This document shows, one piece after another, positions 1 to 64,000 of a stretch of 64,000 nt of DNA (position 1 is its first letter; every line of letters starts with the position of its first letter). Where the stretch lies: positions 53,191,169 through 53,255,168 of the forward strand of contig OX485806.1 of assembly GCA_950295325.1 (NCBI GenBank), written 5' to 3'. The stretch comes from Polytrichum commune. Taxonomy: Eukaryota > Streptophyta > Polytrichopsida > Polytrichales > Polytrichaceae. The notes under the pieces are model-generated. The model did no database searches, had not been told where the DNA came from, and was given only the letters and a program-made list of their open reading frames with translations. The translations under genes were made by a program, and so were the position numbers.

Positions 1-141
1 TCCGGAAATTCCCTCACAACCAATCCGGATTGATCAAATCCGTCTTGGCAGGTCACACAGGGAGCTTCGGATTATCTTTGAGGACCACAACGACCAGAGT
101 AGTCCGGATCCCAACCGGAGATCTGACTCGACGGGATAAGT

Positions 142-601
142 GGGTGACCCGTACCACTTTCCGGATTGTCCCGTCCATCGGCGATGAGACCTCTTCAGAA
201 GATCAGATTGGCGCAAGTTCGGATCCCTTCCGGTCCTTTGCCCAATCTTCCCCACGGCTATCTCACTTGGACGTTACCCAGACATCCGGAACAATGAGGT
301 TCCCTTCCCACTACACTCCGGAGATGGCCTTCGACCCTGAATCCTAACTGTTCCGGTCCTCCCCTCCTCCTTCGGACGGATCGATCTGGTTACCAATTCC
401 TAAGACTCTATTCAATCTAGGCTAACTGGGCGATCCGTACCACTTCCCGGATTGGTCCGTCTAAGGACGGTGGGACCTCTTCAGAAGCTCGGATGGCGTA
501 AGTCCGGATCCCTTCCGGATCTCACCCAATCCTCCCAGCGGCTATCCCACCTAGACGTTACTCAACCATCCGGAATAGTGAGGTTTCCTTCCCACTACAC
601 A
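142..601. repeat. Pair of diverged direct repeats of about 175 bp
   Basis: Positions 142-319 and 428-601 share the same succession of blocks (GTACCAC, CGGATTG, GACCTCTTCAGAAG, GGATCCCTTCCGG, CGGCTAT, GGACGTTAC or AGACGTTAC, CTTCCCACTACAC), at roughly 80 percent identity and 286 bp offset. They look like an internal duplication in the LTR or untranslated part of the TCCGGA-rich element. Confidence 0.6.
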
Positions 602-770
602 CAGAGAGGATCCAGAAGGCAATGACTAGATCTGATCCGGGTCTCTTCTCCCATGTCCTATCCGGAACTCCTATCCCTCATGCTCTCTTTCCCTTCCGCT
701 AACGATCTCCGAATCATTCGTACACAAAATCAAGCAAGGAAAGTCAAGAAGTAAGAAATCAAATAATTGA

Positions 771-986
771 TTAGAGTAAGAGCAACCAGAATACAACAGT
801 GGAGAAGGAACCCTTCTCCAAATCCTTATTCAGCCTTAAGTAGAGGCCCAAAATCCCTAAACTGAGGGCAGCGGCCCAGGCGGCTGCCGCTACGAAAAAC
901 CCTAACTGCATCCATTCTCCCAGATTTTCCGGATCAAGATCCGGATTTTCCGCTGACAGAACCCGAGGGAGAATTTTATTCTTCAT
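771..986 (-). CDS. Small hypothetical protein with one transmembrane segment
   Basis: A 71-codon ORF with an ATG at 986 and TAA at 771-773. The N-terminal half is polar (KNKILPRVLSAENPDLDPEN). Residues about 27-48 form one hydrophobic segment rich in Ala, Leu and Gly, followed by a charged LRLNKDLEK stretch and a second short hydrophobic tail. I do not recognise a family. It lies about 0.7 kb downstream of the gag-like gene on the same strand, so it may be a small accessory ORF of that element. Chance is a serious alternative for an ORF this short. Confidence 0.25.
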   Translation of the reverse strand: MKNKILPRVLSAENPDLDPENLGEWMQLGFFVAAAAWAAALSLGILGLYLRLNKDLEKGSFSTVVFWLLLL

Positions 987-1711
987 CTTCAAAACCTCCT
1001 AAGTCCTATCTTCCTACTTCTATTCTGCTTAACTGATCTAACTATCATCCTAACCTAAGAAGAGCGGTGTTTCTTCTGAGCCGCTCCCCTCCTTGAACTG
1101 GCTGCCTAGTCCACTAACGGCGGATGAGCCTCCTCCCGGCGACGCCTTCTGCAACCGCGTGAGCATCCTCCTCATGTTCGGAGAAGGGGCAATCTCATCC
1201 TCCGAGTCCGCTGCTCTCTCGGTCTGCGGTGTTTCGGATCCTGGTGTTCCGGAAACTAGACTGCCCTTCCGGACGCTCCGGATCGGGGAAGGATCGCTTC
1301 CGGTGCGCTATTCCGGATTATGTCCGCCCGAGATCGAGGCAGTCCGCGGATCCCTGTTGGAGGCTGCCCTCGAGGGTGGTGGAGGGAATGGGCTAATCAT
1401 TTGGCAGTCCGGAGGAGACGACGGCGAGGCTTGGGTCATAGGGGCCTTACCCCTGCTCGGAGTTGTCTCCCGGTCCAAAGTCTGGTGCCTTATCGGCGTC
1501 CTAGCCCTGTCCGGAGTCCGGGACCGATCCGAAGTCCGCGGGACAGGGGACTGGCCTCGTCCGGATCTAACAGACCCGGTGCTCTTCCGCCTCACCTAAG
1601 GAGAGCGCATCCTCTCCGGAGCTCTTCCGGAACTAGCAGGCCGAAAGTCGCCTCCATGCTGGCTGGGTCCTGCAGCCGTTGGCGGATTTTGGACCAGGGC
1701 AACTTCACCAA

Positions 1712-3106
1712 CTACCTCGTAGAGGGTTCCGGTTGGTGACCCAGGCGACCCGGATAGAGGACCCGCCGGGGTGTTCCGCTTGGCGGAACCACCTTCTGGA
1801 TTTCCGCCAGGAGATCCTTCATCGTCCGTGAGTATTTCACGAGGATGGGGAGGGTCTGCCGGGCTGAAGCGGGTTCTCCGGACTCCATCATCCGGTCGTA
1901 GAGATGCGCCTTGTTGACGATCTCTGCCGGATGCCCCACCAGCTCTCGGATCCGACTGAAGACCACTGCCTGCTCTGCGTGGTACTTCCAGATCTCCTCA
2001 CTCTTCTGACTCAGCTCCTGAGTCATGGCCGCCACCTGCGCGGTGAGGTGAGCATTCTCCGTCCTGGCTTGTTCGAGCTCCTTCCTGTCTGCCCTCTTTG
2101 CCAACTCTCGGAGAATGTTTCCGGGTCCGCAGTCGTCCAGGGCCTGATTCGCTCCTCGGACGATGTGTTCCAGCCGGTAGTACTGGTTCTGTAGGTCCTC
2201 CAACCCCTCCTGAACCCGCATGAAGGGATTTTCCGGAAAATCCCAGGTGGAGAGATCCACATTCCGCCAAGTGGTCTCCCGGCTGGGTCCGGCTTCCGAA
2301 TGATAGTGAGGGGGAGAAGAGCTTGTCTTCTGGACGGTCGGCGGTGGGCTTCCGGGTGAAGAGGGAGGGGCTTTCGGAATGATGGGGTCGCTGGAAGTCT
2401 CCGTCTCGAGGTCTCCAGCTTCCGGATGGAGCTTGTAGGTGACCTCGTCCGCCGCTATCATCAGCAGGTCCTCCTCCTCAGCTGTGATGCAGTCGAAATG
2501 CTGATAGAGGTGCAGAATGAAGGGGGAGAGGAAGGAGGGTTTCTGGCCTATATGGGGGAGGGCCCGCCCTATTATCTCTTGAATGATCAGCCCCCAATTC
2601 ACTGGCCGGACTCCGGACATAGCTCCGAACAGGGTGTTAGCCATGGTAAGGCTAATCCGCTTCGGCTTGTCTGGGTTTAGGATGGGCAGGAGGAATTCTA
2701 ATACCCTCCGCTCTCTCAGATTCCGGCAGTTCCCGGGGTGAAAGCTTTCCTTCGGATCTGCGTCCCCTTTAAATTTTCCGGCGAATAAGCCATCGCGGCG
2801 GCCGGCCCATCCTTCCGTAATTCCCCTCGAAAACTCGTAGACCCTATTCCATACATCCAGAGTCCAACTATCCGGATGTTTCCTCTTGGTTCCTAACCAC
2901 TGGTTCCCTCTCTCGAACTTGAATTCCCGGAGAGTGTCTTCCGCTCGGAGGTTCCAGGGTTTGGCGAGCAATCCTGCGCAACCCATAACCCGGAGATCCT
3001 CCGCTAGCTCTTGCAACTCCCCGTCCTCCCTTGGAATTGTAGGGATGAGGGCTTTGAGCGGAACCGGGATGGGTTCCCTCCGATCCTCCTCCCGTGCTTC
3101 CAGCAT
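1712..3106 (-). CDS. Gag-like plant retroelement protein with C-terminal coiled coil
   Basis: An open frame of 464 codons from the ATG at 3106; the frame also runs a few codons upstream without an ATG. The N-terminal half (residues about 40-230) is helical and basic, with blocks such as NLRERRVLEFLLPI and SLTMANTLFGAM. This resembles the poorly described 'putative plant transposon protein' or gag-like proteins of plant retroelements. A Pro/Ser-rich linker follows (about 245-290). Residues about 315-420 are rich in Glu, Gln, Lys and heptad-spaced hydrophobics, a likely coiled coil. No CCHC knuckle, protease or RT follows, so it could be the sole protein of a non-autonomous gag-only element. 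The long undisturbed frame suggests recent activity. The gag assignment rests on composition and family feel, not on a diagnostic motif. Confidence 0.5.
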   Translation of the reverse strand: MLEAREEDRREPIPVPLKALIPTIPREDGELQELAEDLRVMGCAGLLAKPWNLRAEDTLREFKFERGNQWLGTKRKHPDSWTLDVWNRVYEFSRGITEGWAGRRDGLFAGKFKGDADPKESFHPGNCRNLRERRVLEFLLPILNPDKPKRISLTMANTLFGAMSGVRPVNWGLIIQEIIGRALPHIGQKPSFLSPFILHLYQHFDCITAEEEDLLMIAADEVTYKLHPEAGDLETETSSDPIIPKAPPSSPGSPPPTVQKTSSSPPHYHSEAGPSRETTWRNVDLSTWDFPENPFMRVQEGLEDLQNQYYRLEHIVRGANQALDDCGPGNILRELAKRADRKELEQARTENAHLTAQVAAMTQELSQKSEEIWKYHAEQAVVFSRIRELVGHPAEIVNKAHLYDRMMESGEPASARQTLPILVKYSRTMKDLLAEIQKVVPPSGTPRRVLYPGRLGHQPEPSTR

Positions 3107-3550
3107 CTTTCCTCTCTTCTCTATCCGTCTCAACTGCGGAAAACTCTCTCCCCTCCGGATTCCCTCTCTTCCGCCTAATTGCTACAGAGTCCCGGCAAGC
3201 CAACTGCCGGCGACTGGAAAGTGCGGAGTCCCAGCAATCCAACTACTGGCAGCTCAAAAAAAACAACCTCACCACTCGTTCTCTCAACAATTTGCCTCTC
3301 GTGAACAGGAAAAAAAAAGTGGGAAGGAGAAGGAAGGGACCCTTAAGTATCCTTCCTCTTTCCTTCTTCCCTTATTACCGTTTGGTTTAACGGAAAACAA
3401 ATGCCTAACCGTTTTCCGACGGTTTTCACCCAACCGTCATAAATCCGTTGTAGCCGCCACTTCCAGACCGTTGGCTAATCTTGGCGCAACCGTTACTTGG
3501 TCCGGACCAGCGGTTCGGACCATGATTAAACGGTCCTCCTAATCTAATTT

Positions 3551-5173
3551 GACGGACCGGTAATAATACTCATTTTTAACCTTTTTATCGCACAAGGCGG
3601 ATTTAGAATGCCCTATTTCCTAGTACAATTAATTAATCCTAAGAACCCCTATTATCCTCATACAAGCAGGGTAAAATATGGAAAATGAATCCGTATTTCC
3701 GTATTTCCGTCAAATTCGGACTCCCACAACACTATATGTTTTCATCATTTAGTTGAGCATTTATTTTGCAAATAATACCAAAGAAAATGCAAAGTCAACC
3801 ACAACAAGGTGTACCAAAATTGAGTCATGCATTATTTTTTTCACTTTCTATGCCATTTTTTGAGTTTTTTTCATGATTTTATTTTAATAATCATTCAACC
3901 TTTAGTTAGCTGTTGTCACAATCATACATATTGTCATCGAATTTAATGAATGATTTTTAATTTTAATCATCATAATCCTTCAAACATAAACCCTTATGAA
4001 TTATTGGGACTCTTATATTTAAAAACCTTAGTGGTACCCTTTATCATGGTTGGATCTAGCAACTATCTTTTGACATTACTCCTAACTAGTTGGATTGATT
4101 TTGTGTTTGATTACCAATTGTTTATTTTTCAAGTACCATGTTGCTTCAATGTTTGCTTTAAAGATTATTTGGCAGTTAATCAAACATAACGCATAACATG
4201 TCATGAAGCATACAATATTTTATGTGGAATCGGTTATTTGTCAAACAACAAAACATGAATATGGCAAAGGTCAACGCATAAGGTTGTGAATTTTGTTTGT
4301 GGTTCAAGTTAGGGACCAATTCCCATGGTTGCTTCTTGTAGAGGTTTATTTGACTTTGTTTTTTACACACACGGATACATATGAAAATCATTAATATTAT
4401 GCCTAGTACCTATTAAGAACATTCAAAGCATATTCAAAACATTCATTTTCATAATCTTCATCATTTTTGTGAAATCAATGGCCACATGTCGTTTATCTCA
4501 TGTTTTTGCAATTTTTTTTGAAAAAATAAATAACAATGGAATTAATAACATTCACTTTGTCTTTCCAATATGTGATGGCACTTTATAAATATTTATGGCA
4601 AATGTTTCTGCATTTTTATCATTTTAATTGGTTTGCCTACTATTTTGGAAGATATGATCAAACAAATTAAATGAGTCTTCCATAAATTAATTTTTTTTCA
4701 AATGCTTAAACAATTCATAGGTGAGATTGTTTTTGAAGAAAATATTATTTAGAAACGGGCCATGCTTTTGGTGGGAAGGTCATCAATCTTAGAATCAATA
4801 GGAGATAAGATTGCACGAGCATAAACACATATACAAAGGCATATGAACAATGCTTCAAGTGAGATGGTCTCATGCTCTCCTTGCTCTGTCTTTTATGTTT
4901 TTTTTATTTTCATTGGTTCATACAAACAATATGGAATAAGTTTTATCCCTCTTTGGACTAGCATGCTAGCCTTATTCTAGCCTTATTCTTTCTCATGCCT
5001 CTCCCATTATATTTTTATTGACTACAAGCAATCTAATGCTCTACCCTTTACACTTCAACTTTGCGAATATTCAAAGGTTTCTAAACCCATTTCACTTGTT
5101 AATGCTTGATGCCTATCTTTTGCAAATGGATTCGTTAGCACGTCCAATAGCATATCCTCCGTTGAACAATACT
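3551..5173. other. AT-rich spacer, no gene seen
   Basis: Both strands carry only short ORFs of AT-rich composition with no recognisable motif. The sharp change in base composition near 3550 marks the edge of the TCCGGA-rich element. Confidence 0.5.
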
Positions 5174-5720
5174 TCAAACATATCTCTCGGTCATCTCTTG
5201 GTATTCTAATTTCTCTCTAATGAATTGATGTTGTACATCGATATGTTTGGTGCGAGAATGGTGTGTAGGATTCCTTGCAAGTGCTATGCAACCTTGATTG
5301 TCACACATAATGGATGTCGGTCCTTCTTGCACATATCCCACATCTGCCAAAAGTTGCCTAAGCCAAATCATTTCTTTAGTACAATGGCTAGTAGCCATGA
5401 ATTTTGCCTCCATTGTAGATAATGCAATGGTTGGTTATCTTTTGTATTTCCACAAAATGATTCCAACGCCAACAAAAACCATATACCCCGTGATAAGTTG
5501 TTGGTCGTTTGTGTCTCCTGTTTAATTCACATCACAAAAACCTCTTAAAACAATATCATTGCCTCCGAGGTATAATTTGAAGTCCAAAGTGCCTTTCAAG
5601 TACCTCATGATACATTTTACGTCATCCAATGCAGTGGACTGGACTTCGACATAAATTGGCTTACCGTACACACCGCAAATGCAATATCAACCCTCGTGGC
5701 CACCATTGTATACATGAAAG
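5174..5720 (-). pseudogene. Ty1/copia reverse transcriptase end and RNase H fragment
   Basis: On the minus strand, 5413-5174 encodes the classic copia RNase H signature: EAKFMATSHCTKEMIWLRQL, then a CDNQGCIALARNP block and HSRTKHIDVQHQFIREKL. Upstream, to about 5720, the frame continues with decayed RT-connection sequence (VATRVDIAFAV, MRYLKGTLDFKLYLGG, ITGYMVFVGV). It is broken by an in-frame TAA near 5523 and small changes. In an intact element this region makes cDNA and removes template RNA. No LTR or other pol domain adjoins it, so it is a fossil fragment. The copia assignment is firm. Confidence 0.85.
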
Positions 5721-5804
5721 ATCCAAAGTTTTAATAATTTCAAATTCACACCAAACGGAGTTCCAACTACCGTAGCACCATAGCTGGTTCGTGCACCTCG
5801 AAAC

Positions 5805-5806
<2 letters not shown>

Positions 5807-5840
<34 letters not shown>
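5807..5840. repeat. (AT)17 microsatellite
   Basis: An uninterrupted AT dinucleotide run of 34 bp directly downstream of the copia fragment. Confidence 0.9.
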
Positions 5841-5842
<2 letters not shown>

Positions 5843-7586
5843 AAAATTAAGTTTCGTCAACTAAAAATATTATTTATGAAATTTTGTCAGTCTTATGATT
5901 TAAAAAATTTAAATTCATTTTTTCGGTAAGGTCCAACAGTACTGCAAGTAGGTTGTTGTTTTTTTCATTCATTCGTGGCAGTTTTTGGCCTTAAACCTAA
6001 GTATCTACCTTAACCTTACTTAGTGTGGCTCTTGTTTGTCTTTGCACAAAGTATGTGTTATGGCTTCATGAGGGAGAGTTGAATGAAAGCTGGATCTGCA
6101 CATCCTCCTCACTCAACCTCTCAACTCCAAGCTTTCTTAAACTTTGCTCTAGTGTTGAAGCCCATACGTCTCTGTATCAAGCAGAACCAACAAAAGACAG
6201 ATGATGGAAATAAAAAAGTATGCACATAATGGAAGATTCATCATGGAAGCATTCTGAGATCAAGAACAAACTTCTGAGATCCCAGAAGCATTCTACCTTC
6301 AAAGGATCGGACAAAAGCAACCAGCCTCCATCCTTCCGGATACAGAAGCTTAGAACACTGCTCTCCAAGTAGGGGAGATGGTAGACATTAGCATCATCAA
6401 GCTCCAGAACATACTTGCCCAATTGATCCCAACACAGATTTTTCAGTGGTCGTCACATAAGCTGACAAACCGTTTCTTAAAAATTGAAACTGAGAATAAG
6501 ACCACAAAGGAATAATCATCTGCATTTCCACACAATGTTCAAACAAATTGAATGTGGCACGACACTGGTGATCTTACGGGCTCCCGGCTTCAACGAATCT
6601 CTCAGGAAGCACAACATTCTGGCAAGTAAATTCTCCAACAAGAGGAAAATTGCACTAACAAATAACCAACTTCTTAATCCGGTTTGGACTTTTTAAGGCC
6701 CATGTCAATCCGTATGATCCAACAATGAAACCCTACCAAAAGCAACTTAAGATGGGTGAGAACATACACAAAGCATTTAAAGAACTCCACATGATGTGAG
6801 GATCCCAACTCTTCAACTTACAGATTTCTCGAGGATTGAGAATCCATTTCCTCTGGTGTGTGGAGGTCGGGAAGTCAACCATCAAAACTCACTACCTAAT
6901 CCCCTAACGAATGAGAACAATAGGATTTGCAATGATAAAACCACAAAAACAGTGATTAGGCATAGGTTGGTAGAACCTGTCCGCATGTGTAAGCTTCTAG
7001 TATCTTTGCCCCCGTTCGCTTGGCCTTTGCACTTGTTACAACAAGCAGGCAAGGCATTTATGGCTAGAATCAGGAAGTGTTTGGCGTTTTTGTTGTAGGA
7101 CTTGCGCAACCTCGTGGAGCTCGTGAACAGGGCGCCGAGCCATTAACGTGTTAGCAAGCAACCTCTTATGGTGTTGACGTGATTGGACCTTAGAAGAGTC
7201 CACATTTTTCAATAATTCGTTTTTTTCTAAACATATTTTTTCACTTTTTTGTTTGATTGGGCTCATAATTTCCGGATTTTTTCAGTTTTTTATTTGGCAA
7301 TTATTTTTGCACGAACCAGTTATGGTGCTATGGGTAATTTGCATTGTTCCATGTTAAACCACTTAAGGTCCTCTTCAATGTAGTTTTTTTGGTTCATAGT
7401 GATGGTACAAGTTTTTTTTATTCGTTTCAAATTCTAATCCTAGTAAAAGCAATCTCCTTTGGATACCAATTCATATAACCACATTTTCCTTGAACAACCA
7501 CCAATGAAGGTTACAAAACACCTTGCACCGTCCATGAATGTAGTCCTTATGGGACACACTTGTTGAAATGCATGATTTTCAAAGGC
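5841..7586. other. No gene recognised
   Basis: Only short ORFs without family motifs. A slightly more GC-rich patch at about 7000-7150 contains no structure I can name. Confidence 0.4.
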
Positions 7587-8021
7587 TTAGTCGCTCACCT
7601 CCCCCTCGTTTGGAAATGTAACCCTATGTTGTTTGTCTTCCATGCACATTTCACAAAATAACGAAGAAGTGGGGTGAGAATTTTTTTCAAGTTTCATACC
7701 ACTCAACATGTTTTGGAGAGTATGAACACCCTTCATTTTTAAATGGCCAAGGCAGCGGTGCCAAAGTTTGAGAACTCCATTTCTCGTTGGAAATTGCACC
7801 AAGTTGGCCGCTTTTGCTTCGTGCATCTTCACGAAATTTATTTTGTACAGATTTGTGTTTGTGTGGTGCAATCGCAATGACTTCACCATCGCAAGATTGA
7901 CAATGCATTCGTTTAGATTGAATCGGACCTTCAAACCATTCAACACAAATTTGTTCACCGAGAGCAAATTGGTATGCAATATGGGCATGTGGAACACATC
8001 TTTGATACGAATTTGGTTGAA
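7587..8021 (-). pseudogene. Ty1/copia pre-integrase zinc-binding fragment
   Basis: The minus strand shows the copia gag-pre-integrase module: RIKDVFHMPILHTNLLSVNK, a GLKVRFNLNECIV block, LWHRCLGHLKMKGVHTLQNM, then CEMCMEDKQHR. The two His and two Cys of the HHCC zinc site are visible. This domain normally precedes the integrase core, which is missing. The open frame runs upstream to 8420, but that part is low complexity and looks like flanking sequence. It and the fragment at 5174-5720 are on the same strand but in the wrong order for one intact element (RNase H should lie to the left of integrase on this strand, which holds, but RT and the integrase core between them are gone). They may be ends of one eroded copy. 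Confidence 0.8.
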
Positions 8022-11000
8022 ACAAAAACAAAAACAAAAAACAAAAAACAAAAAAAACTTACAACAACGAAATGTGCCTTTAGAAACCTCCAATAGTGTG
8101 AAGCGCCAACTTCTTAAGATCGAGTTTGCAACCTCAAATGCAATCAAACATCTAGGCATTTCACTTGCATGGTGGGCCCATAACCTTTTGAAATCAATAA
8201 GCGATGAGATTGTATAAGCATGAACACTTCTACAAAGGCATATGAACAATGTTTGGAGTGGAATGGCCTCATGCTTTCCATCTCCAACTTGTTGGCAAAT
8301 GGTGTGACAAATACCCTTGTGTTTATTTAAGCTTTCATATATGTCAAGAAAGTGATTGGTTGTAATAACTTTGATTTCTATAATTTTTTGGTGTTTTGAA
8401 GGTATTTTATTTGGTTTCATATGAATGTTTCAAATGTTTGTTTGTAGGTTGGTCAAGCTCAAATAACTCAAGTTTCATTGAACATTCAAAATTTTGGTGG
8501 ATTTCATTTGATCAATGCGGACTTGACTGAGTGTCTATTAATTCCAAAGATTTCATATCCTCCGCATTCAATTCCACAACTTTAAAGACATAAAAAAAAG
8601 TTTGAATTTGGAGAGGGTTTTTTCATGAATAATGTTTCATCGCTTTTGTTTTTACCTCAGCTTAAAAAATGAGGTACGATGTAAGAACCTAAGCTGCATC
8701 ATATGGTTTTTTATCGGCAAAAGATTCATGGGCAATTATTGAGTTTCCTTTATGCTACCCTTCAAGTTACAACACTAATAATGCATAACATTTTTAATGT
8801 CATAATTGTCATTGTGTTTTTTTCTTTTGCTTAATCCAGAGAAGTTGTATTCTTTATATACTTGGTATTTTGGAATCATGTTGTTTTTTTGTAAAACAAT
8901 TGCCTTGAATTTGCCCTTAGCACTGCAAGTTATCATTTTGTGGTTGAGGTGAAGTTCTTGAATATATTCTTCAATCCCATGACAACAAAAATGCAGTTAA
9001 TGCAATGTATTATCTCATAGATAGGACATTTAAGAAGTACCCGAACCCTCTACAAATCTTAAGTGAAACATTGATTAAGCTAGGAGATGTTGTCTTTGAT
9101 GCTTACAAATCTATTGGTAAAGGTTAATCTTTAGCTATTCTATGTTGTTATCATTTTTAGTGTCATCTTCAAAGGCCAGTCATCTATGTAATGTGAGTCT
9201 ACTTATGAAATAGGCGTGTTTACTCATGTTTGTTGGCGTAATGGTCATTACCTTGTTGTATTTGAGAAAAATGACATCATATTCAATGCCATGTTGGCCC
9301 GTTTGCTTGACCCAAACCTTTGATTGGTGGCTTGTGATCCTCCAACATAACTACAAAAAATGACAAAAATCATGTTCAAAATTTGTAAGGATATATCAAT
9401 AGACTATATAAGTCTATGTTTTGGAAAGGTTAAGAATGTTGGTTCTCATTGTGAATCATTTTGTTTTTGTTATTTAAGTCTTATTCTTAGGGATTTTATG
9501 TGTAGGAAGCAATGTCCGCCCCTCATAAATTTATGCCAAGTCTTAGGCAACACAAATGACAACAACTATTACATCTTTAAAACATATTAAATCTATACAT
9601 TATGATTGTTTTGTCTTGCCTTTTGTTGATGTAAAGGCAAAGAATTGTAACGGTGTACTAGGTAATAATGAATATTATTTGGGTACATGACAATTCATAT
9701 ACACGGTTTTCATGCATTGATGTGGGTGTGCTTGTGTTTTTATTTTTATTCTGATGAAATATCCACCTGAAATGGTCTATGACTCGTGTGATTATTGCCA
9801 TAAAAATTTGAACTTGAATACCCTTTGTATTTTTGCCTATGTCCAAATATTTGATGGGCATGGCCTCCTAAATGCAATATTGAAAAATTATGTGCTCATA
9901 TATGTTTGTATTAAGTTGATTGTCATCGATTGTTTTGGTATTTATTAGGATTATTGAATTATGTTTATCCTCTTCATATTTTTTTTAAAAATTAAACCCT
10001 TAGATTAATTATATATGTATATATATATGCCAAAATACCATAATTATAAGATACTAGTGGGCTTATTACCAGCTATTTTACCTTCTTTATTGCTTACAAA
10101 TTATTGTTCATTGCTCACTGCTCATTATATAGCTCTCCCCACCCCCCCCCACACACACACAAATACATACATACATACATACATATATATATATATGGCT
10201 TTAGATTGTTCAAAGAACCTACTATTATGCACAAAGTTGTACCTCAAATCTCACACATAGTTATTACAATTTGAAAGGCTAGGTATTGAATTTATCTATG
10301 ACCACTTCCAATGGCAAACCTATTAGGACATAGTTTCTGCCATTTGATACAAACATGTGGATGTGGAATGTCGAATGACCATGTAGTATGCAAACATGGT
10401 ACAAAATAATTTACAAATTACGTGTGTGAAACGACATACCTTACACCCCATATGCATTTAAGACTCCACTGCCAAATGGGGCGACATAAACAATATGTCA
10501 TTGTCAAAGGACGATGGTAGGTACCTGGCCTCATGAACAACAAATGTTATAGAGTCTATAATTGTAGATCAAATTTAAACATCTTTGGGATTTGGTTAGT
10601 TTCAAAGCCTTCACAATATTCAAACCCAAAGATGATGTAAAAGGGTTAAAATATACACTTTGGAATAGGGTTTTTTGGCAAATCAACCTCATTTATAGGA
10701 GAATATAGGGAATTTATCAACATCCACATCGATTTTGGAAGGAATAAAATTTCATTTGTAAAAGGAAAAGGCTAACAATTTATGTTAGAATGATTAACTA
10801 TTGGACAAATTTCATAGGAATCAAACAACACAAGAACACCATATTCATTAGGCTCAAACTTAACAATGTTGACACTACAGATTTGGACCATTGATGTGCT
10901 AGATTTTTTTGTTAGCATAACACTATAAAATTTCATTTGGGAATCATTAAAAACTATAACCATAAATAATATTGGACCCAAGATCTAGACATGTCCATCC

Positions 11001-12478
11001 TCACTCATATTCTTATGGATATGATAAACATAGTTTTTGTGTTACTAATGGCACCCGACCGTCCACATAGGACACAACCAAAGCCCTATGTCCAAATTAT
11101 CAAGAATTTATTTCTCATTTTGTATGATGTTCATTTGGTAGAGAGTTGGTGGCATTCCTACGTTGTCATCTTGATAATATTAAAATTTGTAGTAATTGCA
11201 TGCTTCGCTCAATTCCATGGCGTGCCAAGGCTGAAACTACTTGCGCGGCCTTTTTGAAATATCACCATCCATAGTATACATTTGTTGCTCTACGTTTATG
11301 CTTCATATTTGAAGAGTGAGCCTCAAACTAAGCAAATACTCTGAGACACTATATGACCATCATTCTCAAGAAGCAAAGTAAAGGGCACAAAAAATCCATG
11401 AGCTCTAAATGTAGTCATTAAAAAGTAGGGGAACAATTGAGGCATATTAGAATATAGGATTGAGGCATTATTTGTATTGGTAAGTATGCGGTCTTTGTAA
11501 TTGAATCTAAATGGATGAACTTTGGACATGATAAAATAATTACAACATAACAAAATATTGTAGTATAACTTATTTTGGAAATACTTAATAAACACAAAGA
11601 TTGAACCAACATCGTTATTGATAGGAGTATTATTATAAAGACGTGTGAGACAACCCATAAATGCCAAAAGTATATGAAATGCCCACATACTTTATAGTTA
11701 TAATGGTAACCAATGCCAAATTAGAAGAAAAAAATTGTGAAAAAAAACAGATGGCAAAGTTGTCGTGTGGAAGGAAATGAAAATCAATTTCAATATATGT
11801 TAAAAAAAATCACATCCCCAACCTTTACATTAGAGATATATTTACCCAAACTTTATGACAACAATATGGAGAAGTGGCACACCAAAAACATAGTGCTACA
11901 AACATTCCAACCCCTTTCATAGGTTGTATTGTAGATGCAAACGCAATAGAAAATCCTACACTATAGAGAAAATGTAAGAGGATAAATCAACTATTTTTAT
12001 TTTCCACCATACCATTAAGAAGAATAAAAATGAAAAACCCTACATTGTTTTGGATGGCTCTCTTAATGTGGCCGCCAGAAATAACCCCCATGTAATTAAG
12101 GGTTGAATGCACATGATCAACAAGCATAACATATAATGCATTGCTAATGCATAAGACTAATGAAAATTTGGGTCCCACCTCAAACATGGGGGGATCATCT
12201 TGTTGGTGAGAAAAAAAAATGTGGTAAGCATATCGGGGGGAAGAGGGAGGGACAAATTTTATGGGGCCCCTAAGTGTTTCCCATAAACTTGGATTGTTCA
12301 TTTGTTGCCCATGGTGGGGCCGCATTTGTTGTGGGAACATGCAACAATTTTGTAAATTGTGTTGTGGTGGAAACCATTGAGGTGGATATGAGAACGAGCT
12401 TGACAAAGCCACAACCAAGCTTTGGGTGCACACATCATATATAATTTGCATGATAAAAATTACATTTGTGAGCGGTTG
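8022..12478. other. AT-rich spacer, no gene recognised
   Basis: This includes a CAAAAA-type A-rich repeat on the plus strand (about 8020-8057) and many short ORFs without motifs. One short plus-strand stretch near 8990-9125 reads as fairly ordinary protein (MYYLIDRTFKKYPNPLQ) and could be a host-gene or transposon fossil, but I cannot assign it. Confidence 0.4.
10137..10196. repeat. Compound microsatellite (C)n-(CA)n-(CATA)n-(TA)n
   Basis: A C-rich run passes into CA repeats, then ATAC repeats, then TA repeats, consistent with stepwise slippage evolution. Confidence 0.85.
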
Positions 12479-14418
12479 TGTTGCGCACCTCTCCATGAGG
12501 AGTGCCCGAAACATCATGGGCACAAGGGTCCCAAAATGACACCTAGGACTTGTGGCGCCGTTGGTGAGAGGGCCCAAATGATTGTAGTATGGGTGGGGCC
12601 CCCGGCGTTGCAAATGCCTTCCACCCATGAAGATTAGGCATCACAAAGGTAAGGCCATGAGCTATGTGTAGTTTATGATGTGTTGATTGTAGAATGCTCA
12701 ATAACACCTCAATCGGAGGTGTGAGCTAGGAGATATGGCAATTTGATTGGGGATAGGGCTCTACTACAACAATGGCCTGGAGGTGGCTCCTAGGACTGCT
12801 AAGGTTTGAACATGCATAACTTCCTCAATACTTGCCCGAATGGAGCAAGAGAGGAGTCCATCGGCATCTACGTGAAGCATATATGACTATGTTGTAGTTT
12901 TTTTGTTACATCAGACATCATACAATGTCGCAACCCTTGCTAGCCCCCCCTTGACCATCTTGCCAATTTTCAATTCTAGCAAAGGTTACGAGTCGCTAAC
13001 CCTTCGCATACCGCCATGCTAATGGTTAGCTCCTCTAACCCCGGACCATTAGTTCATAGGAGGGGAACCAACCCTCCTACTTTGATTTCGGGACTCACCC
13101 CTTTAATCGGTAACCAATCCTTAGATGTGGACTTCCATCCATGGAAGTCCAATCTTATGTTGATCATCGCGTTGCCGGAGCAACACTACAACAACCCGAA
13201 GCATACTAGGCAACTATGGCCTCACAATGGGCCAAAGCCCATGGAGGCCGTGCCGTTCGGCCTCGGGTGGGTGAGGCCACACCACCTCACCCATATAAGC
13301 CTCTAGGACTTCACGCGGGGCCCCTACCCCACCGTCAACCAACCTCTTGTCTCTCTACCAAGAGTTGGGGCCAAGTGGACATTTTCCTTTAGCTGCTGGG
13401 CCTAGAACCCCCTAGCAGCTTCAGACCATCATAACTTCCTTGTATGATGTCTGATCATAACAACCAACCACTCCATCTTCATCTACGCTTCACGTAGATG
13501 CCCATGGACTCCTCACTTGCCCCATTCGGACAAGTATTGAGGACGTTATGCCTGTTTGAACCTTGGCAGTCCCGGGAATCACTCCCAGGCACTGCTGCAC
13601 CAGGGCGCTGTCCCGGGACAGCGCCCCACTCAAATGGCCATAACTCCTAGCTCACACCTCCGATTGAGGTGTTCTTGAGCTTTCTAGAATCACCACGCCA
13701 TGAGCTACGCATAGCTCATGGCCTTACCCTTGTGCCTCCTAGTCTTCGTGGGTGGGAGGCGTTCCCAACGCCCGGGGCCCTCACCCACACTAGGATCACT
13801 TGGGCCCTCTCACCAACGGCGCCACAAGTCCCGGGTGTCACTCCGGGGTCCCCCTTGTGCCCATGGTGTTTCGGCCACTCCTCATGGAGAGGTGCGCGAC
13901 ATACAAGGAAGTTATGGTGTTCTTAAGTTGTTGGGGGCTTCTAGGCTAAACGGCTAAGGGATGATGTTTACTTGGCCCCAACTTTTGATAGAGAGACAAA
14001 AGGTTTCTTGAAGGTGGGGTAGGGGCCCTGCCAAAAGTTGTAGAGGCTTCTATGGGTAAGGCGGTATGGCCTCATTCACTCGAGGCCGAACGACACGGCC
14101 TCCATGGGCATTGACCCAATGTGAGGATATAGTTGCATAGTATGGTTTGGGTTGTTATAGTGTTGGTTCGGCAACGCAATGATCAACATAAGATTGGATT
14201 TGCATGAATGGAAGTCCACATCTAAGAATTGATTACCGATTAATGGGTGAGTCTTAAAAGTAAAGTTGGAGGGTTGGTTCCCCTCCTATGAACTATAAGA
14301 TCCAGGGTATGAGGAACTAACCATTAGCATGGCACAATGCGAAGGGTTAGCGCTCGTGACTGTTGTTAAAAATGAAAATGGTTAAGATGATTACGGGGAG
14401 TCAGCAAAGGTTGGGACA
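12479..14418 (+). mobile_element. Old solo LTR of the TGTCGC chromovirus family, interrupted
   Basis: It starts TGTTGCGCACC and ends GGTTGGGACA, degenerate forms of the family ends TGTCGCGCACC and GGGTTGCGACA. The flanks GGTTG and TGTTG are a likely eroded 5-bp TSD. Two halves (12479-12925 and 13902-14418) are separated by a second LTR of the same family in the opposite orientation. Removing that insert restores a roughly 960-bp LTR collinear with 56322-57294. No internal domain is attached, so LTR-LTR recombination probably removed it. Small ORFs here are antisense or sense readings of LTR DNA, not genes. Confidence 0.8.
12926..13901 (-). mobile_element. Solo LTR of the same family nested inside the older LTR
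   Basis: It begins TGTCGCAACCC and ends GTGCGCGACA, the reverse complement of the family ends, 976 bp long. It is bracketed by a perfect TACAA duplication (12921-12925 and 13902-13906), which proves insertion. It keeps the 24-bp palindrome of the family (about 13605-13628) and other hairpins. The intact TSD and ends show that it is younger than its host LTR. Confidence 0.92.
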
Positions 14419-17400
14419 TGTTGTGCTATGGCTTGCTCATGTTCATAGGTAATGAAAAAACCTTCATTTGTGCGACTTCATCAACATCAAAGGATCTTTT
14501 GTTACCGCAACTAATAGAAAAATGCATTTTTTTTCTTCCTTAAATTTTTTCTCATTCACCTCTTTCATAATCAACACTATGGGATTGACCCTCAAGATAT
14601 TTACAAAAATTGGAGTTTGACCTCAACGTTGTTGCAAACTCCCAATCATTTATGTAATTGTTGGAGATATAAATGGTCTCTATTACTAAATAATCGCTAT
14701 ATGATTTATTTCCTTCATCATTGTGCAATCTTTAAAGTTAATCATGGATGTCCTTGGAAAGTATGTCCCTTTCGTCATCCATGATTATGGTTAATCCAGA
14801 GGCCTTTTGAAGTATTCCACTTGTAGGAGGTGCCTCACCATGTCCAATGGGTCCTCGGCTCCCCTCATGATATTTTTATAGTAACTCTTGAGGATTCAAT
14901 CAAGGTCATCCACCTTGGTGCTAAAGACCTTTGGGTTTTGTGAAATGGAGATCATACCTTGATATAAAAATATACATTCAACCCTAACATCTACAAATTG
15001 CAAAGGTGGATTAGCACCATAAGAAGACCAACCTTTGGGTAGAGCGATCCAAATACTGCATTAGGTCATTTAGGGCAATGGCACTAGGGAGTTTGATTTG
15101 GTCAATCAAAAAACTTGACTATCAATGAAGCCAATTTTTTTTAAAGAAAACAAAAACAAATTGGGTTGGTTGCTTCAAATACCAACGTAGCATAGATAGG
15201 TTTTGTCCCTTTGAAAATGTTGAATATAATGTCTTCACTATGTGTAAGAAATCTTGCCATTTTAAAATATAATTCATTATTGGCTCATCTACTAGATAAT
15301 TGGCATATTCAACCTTGTCATAGAGGAATTTTTGGATACCCAACCCTTTAGGATCCAGAAAAGTTTGTCCATCTTGGAAATTAGGTTGGTTGTGCATTTG
15401 ACAAAACTTATAGTTTGGACAAAATACATGCATAGAACATTTGTGACCTTGACTTCTTGTCCTTTAAGGTTGAGTACGCTATTTCATCAAGGGCAACAAT
15501 TCAGTGGGATTTCAAGACAATGGAATCCAATTGCATTTTGTTGTTCACCATTTTGTAGATTTTCTTACCCTTCGTGTCTTCCACGATGAACACCCACACC
15601 TTGGGCTCCCTCCACTTGGAACTTGCGTACTCAAGGAATTCCATAAGAAAAGAAAAATCATAAGATTTCCATCAAACTTCCCAGATTGTTATTAAATTTC
15701 ATAATCCCAAAAGAGAAGTAATGTTTTTTTTCCCCTTATGATGATTTGTGGATTGCCACCATGTCAACTTTGGATCATCAAAGGTTCTAAAATAATTTGC
15801 TTGAAGTGCATGTTCGTTTGGAACCAAACATTCCATTTATCCTTGATGAAGTTGGAAAAGACTTGTGTTGTGTGGTTGAGAAACACACAATTCTTGCCCC
15901 TTTTAACCATCTTGGACTTGAAGTTATCCTCTCCCATTTTGTAGATAAGAATGGCCATGAAGGCACCGATGAACTTCAACACAACATTGAAAGTCCTCCA
16001 ATTTCTTGCTGACCTCTATGTAAACAAGGAGATTCATGTGCAACGCAAGTTCATCGAGCTTGAAAAAAAATGGTAAATTTTTTATATATGTTCTTGGCCC
16101 ATTATTTCATTGTACAGCAAGATGGAATGAAGGACTTGGGTATAAACAACACAATCTTTGGATGCACCCATGATTTATTTGTGGTTGTTTTTGTGTCGAG
16201 GATGTGGGTCACCACCTCCATGTTTGACTCCATGAAACCATGCAAAGTTTTAAATAATTCCTTAAACAAGGCTTATCCACTTTAAGGTTGAAGTGTGTAT
16301 GAATAATCAAAACCTATGAAAATCAACAAGGTCCCCTGTTTTATGTTTCTCGAACATATTTTTGCATTTTTTCCAAAAAACATTTGAGGAAATTATGAGG
16401 TAGATTTTTCCCCTCTATTGGTTTGATTTTTTATTTGTTTTAGGCATTGTCGATGGACGAGAAATCTCTCATCATTTGATATTTGAAGTCATGCATACAA
16501 CATCTGATATTTGAAATCATGCATACAAAATCTGATATTTGAAGTCAGGAAATGTTTCATCCCCTTTGACAACATGGTTTACATGTTGCTAGTAGGCATA
16601 TATAATACTTTCAGTGAGCATCTCCATTTTTGAGGTCATCCTTAAATCTTTGGGGATAACTTTTGGTATTTCTTGAGCCAAAATTTGTCAATGAAACCAT
16701 GTTTTCTCTTTGTGGCATGTTTTCATACGGTGGAAAACGTCTTAGTCTTGCTTTCCTTCACCTTATTGAATGCATTTACTATAGGTTCCAACATCTAGAA
16801 CCTATTTTCCACCTTGAAGTTGGAAACATTGTCGTCAATGTAGAATGATTTAGGTTTCACAATCTCAAGGTCCATGCAAGATTTTGTCACATACATTGAG
16901 TTGAATGACTTGAATAATCGATGCATGAACATTATCCAATTATGAGTTCTTGATGATGACATCAACTTAATCCCCCAACTCCTAAATCGACGCTATCTCC
17001 CAACCCGTCAAACGGGATCATGTGAACTACTTCATCGTGCCAACCTTAATCATGAAACACATGCCAATTGTTGAGCACTAACAACTTGAACAAACATGTT
17101 CATGATGAATATGTCTTTTGGCACATATAAGTTGCCTCTAGGAACTTTGTGCTCCTCCCATATCATGTCATGAGCAAGGATGAACCACTTGGTTTTCTTT
17201 GGGTGCCATTTGCAAGGACATCACCAATTTCAACACTAACCCACTGTATTTTTAGTTTGGATCAATCAACTTAAGCAAAAAACACATAATAATATTTTGT
17301 TACGTAAACAAAAATCATTATTTTGATGCAAATATACATGAAGAAGCCATATTTAAGTTCATTAGTGTATTTAAAGGCAATGAGGCGAGGAAATATGGTT

Positions 17401-17790
17401 ATAGATTTGTCAAATGAATTATAAATTCAGGAACTCATGTTTTAGAAATGATCATTCAAGCACGGAATTTGATTGATAAACCTAAAATATATTTTATTGA
17501 TAAAATAATTCAATTTATATATTTGGGCAAAAATTTGAGTTGTTGGGCTTATAAATGAATGTGATTAGCAAGAAATTTGAAATGGTTGGGGGAGAATGAA
17601 GTGAAAACATGATGGATATTTTTATTGTAATTATTTTGTTAATACATTGTAGAAACAATTTAGGTCGATTGACTAAAAACCATTGTTTGTTATAAATTGA
17701 CCAAATATGCTTATAAATGACAAAATAATACTAAAGATAATGTCAAATTTGGGTCATTGTAGAGCTCAACTACTTCCAATTGTTCCAAGG
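14419..17790. other. AT-rich spacer, no gene recognised
   Basis: Several 60-100 codon ORFs exist on both strands (for example 15122-15433 minus and 15797-16012 plus), but none shows a motif I recognise. At about 16480-16550 the phrase ATCTGATATTTGAA recurs three times as a short local repeat. Confidence 0.35.
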
Positions 17791-18438
17791 TGTCGTGTAA
17801 ACTAAGATCGTTAAACACAACAGATCGAGTGTCGTTGTCAACATCAATTAGCAAAATAAAATAACAAACTAAAATGCTAAACAACCACCTCTTCAAGATG
17901 AGGGTTTTTCTCTCCAAGCTTAAGAAACTAAAATGTCTTCTTACAAAGCTTAAGAAACTCTGAAATTCACACACAAGAGTCAAGCTATCTCTCACTCCAC
18001 GAAGGGAGAATCCAAGAGTGCAAGTGGTGGAGAAAGAATGCAAAGGCTTTACTCATAATCTACTACACCATAGCCATGAGAAAGCAACAACAAGCTCTCT
18101 CTCTCTCAAAACACACTCACAAGACTTGACTTGACAACAATGGCAAGTCAAGAGGCCTTCCTCTCCATACAACCCCAATCCTATGTGGAGTTCATCCATG
18201 GAGTGGATGAACAACTAACTAGGACTCCCAATGGAGTCCGTTACTCATCCCAACACACATGGACTCCTAATGGAGTCCATTTACTCCTAAATTGACATAA
18301 CTTAGCCCCCGATGTCACCTCACGTGACAGCTGTCGTGTAAACTAAGATCGTTAAACACAACAGATCGAGTGTCATTGTCAACATCAATTAGCAAAATAA
18401 AATAACAAACTAAAATGCTAAACAACCACCTCTTCAAG
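17791..18438. repeat. 107-bp direct repeats bracketing the left terminal repeat
   Basis: 17791-17897 and 18332-18438 are the same 107 bp with one visible difference (GTGTCG versus GTGTCA). They start TGTCGTGTAAACTAAG and end CCTCTTCAAG. They flank 17898-18331, which holds the left terminal repeat of the methyltransferase element. They are far too long to be an LTR-element TSD. A purine-rich tract on the minus strand (CTAGTGGGGGCA, 18439-18450) abuts the right copy, so the repeat may be part of the original 3' LTR that was duplicated or rearranged. Confidence 0.8.
17898..18329 (-). repeat. Left (3') terminal repeat of the methyltransferase element
   Basis: About 432 bp collinear with 38007-38438, with six differences by eye, five of them transitions. 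Both contain a CT-rich stretch and the tip TCACCTCACGTGACA, itself partly palindromic (TGTCACGTG on the other strand). The first few bases of the right copy (TGTCAAGT) are replaced here by the end of the 107-bp repeat. Confidence 0.8.
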
Positions 18439-18762
18439 TGCCCCCACTAGCAGATAAGGAGCCCCTCCAATCGGCTAGGAACAAATACACTCATTGGTAG
18501 AGTTGTTGAACATGATGAAGTTGTTGCTACATCTATACATATTTAATTGGTTAGTAGTAATCGAAGGAATTAAACTCGTGATTGACAAAGTAATCCAAGA
18601 ACTGTAGGCTGGGTGCAATGTGACCCCCATCCTTAATCGCCTTCAACAATTAATGTTGAATTCTTGGATAACTCTTTCAATGTGGTCTTAATTCCATAAA
18701 ATTTCCAACCAACTAAATAACAACTTCACCACTAAAACATGTGGTAAACATCCACAAAATTT
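18439..18762 (-). other. 3' untranslated end with candidate polypurine tract
   Basis: Between the PHD stop codon and the terminal repeat no ORF is seen. On the minus strand CTAGTGGGGGCA (18439-18450) is the best candidate polypurine tract for plus-strand DNA priming. Confidence 0.4.
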
Positions 18763-19275
18763 TCAATCATGACCATTAACGGCCACGGAATGAGAGGCTT
18801 TCCGACGACGAGGACAAACCCAATTGCCAGAAGGAAGAATAAAAAGGGGAGGTGTCAAACATGCCATGTGCCATCCACGTTGACATTGGTCGCACAATAA
18901 CATTGTTGCAGCTTCTTTCTTCTCTCCACAAACATAACAAGGCAGACCCTGTGGTACAACCGCCAACTCGGGATGCATAGAGCCGTCGATGGGAAGGTGA
19001 CATGGAGTACAATTCTTTGAATGCTCACGACATTCCCGTCCATCTTTGCCTTCAAGCAATAATATACCACTTGGCAAGACATCTTTTACCCGCAAAATCG
19101 TGCGCCCAGCCTTGACATCCAATGTCGTAGGCGCCTCCCGTTGCAAGTAAACATAATCCCCCTTGGAAAATCTACGAACCTGAGGTCGATAAGCTCCACT
19201 GCGGATCCGGGCATACCGTAATGTATCACGATGTTGAGCAATATTTAAGTTCTCCATAGCCATAGGCATGGCCTT
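18763..19275 (-). CDS. Integrase C-terminal SH3-like tail and PHD finger
   Basis: The frame continues from integrase through one TAA (19276-19278) and ends at TGA (18763-18765). Numbering from 19269, residues about 30-92 (RRFSKGDYVYLQ, TILRVKDVLPSGILLLEG) fit the SH3-like tail that follows integrase in gypsy elements. Residues 111-152 form a PHD finger: C111, C114, C126, C129, H134, C137, W150, C152, with the typical LLCDQCQRGWHMACL core. The eighth ligand, expected three residues after C152, is Arg, so one zinc site is incomplete. PHD fingers commonly read the histone H3 tail. In an integrase they could steer insertion to a chromatin state, as chromodomains are thought to do in chromoviruses; that role is inference. 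Confidence 0.85.
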   Translation of the reverse strand, partial: KAMPMAMENLNIAQHRDTLRYARIRSGAYRPQVRRFSKGDYVYLQREAPTTLDVKAGRTILRVKDVLPSGILLLEGKDGRECREHSKNCTPCHLPIDGSMHPELAVVPQGLPCYVCGEKKEAATMLLCDQCQRGWHMACLTPPLFILPSGNWVCPRRRKASHSVAVNGHD

Positions 19276-20229
19276 TTAGAAGAACGTTGCTCGGTCATGA
19301 AGACATTGAGCCCAAACATCTGGATCATCCAAGTTTACCACGGGAGCCAATTTCTCTCGCACCGAGCTAGGTAAAATTGGTTCCCGTCCATGCAAGAGTT
19401 GGTAAGGACTATAGGATGCCAAAGATGCTTGCCTGCTGAAACGATAACCCATTGCTATCCATGGTAACATCAAGTCCCAATCGCGATGGTTGCCATGAAG
19501 CAATCCATACTTCCGCAAACCGCGCTTAACCGTCTGAACAACTCGTTCAGCTAAGCCATCTGCCTCAGGGTGATCTCTGGAAGTTGTCCGATGATCAATA
19601 AAAACCTTGGTACACAAAGCCTCGAAAGATCCAAGGAATTCTCTCCCTTGATCCGTCAACACCTCTGCAGGTGCTCCAAACCGTGCCAAAACTCGATCAA
19701 GAAATGCCATAGCCGCCAATTCTGAGGAATTTTGGGGAAGAGCCACGAGTTCAATCCACTTACTAAAATGCTCCACCATCACAAGCACATACTTGGAACC
19801 ACATGGAGTGATAGTAAGCGGTCCGACAAAATCCAAAGACCAACAATATCCCAAGCCCATAATAGGTAAAGGCTGAAGTTGAGGTGACAAAGTATTAAAA
19901 CTTGATATGACCCGGTCACATACTTCACACCGAGAAACATAAGTGGCAACCTGTTGATACATACCAGTCCACCAATATTGGTTGCGCAACATAGAGTGCG
20001 TCCTTCGCACTCCAAAATGTCCAAGCTCCTCGTGCATTCGCCGCACCAAAGAAGCTATTTGATCTGGCCTTGGAACGATGCGCCTCGTTCCGTTCGGCCA
20101 TACACGAAATAACAAACTATTTGCCCAACGAAACCTTGTTATCCGGTGACTAACTTTATCTCGCTCCGTAGCAGATAGTCGAAGAGGAAATATCCCTTGT
20201 TGAAGTTTGTACAAGACCGCCTGGTCTTC
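19276..20229 (-). CDS. Ty3/gypsy integrase of the methyltransferase element
   Basis: A 312-codon frame read from 20214, in phase with the RT upstream, from which it is separated by one TAG (20230-20232). The N-terminal HHCC zinc domain is visible (H61 and H66 in HEELGHFG; C96 and C99 in RCEVC). The catalytic triad is intact: D128 in SLDFVGP, D188 in LTDQGREF and E223 in GLAERVVQ. The 35-residue D-E distance is the standard spacing. The domain would insert element cDNA into the genome. It ends at TAA 19276-19278, after which the tail and PHD finger continue in the same frame. All key residues are retained although the RT is dead. Confidence 0.93.
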   Translation of the reverse strand, partial: EDQAVLYKLQQGIFPLRLSATERDKVSHRITRFRWANSLLFRVWPNGTRRIVPRPDQIASLVRRMHEELGHFGVRRTHSMLRNQYWWTGMYQQVATYVSRCEVCDRVISSFNTLSPQLQPLPIMGLGYCWSLDFVGPLTITPCGSKYVLVMVEHFSKWIELVALPQNSSELAAMAFLDRVLARFGAPAEVLTDQGREFLGSFEALCTKVFIDHRTTSRDHPEADGLAERVVQTVKRGLRKYGLLHGNHRDWDLMLPWIAMGYRFSRQASLASYSPYQLLHGREPILPSSVREKLAPVVNLDDPDVWAQCLHDRATFF

Positions 20230-21941
20230 CTACACATCACTAACAACGAGAGATTTATCAACCTCCTCATCTTGTTCTTCTACAAGGATCTCAGCAGCCA
20301 ATCCCGACATCATTGTGAGATATATGGCAGCATGCCAACCCGGCACTGCCTCATGATCACAATCTCCATGCCACCTGGCTCCAGTTAAATCCTCATCTGA
20401 AGGACTTGGATTGCGAAACAATCCGTCTGCATCCAAGTTGGCAATTCCTGCTCGGTGAACAACTTCAAAGTCATATTCATGAAGTAACAATGCCCACCTA
20501 GCAAGTTTCCCGGTGAGCTTATCTGATTCCATAAGCCATTTTAAAGGCTGATGATCAGTCACCAAAGTGAATTTTTGCCCATACAAATAAGGTCGAAAAT
20601 GTGCAATGGCCCAAACGGCCGCCAAGGCCTCGCCTTCATAAGAAGAATAATTAGATTCAGCACTATTATTGCTTCTAGATGCATAAGCCACCACATATTC
20701 TTTTCCCTCTTCATCTTTCTGTGTCAATACCGCTCCCAATCCCACTGCACTCCAATCCGTGTGCAATTGAAAAGCTCTAGACACATCCGGGCGTCGAAGC
20801 ACTGGCGCTGAACCGAGCCTCTGCTTCAATGTATCATATGCATGTTGTTGTTCCCGACTCCAAATCCATGGTTGGTCTTTCCCCGTAAGAATGGTAAGAG
20901 GTTTGGCAATCAAACTAAAGTTTTTGACAAACCTCCTATAATAATTTGCCAATCCTAGAAATGCACGAAGCCGTTGTACATCACTAGGTGCGGGAATTTT
21001 GTGCAAAGCATCCACCTTCGCCTGTTGCACACCAAGACCGCCATGAACAATCATGTGGCCTAAATAGGGCAATTGATCATGAAAAAACTTACATTTTTCA
21101 TGATGTAAACGGAGTCCCCACCGTTGAAGTCGTTCAAATACCGCTTGTAAATATCTCACATGATCCTGTGGACTATTACTAAAGATGATAACATCATCAA
21201 TGTAACATCTAGCAAACGGCAAACCAGCCAATAATTGGTGCATCACCCGCTGAAATTCAGGTGGTGCATTCTTAAGACCAAATGGCAGAAATTTCCAATG
21301 ATAAAGTTGATCCTTGCCATCTTTATCAATTCCCCAAAATGCGGTCTTCACCCGATCACCTAACAACAAAGGTAATTGGTGATAACCAGACCTCAAATTC
21401 AGAGTGCTGAAGATTCTAGAAAATCCCAGTGCATCAAACAACTCCTCCGGCATCGGCATTGGATATTGATCTGACTTGGTCTTGCGGTTGACTGGACGAT
21501 AATCACCACATATCCGTTTTTCCGTCCAGTTGCCAAAGATATCCTTCTTTGACGGCATAACCATGGCACAAGCATACTCTCCATTGGAGAGTTCAATCAA
21601 TTCCGCTGCCAATAACTCTTGACATCGAGTTTGAACACCCAACCTTTCAGAGGTACTAAGTCTATACGGCCGTCTGAAAATAGGGTGGTCGTCCTCGAGT
21701 TGAATACGAACAGGTTTACCTTTATATCCTTCAAGATCATGAAGACTAAAGGCAAAACAATTACGGTAAGAACGAATAAATACCCGTACCTTTCGTGCTT
21801 CGGCACCAGTAAGCTTTGGCCCCACTTCAATTGGCCAATCGTTAGACTCCGTGGTTCCTTCTTCATAGAATGATTGCCACTTGGTGCCAGCATAGCCTGT
21901 GATTGCTAGTCCGTGGAGAGGGCAACACCTTTGGCCCCATC
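20230..21941 (-). CDS. Reverse transcriptase and RNase H of the methyltransferase element
   Basis: The frame is open from the base after a TGA at 21940-21942 to TAG 20230-20232, overlapping the upstream methyltransferase frame by about 35 nt in the -1 phase. Numbering from 21825: RT motifs YRLSTSERLGV, ICGDYRPVNRKT, LPFGLKNAPPEFQRVM and YIDD (208-211) are present. The motif-A block reads STLNLRSGYHQ, where family members have Asp at residue 143, so an essential metal ligand is Asn. The thumb (LRAFLGLANYYRRFV) and RNase H follow, with D357, E399 and D424 visible. The motif-A change predicts an inactive polymerase in this copy. No canonical slippery heptamer is seen in the overlap. Confidence 0.93.
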
Positions 21942-22300
21942 ATCTGCATTTGAATCCAAATGCGTATCCTCTCCACTACAATCAGTTTGTGTAGCTAAAT
22001 AGCTACCCACATATGAAGTATCACCAAGAAATAGAAGTGGAAACATTTTATGGGCCTCCAACTTTCCAAAATCTTGGGCCAAAGCCGAAAAAACACGTTG
22101 GGCTCGAAGCTCTTCCGCAACATGAAGTTTCAAAGGAAATAATCCCTTGGTGTCATTGACCTCAATGTGATCCTTGGATTGCAGCTCCATTGCCCCCTGA
22201 CCATTGTTCTCTGCCCTCAGAGTAAGCAATTGGTCATCCATACGTTGTTGAGCAGCAAGACAAATTCCAATTATCCACACAATGCTATTAAGATCCATAG
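21906..22300 (-). CDS. C-terminal part of the methyltransferase polyprotein, beyond the nested insertion
   Basis: Downstream half of the frame broken by the nested element. When one CTTGC duplication and the insert are disregarded, the phase is continuous with the methyltransferase ORF at 33210-34854, and the junction falls in motif X (LLGQ on one side, AMDLNSIV on the other). About 130 codons follow with no recognised domain, ending in TAG 21906-21908. This segment links methyltransferase to RT. The RT frame starts within its last 35 nt in the -1 phase, compatible with a programmed frameshift or a simple indel. Confidence 0.8.
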
Positions 22301-22305
22301 CTTGC
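22301..22305. repeat. Target-site duplication CTTGC, left copy
   Basis: CTTGC here and at 33210-33214 flank the nested element exactly, next to TGTGAG and CTCACA. Confidence 0.97.
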
Positions 22306-24152
22306 TGTGAGGCCAAACCCCCCACCCTTAAGCGTCCGTAGTCCGAGTAGTGGGTTTGGGCTCACATTCCTCCGCGGTATTGGATTTGGACTTGGATGAG
22401 TCCATAGTGCAAGGTTCACCCTTCAAGTGGTCTTGGATTTAACTTTGGTCTTTGCTTCCTTTGTCTTGCCATCGCGAGAGTGCTCCACATTCTCCATTAA
22501 GTTGTGCACGTGGTTTATTTTTAAAGAGAGGATGCAAGTGTTAAAAAAAACACTATTCTCTATAGTCAATCTCAAATACATTTACTTGTGAAAGCCACAC
22601 ATAACACTAACTAGCATAATGTAACTAACTACTTGTCTATGAGCTAATTAGGTAGGCTATCTACTAAGCTCCTTCATGAACCCATCTCTTTACTTTCTAA
22701 TTACATAAACCTAGCTCCTTCATAAACCCAGCTCCTTCATAAACCCAGCTTCTTAGCTTCTAACTAAACAAACCCAGCTCCTTCATAAACCCAGGTCCTT
22801 CATAAACCCAGCTCTTTACTTTCTAACTAAACAAACCCAGCTCCTTCATAAACCCAGGTCCTTCATAAACCCAGCTCTTTACTTTCTAACTAAACAAACC
22901 CAGCTCCTTCATAAACCCAGCTCCTTCATGAACCCACAACTTTGTAGTTGTAATCCCCAACTACCTCACTAATTATTCAAGCCCTTAACTAATCTTCCTA
23001 CCTAATTTCCCTAATTCTACTAACAACCCCTTTCTAATCACACAATTCTTCTCTAATCCTAAAATCCTAAAATCCTAGAGAGGAGAGGGGGAGAGAGAAT
23101 TTCCTAACTTCACTAAGACTAACTAATCCACACAAGTATATTTTTGCACTCATCACAACATCAAGTGCTCAACTCTTAAACATGGAACTTGCAACCACGT
23201 GTATTCAAAACATGAACTTTAAGTACCACAAATTGGAATCATGAATTAACTTTAAAATCCTTCACGTCAACACTAATTCTACCAAGAGGTCAAGCCCTCT
23301 TCAAGGCTAACAAGCCTTGGCTCTCAAACTAAAAACTAAGCACACACATGTGCTCCAATATGGCTTCCCACACCCACACTTATAACTCGTGGGGTGCCTT
23401 GGAGCACAAAGGAAAGAGAGAGTGAGTGAGGGAAGAATGAGGGATTATATAGTAAGCTTGAGGGGGTGAGCACCCTCAAGGCTCACGATAAGCCCTTGAG
23501 ATTTCCTCCTACTTAGTAGGCGCCAATCCTATCTTCTAAGCCTTCCTCCCTCAAATGATCAACAAGGATCCTAATTCGAACATTTAACTAGCCTTGGCTT
23601 TCTACCTACCACACTTTACCAAACTTGGGATGCTTCAACCCAAACTTAGCCTCCTTCGCTTTCCGCCGCCATAACTTTCTCCCCTTACTTTCCCAAATCG
23701 TCGCTCACCACTCAATTCAAACCACGATGCTTAACTCGTGATTTGATTGGTGCTTTGAGAATTTGCTTATCCTCCACCTTGCATTCTTCCTTGGGCCTTC
23801 CCCATTAAGTGGCCATGATGAGGTGGTCCACTTGTGCGCTCCATGTGATCCTCCATTCATCCCAATTCGAAAGCACTTGCCTCTTGAGTCACTTTGGTTG
23901 TCTCCATCCATTTGTACTAGCCTACTCACTAACTACTCAATCCAAGTTCTCCTTACCTATCCTCATTCACTCAAATCCTTCCGAAGGTAAAAACACAATA
24001 ACAACTCACATCCTAGCCTCTTACAACATGGTACTTCTAAGACTAACATTTCACTCTTTTTATATTTTTGTGAAGTAACATGCTACTTCAAAGTGCATCA
24101 ACTAACGTTTCAAGGGTCTAAGACTAAATGTGGGCACCCTTTTGGGCTCACA
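22306..24152 (-). repeat. 3' LTR of the nested gypsy element
   Basis: 1847 bp, TGTGAG to CTCACA. It contains a minus-strand TATA motif (TACTATATAAT, 23444-23454) and an array of short tandem repeats. Small ORFs in it recur identically in the other LTR and are not genes. Confidence 0.97.
22661..22936. repeat. Short tandem-repeat array in the LTR (second copy at 31718-31993)
   Basis: Units of about 17 bp (CTCCTTCATAAACCCAG and variants GGTCCTTCATAAACCCA) are organised in a roughly 65-bp higher-order repeat that includes CTTTACTTTCTAACTAAACAA. The same array is present base for base in the right LTR, so it predates the last transposition. Arrays of this kind in LTRs often serve as promoter or enhancer modules; here that is inference. 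Confidence 0.85.
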
Positions 24153-24213
24153 TAATTGGCGACCATCGGGGGATGAATCCAAACATCTCTTGCTCCAAGG
24201 GTAAGTTGCCTAG
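24153..24213 (-). other. Internal end next to the 3' LTR, no canonical polypurine tract
   Basis: On the sense strand the bases before the 3' LTR read ATCCCCCGATGGTCGCCAATTA, not purine-rich. The related copy has an almost identical block (44641-44664). Read on the opposite strand the block begins TAATTGGCGACC, which looks like a PBS. Confidence 0.6.
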
Positions 24214-27200
24214 TCAAGCTCGGTACTCCTTACATCTACATCCCGATGTACGGGTAGGAAAGAGCTCACCATTCAACGTTTCCAATTGAATTGAATTATT
24301 AGGAAAGACCTCATAGACAAGGTAAGGTCCTAACCATACCGCATCGAATTTCGCCGGAAATTCAAGCTTTCGTGCGTCTTGAATCATGACCATCATTCCC
24401 GGTGTTAGGGCCCTTCTCTTATGTTGTTTGTCGAAAGTAATCTTTCTCCTTCTTTGGATTGCCTCAATATGTTGAGCCGCCATTCTCCTCCCTTCGTCAA
24501 GTGCTTCCAAATCGGTGAGTCGATTTCGTAAGGATTGACTTTCGGTAAGTCTCGTACTCACGGCCACCCTAAGTGACTCGACTTCATATTCGATTGGTAG
24601 TGTCGCTTCAAGACCATAGACTAAGGAAAATGGTGTAGCACGCGTAGTTACCTTATAGGTTGTACGGTATGCCCAAAGTGCCGCCGTTAGTTTCGTATCC
24701 CAATCCCGCTTCGAGTCTATAACCGTCTTGCGTAGTATACTTACCAAAATTCCGTTAACCCTTTCCGTTTGTCCATTGGTTTGTGGGTGGTAGGGAGTAG
24801 TCTTCCGGTGATCAATTTTAAATTTCTCTGTCATCTCTCGAATCAAGTCATTCAAAAAGTGAGTACCCCTATCGCTTACTAGGATCTTCGGCACCCCGAA
24901 CCGCGAAATTATGTTTTCGTACATAAATGTTGCCGCGTGTTCCGCCGTGTCGGTCTTCACCGCTTTGGCTTCCGCCCACTTGGTGAGGTACTCGGTTGCC
25001 ACCACAATATATTTCATTCCTTTTGAAGATTGGGGATGGACCTCACCCACATAGTCGATGCCCCATTTTTCGAAAGGAATTAAGGGTAATGATACATGTA
25101 AAGGCATCTCCATTCTAAGGTCGTTTCGGACATACCGTTGGCAAGCGTCGCATTTCCTTACATAGTCATGGGCGTCCTTAAATAGTGTAGGCCAAAAGTA
25201 GCCCGCTCTAAGTATTTTTTGCCCGGTGAGTTGACCCGAGAAGTGACCGCCGCAAGCGCTATCGTGGCAAGCGATTAAAATCGCTTCAACCTCCGTTTTT
25301 GACACGCATCGTCGTAAAATACCATCGGACCCCCTTCTAAACAACCTATGGCCCACTACAACAAATTGCCTACTATTTACCCTCACCTTCCTTCTCTCTT
25401 CTTTTGTCCACTCTTTGGGCAACTTGTGGGTTGTTAGAAATTCCACTATGCCCGCATACCACTCCGGTGTAGAAGTGACCACAAAGAGGCTATCATCTAC
25501 TAACATATCATTTACCGGATTTTTTCCTATCTCCTCCGACAACCTAGACAAGTGGTCCGCTTGTAAATGCATACGACCCGGTTTATATTCCACCGTGTAG
25601 TCGAATTCTTCTAATAACAAAACCCACCTAGCTAACCTACCACTTAACTCCGCCTTGTTAATTAGATACTTGATAGCCATGTGGTCAACAAAAAATACAA
25701 CCGGGTTGCACATGAGGTAATGCCTAAACTTTTTAACGGAAAACACCATGGCTAGGCACTCCCTCTCCGTTGTAGAGTAGTTTCTTTCGGCGGGGGTCAA
25801 TTGCTTACTCGCATAAGCTATAGGTTGATCCTTCTCTTTTTCTCCCGTTGCTTGACAAAGCGCACTCCCTATTGCCACATTACTAGCATCACAATAGACG
25901 TGAAAAGGTTTACCCCAATTGGGTGGTATCAACACCGGATAGGTGCTCAACCTATCCCGCAATTCCTCAAAGGCTTTTTGACAAGCATCCGTCCACTCGA
26001 ATTTGACATCCTTTTTGAGCAAATGGGTAATGGGCACCGCTATCTTTGAAAAATTAGGAATAAGTTCCCGGTACCATCCCACATGTCCTAACAACTTAGA
26101 GATCCCCTTGGAATTGGTTGGAGTTGCCAAGTCGCTTATGGCCGCAATCTTATCCGGATCGGGTTCTCTACCTTTCTCACTAACAACATAACCCAACAAC
26201 ACTCCCTTATTCACTCCCAAAAATGTCTTATCCGGGTTCAATGCTAACCTCATCTTCCTACACCTAACCAATGCCTCCCTAACACAATGTAGGTGATCAT
26301 CCACATTACTTTGTGTGCTAAAATCGTCCACAAAGACGGTCATGGATTTGAACAACAAGTCGGTGAAGATATACATTACTAATCGTTGGAAAGTAGCCGG
26401 GGCATTACATAACCCAAATGGCATCACTACCCACACAAAAGTACCCCAAGGTGTAGTAAAAGCCGTTTTATGGATATCTTGGAGGGCTATGGAAATTTGA
26501 TTATAACCCGCATACCCATCCATAAAGGTATATCGCGAATGACCTCCAACCTCCTCAAGCAACAAGGTGATAAAAGGTAAGGGGAAGTGATCCTTTTGTG
26601 TGCACGAATTCAATTTCCTATAGTCGACACAAACCCTTAATTTCCCATTTTTTTTCTTTACTAAGACCATAGGAGAAACCCAATCCGTGATTTCCACCGG
26701 CTTGATAAACCCGGCCTTCAATAACCTTTCCAATTCCGCTTTCACCAACAATTGCAATTGAGGATTCATCCTCCTCTCCTTTTGTCTAATTGGCCTCGCC
26801 CCCGGAATTAAAGGAATCCGGTGCTCTACCATTTCCCTAGGAATTCCCTTAAGCTCATCGTAGGACCATGCAAAAGTATCACTAAACTCATCCACCAAAT
26901 TGCTATACTCCCTAACCTCTTTCTCCCCCAATTTGGAGCCCATCTTCATTTGTCGGGTTTTTCCATTCTTTAATTTCACATCCACGTACCGCCAATCCGC
27001 TTCCGACACATGTGCTTGTTCCTCTTTGTTCCGATACCAATCGGAAGGCACATTGGGGTAATCTTTCACATCTTGACCTACAACTATCCCCGTAGACGTG
27101 GTCTTGAAATGTAAAGGCTCCTCCAATTTCGATGACTCAATAATCACATCCTCCTCTTGAGTCCCATCTACATGAATTAAACTAACCTCACCCTCTTCCA

Positions 27201-28953
27201 CGTCATCTACCCAAGGTGTTAACCCACCGCTAATCCACTCTTCCTCGGTGAGCACCTCACATGGCTCCAACAATGAGCCCTCTCCTAAACTAACACTAGG
27301 AAATTCACTCCCTAAGCCTACTTGGTGAAATGTAACCATTACATCAACCTCGGACTCGGGGTACTCCCTTAGCCATTGGGCATAATCCCCATTATCCCCA
27401 TAATTGTAAAAATTAGGACCTAGACTTCCCGAGCCCGAATCTATAACAACCCTTTGACCTTCGGGATGGACGACTCCCACCAATGCCTTGCCAATCTCAT
27501 TCTCGTTTAAGTCATCAATTTCCTTCTCCAATGGCAAATACATCTCCTTCTTCATCCATCCTTCTAATGAACCAATGGACACTATGACCCTATTACCCTC
27601 CGGACCATAAGTGATGGATGGTTTAGGTCCACCCCAATTGACCATAGCATTCGCCATCCGCAACCAAGGCCTACCTAGCAAAATGGGGAAGGTGTCCTTG
27701 TTGGAGTGCATTTTAATGACATGGAAGGTGACCAAGTACTCCTCACCTCCCGTAGTCATTCTACAATCCTTGATCATCCCCAAAGGCGTAGTCGAACTTT
27801 GATTTGCCATATTTATGACCAAAGGTGAAGGCCCCGTGAGTCCAAGTCCCAATTTTTTCATAGTATCCTCCGGTAGTATATTTAGACTACTCCCTCCGTC
27901 GACTAGCACATTAGGAACCACCTTATCTACTATAACAACTTCTATTTCTATAGCTTTCACGTCTCTTCCACCTTGTGATTGGATCCTAGCGGCTATTTTA
28001 GCTTTCACCTTCCTCATCCTCTTGTGTACCGGCATTCCCTCCTTTAATGTTTTCCTTGCCGTGGGTGAAATTTCCAATAGTTGGCCGAAAGTAATATCCG
28101 CCTTGAGTGTACTAAGGTCCGCCCACAAGTCGTACCCGGTAGATCTTTCCACCTTAGAATTACCCACTACGTCGAATTCGTCTACGGGAACCCCCGGTCC
28201 TTCCCATTCACCCACATCGCTATTATCCAAGTCATGTACCGCATTAGTCCTCTCCCTATCTTGTAAAATTATATTTTCCCTCTCCACATCCTTAGTAGCT
28301 CTTCTAGCTACCCTATCCAACTCGGAGAGATTAATCTCTTCATCCGAAGAGTAATTTCCTTGCTCTCCTATTCCTACCTCCAACGGGGCATCCCCTCTCC
28401 TAGCCCTAGTAGTTACCGCTAGTGCAGGTGCTTCTTCAACCACACCCTTACCCTTCACTAACTCATATGTAATAGCATTGGTGTGAGGAGGCCATTGACT
28501 TTGCTCCTCTCCAATTCTCGTTGGGAGAGGAAGCATGTCATCACATGTGGCCTCCAACACTCCATCCATGAACCTAACATCTTGGGAGTTAGATGGTCCC
28601 GGATCCGTTGGAGGCGCTTGTCTCCCGTTACTACCATTAGGTGGAACTCCTTGTCTATTTTGTATTGGAATGTAACCGGTTGTAGTTTGCAAGCCCGCCG
28701 GTGGATGAAAAGTTTGCCTAGCATTACTATGGTCATAGTATAAGTTAGGTGGCCTAAGTTCATTGGCCGGTACTCCTTGTGGCCTAGCACCTCGCATATT
28801 ATCCCTTGCTTGTTGTTGTGGATTAGCCACCGGGTAAGGGACATTAATTACTTTGTCCGGTTGGCGACACGTATCCGAGGGATGACTTCCTCCACAATTG
28901 CTACAATTAAACTCTTGACCTTCGGACCAACATTGTCCTTGAGCGTGCCACCT
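24214..28953 (-). CDS. Protease, reverse transcriptase, RNase H and integrase of the nested gypsy element
   Basis: An uninterrupted frame to TGA at 24214, in phase with gag upstream. A second CCHC knuckle (CSNCGGSSHPSDTC) lies just after the TGA at 28954. Numbering from 28830: the protease has VLVDGGSSLNIL (D311) and LGRPWL. RT follows with YTFMDGYAGYNQ (motif A Asp present), MPFGLCNAPATFQR and VFVDD. RNase H begins FHVYCDASNVAIG. Integrase has H and C zinc ligands (CHDSACGGHFSG, CDACQRY) and the D, D, E residues in GIDYVG, VSDRGTHF and QTERVNG. The tail is a GPY/F-type module (WLGPYLVYEVFPNNS) ending CRCKEYRA. All catalytic residues are present, so enzyme activity is likely if the gag stops are bypassed. 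Confidence 0.95.
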   Translation of the reverse strand, partial: RWHAQGQCWSEGQEFNCSNCGGSHPSDTCRQPDKVINVPYPVANPQQQARDNMRGARPQGVPANELRPPNLYYDHSNARQTFHPPAGLQTTTGYIPIQNRQGVPPNGSNGRQAPPTDPGPSNSQDVRFMDGVLEATCDDMLPLPTRIGEEQSQWPPHTNAITYELVKGKGVVEEAPALAVTTRARRGDAPLEVGIGEQGNYSSDEEINLSELDRVARRATKDVERENIILQDRERTNAVHDLDNSDVGEWEGPGVPVDEFDVVGNSKVERSTGYDLWADLSTLKADITFGQLLEISPTARKTLKEGMPVHKRMRKVKAKIAARIQSQGGRDVKAIEIEVVIVDKVVPNVLVDGGSSLNILPEDTMKKLGLGLTGPSPLVINMANQSSTTPLGMIKDCRMTTGGEEYLVTFHVIKMHSNKDTFPILLGRPWLRMANAMVNWGGPKPSITYGPEGNRVIVSIGSLEGWMKKEMYLPLEKEIDDLNENEIGKALVGVVHPEGQRVVIDSGSGSLGPNFYNYGDNGDYAQWLREYPESEVDVMVTFHQVGLGSEFPSVSLGEGSLLEPCEVLTEEEWISGGLTPWVDDVEEGEVSLIHVDGTQEEDVIIESSKLEEPLHFKTTSTGIVVGQDVKDYPNVPSDWYRNKEEQAHVSEADWRYVDVKLKNGKTRQMKMGSKLGEKEVREYSNLVDEFSDTFAWSYDELKGIPREMVEHRIPLIPGARPIRQKERRMNPQLQLLVKAELERLLKAGFIKPVEITDWVSPMVLVKKKNGKLRVCVDYRKLNSCTQKDHFPLPFITLLLEEVGGHSRYTFMDGYAGYNQISIALQDIHKTAFTTPWGTFVWVVMPFGLCNAPATFQRLVMYIFTDLLFKSMTVFVDDFSTQSNVDDHLHCVREALVRCRKMRLALNPDKTFLGVNKGVLLGYVVSEKGREPDPDKIAAISDLATPTNSKGISKLLGHVGWYRELIPNFSKIAVPITHLLKKDVKFEWTDACQKAFEELRDRLSTYPVLIPPNWGKPFHVYCDASNVAIGSALCQATGEKEKDQPIAYASKQLTPAERNYSTTERECLAMVFSVKKFRHYLMCNPVVFFVDHMAIKYLINKAELSGRLARWVLLLEEFDYTVEYKPGRMHLQADHLSRLSEEIGKNPVNDMLVDDSLFVVTSTPEWYAGIVEFLTTHKLPKEWTKEERRKVRVNSRQFVVVGHRLFRRGSDGILRRCVSKTEVEAILIACHDSACGGHFSGQLTGQKILRAGYFWPTLFKDAHDYVRKCDACQRYVRNDLRMEMPLHVSLPLIPFEKWGIDYVGEVHPQSSKGMKYIVVATEYLTKWAEAKAVKTDTAEHAATFMYENIISRFGVPKILVSDRGTHFLNDLIREMTEKFKIDHRKTTPYHPQTNGQTERVNGILVSILRKTVIDSKRDWDTKLTAALWAYRTTYKVTTRATPFSLVYGLEATLPIEYEVESLRVAVSTRLTESQSLRNRLTDLEALDEGRRMAAQHIEAIQRRRKITFDKQHKRRALTPGMMVMIQDARKLEFPAKFDAVWLGPYLVYEVFPNNSIQLETLNGELFPTRTSGCRCKEYRA

Positions 28954-29388
28954 TCAACAAAAGGGATGAAATTCCTTCTTCTCTAAATTTTGGCCACCTT
29001 GCCCTCTAGGTTGTGGTCCTCTATTGCTTCCATTTCCATAGTGAGGTGGCGCTTGACCTCGTTGATTTTGTTGAGGTGGGTTACCGTTTCCTCTTTGGTC
29101 ACGGTTTTGTCCACTTCTACAAAATTGACGCGTGTGGCCCGGTTGGCCACATTGGACACACCATAATCCGGAAGAATGCCTACCCGACTCAACCGGGGGT
29201 GGAGGCCCCGGTTGTTGACTCCGGATCATTAATGACATTTGATCCGTGAGGCTTTGCATTTGTTTTATCATAGCCTCTTGGAATCCTAGTTGGCTAGCAC
29301 CTAGTCTTCTCTCAACCTCCTCCAAGTGTGGATCCGTTCTAGGGGCCGGTAGTGCCAAAAGAGGTGCCGGTTCCCTAACCGCTAAAGG
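28954..29388 (-). CDS. Gag C-terminal part with CCHC zinc knuckle, between two TGA codons
   Basis: In phase with the frames on either side. It carries a nucleocapsid knuckle CVQCGQPGHTRQFC (C-x2-C-x4-H-x4-C), followed by a Gly/Asn/Gln/Arg-rich stretch typical of RNA-binding gag tails. It is bounded upstream by TGA 29389-29391 and ends in TGA 28954-28956. Both stops lie one C-to-T change from CGA (Arg), as expected from decay of methylated CpG, though translational readthrough cannot be excluded. Confidence 0.88.
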   Translation of the reverse strand, partial: PLAVREPAPLLALPAPRTDPHLEEVERRLGASQLGFQEAMIKQMQSLTDQMSLMIRSQQPGPPPPVESGRHSSGLWCVQCGQPGHTRQFCRSGQNRDQRGNGNPPQQNQRGQAPPHYGNGSNRGPQPRGQGGQNLEKKEFHPFC

Positions 29389-30453
29389 TCAGGGACCGGT
29401 GTCCACAATGGCATATGGAATTTGGTTCTCATACTTAGCGGGTTCTACCGCTACCACCCTAGGGCGTATGGGGATGAATTGTGGGATCAATTCATCCTCC
29501 CTTCTCCATAGCCTTTCGTGATCTTTATCCAAGTTTTCAATATCTCTAGCCGCACGCTTGGCATCCGCCAAGGTCAAGGGATTCCTTTCTAGAACACCCC
29601 TAATAGTTCCGGACTTAAAAAACCCTTGAATGAAAAATTGCTTTAGCGTGTCGTCGTTGAGCATGGTACCCACAAATCTAGTGCACACTAAATCAAACCT
29701 CCTAATGTAAGCCGAAATTTCTTCCTCCCTTCCTTGCTTCAATGACGACAATGCCCTTAATGCGGTACTTTGACCCACTTCCGGCCTAAATTCGTTAAGA
29801 AACTCCCTTTGTAATTGTTCCCATCCCCTAAAATGTCCCTCGGCATGATCCCGATACCATTCATAGGCTTCCCCCTCTAGAGTGGTAGGAAACCACACTA
29901 ACCAATAACCCGGGTCGGTTATGAGGGAGCTAGCCAACCGTTCGATATACCGTTCCATGTGCCGAGAGGGGTCCTCATCCTTGGTCCCATAAAATTTAGG
30001 GAGATGAGATGGCATATCCATCGCCGCTAAATTTTGTGGAACCACAATTGGTAGGCCTCTTGGCCTAACCAATGGGTCTATTGGAGGTATAGGAGGTATG
30101 GGCGGAATTGGGGGTATGGGTGGTGGATCCATCCCCCGTTCCTCGGCCATGGTGACCGGTGAACTATTCAACAATCCCCTATCAACTTCTACCGGGAATT
30201 CTTCTCTAAGTGTGTAATTTTCCGAAGAAGTTTCACCACTCAATTTGGAGGGAGTGATCTCCTCTTCAAGTTGAGCTCCAAGTTCTAAGGTGTCTAGAAT
30301 TAACCTAGTCCTAGGTTCGACGTTCAAACAACTCTCTATTCTAACATTATCTTGTTCTAATCTATCACTGATTTTAGAGGACCGCCTCTTTCGAGTAGAT
30401 TTCTCTAGTCCTACTATCAAACTTGGTTTTTGTGAGCGAGTCCTACCTTGCAT
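29389..30453 (-). CDS. Gag capsid region of the nested gypsy element
   Basis: 354 codons from ATG 30453 to TGA 29389-29391. After a charged N-terminus and a PPIPPI repeat (about residues 112-128) comes the retrotransposon gag core: FYGTKDEDPSRHMERYIERL, then YEWYRDHAEGHFRGWEQLQ and EISAYIRRFDLVCTRF. This domain assembles the particle around element RNA. A leader of about 890 nt separates it from the PBS. Confidence 0.92.
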   Translation of the reverse strand: MQGRTRSQKPSLIVGLEKSTRKRRSSKISDRLEQDNVRIESCLNVEPRTRLILDTLELGAQLEEEITPSKLSGETSSENYTLREEFPVEVDRGLLNSSPVTMAEERGMDPPPIPPIPPIPPIPPIDPLVRPRGLPIVVPQNLAAMDMPSHLPKFYGTKDEDPSRHMERYIERLASSLITDPGYWLVWFPTTLEGEAYEWYRDHAEGHFRGWEQLQREFLNEFRPEVGQSTALRALSSLKQGREEEISAYIRRFDLVCTRFVGTMLNDDTLKQFFIQGFFKSGTIRGVLERNPLTLADAKRAARDIENLDKDHERLWRREDELIPQFIPIRPRVVAVEPAKYENQIPYAIVDTGP

Positions 30454-31340
30454 TCCATAAGAATCGATCGACCCTCACTTGACCACACATAATCCTAGCA
30501 ATTCCCCTCTTAATATTTTCACTTGTCTTGGTGTGGTTATAATTTTTTTAGGAGGTGAGGAAAAGAACCTGCAAGCCCACTTAGGTGAAAGAATCCCAAT
30601 AGGGGATAGGCATGTTCATGTTAATTTTTTGGTTAAGTCGGAGCATCACCTCCGCACCTTCCCGCAAATTAACACTCACCACAATACCGATTGTGAGGGG
30701 GTGACCTTCCGAGTAGATTATGTTAAAAGTCGAGGCTTCACCCTTCAACTTCTCACACCATCCACAATTCGGGAATTACCCTCTACAACGGATAACAACA
30801 ATCACGAGTACAAAAGGCATTCCTTAATTAGTTAATGAGTTCACTTTGAAGAAATAAACATACCTTGAGCAATCGCATCCCCCTGTGAGTTAGCACTCCC
30901 CTCAATCGTGACTCAATGTAACAACACCATAAACTTTGTGAAATATTAATTTAATCTAGAGCATGAAATGACAACTCCCAAAACTTTGAGACTCACCCCG
31001 AGGTGAGTGTCAAAGTTCAATGTCCTAAGGTGAATTTACCCTCTAATGTTTTAATGAGCTACTCGGTTATAGGTTCCTTTTAAGTTCTTAGCAAATCCCC
31101 AAAAAGGTTGAGGACGTACCTTCGCCGCGCTCCTTCCTCAAAAATGAATTTGCGTAATTGACAATGCAATTCATTCCAAGGAATAGTTGAAATACAATGA
31201 ATTCAAATGTAACCCAAAGAGAGAATACTTACCGAGTTTCGGGTGCTCCTTCCCTTCTCTCAAGTTTGTGTCTCCAATTTTTCCTAGTTGCCTCCAAGTC
31301 TCCTAGTCGCCTCCAAGTCTTGTAACTACCTTCCGCTTCG
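30454..31340 (-). other. 5' leader of the nested gypsy element
   Basis: Between the PBS and the gag start codon, with no minus-strand ORF of note. A 118-codon open stretch on the plus strand (30479-30835) has no motif and is antisense to the leader. The region probably carries packaging and translation signals, none of which I can point to. Confidence 0.5.
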
Positions 31341-31358
31341 CTCCCGGCGGACGCACCA
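31341..31358 (-). promoter_or_regulatory. Primer-binding site of the nested gypsy element
   Basis: On the minus strand, four bases after the 5' LTR, comes TGGTGCGTCCGCCGGGAG. It starts TGG, complementary to the CCA end of a tRNA, with a GC-rich continuation like an acceptor and T stem. The tRNA is not certain; a tRNA with a 5' end GCGTCCG would match. Confidence 0.7.
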
Positions 31359-31362
31359 ATTA

Positions 31363-33209
31363 TGTGAGGCCAAACCCCCCACCCTTAAGCGTCCGTAGTC
31401 CGAGTAGTGGGTTTGGGCTCACATTCCTCCGTGGTATTGGATTTGGACTTGGATGAGTCCAAAGTGCAAGGTTCACCCTTCAAGTGGTCTTGGATTTAAC
31501 TTTGGTCTTTGCTTCCTTTGTCTTGCCATCGCGAGAGTGCTCCACATTCTCCATTAAGTTGTGCACGTGGTTTATTTTTAAAGAGAGGATGCAAGTGTTA
31601 AAAAAAACACTATTCTCTATAGTCAATCTCAAATACATTTACTTGTGAAAGCCACACATAACACTAACTAGCATAATGTAACTAACTACTTGTCTATGAG
31701 CTAATTAGGTAGGCTATCTACTAAGCTCCTTCATGAACCCATCTCTTTACTTTCTAATTACATAAACCTAGCTCCTTCATAAACCCAGCTCCTTCATAAA
31801 CCCAGCTTCTTAGCTTCTAACTAAACAAACCCAGCTCCTTCATAAACCCAGGTCCTTCATAAACCCAGCTCTTTACTTTCTAACTAAACAAACCCAGCTC
31901 CTTCATAAACCCAGGTCCTTCATAAACCCAGCTCTTTACTTTCTAACTAAACAAACCCAGCTCCTTCATAAACCCAGCTCCTTCATGAACCCACAACTTT
32001 GTAGTTGTAATCCCCAACTACCTCACTAATTATTCAAGCCCTTAACTAATCTTCCTACCTAATTTCCCTAATTCTACTAACAACCCCTTTCTAATCACAC
32101 AATTCTTCTCTAATCCTAAAATCCTAAAATCCTAGAGAGGAGAGGGGGAGAGAGAATTTCCTAACTTCACTAAGACTAACTAATCCACACAAGTATATTT
32201 TTGCACTCATCACAACATCAAGTGCTCAACTCTTAAACATGGAACTTGCAACCACGTGTATTCAAAACATGAACTTTAAGTACCACAAATTGGAATCATG
32301 AATTAACTTTAAAATCCTTCACGTCAACACTAATTCTACCAAGAGGTCAAGCCCTCTTCAAGGCTAACAAGCCTTGGCTCTCAAACTAAAAACTAAGCAC
32401 ACACATGTGCTCCAATATGGCTTCCCACACCCACACTTATAACTCGTGGGGTGCCTTGGAGCACAAAGGAAAGAGAGAGTGAGTGAGGGAAGAATGAGGG
32501 ATTATATAGTAAGCTTGAGGGGGTGAGCACCCTCAAGGCTCACGATAAGCCCTTGAGATTTCCTCCTACTTAGTAGGCGCCAATCCTATCTTCTAAGCCT
32601 TCCTCCCTCAAATGATCAACAAGGATCCTAATTCGAACATTTAACTAGCCTTGGCTTTCTACCTACCACACTTTACCAAACTTGGGATGCTTCAACCCAA
32701 ACTTAGCCTCCTTCGCTTTCCGCCGCCATAACTTTCTCCCCTTACTTTCCCAAATCGTCGCTCACCACTCAATTCAAACCACGATGCTTAACTCGTGATT
32801 TGATTGGTGCTTTGAGAATTTGCTTATCCTCCACCTTGCATTCTTCCTTGGGCCTTCCCCATTAAGTGGCCATGATGAGGTGGTCCACTTGTGCGCTCCA
32901 TGTGATCCTCCATTCATCCCAATTCGAAAGCACTTGCCTCTTGAGTCACTTTGGTTGTCTCCATCCATTTGTACTAGCCTACTCACTAACTACTCAATCC
33001 AAGTTCTCCTTACCTATCCTCATTCACTCAAATCCTTCCGAAGGTAAAAACACAATAACAACTCACATCCTAGCCTCTTACAACATGGTACTTCTAAGAC
33101 TAACATTTCACTCTTTTTATATTTTTGTGAAGTAACATGCTACTTCAAAGTGCATCAACTAACGTTTCAAGGGTCTAAGACTAAATGTGGGCACCCTTTT
33201 GGGCTCACA
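31363..33209 (-). repeat. 5' LTR of the nested gypsy element
   Basis: 1847 bp, the same length as the left LTR and nearly identical to it. The minus-strand TATA motif lies at 32501-32511 and would drive transcription toward the gag gene. Confidence 0.97.
32501..32511 (-). promoter_or_regulatory. Candidate TATA box in the 5' LTR
   Basis: TACTATATAAT on the minus strand, within the 5' LTR and upstream of gag in the correct orientation. It is the best TATA match in the LTR. Confidence 0.5.
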
Positions 33210-34857
33210 CTTGCCCCAATAGGAAACGTCTCTGACCTTCCTGAAGCCCGTGAGCAGCCGTGGTACCTGTAAGAAAACCCATAGCGCGTTCTCGCTCATC
33301 TGGCGTAGGCTCATCATGAGTTTGGGATTTTGAATCCCAAACCATGCCAGGTCCACGAGATCGAAATGCAAAAGACTGTGGATATGTCACAAAAGTAGGT
33401 AGTGCACCTCTCGGAATGCCCACCTTGTTAATTAATGCAAATGGCAAGGTGTCATCCTTGGTAACTGCCAAGGAAACACGATGATCATCTAAAATGTCAT
33501 CCACCTTGCGATCCATAAGGCGGGGAATGCGGGCAATCGCCGCTGAAAGCACTCGAGGTGATACCAAGTCGGTCCAAAACCAACGAGGCCGATGAGCAAA
33601 GGATCCCAAAGATGCAGCATCCAGAAATGTTGGAGTACCCAGAATTTGGTTAATGTACTCACCATCCTTCACCACTTTGTGCTGGGTATCACCCAATAAT
33701 GGTACATTTTCGAAAATGTACCCTGGCGGAGTTGATTGGTGGGTAAACCACCATTGCGTCAATCGCATCAAATCCGCAAACAAACTAGACCTAGGATCAT
33801 CCAAACCCTGGCCAGTTCCTGGCCGCGAATGGCCTTGACAAGGCCATCCTGCAATAATCAAATCCACGTGGCCCAACCTTCTCAAATCCTCATCACTAAT
33901 CATAGTGACATCTTGAGGAAGTTGACCACAACATCCATGAATGGCAGAGGCTGACAATTGTGCGGGGTATCTCAACAACAATTGTTGGATGTGGTGTCGG
34001 ACGGCTCTGTTGGCTGCATACCCATTGTCCACATGAATATATCGCCAAACTGTAATTCCAGCTTCCAACACTGCCGCCAAACCTGTGCCAATGCCTCCAA
34101 AGATCTCCACAAGGACAATACCTTCAGGTGATGGTTGCCAACGAATGGGTTGAGCAAAAGAAAATGAGGATGAAGTTGGAGGTGCCTCTCCAAGCTCCAA
34201 ATCCGCTACAATGTGTTGACAATGGTCGGATAACTCCTTAGGAGTTCGCCATGGTGGAGGTGGATCCTTGAAATGTCGAGCAGGAATTTGAAAAGATGGT
34301 AAAAATTGTTGTTCTGCCGCATTACAAGTGTAGTCCATTGTTTCCTCCAATAAAACTGGAGCACAAGGCAAATCTGCAACTAAACCGCTGCAACCAAACA
34401 TTGCCTCCGCAATCATTGTCATAGCAGTGGCTGCAAATGTGACGGGAATAAATACCTTCCTGCCATCTCCAATGGACCATCCCGGTCTAATCCATGCCTC
34501 TTCCGTCCAATTATCCAAACCAAAGCCAAGTGGGTAAAGAGCTTGTTGACCAACAAGTATATCATAGTTGGTAGCATTAGTAACAACACACTTCATTGAC
34601 AAATGAGTGTAAGTAGGCCCTGCCCGCACATGAAAAATCAAACGTAGAGGTGCCTTGGTGTAACCTGTTGCACGTTCAGTGCCCCCTACTGAAGTCACAA
34701 TAGTGAATGGACAAGGATCCAAGCTTGCTGGCGTCAATCCAAGACTGTCAGCAAGTCCTTTGCCAATCATAACCGGTTGAGCACCGAAATCCATCATAAC
34801 TCTCAGTGGTGTAGCATGGATAGAGGGCATATCCGTGCGTGAAACGACAAACAAAGA
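33210..34857 (-). CDS. Retropepsin-like domain fused to a C5-cytosine DNA methyltransferase
   Basis: A frame of 549 codons read from 34854 (no ATG; in phase with gag, just after TAA 34858-34860). Residues about 15-110 resemble a retropepsin: RVMMDFGAQPVMIGK (D22) and DILVGQQAL. The active-site triad is DFG, not DTG or DSG. Residues about 245-549 carry the C5 methyltransferase motifs in order: I, EIFGGIGTG (250-258); IV, GWPCQGHS with catalytic C339; VI, FENVPLL (E382-N383-V384); VIII, HRPRW (421-425); a variable target-recognition stretch; and IX, ERERAMGF (520-527). Motif X starts LLGQ at the right-hand end and is cut by the nested element. The PCQ and QGLDDPRSSLF block looks closer to bacterial-type Dcm or DNMT2 than to plant DRM. 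It would transfer methyl groups to cytosine in DNA. It is uninterrupted, unlike gag. Confidence 0.95.
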
Positions 34858-35382
34858 TTAATCTTTCATCAGCCGTACAACTCCAGGTTGCAAATTATGC
34901 CGTTCGCGAGCAGGCCTTGCAGAAATGTCTGCAAGATATGCCGCTCCCGACACATAATTCGAAAATGACGTATCCACTGCTGAAATTGATGCTGGAGGAA
35001 TATCAGTTTGCTTACCAAAAGCAATGATCGCCGCATCCGCAAGACTCGCTCGCAAATTGGCTAAGTCCTGCACCTCCTCAGCCACAGGTACGTCAACCAC
35101 AGCTTGGGATACTTAAAGGGATGGCAAATCCGCCTTACCTTCTAACATTCTCCCAGCTAAATGAAAAACTGCAGCAGGCTTGAAATCCGAAGCCATATAC
35201 TCCGAACCCGAGAAAATTGGCATATGGAGAATTTTATATGCCAATGCCTGCGTAACATCCTTCGAGATGGAATCCCCATCTCTCAAAGGTACAGGGTTTT
35301 TAGCCCCAACAACAGTGGTGTCTACCAATCCAAATGAAAGAGGTAAACGTGCTTGACCAATTTGATCAGCTGGTCCTCGTTG
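34858..35382 (-). pseudogene. Linker between gag and protease, split by stops
   Basis: The minus-strand frame continues from gag through TAG 35383-35385, TAA 35113-35115 and TAA 34858-34860 without shifting phase. It encodes about 170 residues with no recognised motif (for example AVFHLAGRMLEGKAD and DTSFSNYVSGAAYLA). The stops are each one C-to-T change from Gln codons. Most likely this is the ordinary gag-protease spacer of the polyprotein. Confidence 0.65.
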
Positions 35383-36198
35383 CTACCACCACTCGTTGCT
35401 ACCACCACTCGTGGAGGCCACCGCATCTGCCAATGTTTGTGAGCGAGTAGAAGCCGCCGCCACCACCTCTCCAGCTGCTCCAAACATATATATGTGCGAA
35501 CCCGAGGTGCCACCACCCACATGCGGCTCAGAAATTTGAGCAAAAGATGCAGAAGATTTGAGCTTTTGCTCAAGCTCTGCCACCTTAGCCTCAAGACTCT
35601 GCTCCTTTGGAGACTTTCCAGTGACATAACTGGCAGGCCGCATCTCAGGATGAAGTTGGAAACAATGATCCACATCATGATTAGTGCCACCACAATGGTT
35701 ACACTTCAATTGTCTCTTCTTAGAATTGTCCCCTGCCTTTACTGGTTCCATCTTTTGTTTTAATTTTTCCAAAGGCTGAGTTTTCTTCTTCTTAGGACAA
35801 TTGGGATCATTCTTCGAATGGCCAGCTTCTCCACAACCCCAACAATGCAAAATCTTTTGCTCTTTGACGGGTTGAGTCTTAGCTAAACTACTAGTAGCTG
35901 TGACAATTCTTCTTGGTTTCGGACTCTCTGTCATCCAAGATACCATATCCGTGGCATCATGTTGGCAAAGAGCCCGATCACATCTCTCAACCACGGCAAA
36001 CGCTTGTGCAAGCGTAGCTCGGCCCTCGTAGTCGAGGATAATCCGAGGTGATGCCAACTCAAGTAGCCGCTTGTCAATCTTAAACAAAAAGATTTTAACA
36101 AGCTGACTCTCAGCAAAAACACCTCCCGACTCCACAGCAAATCGCGTGAGTCGCGTATACATGGTCTGTGGAGTATCATCCTTCTCTCGGCGGAAATC
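35383..36198 (-). pseudogene. Gag C-terminal half with two zinc knuckles
   Basis: In phase with upstream gag after TAG 36199-36201. It starts with the end of the capsid fold (TMYTRLTRFAVESGGVFAE, KIFLFKIDKRLLELA). Two knuckles follow: CWGCGEAGHSKNDPNC, with an unusual six-residue H-C gap, and the standard CNHCGGTNHDVDHC. A short heptad stretch (SLEAKVAELEQKL) follows. The domain binds element RNA and forms particles. It ends at TAG 35383-35385. Confidence 0.85.
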
Positions 36199-36892
36199 CT
36201 AGATGCGCTGCATCTGGTCTCGCCGAAACCCACCATACTCCACTTCCAAATGTGCGACAAATTCAGTAAGGGGATTAAACGGAGGTGGTGGACCAACAGC
36301 CGTCAATGCTGCCTGTGTAGCACGTGCCACCCGTGAAAGGGTTGCCGTGCTACTGCTAGCCACCATTGGCCCAAGTGCCAGTTCCGTGTCCTTAGACTCC
36401 GCCGGCGATTCCTCCTCCTTTAAGGTGGGTGGAGCTAAGGTAGCAACCGCCCCATCCTTAAGGGCTGAAATGAACTCAACCCGAGCCTCCCAATACTGCT
36501 CCACCTCCCGAATTTGTCGTTGATGACCCTCTGTCCAGCGTTCATAAGTTTGGAGTGCCTCATACTCCAAATGTTGAGGCATACCAATCATTGAAATTGG
36601 AAGACCTTTGGCGTTTCTCCTTAATCCAGGTACGAAACCGGAGTTTCCAATCGGGCAAGGAAATGCCCCCAGCTCGACCTGAAAACCGATCACGCACTGA
36701 ATTGTGGCGATCGTCCTCCATTTCGTCGAACGTGCCGACACTCCAAATCCGAAGCCTACTAGTAGTGTCCAACGCCGAAATAGGCTCAAAAGCCTCGTTG
36801 GTATCTACCTCTGGCTCAAGATTTGTGGTATGCACGTCCTCCAAGTAATCTGGTGATGGAGATCGATAATATCGGCTCCTAATTTGCACCAT
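36199..36892 (-). pseudogene. Gag N-terminal half, frameshifted
   Basis: It starts at ATG 36892 in one frame (to about 36560) and then passes into the frame used by the rest of the polyprotein (open 36789-36199), so one small indel lies near 36570-36620. The second part contains EALQTYERWTEGHQRQ, a Pro-rich PPPPFNPLTEFV stretch and the start of the capsid core. It ends in TAG 36199-36201, one C-to-T change from CAG. Confidence 0.75.
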
Positions 36893-37021
36893 AAAATAAT
36901 CACTTGAGTACCTGCACCTGTTGCGGGCTATTTAAATGGCAATCCCTTGCCAAATGCCAAGTGTTTATGCCCCCAGAATTCCAAAATTGTGCAAAGGTTT
37001 GAGATTGGTAATTAAAAAGAA

Positions 37022-37430
37022 AAATCAGCGTTGAAATGGCTCATTTCCAAGGTGATTATGGACTCCAATCAACAAACTAAGTGCACCAATGGACTCCTAG
37101 GAAGATTTCACACAAATTAGGCTCAAATTTCACTCCGTTCGGAGTTAATTTGCTCCCAAAAACAAAAATCAGCGTTGAAATTAATAAATTCAGCAATGAT
37201 TTTGAATTCCAATCAACAATCCAATTACACCATTGGATTCCTTGGCAAATTTCACTCCGTTCGGAGTTAATTTGCTCCCAAAAACAAAAATCAGCGTTGG
37301 AATTAATAATTTTAGCAATGATTTTGAATTCCATTCAACAATCCAATTACACCATTGGATTCCTTGGCAAATTTCACACAAGATAGGCTCAAATTTCACT
37401 CCAATCGGAGCTAGTATGCCCCCAAATTTG
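37022..37430. repeat. Three tandem units of about 120-145 bp in the leader
   Basis: Units start near 37022, 37165 and 37287, each with AAAATCAGCGTTG near the start and TTTCACTCC..TCGGAG near the end. The second and third are very similar; the first is more diverged. Apparent ORFs here come from the repeats. They lie in the 5' untranslated region of the methyltransferase element. Confidence 0.85.
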
Positions 37431-37556
37431 AACCTCAAAGTTTGTGAAAATTGGATGCCAAGTTTGAAAGGTGAAAGTAAAAATGTGAAAATAAAAATAA
37501 AAAATAAAAAATAGTTTTTTTAATTAAACAAAACCAAAAAGAAAAAGAAAAAGGTA

Positions 37557-37650
37557 AGGGCTTACCTTACCTGCCTGCCAGGGCCTGGCTGGCTGGCGCC
37601 CGGCCGACGCCCGCCCCCGGCCCGGGATCTGCCGCCGCCCGGGATTCAGA
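37557..37650 (-). other. GC-rich patch with candidate splice donor in the leader
   Basis: A very GC-rich island of CCGGGC and GGCCGG motifs stands out in AT-rich surroundings. On the minus strand it ends in GGCAGGCAGGTAAGGTAAG, a good plant 5' splice-site match, so the leader may be spliced. No acceptor was assigned. Confidence 0.35.
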
Positions 37651-37998
37651 ATTGGAGCTCCAGCCAAAATCCGGAGCGCAACCAAAATTAAAACTAAATC
37701 GGATTTTGATTGTGGTTTATGTTTGTATTTAAATTAAACTTTGCTTCACAATTTGCAAGCAAGAAAATGTGATTTGAGAATCTCGAAACTAAATGGAATC
37801 TCAAGATTCAAACATCAACAATTGAAGAAAATACAAGAGACAACAAAAGAAAAATGGGAAGATTTCTCTCAAAATCTTCTTGAGGATTGCAAGAAATGAC
37901 GAACTAAACTTTCAAACACTTGTATCACTCCTTTGCTCTCATTACTGGGCCATTCTAGCTCATAAATACAACCAAAAATGAAAAATTTGAACAATTGT

Positions 37999-38438
37999 TG
38001 TCAAGTATGAGGGTTTCTCTCTCCAAGCTTAAGAAACTAAAATGTCTTCTTACAAAGTTTAAGAAACTCTGAAATTCACACACAAGAGTCAAACTATCTC
38101 TCACTCCACGAAGGGAGAATCCAAGAGTGCAAGTGGTGGAGAAAGAATGCAAAGGTTTTACGCATAATCTACTACACCATAGCCATGAGAAAGCAACAAC
38201 AAGCTCTCTCTCTCTCAAAACACACTCACAAGACTTGACTTGACAACAATGGCAAGTCAAGAGGCCTTCCTCTCCATACAACCCCAATCCTATGTGGAGT
38301 TCATCCATGGAGTGGATGAACAACTAACTAGGACTCCCAATGGAGTCCGTTACTCATCCCAACACACATGGACTCCTAATGGAGTCCATTTACTCCTAAA
38401 TTGACGTAACTTAGCCCCCGATGTCACCTCACGTGACA
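37999..38438 (-). repeat. Right (5') terminal repeat of the methyltransferase element
   Basis: 440 bp starting TGTCAAGTATGAGGG and ending CCTCACGTGACA on the plus strand, matching the left copy with six differences. On the minus strand a TATA-like TGTATTTATGAG lies just downstream (about 37958-37970), so the full LTR may extend left of 37999, with the shared part being U3. No PBS is visible next to 37999. Confidence 0.75.
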
Positions 38439-39709
38439 AAAGGTTGACCATATTGCAGTGATTTAGTGATTTAGTGTGTCATCTGGATTATGATGATTCG
38501 AGATTAATTAATTTCCTTGTTGATTGTTGTTTCTATTATTGGCTTCCTTGTTGTGTTGGTAGGTTTCTTCATTCTTCTTTTAAAAGTTCCTCTACCGTGT
38601 ATCTTCCATAATGGACTTTTGTGTCTAACTTAAAGGTCATATTTTGTTGTGATAATTTTTTTTCTTAATGATATCTCTTCAAGTAGTTTGGTTCCTTATG
38701 TGTTGTATCCAATCTATCAACTTCTTTGTCTATAACTTTTTCCTTGTATTAAACTTCGTGTGTTGTAATTGTTTTTTTGAGCTTAAGTGCTACTTCCTAA
38801 CTTTGATATAGATATTTTCTTCTTCTCTTTGTACATCGTAGCGTTGTATCATTTTCATGTATTGCTGTTGGCTTCTCTTCTTCCCAAGTAGTTTAGTTTG
38901 TTTTTTCTACAATGGCTAAATATCGTTAAGTAAATTTCTTTCAAATGTATCCAAAATTTTCTTCTCCAAGTTGTTAAGTAACATGTTTAATTTCCTTCCA
39001 AGTCGGTAAGTAGCCAAGTAACCAAGTATCCAAATAACCTTTCTTCTTGGTTTCAACTAGGTGAGTAACCAAATATCAAGTCCATTTTGCTTTCACTTCG
39101 GTAAGGAACCAAGTAACAAGTATTCTTTTATTTTCTAAGTACCTTAAGTCATACGTAACCAAGTAACACTCTCCAGATCGTCAAGTAACACTCTTCAAGT
39201 AGACAAATATCTATATCAAGTAGTCAAATATATTTTTCTAAGTAGAAAATAATAATTATCAAGTTGTCAAATTGCTTTGTTATAGTAACCTTCTCCAATG
39301 CCTAAGTATCTTCTTTCCAAATCACTGAGTAATCAAATGACTAAGTAATCTTTATTTCCAAACATTTTTTCTCAACTCTTACCTCTTGTTTCTTAATTGT
39401 TAGTTTCCATTACCGGAACCTCTTTCTATTGAAACATGTGTGGATAGTATTTTAACAATAATAAAGTGTTTTTTAGATACTCTCTTCCCATATAAAGGAA
39501 ATTTCCTCTTTATATATGTGGTAATGCCTCATTTAATCTTCTACTTTCTCATCAAGTCTTGAGGAGGCATTATTGAGTCATTATCTCATTTTAATACTTC
39601 CTCTTATAATAATATTTTTCTTCTCATTTTTCATTTGGATTATCAGCTATATATATTACATTCAAATTTTAACCTATTTATAACAATTATTGTGCCATGT
39701 CTGCTATAA
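38439..39709. other. AT-rich spacer with degenerate CAAGTAAC-type repeats
   Basis: From about 38890 to 39360 short phrases such as AACCAAGTAAC, CCAAGTATCC and TCAAGTAACAC recur irregularly. No gene is seen. Confidence 0.5.
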
Positions 39710-42700
39710 TTGGATGGAGTGACAAAAATGAGTGTGGAGAATCCCAATGGATATGACTTATGGGCTGACTTTAGTTCGCTCAAGGTCGATATCACATTCG
39801 GGCAATTGTTGGAAATATCACCCATGGCTCGGAAGACTCTCAAGGAAGGAATGCCTGTGACTAGGAGAACGAGGAAGGTGAAGACTAGGGTCGCTGCTAC
39901 AGTTCAATTGCAAGGAAGAGGTCGTGAGGTGAAGGCAGTAGAGATTGAGGTCATGGTGGTGGACAAGATGGTGCCCAATGTATTGGTAAACGGAGGAAGT
40001 GGGCTAAACATCTTACCAGCACACACCATGAAGAAGTTGGGTCTTAGCCTAACAAGTCCATCACCTTTCATCATCAACATGGCAAATCAAAGTCCAGCAG
40101 TACCCTTAAGGATTAAGGATTGTAGAATTAGCACAAGAGGTGTCGCGCACCTCTCCATGAGGAGTGCCCGAAACACCATGGGCACAAGGGGGACCCCGGA
40201 GTGACACCCGGGACTTGTGGCGCCGTTGGTGAGAGGGCCCAAGTGATCCTAGTGTGGGCGAGGGCCCCAGGCGTTGGGAACGCCTCCCACCCACGGAGAC
40301 TAGGAGGCACAAGGGTAAGGCCATGAGCTATGCGTAGCTCATGGCGTGGTGATTCTAGAATGCTCAAGAACACCTCAATCAGAGGTGTGAGCTAGGAGTT
40401 ATGGCCATTTGAGTGGGGCGCTGTCCCGGGACAGCGCCCTGGTACGTGCCTGGGAGTGATTCCCGGGACTGCCAAGCTTCAAACAGGCATAACTTCCTCA
40501 AGACTTGCCTGAATGGGGCAAGTGAGGAGTCCATCGGCATCTACGTGAAGCGTAAATGGAGATGGAGTGGTTGGTTGTTATGATCAGACATCATACAAGG
40601 AAGTTATGATGGTCTGAAGTTGCTGGGGGCTTCTAGGCCCAGCGGCTAAGGGAAAGTGTCCACTTGGCCCCAACTCTTGGTAGAGAGACAAGAGGTTGGT
40701 TGACGGTGGGGTAGGGGCCCCGTGTAGAGTCCTAGAGGCTTATATGGGTGAGGTGGTGTGGCCTCACCCACCCGAGGCCGAACGGCACGGCCTCCATGGG
40801 CATTGGCCCAATGTGAGGCCATAGTTGCCTAGTATGGTTCGGGTTGTTGTAGTGTTGCTCCGGCAACGCGATGATCAACATGGGATTGGACTTCCATGGA
40901 TGGAAGTCCACATCTAGGAATGGGTTACCGATTAAGGGGTGAGTCCCTAAAGCAAAGTAGGAGGGTTGGTTCCCTCCTATGAACTATAAGGTCCGGGGTA
41001 GGAGGAGCTAACCATTAGCATGGCGGAATGCGAATGGTTAGCGCTCGTAACCTTTGCTAGAATTGAAAATTGGCAAGATTATTAAGGGACCTAGTAAGGG
41101 TTGCGACAAGAGGTGAGGATTATGTTATCACTATTCACGTCATCAAAATGCATTCCAACAAGGATACATTTCCCATTTTGTTGGATCGACCCTGGTTGAA
41201 AATGGCGGACGCCATAGTAGATTGGGGAGGAGCCAAGCCATTCATAACTAATGGTCCTAAAGATAATAGAATCAAGGTGTCTATCGGGTCACTAGGTAGT
41301 TGGGTGAAGAAAAACATTGTTACATCTTCGGATGAAGAAGAAGGAGACAAAGAAGATGATAGGAAGAGTGAGACATTAGTGGGAGTGGTCCAGTCAGGTA
41401 GTCAAAGAGCTAAGCTAGACGCAAGTTTGGGAAATCTAGCTCCTAGTTTTTATCATTGGAGTGACAATGGTAAGTATGCTCAGTGGTTGAAAGATTATCC
41501 GGAGTCGATGTGTGATGTGATGGTAACCTCTCACCATGAATACTTGAAGGATAATATAGATAGCTCAAGGACTGAAGAGTATGCGTTATTGGAGTCATGT
41601 GAGGTGCTTACGAAAGAGGAATGGTTACAGGGAGGATTGACTCCATGGATAGATGGGATGGAAGAACGTGGCGTTAGTTTAATGCATATAGATGGGACTT
41701 AGAATGAGGAGGCATTGCGCGAGGCTGCAAAGTTGGAGGAGCCCTTGCACTTCAAGACCACATCGACATGCATTCTAGTGGGTCAGGATGTCAAGGATTA
41801 TCCCAAGGTTCCCCCAGATTGGTATAGAAACATGACGGAATAAACTCATGTGTCTGAGGCGGATTGGAAGTATGTAGAGGTGAAACTACGGATAGAAAGG
41901 TTAGGCAGATGAAGATGGGGTCTAAGCAGGACGACAATGAAATCAAAGAGTACAGTGAGTTAGTGGATGATTTCAGTGACACATTTGCATGGTCATATGA
42001 CGAGCTTAGGGGTATACCTCGAGAGATGGTGGAACATCGCTTTCCTTTGATTCTAGGTGCTAGACCAATTAGACAGAAGGAGAGAATGATGAACCCACAA
42101 TTGCAATTGTTAGTAAGGGCAGAGTTGGTGAGGTTGTTGAGGGCTGGGTTTATAAAGCCGGTAGAGATCACGGATTGGGTGTCTCCAATGGTATTGGTTA
42201 AGAAGAAAAATAGGAAGTTGAGAGTGTGTGGATTATAGGAAGCTGAATGCTTGCACACAGAAAGACCATTTCCCTTACCATATATCACACTACTTTTAGA
42301 GGAGGTAGGAGGGCATGCTTGCTACACCTTCATGGATGGTTATGCTGGTTATAACCAAATTTCTATACCGTTACAAGATGTTCACAAGACGGCCTTCACC
42401 ACTCCTTGGGGCACGTTCGTGTGGGTGGTCATGCCATTTGGATTGTGTAATGCTTCAGCCACGTTTCAGAGACTAGTCATGTACATCTTCACCAACTTAT
42501 TGTACAAATCCATGATAGTCTTCGTGGATGATTTTAGCACTCAGTCGAATTCTAGTTAACATTTAAAGTGTGTGAGAGAGGCTTTGATTAGATGCCAAAA
42601 TAAGCAGTTGGCTTTGAATCCGGACAAAACATTCTTAAGAGTACAGAGAGGAGTGTTGTTAGGATACGTGGTGAGTGAAAAGGGAAGAGAGTCGGACCCA

Positions 42701-44604
42701 AGAAAGATAGCAGTCATAGATGAGTTGGCTACGCCGACCAATGCAAAAAGCATAGCCAAATTGTTGGGACATGTAGGGTGGTATAGAGAGTAGATCCCGG
42801 ATTATGCAAAGATTGTAAGTTTGAGTGGACACAAGCATGCCAACAAACATTCGAAGAGTTGAGGTCAAAGCTTCGCGCCTACCCGATGTTGAGGCCACAA
42901 ATTGGGGAAAGCCATTTCATGTGTTTTATGATGCTAGTGCAGTGGCTGTAGGTAGTACATTATGTTAATCGATAGGAAACAAAGGCAATGATCAACTTGT
43001 GGCTTATGCAAGCCGACAGTTCACCCATGCAGAGAGAAATTATTCTACCGCTGAAAGGGAGTGCTTAGCCATGGTCTTTTCAGTTAAAAAATTCCGCCAT
43101 TACCTCATATGTAACCCAGTGGTTTTCTTCGTCGATCACATGGCGATTAAATTTTTAGTCAACAAGGCGGAGTTGAGTGGAAGATTGGCTAGGTGGGTCT
43201 TACTGTTGGAAGAGTTCGACTACACCGTGGAATACACGCCAGGGCGTATGCACTTGCAAGCTGACCAGTTATCAAGGTTGTCTGATGAGATTGGATCCAA
43301 CCCGGTTGACGATAGCTTGAAATATGACAATATTTTTCTGGTAACAGCTAAGGCGGATTGGTACTCAGGCATTGTCGAATTTCTAACAACCCAACAGTTG
43401 ACCGTATATTGGACGAAGGAGGAAAAGAGAAAGGTCAAAGTTAATAGCAGGTACCACGTTGTGATAAGACATAGATTATTCAGGAGAGGGGCTGATGGTT
43501 TATTGAGGCGTTGTGTGTCGAAGGTAGAAGTGCCCTCCATCTTGTCAGCATACCATGATAGTGCATGTGGTGGACATTTTTCTGGACTACTCACAGGCCA
43601 AAATATACTCATGGCAAGTTATTTCTAGCACGACTTGTTTAAGGATGCTAAGGAGTACGTCAAGAAGTGTGACGCATGTCAGAGGTATGCGAGGAATGAC
43701 CTCCGCCTAGAAATGCCACTTCATGTATCCTTATCTCTAATCCCTTTTGAGAAATGGGGCATCGATTATGTTGGAGAAGTTCACCCCCATTCCTCAAAAT
43801 GCATGGCGTACATTGTGGTTGCTACTGAATACTAGACCAAGTAGGCAGAGGCCAAGGCTGTCAAAACAGACACAACTATACATGCAACCACATTCATGTA
43901 CGAGAACATAATGTCAAGGTTTGGTTGCCCCAAAATTGTGGTTAGTGATAGGAGAACTCACTTCCCGAATTCGTTAATTCAAGAGATGACATATACATTC
44001 AATATAGATCATAGGAAAACAACTCCTTATCATCCGCAAACCAATGGTCAAACGAAGTGTGTTAACGGAACATTGGTGAGCATCCTTCGCAAGACAATTC
44101 ACGACTCCAAGAGAGATTGGGATGTCAAGTTAACTGCGGCATTGTGGGCTTATCAAACTACGTTCAATGTGACAACACAAGCCACACCATTCTCATTGGT
44201 GTATGGTTTGGAAGCCACTCTTCCCATTGAATTTGAGGTGGAGTCATTGCGAGTTGTTGTGAATTCACGTCTCACGGATAGTTAGTCATTGAGGAATAGA
44301 CTGACAACACTTGAAGAACGGAACGAGAACAGGAGGACGAGTGTTCAACACATCAAGGCCATCCAAAGGCGGAGAAAGATCACCTTTGACAAGCGGCACA
44401 ACACACAGACCTTACGGCCAAGCATGATGGTCTTACTTCATGATGCTAGGAAATTGGAGTTTCCGAGTAAGTTTGATGCCGTGTGGTTGGGCCCATACCT
44501 CATTCGTAAGGCATTCCCAAACAACTCATTGCAATTATAAACATTGAATGGTGAGAGTTTTCCAACTCGCACATCCGGCAGTCGGTGCAAAGAGTACAGA
44601 GCTT
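39710..44604 (+). pseudogene. Decayed, 5'-truncated pol of a relative of the nested gypsy element
   Basis: Plus-strand pieces align in order with the nested element's pol. The sequence before and through protease is at 39710-40140 (GYDLWADFSSLKVDITFGQL; VLVNGGSGLNIL, with Asn for the catalytic Asp). After a solo LTR, protease resumes at about 41109-41702. RT is at 41864-42793 (CYTFMDGYAGYNQ, FVDDFSTQSN), RNase H at 42999-43350 and integrase at 43500-44540 (DACQRYARND, GIDYVGE, VVSDRRTHF). Stops arise from several different codons (Leu, Trp and Gln positions), along with frameshifts, so decay is ordinary and long-standing. Gag is absent. The tail SGSRCKEYRA matches the nested element's C-terminus almost exactly. 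Confidence 0.9.
40141..41108 (+). mobile_element. Solo LTR of the TGTCGC chromovirus family inside the gypsy protease
   Basis: 968 bp from TGTCGCGCAC to GTTGCGACA, flanked by a perfect AGAGG duplication (40136-40140, 41109-41113). It interrupts the protease coding region of the decayed gypsy copy, whose frame resumes on the far side. It carries the family's 24-bp palindrome (about 40418-40441) and hairpins. It was formed by recombination between the LTRs of a former full element. Confidence 0.95.
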
Positions 44605-44664
44605 GACACACACTTGCCTGCGAAGCGATAGATTCGGGATCCATCCCCTGATGGTCGCCAGTTA

Positions 44665-47230
44665 TGTGAGCCCGAATTTGTGTTCACAATTCAAGTTAAC
44701 ATTTTGAAAACATAAAAAATATAAAAATTAGTAATTGTTGAGTTAGTTTGATTGCTAAGATTGGGTGGGAGTTAAGGATTAGACTTAGGTAGAGTTAAGT
44801 TGTTTGACTTAAGTATTAAGGGTGGGAGATTGAAAATGAGCTAATTACTTGCTTTAGAATTAGGTGATACCAAGTCAATTGGTTTCGGATTAGTTTAATG
44901 TTCGTTTTAGGCTTTGAACCCAGTCTGTTTAGAGATGGGGGAAGTTTTTTTCGGCAGCGGATCAGGTGTTGGTTTCTAGTATCATGAGAGAGGCTCCTGA
45001 TGCGAGCTGGGAGAAGGAGGGCAGTCAAGGAATAGGGGATTAGAGAAAATGGCAGAGGAGGTGTGAAAGCTCTTGGAGCTGCTTGCCGCGAAGGGAATGA
45101 ACACTGTTGGAGGGCTCGGGGGCGAGCAAGGAACATCAGTTTCCGAAGAAGGGGGTGGTGGTTGCAGGAGAAATGGAGACTCGCATCTAGGAGATGCCCT
45201 GGGAAGAATTGCAGCCGAAGGGTGAAGATTACTAACCTAACTCTTGGCGTGGAGGTGTGACTGTGAACATGAAATGGTTCCATCACAAACCGACTGGATG
45301 AGCGCCGCGACCAAGAGAATCCATGGGATGTTTGGTAAAATCAAACAGAGAGCCTTGATCACAACTACAATTGTTGCCGAGCCGCCAAGGGGTTAGCATC
45401 TAGGCCGAAGAACCAATCGCTACGGAATGACGGCATGAGCCAATGTTGGTTGGGTGATGCATCTAGCATTCACTTGGTCAATGCTGAAATTGTCCCGCAA
45501 GCCTAATGGGTATGCAATGCAGAGGTCTGACAAGGGCCGCAACTCCAAGTTGAATCATTTAGAAACAGGGGAACGGTTCTGCGCTTCAGCTCACACCTCG
45601 ATTACAGGCATCTGGGCAGAGACAAGTAAAGGCTGCGAGATAGAAGGTGAGAGTCATTGTCGCTCACTGTCAACCCACTCAGGAAGGAAACTGTTGCCTT
45701 GGCATTCCAGGGTATTTCGAGGGGATTAAGACAGATGTGGCTGCCTAGAGCCGACTGCAGTAGCCAGTTGCCAAGGAAATGAGGAGCAAGGTAGACCGGG
45801 GAAGGGCAACCTCCTGGAGTATGGCAGCCTAGCAGTTATAACAGTTGAATTGATGTTGGGAAGGAGAAAGGGCAGTAAGTAGAGAATCAAAGAGGTAGCA
45901 TTGGGTGACTAACTAGGTTAGTGGGGAGACCAACAAGGGTGACCTTGAGGTGACCAGTGCTTTGAATTTAGATTAGTTTATCGTGTTAGAGTTAATGCTT
46001 TGATTAGGTGTGTGGAGTTTTATAAAAAGAAATCAAAGTTGATAATCACTACAAGGAGGAAGAGTATTTCCTGAATGCTTGTGGCCTCTGGTATTTGTAT
46101 AAAGAGTGCATTGAGACTCATATCACTGGGCATTGGGTGTTAAACTCAAGGGTCAAGCAATGAGGCAAGTACATGTGAGCCACAAGCTCTCACCCGAACT
46201 ACGACGCACAAGGGTGGGGGTTTAGGGCTGATATAGTTCCCTCGGCATTGCGATTGATTCAGCGGTGAAGTCAGCCTCATGGATGCCCATCCATTGCGGC
46301 ACTGAGTTTTTAGTCCGCTTCTCTGAATCTTTGAACTCCCAGTAGAATCAGCCTTCCCGCTTCTGGATTCGGCTTGTGTCACACCCTCCCTTTTGTTATT
46401 CGTTGATGAATGAGTTGAATTAATGGCAGAGAATTCAGCCAGCCTCCCAACCAATCTTTAAGTTTTAAGTCTGAACCTCACGACTAGCTGCCTTGTATGT
46501 AATAGTGAATCCCCACAAACCCAAGATCTTAGTCAATTGAGAATTGGCGGTAGCTCATTGCACCTGCCACCTCCTCCTGATGCCTTTGAAACGCATCCCT
46601 TCCAACATGCCCTTAGTGTTTCCCCGAGGTCTCTTTGGACTCGGTGGTAGTTGCCAAACAAATCGGCTCTCCCCTTTACCTTGAGAAATTACCAGCTTGT
46701 AGCCATGTTTTTCTGGCATCCCACTGAAGTTCCCCCCCTTCTTGAGCCTCTACATCAAAGTCCGGAGGTAGTTGTGTTTTTGGGCAGCGCTTCGCCCTGG
46801 CGCGGTAGCTTTTTTACCGCCTCCGAGAGATAAGAGAATGATCCCCAACCCGAGGCTTCCTAGGCCACCTTCCGCTGATCCGAGAATTTCGAGGTCAATC
46901 CATTTGAGGAGGCCCCCTCCCCCTCTAAAGGATGTAACTCTAACCCTAAAACGAACAGTGTTTTGGCCCAATCAACCACCCTAAAACAAATACTAACCTG
47001 AGTCATATCCCAACTAACTCTAAGCTTTACCTACAATTAATTAATTCCCAAATCAATACTTATAGCCTCAAGCCCAAAGTAATTCCCATATAAACCTTTA
47101 AACTCAACTCAAACCTAAACTTAAAGTCTCACTATTTTTATCCTTTTGAATAATCTTTGTAAATACAAAGCCTAAGGTTTTAATGTTTTTTAGGATTAAG
47201 AACACATGTGGGCACCATATTGGACTCACA
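44665..47230 (+). repeat. 3' LTR of the decayed gypsy copy
   Basis: Starts TGTGAGCCCG right after the block GATGGTCGCCAGTTA that also precedes the 3' LTR of the nested element, and ends GGACTCACA at 47230, about 2.57 kb. No partner 5' LTR is in the window, so the right end is inferred from the terminal inverted repeat. TATA-like motifs on the plus strand are at about 46018-46026 (TTTATAAAA) and 46097-46104 (GTATAAAG). Small ORFs inside have no motif. Confidence 0.7.
46097..46104 (+). promoter_or_regulatory. Candidate TATA box in the decayed LTR
   Basis: GTATAAAG in the sense orientation of the decayed gypsy LTR. A second candidate lies about 80 bp upstream. Confidence 0.35.
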
Positions 47231-48952
47231 CATAGTCTTAATAACAGTCACAAGTAAATGCCAAATTCTTGAAGGCGTACATGGCCCTTATTCCTTTTAT
47301 ATTGGCTCTCTGGCCTTCCACCAAACGTTATGGGACAATGGCACCTCCTTTCTTCTCTGCAATTCACCTCCTCTGACCAGGCTCCTCAGTTTCCCGACCT
47401 TTCGCCGCCACTGCATACCATGGTCCTGGCCTTCAAGATTATGATCACCTCTTGAGATAGTTATTTAGATGATGGATCTTACAAAATTTGGTCACGAGGT
47501 TTACTCCGATGCCCAATTCTCAATTTCATTGAGTTATCTCAACTTACAACTTCACTGTGGGCACCACATTCTTCACACAAGAGAGAAAGTTGTGTTCCTT
47601 TCTCAGATAGGACATTCCACATACATCTCCCCTGGTAGTAAACTTACTTAATCCTTGGGGAATCAACAGAAAGGTATGTCAACTAACACAATTTGCTTAC
47701 GTCATGTCGAGAATAAACATGTAATTAACCGTGTTACTCTAGTTTGTTCCAGAATTTATGGCACTTTAAGGTTGTCTGATTTACACTTCTCCTTTCAAAG
47801 TTGCATGTGTTGTGGTTCTGACAACTTCAAATTGATTGAGTGCCAAATACATATTTAATCATTTTCACAGGTTATATAAACTCATCAAGGTGTTGAGGTA
47901 AATTATGAGAAAAAGACTGCACTGAATAAAACGTTGTATTTTAGGTCCTCATACATACCTACCTCGAATGAGGAGTATGTTGAACCTCAATTCTTTCTCT
48001 AGTAATGTGTAGGAATTACAGGGTTTCACACCATTCCATAACAAATTGACGCAAGCAGAATTAAGGAGATTCTTACTCTTCACTAGCGAGGTATGTGGCA
48101 TAATATTTTTGTGATTAAGCCATTAAATATCACCCACACAATATCCTCCGAATTGTAGTGAAAGGACGGTCCTCACTAAGATCCTTGCAATTCAGAAACA
48201 TAAGACTCACATTGAGAGATGTAGAAATGTGCGTCACATTTTTATATCATAATGGGATTTTGTTTACAAAACAAGGGCTTCACACCTAGAAAATTGGTCT
48301 TTCTTTAAAGACATAAAGCATCACTTGAAGAAGGCAAAGAATCTACTCTCTTTCCAAGAGGTAAAACTAGACAAACCTCTCTCGCCTATAGGTTTGCTCA
48401 TATCTCGATCCTTTGAGTCTCTTCCCTTTGATCACTTGTCTATGGCCCTGCCCATTCGACTTTCCCATCCTAATATTTAGTTTAGGTGAAGAAAAGAATT
48501 CACTTCTTACTCTATTATACTAATTAGTCACTAATTTCATATTTTCCTATTCATTCGGCATTCTAATTTCCATTTGGAGCACATATTTCATCAAAATTCA
48601 AAAAGTCATACGTCCTCTCCAAAATTTTGTATCACAATGCCTTTGCTATCATTGTCCAAAGGCTCAAAGAAATCTCCATTAGGTCCTGCTATAGGGTCAA
48701 TTTTTATAACCTCATTGGTTAACAATTTAGAATCTCCAAACATCATGTTCATTGGATACTATGCGGCCAAATTCTGGTCCACTGATGCCATGCATTGGTA
48801 TAAATGGATACTAAATTTCTAGCCCTAGCCAAACTGAACCGATTTTTGGTTTTGTTGTGCAAAAAGAAAATACCTATTCCAATTCTTTTGGCAAGACAAG
48901 GAGGATGGACACTTGGGCCAATACGTGCTTGGCCAAATAGATCAAACGTGTG
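47231..48952. other. No gene recognised
   Basis: Short ORFs only, AT-rich, no motif seen. Confidence 0.4.
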
Positions 48953-48957
48953 CCACC

Positions 48958-50944
48958 TGTGAGCAAGAATCAACCTCCCTTAATTGCATCCTAGTTGGTG
49001 TGGAGGAATCTTTTCTTCACACAATCAAACTTTACCATTCACATACACACTTGTTCCATTTGATGGTGAGAGAAGTGGTGTGCACGACACCCTTTTATTA
49101 CAAAAACAACAGGTACTAAGAAATACTCGAGTGGCGGATACGATCCATGCATTGCATTGCTTCTTTTTGCCACTGATGGCCTAATGTAGCCCCATAATCA
49201 CGCACCTAATCCCTACTTGCTAGTAGAACAATAGCCTTCCACAGCCACTTCCAAATATCCTCGCTTTGCCTACATTAAGTGTTCATGCCCGGTCTCCTTT
49301 CAAAACTACTCACTTTGTTTGACTGGTTGTTACAGCAGTCTCCCAATGCATGCATTTGTGAATTACAATTGCATGGCCTCCACACCTCGACCCTAAGGCC
49401 GATGAAGAGTGTCCCTCTCTACACTAACAGTGGCTCATCCTCGCTTTGCCCTACCTAAGTTTTCCCGTATGCAGGAGTGGGGCCCTGGTATCGTAGGTGA
49501 TGATGTTGGTTGTCTGAGCCAGCATTGCAGCAACAACTTCGCTCTCTGGTCTGTCCTACGGTGACAATTCTGCCACTTCAGATTACTTAGCCGTGTTCCG
49601 CTTGTTGCACTGGTCAAGTGCCTCCGCTAGCTTATTAGGCATTTTTTTCCCATGTGGTGGCGGTTGTGGGCGGCCGTCAAAGTGCCATGTTCGAAGCGGT
49701 TGTCGGCCAACCTTCTTGCAAACAAGCCAGCGGCGACGCGTGGTGGTTGTTGCTCCTGCTACTTGTCAACTTGAATCCCCCTCCAGAATCTCCGCGATCA
49801 AGAACCATTCCTCCTGGTCCCATTCCGATCGCTCGTAGCTTGGGTAGTGTCGGCCCTCACCCTCTCTTCTTCTTGGTCTGCCTCCCCTTCGTCGCCTTCT
49901 TCCCCATCCTTTCGCTTCTCCTAATATGACATGCTCAATTGCAATGCTTATGGTCGCCTTTAATGCAGCAAGTTGGTCGGGGGCGTCTGTCTCCAGAAAA
50001 TTGCCTGACTTTGTCCGGAACTCTCATGTGTATGGTGTTTCCTCCTTTGGTAGAGGGACCACCCTTAGACTCTCACCCACATTGTGCATCCTGGACTGGG
50101 TGAGATCCCCATTCGCACAATGCCGTATCATCCCAGTGGCGACGCGAATTCAGTCCTCCACCTCTTCGCCGGATCTTCACTACCCTCAACGCCATTTTCG
50201 CGTAGAACGACCCCTCCTTTAGCGCCGCATCTCACTCCCCGACCTGCGTTACACCATCAACACCACAAGACTCCTCCAAATTTTGCCGCCCATCCCCGCG
50301 AACCCTGTTGAGGTAGAAACCCACGTGAATGTTGTCCCCGGATGGATTCGTGAATGCCTCAGATCTTCAGCAACTTCGACATTTGGCGGCAAGTTTGTCC
50401 AAACTTCAGTAGCCGCTCCCGATTGCGAGGTAGCTTTCGCCGAATGGGTGGCACCGATCCTTTTTCATCCCGATCTTTCACCTTCAAGCCCACACATGTA
50501 GCCTCCTGGATGCATTGCCCGAGAGTCTGGGACAACCCAACCACACTAGCCACAACTATGATGTTGCTATTGCTGCCTCCTACGCCCATTCTCCACGTCC
50601 CAATGCAGCAGAGCTTCCGCACACGCCCCTCCTTCCGCACTCGCTTCCCTCTCATTGCATAATGAGCCTCTCCTTCCTTGCCTTCCAAGACCCCTCCAAC
50701 TTCCTCTTTTTTCCTCGCGTTGCCTAGCATTTTTTGGGCCGCCCGAAAAGAAAAATGGGTTTGGCCTCCTTCCTTGTCCTTTCCCCTTCTAAGACTCCCT
50801 CCTCCCACACACATTAAATTTTTACCCCTTTTTATTTTATTTTATTTTCTTTTAAAAAAGAGATTGGCCTTATCACTCAATTTTTCACCTTTTGATATTT
50901 AATTCATGGTTAATTAACATGTGAGACCATCCCTAGGGCTCACA
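48958..50944. mobile_element. Solo LTR with TGTGAG..CTCACA ends and CCACC duplication
   Basis: 1987 bp bounded by TGTGAGCAAG and GGGCTCACA, and flanked by perfect CCACC copies (48953-48957, 50945-50949). Its right end, read in reverse (TGTGAGCCCTAGGG..), resembles the sense start of the nested gypsy LTR, so it is probably a minus-oriented relative. The interior from about 49400 to 50800 is more GC-rich. The ORFs there, including a 151-codon minus-strand one at 50359-50814, have low-complexity content and no motif. Confidence 0.8.
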
Positions 50945-50949
50945 CCACC

Positions 50950-53936
50950 TTAGACCACAAGGTTCCACCACACATGAAGTGCAATGTTGGTTTCCATGGC
51001 TAGAGGCATATTGACAACTGAATTTGTACATTCTTATGTGTTTGATATCGACTGACCATTTGATCATAATGATTGTCAATGCCTCCTCATGGCATCCAAG
51101 AATCTTGATTTCAGAATAGCAATTTGTGGATGCTAAGGTCATTCATTAAATACACATTCAACATTCTATTTACATGGTGGAGGTCCATGGCAATCATACC
51201 CTTTTGGTTGTAGAATTTTTCTTCGGCCAATGTGGCGAGGATATAACAAACTTGAAATAATGATTTTTGAGGCTAGACATATGATACTCCAATTTTTTTT
51301 ATTATCAACTAAACTTTTCTCACTACAAGTTTTGCACCATCAAAAATATTCAATGTTTTCTTTACATTTTTTGCCATGTGGAGGTAAATTATTGCCCAAA
51401 ATTGTTGTTGTTTACATTTGCCTTGATTTGATGGGCCTTAATGGAAAATCTCCTACAAACATCACTTCTTGGATTTAATAAATTCACATAGGTGGTCCAA
51501 TTAATATGTATAATTATTTGATCCCAAAACATGGCTAACCTAAACAAGTCAATCAAGCATAAAGATCTCGGTGGCAAACCTCAAAGATTTGAGCATTTTC
51601 TAACCCAAACTAGGCAAGTGGATAAGAAAAATCTCCAAATTCCTAAGCTTGGGAACCAAAATCAAATTTTTAGGCGTCTTGGGCAACTTACATTGTTTCA
51701 AACAAGAGATGTTGGGTTTGCACACGAATTGCCACTAAAGGAGAAGAAAACCCCCAAGGTGCAGTATTTCTCATAGAAAATGGGTGTACAAATGATAATT
51801 TGTAAATAATGCCAACCATTTTTATGAGCAAGCATTTGTAAACCAATTGCACACCCTTGACCTTTCTTGATGGAATGTGAATGCATCTTGTGTTACAATA
51901 GCCGACATGTTATCTTCCATCAACATGACATCCACAACCACAAAATCGATGTTTGAACTTGAAGGACATATTATCCTCATTTCTTGCTCCAATGAGACTT
52001 GGGAGATGTGGACAACATTATGTGATGCGCACAATGAAGGAAACTTAGTCAACCAACAAACTTTAAAAATATATATCATAGAAAAGGATGTAAACGCCCT
52101 ACCTATTTCAAAAGAATTGTTTAGGCCACTCCAAAGGCTCAAAAAATTAAAACTGCACTCTATCCATCTCAAGAGCATGGTTAAGAGGTAGCTATCCTAC
52201 CCTCAAACTGATCCTATCATAACTTGAGGAGTAAAGATACCCCCCATAGAGCCACCTTAAAATAAGCATAAAAGCGCACCAATACCAACACCAACAAAAG
52301 GTAATCCAACAACCAAAAAATAAAAATTTGTAGTAACAAAAACCAACACCATTTTCATAACCAAAATCAAAATGATGGTCCCTTGAGGAAACTAACATTT
52401 GGGAACACATGGGAACAAGAAACAACCCGTCGGGAGCATTGTAGACAATAAACAACCCTTTGAAAATACTAGAATTAATCGGGGAGCTCTGATAACATGG
52501 GTACAAATGGAAAGGACCATGTTCGTGGTTTTAAGGCATGTTACCGTAAAATTAGGAGAAGACATGCAACTTTAGAATACCCAACCCATAGTGATAGGGG
52601 TAGACATAAGGTTTTAAATGACAAGAGTTTGATACAATCATTTTGAAAACAAATTATGCAAAAAAACATTTATGGATGAATCATAATATAGCATTAGAGC
52701 ATAAATATGTAATACATCGAGAAGGAAAAATCCAACTCAATTTTTTTAAAGCCACCTCGACTATACTTGGAGTTTTGGCAATTACCAATTCTTATTAGTA
52801 GCCAATATTGGTAATCTCACACTTACACATAATATGGAATATGTAACCATCATGTGGATATAATAGAATGTTAGAATTATGACATCTACAAGATATATTG
52901 GTTGTAACCATTCATGAGATGCTCTCATTTACAAATATCATAGGTTAAGATCTTGCATTAGCCACATATCAAATTTTTACAAATGCCCTAGGGTCATGAT
53001 CCAAATTCATAACCCTCTTCAACATAAAAAATCAATTCATAACTTTGGTCACAAAGTTTTTGTGTAAGTTTGCTTACTATAAAACTCCTAACATTTTTGT
53101 TATATTATTTAGGAGGAACATCATCCAACCCAATCCAACTTTACCCTTTTCATTGGGGGTTTTTAAAGATTGTCCCATTGTTTTATTTGGTTGCACCCAT
53201 CAACATGACAATGTCGTTTGGTTGATGCAATTTATCTCGGATATAAATATTCCATAATTTTTTTATGATTAAGTTCAACTAGGGTGAGATATTTGGTTTA
53301 CATTTATACCAATCCATGGTTGATGTTGGAGAGGGTGGATTGTGATTCTAGCCATATGGTATTTAATGAACATGATTTTCAAAGAATTTGACATGTATTT
53401 CTCCTCATTTAATCTAACATGCATTTCTAACGTATTAAACGACATTTTTGGGGTGATGTTTATTTGTATATCTACATTGGTATTAATAGAATTCAACCTC
53501 CAACATGTGTTGGTTCCTCTAAATCATTGTCTTTCCTAGAATTGATTCATGCGGCAATACCTCCTCATGGTCATACCTTGGTGGCATTTTCTACCCTATG
53601 ACATCACATCCCACACAGATTCAACTCATCCACATTTTTTATTCCAATTTTGTCACTGCACGATCGTGTTTCCAAGGCCATACAAAAACCCAAAATTGAA
53701 GTGTTTGTGTATACTCAAGTCCTTTGCCTTCCCATCACAATGGGTAGGACCAATTTGCAATGGGAGAAGAGTTATTCTACATTGTTAGTAGGAACCAAGT
53801 TTAAAATGAGCAATAAAAAGCAAGTTAAGGGGTGAGAATGACAATCTAGTTCCAATCATTGTTCATTTGCTTTTGTATATGTGTAATGTGTTTGTGCAAT
53901 CTTAACTATAATTCTATTGAATTCCAATAGGTTATG
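50950..53936. other. AT-rich spacer with one possible copia gag remnant
   Basis: Mostly featureless. At 51877-52191 on the plus strand a 104-codon ORF reads FELEGHIILISCSNETWEMW and QTLKIYIIEKD. The pattern weakly resembles the copia gag (UBN2-type) domain, where a Trp-containing helix precedes a Leu-rich segment. I would not call it without a profile search. Confidence 0.25.
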
Positions 53937-54275
53937 TGTCGTAGTACTTGCTAGCTCCCATTAACTTATCTTCACCATTTTTCAACTCTAGTAAATATCA
54001 CGAGTGCTAACCTTGCATATCTCACACACATGCATGATTAGCTCCCCATACCTTGGACCTCCAAGCTCATAGCTTGGTAACCAAATCCTTTTACACATGC
54101 ATTCGGGACTCTCCCCTTGGTAGGTAGCCATTGGTGAGGTGTAGATTATGTTCATTGAAGTCCAATTTTGAGTTGGTCATCGCCTTGCCGGAGAAACATT
54201 AAAACAACTTAAAATACTTGGCAACTTTGCCCCCACATTGGGCCAATGCCCATGAAAGCCGTATTGTTTTCTAGC

Positions 54276-56165
54276 CTTTGTGCACCCTTCCTTGAAAAAT
54301 GCCTACAACATCATGGGCATAAAGGGGAGTCTGGAGCCACCCGAGACTCATAACGTCATAGATGAGAAGGGCCAAGGGCGTTACAAATTCCTCCCATCCA
54401 CTCACTTTATGTCATGAGGCTAAATCCATGAGCATTGGGTAGCGTATGGCCTCTAGATTCTAGAATGCTTAAGAACTCCCCAATCGGAGGTGTGAACTAG
54501 GAGATATGCCAATTTGAGTGGGGCGTTGCTTGGGAACAATGCCCAACACTCTAGGGGGCATTGTGGTGGGACAACAATGCCATGGGAGTGGTTGTCGCGC
54601 ACCTCTCCATGAGGAGTGCCCGCAACACCATGGGCACAAGGGGGGCCTCGGAGTGACACCCGGGACTTGTGGCCCCATTGGTGAGAGGGCCCAAGTACTT
54701 CTAGTGTGGATGAAGGCCTCGGGCGTTGAAAATGCCTCTCACCCACGGAGACTAAGAGTCATGAGGGTAAGGCCATGAGATTTGAGTAGCTTATGGCGGA
54801 GGAATTTTAGAATGCTAAGGAACACCTCAATCGGAGGTGCAAGCTAGGAGATATGGCAATTTGAGTGGGGTGTTGTCCTAGGAGTGACCTGGGAGTGGCG
54901 CCCGGGACTGCCTAGGTTTGAAGTGCCATAACTTCCTCAGTATTTGCCTGAATGGGGCAAGTGATGGATCCGTCAGCATCTACACAAAGTGTAGATAACG
55001 ATGGAGTGGTTGCTTGATAGCATCAGACATCCTATGTAGAAGTAATGGTGGTCTGAAGCTGTTGGGGGGTTCTAGCCCCACCGGCCAAGGGAAATTGTGT
55101 ACTTGGCCCCAACCCTTGTAGAGAGACAAAAAGATACTTGACGGTGGGGTAGGGGCCCCGCCCAAAGTCCTAGAGGCTTATATGGGTGAGGCGGCTTAGC
55201 GGACCGACCCCCCCGGAGCATAATTGGCAATGTGTTCCGGGTAGTTGTAGTGTTGTTTTGGCAACACAATGATCAACTCAAGAGTGGACTTTCATGAATG
55301 GAAGTCCACCTTAGCCATTGGCTACCTACTAAAGGGAGAGTCATGAATGCATGTGTAGGAGGGTTTGGTGACCAAGTTATGAGCTTGAATGTCTACGGTA
55401 TTGGGAGGTAACCATGCATGTGCGTGGGATGTGCAGGTTAGCGTTTGTGGCACTTGCTAGGTTGGAAGGCGGTCAAGCTAAGTTAAGGAAAACTAGCAAA
55501 GGTTGCGACAGTGGCGCACAAGACTACCGATGTTAGTACAACCATCATCCCTAAATACTTGCTTGAATGGGGCAATGGGAAGTCTATCAACATCTATGCA
55601 AAGTGTAGATGTTGATGAAATGGTTGGTTGATAGAATCAAAGATCCAATAAAGAAATTATGGAGGTTATGGAGACCTCCAACCCCAACGGCTAAGGGAAA
55701 ATATCTACCTTGCCCCAACCCTTAGGAAATAGGCAAAATAGTATTTGACAATGGGATAGGGGCCCTACCCAAAGTCCTAGAGGCTTATACAAGGAGGCAA
55801 TGTTGGTGACAAACCCCACCCCGTGTAGAACATCACGGCCTCCACGTGCGTTGGCCCAATGTGAAGACAAAATTGACAAATATATTTTGGGTTGTTTTAA
55901 TATTGTTCTTGCAATGCAATAATCAACTCAAGATTGGACTTTCATGAACGGAAGTCTACATCTAACCAATGGCTACCTACCAGGAGGAAAACATTGAATG
56001 CATGTGTAGGAGGGTTTGGTAACCAAGCTATGAACTTGGAGGTCTAAGATACAAGAAGCAAACCATGCATGTGTTTGGAATATGCGGTGTTAACACTTGT
56101 GACACCTATTAGAGTTGAAAATTGGTGAAAATAAGTCAAGGGGATCTAGTAAGAGTTGCAATAGC
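54276..56165 (+). mobile_element. Second-layer LTR, diverged, inserted in the outer LTR
   Basis: A plus-oriented family LTR in two parts (about 54276-54592 and 55511-56165), collinear with 56322-57294 but heavily mutated; the end reads GAGTTGCAATA. It is split by the third-layer LTR. Exact ends and TSD are eroded, so limits are good to about 10 bp. Confidence 0.7.
54593..55510 (+). mobile_element. Third-layer solo LTR inside the second-layer LTR
   Basis: 918 bp from TGTCGCGCACC to GGTTGCGACA. Flanks GTGGT (54588-54592) and GTGGC (55511-55515) are a TSD with one change. It lacks the perfect 24-bp palindrome of the younger copies. It inserted just beside an imperfect hairpin of its host LTR (GGCATTGT..ACAATGCC, about 54557-54582). 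Confidence 0.85.
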
Positions 56166-56321
56166 AGCAAACAAGGTTGGTCGACAATCCCGCCACCCCA
56201 TATAAACCTCTCAATATAAGACTTTGGGCAAGGCCCGTACCCCATTGTCAAGTAACTATAAAGTCTTTCTCCTAAGGGTTGGGGCCAAGTAGACATTTTC
56301 CCTTAGCCATCGGGGTTGGAG

Positions 56322-57294
56322 TGTCGCGCACCTCTCCATGAGGAGTGCCTGAAACACCATGGGCACAAGGGGGACCCCGGAGTGACACCCGGGACTTGTG
56401 GCGCCGTTGGTGAGAGGGCCCAAGTGATCCTAGTGTGGGTGAGGGCCCCGGGCGTTGGGAACGCCTCCCACCCACGAAGACTAGGAGGCACAAGGGTAAG
56501 GCCATGAGTTATGCGTAGCTCATGGCGTGGTGATTCTAGAAAGCTCAAGAACACCTCAATCGGAGGTGTGAGCTAGGAGTTATGGCCATTTGAGTGGGGC
56601 GCTGTCCCGGGACAGCGCCCTGTTACAGCAGTGCCTGGGAGCGATTCCCGGGACTGCCAAGGTTCAAACAGGCATAACTTCCTAAATACTTGCCCGAATG
56701 GGGCAAGTGAGGAGTCCATCGGCATCTACGTGAAGCGTAGATGAAGATGGAGTGGTTGGTTGTTATGATCAGACATCATACAAGGAAGTTATGATGGTCT
56801 GAAGCTGCTGGGCGGTTCTAGGCCCAGCAGCTAAAGGAAAATGTCCACTTGGCCCCAACTCTTGGTAGAGAGACAAGAGGTTGGTTGACGGTGGGGTAGG
56901 GGCCCCGCGTGAAGTCCTAGAGGCTTATATGGGTGAGGTGGTGTGGCCTCACCCACCCGAGGCCGAACGGCAAGGCCTCCATGGGCTTTGGCCTATTGTG
57001 AGGCCATAGTTGCCTAGTATGGTTCGGGTTGTTGTAGTGTTGCTCCGGCAACGCGATGATCAACATGGGATTGGACTTCCATGGATGGAAGTCCACATCT
57101 AGGAATGGGCTACCGATTAAGGGGTGAGTCCCGAAAGCAAAGTAGGAGGGTTGGTTCCCTCCTATGAGCTATATGGTCCGGGGTAGGAGGAGCTAACCAT
57201 TAGCATGGCGGAATGCGAATGGTTAGCGCTCGTAACCTTTGCTAGAATTGAAAATTGGCAAGATTGTCAAGGGGGCTTAGCAAGGGTTGCGACA
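56322..57294 (+). repeat. 5' LTR of the defective chromovirus, hairpin-rich
   Basis: Contains at least ten perfect or near-perfect inverted repeats, for example 56502-56525, 56552-56568, 56597-56620 (24-bp perfect palindrome), 56723-56743, 56804-56831, 56931-56954, 57073-57094 and 57192-57227. Also, 57143-57150 and 57184-57190 both can pair with 57157-57164. A TATA-like CTTATATGGG lies at 56923-56933. Confidence 0.96.
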
Positions 57295-57296
57295 TT

Positions 57297-57308
57297 TGGT
57301 ATCAGAGC
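57297..57308 (+). promoter_or_regulatory. Primer-binding site, initiator tRNA-Met type
   Basis: TGGTATCAGAGC two bases after the 5' LTR is the usual plant LTR-element PBS, complementary to the 3' end of initiator tRNA-Met. Confidence 0.95.
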
Positions 57309-58607
57309 AGGGTTCCAATATTTGAGCTAGCACTTTGAGGGAGACATGGCTATCAAACGTGAGGGTTATTATGGTTAGCCCGGGGTTTCCAAAAGGTTGT
57401 GAGGCTCAAATTAGAACAAAGATCATGTGTAAAGGGAATTTGACCATACCATTGGTTCTAATGACAATGGTGGGCATGATGGTGGATTCGGTAAGGAAAT
57501 TGGTGGAGTCCTTTGAAAGGGCTCCCGCACACCTCAAAAAAGCATTTGGGGCCTAGAATACCGAATGCACCCAAAACCTTGGAGGGCATTAATGTTGGAT
57601 TGAAATTCCAATTCGAAATGCTTGGAAGGTATTGATGTTGGAATGAATTTGGTGGAAATGAGGCGTGCGGGCCTCTTAAGGCGTATATGCGCGAATTTCA
57701 CACCCAAATGAATTGTGCATCTTAGATGAACGAGTTTTCTAAGAAGTACATCGTTTTAGGTGGGATTTCAAAAGCGGGTGGTGAATACCAAGTTCAAATT
57801 TCCAAAAGTTTATTGAGGTTGTGGCGGGGATCATCAAAATTGCAACGAGCATTAAGGCCGATGACCCCAATAAGAAATTTGGTGGTGCCTTACAACAATG
57901 GACGTTGAGGGGAGATAGGTACCACGCCAAATAATACTTATGCCGCGGACCGAATGTAAGACGATGGCATTGTGGCCAAGGCTAGTAGCCTTAAGCCGAG
58001 GCCAAGTCTTTTGTACTTTGAGGCTCAAATGAATGGGACAAATGTCTCATGGGTTGATAAAGAGGCTACCATTCCTTCTTGAGCCCAAAACTCGCAAGGG
58101 AGTTGGGGCTTGCCGATTGATAGAGCGGGCAAGCCCACCAAGGTGCGGTTTGGAAAGGGCGAACCGCATGAAACAAAGGAGGCCGCGATGCATGTAACTT
58201 TTCAATGTGGGACATTGGATTTTTGTCAAAATTTCACACCATGTGAAATAGATGAAATGCATGTCATTGTGAAGGCTGCCTTCTTTGGAACTCACATGAT
58301 AGATGTGAGGTGCAAGCCGGTGAGCTTGCGGTGCATTTGTGATGTCTTGATGGCAAAGAATTGCACTACAAATTGACAAGGACTCCTATGGTAGGAGGAA
58401 CCAACTCGAATTTGGTCTTAATGGACCAAATGAATAAACGGAAAAACATAATAATAATGGTCGTGGTTCAATTGGAGCAACTCCAAGGAACTCATGGGGA
58501 GGCTAGGAAAGATAGGCCTCCCCAAAACCACATTGGTGGGATGTTGGTGAGGTACAAGGATGTATTCACCAATGTGTTGTCCAAAATGTTACCGCCAACG
58601 AGTGGGG
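57309..58607 (+). pseudogene. Decayed gag and protease region of the chromovirus
   Basis: Only short frames remain. From 58110 the sequence resembles the protease and pre-RT region of chromoviruses (FTPCEIDEMHVIVKAAFFGT, MIDVRCKPVSLRC), with the DVVLG-type block eroded. At 58540-58600 it reads VRYKDVFTNVLSKMLPP, the lead-in to RT. A recognisable gag core and CCHC knuckle were not found, so gag has largely been lost or mutated. Confidence 0.6.
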
Positions 58608-58631
58608 AAAAAAAAAAAAAAAAAAAAAAAA
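58608..58631 (+). repeat. 24-A tract at an RT deletion junction
   Basis: A run of 24 A separates the RT lead-in from sequence (LAQREIEFL..YVMTKE) that normally follows the RT palm. Fingers and palm, including YxDD, are missing here. Confidence 0.85.
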
Positions 58632-59995
58632 CTTGCTCAACGAGAGATTGAGTTCTTGAGGTATGTGATGACAAAGGAAGTTGGTGGATGAACATGACAA
58701 ATGTCAAGGCAATCCAAGAGGAGAATTGGCCCTTGACTCAAGAGAAGGGCTAAGGTCATTTGTTGGCCTAGCCAACTGCTACCACCACTTCATTCGAGGT
58801 GTTTCTAAGGTTGCTAGGACCTTAGTCAACTTGTTGGAAAAATGGCTATCCCAAGAGTGGGATGAGCCTTGTCACCAAGCCTTTGGGGAGCTCAAGAGCA
58901 AGTTTCCTTCACAAGATGTGGTTAAGTTCCCGAGCTTTCACAAGCATTTTGAGATGCACATGGAGGCGAAGGACTTTACCATCGGCGGATGTTGGTCCAA
59001 GATGGATGACCATTGCTTATGGAAGCATTAAGCTCCATGGTTGTCGAACCTTGTACGGCTTGTGCAAGAAATGGTTATCCCAAGAGTGGGATGAACCTTG
59101 CCACCAAGCCTTTTGGGGAGCTTAAGACCAAGTTCTCTTCGCCACCCGTGCTCAAGTTCGTGGAGTTTGACAAACCTTTGAGGTGCATACGGGGGCAAGT
59201 GACTTTAGCATTGGCGGATGTTGGGGCAAAATGGATGCCCTTTGCATATAAGAGCATGAAGCTCGATGGTTGTCCGACCTTGTCCAACTTGTGCAAGAAA
59301 TGGCTATCCCAAGAGTGGGATGAGCCTTGTTACCAAGTCTTTGAGGAGCTTAAGAGCAAGCTCTCTTCGCCGCCCGTGCTCAAGTTTGCGAAATTTGACA
59401 AACCTTTTGAGATGCATACGGGGGCGAGTGACTTTACCATTGGCGGATGTTGATCCAAGATGGATGCCCATTGCATATGGGAGCATTAAGCTTAAAGGTT
59501 GTCAAACCTTGTGCGACTTGTGAAAGAAATGGCTATCTTAAGAGTGGGATGAGCCTTGCCCCCAAAGTCTTTGGGGAGCTTAATACAAAGTTGTCTTTGC
59601 CACCCGTGTTCAAGTTCGCGGAGCTTGACAAACCTTTTGAGGTGAATACGGGGTGGCGAGTGACTTTGCCATTGGCGGATGGTTAATGTAAGATGGATGG
59701 CCATTGCATATGAGAGCGTTAAGCTTGATGGTTATCCGACCTTATCCGACTTGTGAAAGAAATGGCTATCCTAAGAGTGGGATGAGCCTTGCCACCAAGT
59801 CTTTAGGGAGCTTGAGAGCAAGTGTTCTTAGACGCCCGTGCTCAAGTTCGCGGAGCTTGACAAACCTTTTGAGGTGCATACGGGGGTGATTAACTTTGCC
59901 AATGATGGATTGTTAATGTAAGATGGATGGCCTTTGCATATGGGGGCTTGAGGCTCGATGGTTGTCAAAGAAGACAACCAACTCATGACAAAGAA
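58632..59995 (+). pseudogene. RT thumb and RNase H region with 229-bp tandem expansion
   Basis: The thumb (LRSFVGLANCYHHFIRGVSK) leads into RNase H, where about five units start at 58841, 59070, 59299, 59528 and 59761. Each covers the segment from KWLSQEWDEPCHQAF to the TIGGC/DASDF-like block and the start of the next strand. The spacing is 229, 229, 229 and 233 bp. As 229 is not a multiple of 3, each unit shifts the frame. The last unit joins the rest of RNase H (FAVVHCLKMWRHYLG, DALSRPDEF) further right. Confidence 0.88.
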
Positions 59996-60300
59996 CTTCT
60001 TTGCCGTAGTGCATTGCTTGAAGATGTGGCGACATTATTTGGGGTCGCACAAAGCAAAGGTCTACATGAACAATGTGTCCTAAAAGTATTTTAACGTATA
60101 CAAGCGCAAGTGAGCGCCAAGTCATTGCGGTGGCATGATAGTTTGGCGCTTATGAAGGTGGATTTGATCCACAAACCGGACCGTGGAAATGTGGTGCCGG
60201 ATGCGCTAAGTAGACCGGATGAGTTCCAAGCAATGAGAACCATCCAAACCTTGTGGCTAATGTGTGCCGGCGAAGGAAACTTGTGATGCAAGATACGGGA
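59996..60300 (+). pseudogene. RNase H C-terminal part
   Basis: FFAVVHCLKMWRHYLGSHKA and the later VDLIHKPDRGNVVPDALSR are standard gypsy RNase H blocks, lying in more than one frame with a stop between them. The DALSR block normally ends RNase H just before the integrase zinc domain, as here. Confidence 0.85.
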
Positions 60301-60358
60301 GGGGTAAATTAACTACCCCGAGGCACAAAAGCTTTTAGGTGAGCTTCGCAAGAGCAAG

Positions 60359-61345
60359 GTGCTCAAAGAGGTTAAGTTGGTGGACGGATTGTTCAAGTGC
60401 AAGCAAAGTCGGGTGTATGTGCCTCAAGGCAAGTTGAGGCTATCGGTTTTGAAGGAAAAATGTGATAGTCCTATTGCCGGCCATAGAGGAGAAAGAAAAA
60501 ACCGCCATAGAATGGTGTCATGGAGGTACCATTGGCGGTGCATAAAGGAGGATATAACCCACTTTGTGAAGGCGTGAATAAAGTGCCAAGTGAACCGAGC
60601 CTCTTACCAAAAGCAAGGCGGTTTCTTGCAACCGTTGCTTATCCCGTCGGCGCCATGGCATACTATGTGCATGGACTTGATCACAAGTTTGCCGGAGTCA
60701 CATGGGTATGATGCCATCTTGTTGATGGTAGAGCGGTTTGCCAAGTTGGCACACATGGTGCCGATTGTGGGAACCGCCACCGCGTTGGAGACCGCATAGC
60801 CTTTTTTCAAAGGATGGTTGAGGCACCACGGGTTGCCAAGAGTGATTGTGTGGGATCAAGATCCAAAGTTCACAAGTGCATTTTCAATGCATTTCTCTAA
60901 GGAGGTCGGAATGAAACTAAGGTTTAGCACGGCCTTGCATTCCCAAATGAATGGGAAAGCGGAGCATGCGAATGGAGTCTTGAAGCAATACTTGAGGAAC
61001 TTGGTGGGGGCGGACCAAGGAGATTGGGCGGACTATGTGGGTCGAGCGGAGTGTAATTGCAATGTAGCCACGCACTTGGCCACCAAGGGGTGGTATTTCG
61101 TGGTGGCTTATGGAGTGGATGCGCTCCAACCTATTAACCTAGCTCTCGAGGGGGCACATTCAACACTAGAGTTCAACCAAGATGGTGAGGACTTGGCCAA
61201 GGATGGTAAACAAGTCTTGGAGATGACCAAGTTGTTGGTGGAGAAAGCCCGAAGGTGCTACGGAGTGCAAGTCAATGCCGGAAGACGCGAAGTGGAGAAT
61301 GAGGTGGGCCAAAAGGTGTTGTTGAATGTGAACAATGTCACTTAG
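60359..61345 (+). pseudogene. Broken chromovirus integrase
   Basis: The zinc domain remnant (GHRGERKNRHRMVSWRYHW) is followed by the core in several frames: MDLITSLPESHGYDAILLMV with the first Asp, VIVWDQDPKFTSAF with the second, and SQMNGKAEHANGVLKQ with the Glu. In-frame stops (for example TAG near 60798 and TAG at 61343-61345) and shifts make it non-functional. The layout and motifs are those of chromovirus integrases. Confidence 0.88.
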
Positions 61346-61369
61346 CCGGAAGGCCTCACTCCAAAGTTC

Positions 61370-61765
61370 ATGTCCGAAATTGGAGCTCTGTTTTCCATTG
61401 TGGAACAAGTGTTCAAGGACATATATAAGTTGGAATTACCGCCGGAGATCAAAGTGCATCCGACATTTCATGTCTCATTACTAAAGCCATTTAAGGACGA
61501 CACCTTGTGGCCCGATCACAAGGAAGTGATTAGGCCACGTCCCGACCTTGTGGAGGTTATTTGGAATATGAGGTAAGAGGGCATCCTCAAGTGTAGGAAG
61601 CCCAAGTGAAAATGAAAGAAAAGGTACAAAGAAGTACTTGGTGAAATGGTAGAAAGAAATCGCTTAGGCGGCGGCAAGGGACATGGTGAACGCCAAGGAA
61701 TTGGTAAAGCACTTTGAAGAAACTAAGGCTAGACATTCCAATAAAATGAAGCGTAGCCATTGATG
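61370..61765 (+). pseudogene. GPY/F-like tail and chromodomain remnant
   Basis: YKLELPPEIKVHPTFHVSLL is the standard chromovirus linker. After it come DLVEVIWNMR, a stop, and pieces in two frames resembling EYLVKW and the closing AKELVKHFEE block of a chromodomain. Chromodomains in this position are thought to guide integration to modified heterochromatin. This copy is broken by stops and a shift. Confidence 0.75.
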
Positions 61766-62560
61766 AGGACATCAATCTCCTTTAGTGGAGGAGAGACGCT
61801 AGTAGCACACTTAGCTTCGAGGTTAATTGCTCCACAACATGAACTTGTTCTTTGGCTTGAGGAAATAAAGTCCAAACTTTAGTGGTGCAAAGAGAAAAGT
61901 ATGAGATGAGGTCCTAGTCTTGTACTTGTGCTTGGTTAATGGAAGAGGGGGAATAGATATGCCAAACTAGGTTGGGTAAGCCGAGTAATTGGGGGCCATG
62001 GCTTGGACGGGCCTTGGATAAAACCAAGAAACTTCTTAGTTGTGGGCTTGTCCGGGCGGGGGCAAGGTGATGGCGCGTGCTCATAAAAGTGCTACCCGCG
62101 AGCTAACGAGAGTTGGCGCATGGGAGTCATGAACCCATGTCTTGAAAGAGCAAAGTGGGAACCGAGTCGGGCGGGACTTGGCATCACCCCCGTGCGATCG
62201 AGGCGTGGCTTAACAATGGAAAGTCATCTCGGAGTTGCAACCGAGACAACTTAGTGGAAGCGTTGAGGTCTCGCCTAGATGTGTCACGTTAGGCTAGTGG
62301 AGCCTAACGGGGGAGGCCCCAAAGGAGGGGCAACCCATGTGAGTCCCGAAGTAGGTGGGTCTAGTATAGGTTAGGTCCTTGGAGGAGTTCCAAGGTCGCT
62401 AACGGACCACCTAGTAACGACACCTTTGGGACTATGCCAAATTTGAAGATGCATTGTGGGGGTCGCGCCCTAAGGTAAACACAATGCCGCACCATAGAGG
62501 ATGGCAACTTGAGAATTGGTGTGCCGACTACGAGTATAGTCGATGGGGGCATCGACTCCG
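61766..62560 (+). other. 3' untranslated region of the chromovirus
   Basis: About 0.8 kb without a recognisable ORF, moderately GC-rich, ending at the purine tract before the 3' LTR. Confidence 0.6.
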
Positions 62561-62575
62561 TTTGGTGGGGGTGAG
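62561..62575 (+). promoter_or_regulatory. Polypurine tract of the chromovirus
   Basis: GGTGGGGGTGAG directly abuts the 3' LTR start TGTCGCGC, the expected site of plus-strand priming. Confidence 0.85.
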
Positions 62576-63548
62576 TGTCGCGCACCTCTCCATGAGGAGT
62601 GCCTGAAACACCATGGGCACAAGGGGGACCCCGGAGTGACACCCGGGACTTGTGGCGCCGTTGGTGAGAGGGCCCAAGTGATCCTAGTGTGGGTGAGGGC
62701 CCCGGGCGTTGGGAACGCCTCCCACCCACGAAGACTAGGAGGCACAAGGGTAAGGCCATGAGTTATGCGTAGCTCATGGCGTGGTGATTCTAGAAAGCTC
62801 AAGAACACCTCAATCGGAGGTGTGAGCTAGGAGTTATGGCCATTTGAGTGGGGCGCTGTCCCGGGACAGCGCCCTGTTACAGCAGTGCCTGGGAGCGATT
62901 CCCGGGACTGCCAAGGTTCAAACAGGCATAACTTCCTAAATACTTGCCCGAATGGGGCAAGTGAGGAGTCCATCGGCATCTACGTGAAGCGTAGATGAAG
63001 ATGGAGTGGTTGGTTGTTATGATCAGACATCATACAAGGAAGTTATGATGGTCTGAAGCTGCTGGGCGGTTCTAGGCCCAGCAGCTAAAGGAAAATGTCC
63101 ACTTGGCCCCAACTCTTGGTAGAGAGACAAGAGGTTGGTTGACGGTGGGGTAGGGGCCCCGCGTGAAGTCCTAGAGGCTTATATGGGTGAGGTGGTGTGG
63201 CCTCACCCACCCGAGGCCGAACGGCAAGGCCTCCATGGGCTTTGGCCTATTGTGAGGCCATAGTTGCCTAGTATGGTTCGGGTTGTTGTAGTGTTGCTCC
63301 GGCAACGCGATGATCAACATGGGATTGGACTTCCATGGATGGAAGTCCACATCTAGGAATGGGCTACCGATTAAGGGGTGAGTCCCGAAAGCAAAGTAGG
63401 AGGGTTGGTTCCCTCCTATGAGCTATATGGTCCGGGGTAGGAGGAGCTAACCATTAGCATGGCGGAATGCGAATGGTTAGCGCTCGTAACCTTTGCTAGA
63501 ATTGAAAATTGGCAAGATTGTCAAGGGGGCTTAGCAAGGGTTGCGACA
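62576..63548 (+). repeat. 3' LTR of the defective chromovirus
   Basis: 973 bp with no difference from the 5' LTR found by eye. The recurring 72-132 codon ORFs in either orientation are LTR sequence, not genes. Confidence 0.96.
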
Positions 63549-64000
63549 TGGAGTCTCCCAATAGCTTCAAACCTCCATAATTTTGTCATTGAATCTTTGA
63601 TTCTATCAAGCGACTAGTCTCACGACATCTATTCTTTGCATCAATGCCAATAAACTCTTCACTTGCCCCATTCAAATAAAAATTAACAAATTATGGTTCT
63701 TTCAACATTAAGAATCTTGTGTGCCACTCCCATGTCATTGTTGTCCCACCACAATGCCCCTTCGAGTGCTAGGTTTTGTCCCTAGGTAGTGCCCCATTCA
63801 AATTGGCATATTTCCTAGCTCATACCTTTTATTGGGGAGTTTTTGAGCAATCTAGAATCTATCGCCTTATTCTACCCAATGTTTGTGGCCTTAACCTTGT
63901 GACTCCTAGTTTCCATCGGTGGAAGGCATTTTTAACGGCCGGGGCCTTCACCTATACTAGGATCACTTGGGCCCTCTCACCTATGGTGCCACAAGTCTCG

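Follow-up and report, generated by a model that had tools for sequence, protein, structure and literature searches.

A probable green-plant Ty3/gypsy retrotransposon lineage with a DNMT3-class methyltransferase and an integrase ending in a PHD finger

What use is a cytosine DNA methyltransferase (MTase) to a retrotransposon, when methylation is a host weapon against transposons? A land-plant family that keeps a de novo MTase is a natural test of this question. The window, the entire 64,000-nucleotide stretch of Polytrichum commune DNA analysed here, contains a Ty3/gypsy-type retrotransposon on the minus strand at 17788-38438, with an MTase 3' of the protease and a PHD finger 3' of the integrase. 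We consider it likely that this element belongs to a green-plant Ty3/gypsy lineage combining a DNMT3-class MTase with an integrase that ends in a PHD finger, and that it follows the mechanism proposed below.

The terminal repeats delimit an entire degraded copy, nested insertion included, in keeping with the extent given by the initial annotation, and are flanked by an imperfect target duplication (CCTT plus one extra T on the left, CCTT on the right). All features that follow lie on the minus strand unless stated. The N part of gag (36199-36931; ORFs 36560-36931 and 36199-36804) has a broken frame and an N terminus resembling those of the relatives P0020 and P0022, while the C part (35383-36198), with CCHC-like knuckles read by eye, is 45% and 69% identical to P0020 and P0022, respectively. 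The aspartyl protease region (34528-34857) matches PF13650 at 6.6e-4, a weak score below the curated cut-off, and a protease precedes the MTase in relatives. The MTase (33208-34122) extends from motif I to the start of motif X; the remainder of motif X (AMDLN) and the C-terminal tail of ORF1 follow in frame at 21909-22305, where the tail matches P0002 and a second element, L030. Motif X is split because a younger Ty3/gypsy element of a separate family inserted there (22306-33209). The LTRs of this nested element (22306-24152 and 31363-33209; 1847 bp each) differ by 2 mismatches and are bordered on both sides by the target duplication GCAAG.

Reverse transcriptase and RNase H (20473-21516; PF00078, 4.8e-28; PF17917, 1.1e-38) were identified by Pfam as RVT_1 and RNase H within frame 20230-21936, and the H2C2 zinc finger and rve (DDE) core of the integrase (19567-20061; PF17921, 2.7e-17; PF00665, 2.6e-14) within frame 19276-20229. 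L030 likewise places RT-RNase H upstream of its DDE (rve) integrase, as expected for Ty3/gypsy. The integrase C-terminal region (18976-19275), 94% identical to L030, precedes a PHD finger (18808-18939), as it does in relatives. Frame shifts in gag and once more between the UAG and RT, a pair of in-frame stop codons in ORF2, and replacement of the final zinc ligand of the PHD finger by Arg (CPRR; CPRC in L030) mark the window copy as a dead member of a recently active family, in which A1/A2 repeat divergence ranges from 0 to 1.6% across 7 copies.

The profile search proposed by the initial annotation returned a PF00145 (DNA_methylase) match at 1e-10, residues 315-395 of frame 33205-34857, and the motifs it had reported, I, IV (PCQ), VI (ENV), VIII, IX, and the start of X, are legible in that frame, with the aligned key residues intact. 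A profile of the relatives' MTases placed 29 distinct DNMT3 chains first (1e-21 to 4.5e-18; best, DNMT3A/B/C), with 4onj, which we take to be DRM, at 8e-12 and HhaI/HaeIII at 4e-8 in the lower ranks; DNMT1 and CMT were absent by name among the 57 entries matched. DNMT3 is the nearest class by this profile, far ahead of DNMT2, and the best 50 fold matches listed for a relative's MTase are DNMT3 entries throughout. Our MTase trees are quick trees, with a long DNMT3A branch and an unsure root. The motif order, I to X, is unrearranged, as in DNMT3. Catalytic Cys, Glu, and Arg are retained across the family, with the Cys present in 102/105 and the ENV Glu in 104/108 aligned stretches. The third position of motif IV is Q in 101/105 and N in 2/105 stretches, giving PCQ against the PCN of DNMT3; the motif IV Pro is replaced by Glu in 23/108 aligned stretches. 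Both deviations count against the explanation favoured here. Neither ADD nor PWWP was found with the family MTases. Judged from sequence, the family MTase is a DNMT3-class cytosine methyltransferase that looks catalytically complete.

Sister copies had been named beforehand as the refutation test for an MTase that belongs to the element. From this 408 Mb genome we drew a sample of 15 copies by integrase-PHD alone, blind to the MTase, and 14 contain MTase sequence, 13 of them substantial (over 100 amino acids) and one a remnant; in the fifteenth, L101, no MTase is visible in the stretch read. The test thus leaves the claim unrefuted. Across the genome, 123 PF00145 matches were scored of 353 candidates and 150 integrase-PHD matches of 563; from the latter count and the sample of 15, the MTase-keeping family probably exceeds 100 copies. 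Relatives occur in Marchantia, Calypogeia, Sphagnum, and volvocine algae, covering liverworts, moss, and chlorophytes. Marchantia is a genetic model and its relatives are annotated as proteins, which makes the question testable. Median dN/dS between two subfamilies is 0.146-0.147 in the N half of the MTase, lower than in the flanking parts, and these rough values indicate purifying selection on the MTase and the PHD finger. For the MTase, such selection had been predicted among copies; the long clean frame offered earlier as its sign proves nothing alone, coming from one dead copy. For the window copy and L030, pN alone was used because synonymous sites are saturated. Although catalogued in a cyanobacterial metagenome bin, L030 bears a plant-type element and most likely represents plant DNA inside that bin. 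A bacterial or phage origin was rejected, as matches in the viral and prokaryote collection are short and 25-55% identical, L030 excepted. Among IMG/VR stretches, 6 fit the ORF2 pattern and none is related.

The initial annotation placed all domains in one polyprotein; its domain order holds, but the coding region comprises two frames, gag-protease-MTase and RT-RNase H-integrase-PHD, with one UAG between them. This stop (UAG-CAA-UCA, 21900-21908) ends ORF1 in a readthrough-type context, UAG-CAR-YYA, conserved in 30/30 genome copies and in L030. The context is TMV-like, and the downstream frame is open in the same register. The aligned RT piece starts 147 nt past the UAG codon in 18/20 copies, with L073 and L074 deviating; a frameshift between the frames is disfavoured, as they are in register in L030 and these 18 copies. 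The window copy, unlike these 18, is frame-shifted between UAG and RT. Tobamoviruses use UAG-CARYYA readthrough, and CAATTA occurs in part of the family copies. We infer that UAG readthrough in this tobamovirus-type context operates here, where, as a difference from tobamoviruses, the stop would separate Gag-protease-MTase from RT-integrase-PHD. Because a single UAG divides the frames, writer and reader would share a protein only after readthrough.

The second part of the proposed profile search, over 18763-19275, likewise gave the anticipated domain, with PF00628 (PHD) matching residues 113-156 at 1.2e-10; no chromodomain was matched in this frame at E 0.01. Going by resemblance, the PHD finger would most likely read the unmodified H3 tail, a guess that weakens this part of the proposal. 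In chromoviruses, a chromodomain is located after the integrase. The PHD finger would occupy this place and steer the integrase to nucleosomes.

The ends of the element depart from the LTR plan. Repeat A1 (38001-38438) begins TGTCACG at the 5' end and differs from A2 (17893-18329) at 6 of 437 aligned bases (98.4% identity), and B1 (18329-18438) is 98.2% identical over 110 bp to B2 (17788-17897), which finishes CACGACA at the 3' end. The G-rich tract GTGGGGGCA (18439-18450), polypurine-tract-like, directly precedes B1; in L030 and the 10 copies compared, CACTT likewise follows a run of 5 to 7 G. The layout is A-coding-B-A-B, the DIRS arrangement, and identical full outer LTRs are absent. At the B1/A2 junction, the unstranded palindrome GACAGCTGTC (18326-18335), whose halves are both outer ends of the element, occurs once in the window and 0 times in 100 shuffles; it is identical in L030 and in 12/20 copies, with one change in L067. 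Both ends were located in 10 of 11 copies examined, and all 10 end at halves of one palindrome and bear perfect 4-bp target duplications. Seven of these are A-coding-B-A-B and three A-coding-B; a 3' B-A-B is present in 7/11 window-like copies, and a second subfamily has a 106-108 bp repeat spaced 414-443 bp apart at the 3' end (6/6 tested of 9).

Ends at palindrome halves and 4-bp duplications suggest integration from circular cDNA. Reverse transcription would give B.A repeats and the cDNA would then be circularised; the DDE integrase would cleave both strands 3' of CA at the palindromic B|A junction, equivalent to the canonical dinucleotide removal by integrase, and the opened circle would be inserted. 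A two-repeat circle would yield A-coding-B-A-B and a one-repeat circle A-coding-B, the proviruses being permuted because the dinucleotide is removed inside the repeat palindrome (GACA|GC|TGTC). We put this forward tentatively, well short of an even chance, together with delivery of the Gag-level MTase and docking of the PHD finger on H3. If true, this would place a third integration layout next to those of LTR and tyrosine-recombinase elements, and the particle itself would bring the epigenetic marking. The split repeats, palindromic ends, and target duplications reopen circle-junction integration for DDE integrases. L030 has B1 and A2 with no second B after A2, and the target duplication of the window copy is imperfect; both count against our explanation. 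The split repeats may instead come from DIRS-like reverse transcription, with A-coding-B copies as B1/B2 deletions, an explanation with a sizeable probability just under even. DIRS elements typically have no rve integrase, protease, or 4-bp duplications; the family has an rve DDE integrase instead of the DIRS tyrosine recombinase, a protease-like domain, and such duplications, all of which speak against this origin. Deletion between B1 and B2, however, would leave identical ends and duplications, A1 is not immediately followed by TGG in the compared copies, where we identified no primer-binding site, and the layout itself is that of DIRS (PMC5890265). A TGG lies some 10-40 bases beyond A1 in the compared copies.

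For the MTase itself, we favour de novo methylation of the element's own cDNA. ORF1 would give Gag-protease-MTase, and UAG readthrough a minor product extended by RT-RNase H-integrase-PHD. Made on the Gag frame, the MTase would be packaged at Gag level, meet element cDNA in the particle, and methylate it before or at integration. A single accidental capture of a host DNMT fragment, without meaning, might be suspected from a dead copy with an interrupted MTase and from the one sampled copy with none visible; recurrence of the MTase in the other 14 copies sampled by PHD only, relatives in liverworts, Sphagnum, and chlorophytes, and a dN/dS under that of the flanking parts led us to reject this idea as scarcely credible. 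Location on the Gag frame and a PCQ motif would also suit an RNA- or nucleic-acid-binding module for Gag or the particle, acting in RNA methylation or structurally, and RNA methylation is discussed for LINE-borne enzymes by de Mendoza et al. (PMC5890265); the retained catalytic residues and the affinity to DNMT3 rather than DNMT2 make such a module improbable. A further proposal from PMC5890265, that the enzyme dampens or marks its own copies (host-friendly self-silencing) or mimics host methylation, letting the cDNA pass as self, gains from the selection on the MTase domain. CpG observed/expected is 0.68-0.71 in the window copy versus 0.53-0.61 in the flanks; CpG being undepleted, a heavy self-methylation footprint is not seen, which also counts against the cDNA methylation favoured above, and we regard this proposal as rather unlikely.

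MTase-bearing gypsy elements are already known, and the precedent invoked by the initial annotation exists (de Mendoza et al. 2018, PMC5890265). KnitGypsy-Dnmt3 of Klebsormidium nitens is an LTR gypsy element with a Dnmt3, with gypsy domains yet DIRS-arranged repeats (figure 4 legend) and purifying selection (Ka/Ks < 0.2); these traits are shared with the window family. Its enzyme gave no methylation in yeast, a result its authors deemed inconclusive (PMC5890265). It differs in host (K. nitens versus land plants and chlorophytes) and in carrying Dnmt3 in the Pol ORF, whereas the window family has it in the gag-protease frame before the UAG; words beginning with PHD are absent from the main text of PMC5890265, and in the window family a PHD finger comes after the integrase. 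The K. nitens protein P0182 belongs to the same RT-integrase clade and has a PHD finger, and no MTase was found in it. SymbioDIRS-Dnmt3, a dinoflagellate retrotransposon of which two copies methylate CG in yeast, shares Dnmt3 and A-coding-B-A-B repeats but uses a tyrosine recombinase instead of a DDE integrase (PMC5890265). Chromoviruses likewise have a histone reader in a gypsy polyprotein, the MAGGY chromodomain binding H3K9me2/3 and being proposed to target integration (PMC3350952); the window family has PHD instead of a chromodomain, an MTase, and split repeats.

DNMT3 enzymes carry an ADD reader. They share with the family a catalytic class and the idea of coupling de novo methylation to an H3 reader; the family differs in PCQ, in showing neither ADD nor PWWP, and in placing the reader on a separate protein product. 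Titles and abstract openings of the open-access literature gave no gypsy element of a bryophyte or chlorophyte that combines MTase and PHD, and a DDE integrase with split repeats only in the KnitGypsy legend (PMC5890265). Within the open-access literature searched, the land-plant and chlorophyte spread, the PHD finger, the predicted readthrough, and the junction ends appear new. The junction 17-mer matched one contig (L035).

The outer retrotransposon, running from 38438 to 17788 on the minus strand as delimited by its terminal repeats, is a Ty3/gypsy element with the order gag, protease, cytosine methyltransferase (MTase), reverse transcriptase (RT), RNase H (RH), integrase (IN) and PHD finger. 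Pfam matches comprise DNA_methylase (1e-10), PHD finger (1.2e-10), RVT_1, RNase H, H2C2 and the rve integrase, along with a weak aspartyl protease match under the cut-off. These bear out the domain order proposed in the initial annotation, with MTase and PHD in one gypsy element; the interpretation was right in kind, and its anatomy needed correcting. A younger nested Ty3/gypsy element occupies 22306-33209, possessing 1847-bp LTRs with 2 mismatches and a GCAAG target duplication, and is inserted inside MTase motif X, exactly between LLGQ and AMDLN. Its gag-pol frames lie within 24214-30474, and each LTR holds 63-bp tandem repeats (22604-23006, 31661-32063). The outer element is degenerate, with frame shifts in gag and past the stop of ORF1 (gag-protease-MTase), stops in ORF2 (RT-RH-IN-PHD) at 20230-20232 and 19276-19278, and a substituted final PHD cysteine. 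Its 5' untranslated region contains a 122-bp tandem repeat at 37124-37377.

The two-frame organization is clearest in L030 (CADCWO010000201.1), a plant-type element on a public contig that is binned as a Synechococcales cyanobacterium and is most likely misbinned plant DNA; P0008, a related protein named after Obscuribacterales, looks like a similar case. L030 encodes gag-PR-MTase (1162 aa, 5' edge open) and RT-RH-IN-PHD (1047 aa) in the same frame, divided by a lone TAG. L030 and the window share the stop context TAG-CAA-TCA, and exactly one TAG-CAR-YYA is present at the corresponding site in 30/30 genome copies, as CAATCA, CAATTA or CAGTTA. We take UAG-CAR-YYA here to be the tobamovirus-type readthrough motif. 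Between the subfamilies of genome copies and L030, the nine motif bases are 0.86-1.0 identical in an alignment anchored on the motif itself, with identities of 0.44-0.57 just upstream, 0.53-0.74 just downstream and 0.77-0.93 in some remoter bins. The codon alternates between Ser (TCA) and Leu (TTA) while the motif persists, a sequence pattern that suggests nucleotide-level constraint. The aligned RT piece begins 147 nt past the UAG codon in 18/20 copies. The MTase would thus be produced together with Gag, and the PHD would be present on the readthrough product only.

For class assignment (METHYLTRANSFERASE class), an MTase profile built from 21 relatives was compared with solved structures, placing 29 distinct DNMT3A/B/C chains on top (1e-21 to 4.5e-18). 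These are followed by 4onj (8e-12), presumably tobacco DRM, and by weaker matches to HhaI/HaeIII (4e-8), DRM2 (3e-7) and DNMT2 (4e-6); at E ≤1 (57 matches in all), no entry bears the name DNMT1 or CMT. For relative P0002, an AlphaFold2 model (pLDDT averaging 76.9 overall and mostly >90 in the MTase core) matches DNMT3 entries in all 50 of the best 50 of 183 fold matches at E ≤0.001, the best at 3.4e-17, with a TM of ~0.8 by target for single-domain chains. The residue census covers 139 stretches from 123 proteins, each denominator counting the stretches aligned at that residue. The catalytic Cys is present in 102/105, the ENV Glu in 104/108, and the motif VIII Arg pair in 102/108 and 99/107. 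Motif IV reads PCQ (Q 101/105, N 2/105), in contrast to the PCN of DNMT3A, and its Pro is replaced by Glu in 23/108 stretches.

Searching the 407.8 Mb assembly (64 contigs) yielded 123 scored PF00145 matches of 353 candidates, which may include host genes, with open frames reaching 1386 aa, and 150 scored integrase-PHD matches of 563 candidates. Judged by the element's relatives, the host would be a bryophyte, probably a moss. Every tenth of these 150 copies was sampled blind to the MTase (n=15), and the upstream site was read. MTase N-half sequence is found in 14/15, exceeding 100 aa in 13 and uninterrupted and stop-free in 10; L105 retains a 31-aa N-half remnant plus part of the C half, and L101 shows no MTase in the upstream stretch read. 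Conversely, in 20 copies chosen by PF00145 score, the PHD is present in 19, the exception being L069, where neither integrase C-end nor PHD was found.

Selection was assessed in the 30 copies with the best PF00145 scores, forming subfamilies of 19 and 11; inter-subfamily dN/dS is rough because synonymous sites are close to saturation. The median for the MTase N half is 0.146-0.147 (pN 0.226), with the linker before the MTase at 0.27 (30 copies) or 0.37 (20 copies) and the tail at 0.55-0.56. The C half has an equal pN (0.226) with saturated synonymous sites, and in the 20-copy set the PHD has 0.107 and RT 0.036. Within subfamilies the ratios are higher, as expected of decaying copies: 0.39-0.41 (larger) and 0.22 (smaller) for the MTase N half, and 0.68 and 0.28 for the PHD. 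A comparison of the window with L030 gives a pN of 0.183 for the MTase and 0.31-0.32 for its flanks (pS ~0.75). MTase stops occur in 3/30 copies, a count biased by choosing copies on MTase score and excluded from the evidence.

A protein search with the window frame returned 32 relatives, including Marchantia and Sphagnum troendelagicum, and the MTase part of Marchantia P0018 returned 67 including itself; many of these are from Marchantia, and others come from Calypogeia fissa, Sphagnum fallax and the chlorophyte Monoraphidium neglectum. Nine of the 90 proteins from both searches reach the integrase C-terminal region, and eight continue into a PHD; the ninth, P0080, stops at that point. The integrase C-end plus PHD of L030 matched 198 proteins among 604 candidates, a query whose inclusion of the PHD means that PHD presence among its matches gives no frequency. 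The 120 listed include Klebsormidium nitens, Volvox, Tetrabaena, Astrephomene and Haematococcus. Of 119 new proteins among these, 39 match the MTase profile, ordered RT-RH-MTase-IN-PHD (14), RH-MTase-IN-PHD (4), MTase-IN-PHD without RT found (19) and MTase-RT-RH-IN-PHD (2). MTases occur in Volvox P0113, Tetrabaena P0116 and Astrephomene P0199, and no match was found within the protein sequences of Haematococcus P0111 or Volvox P0169. The remaining 80/119 either truly lack the MTase or carry it on a frame or stretch outside these proteins.

MTase placement is two-fold: ahead of RT in bryophytes, and in the RNase H/integrase gap in chlorophytes and metagenome proteins. The same two groups appear in the RT-RH-IN tree (42 rows), with P0104 and P0139 outside both and K. 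nitens P0182 joining the bryophyte side (SH-aLRT 92, 21 rows). The MTase tree places the RH-MTase-IN proteins inside a clade of 32 (support 98) and clusters the window with L030 and P0014 (support 99); both trees were built quickly and have long branches. P0182, a retrotransposon protein that shares the RT-IN clade of the window element, ends in a PHD, with no MTase found within it. Relative P0076 has a Tudor domain (PTM_DIR17) after the PHD, and P0117 and P0161 carry PF01585; some elements may hold two or more readers of chromatin or RNA.

The window element carries split repeats A (438 bp) and B (110 bp), arranged A1-coding-B1-A2-B2, with A1 directly ahead of the coding part and a G-rich tract preceding B1. 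Among 11 window-like genome copies, the 3' ends comprise seven B-A-B, three single B and one rearranged (L071). The second subfamily has a 106-108 bp repeat spaced 414-443 bp at the same site in 6/6 tested copies (9 fetched; 3' side). Both ends, TGTCACG at left and CACGACA at right, were found in 10 of the 11 window-like copies, the left end of L071 not being found. All ten two-ended copies are flanked by perfect 4-bp target duplications (TCAT, TCAA, TCTC, AGTC, AGGC, ACTT, GTGA, GTAA, AACG and GAAG), and the window element is flanked on either side by CCTT, with an additional T at the left. Divergence in 7 copies is 0-1.6% for A1/A2 and 0-2.8% for B1/B2, indicating a recently active family; both duplications may date from insertion.

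The B1/A2 junction of the window forms the palindrome GACAGCTGTC, whose halves are the two outer ends of the element. It recurs in L030 and 12/20 genome copies, and with one change in L067; single-B copies cannot contain it. If the repeats are made by reverse transcription in the order B.A, as the G-rich tract ahead of B1 and the position of A1 suggest, a two-repeat circle opened between B and A would give A-coding-B-A-B, and a one-repeat circle A-coding-B. GC would be lost by a cut behind CA on each strand; integrases likewise remove a dinucleotide at linear ends. Circle opening is a putative source of both layouts, given that deletion between B1 and B2 would also yield the single-B form. A second B was not detected past A2 in L030, the sequence there resembling the 5' leader, which could reflect a collapsed-repeat assembly.

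Solved relatives of the PHD among the best 60 of 86 include PHF12, CHD4, WSTF, ubi-d4, KMT2D, ATXR5, PHF21A, KDM5B and UHRF1, several of which bind unmodified H3 tails. H3K4me3 readers position a cage Trp two residues ahead of the conserved His, and the window and L030 PHDs have Gly at this position. By analogy with the ligands of these relatives, and given this Gly, our best guess for the PHD ligand is the unmodified H3 tail. The PHD position parallels that of the chromodomain in chromoviruses (PMC3350952).

MTase-bearing gypsy elements are a kind already known: de Mendoza et al. 2018 (PMC5890265) describe LINE and DIRS elements of Symbiodinium that carry a Dnmt, and also the Klebsormidium element KnitGypsy-Dnmt3, whose repeats are DIRS-like; the term PHD is absent from the main text. 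In a 2025 survey (PMC12344493) the hosts named are again streptophytes and dinoflagellates, and a statement in Morozov et al. 2019 (PMC6338049) gives such elements as absent from land plants such as tracheophytes. Within a limited literature search, the additions made here are their occurrence across bryophytes and chlorophytes, the PHD finger, the readthrough-type stop context and the element ends at the repeat junction.

Elsewhere in the window, a ~975-bp repeat occurs four times in both orientations at 94-99.8% identity (12924-13901, 40140-41108, 56312-57295 and 62567-63549), the last two, 99.8% identical, resembling LTRs of a young plus-strand element. A degraded gypsy element at 39700-45000 (+) shares ~71-72% identity with the nested element, and tandem repeats of ~230 and 460 bp (76-83% identity) span 58818-59969.
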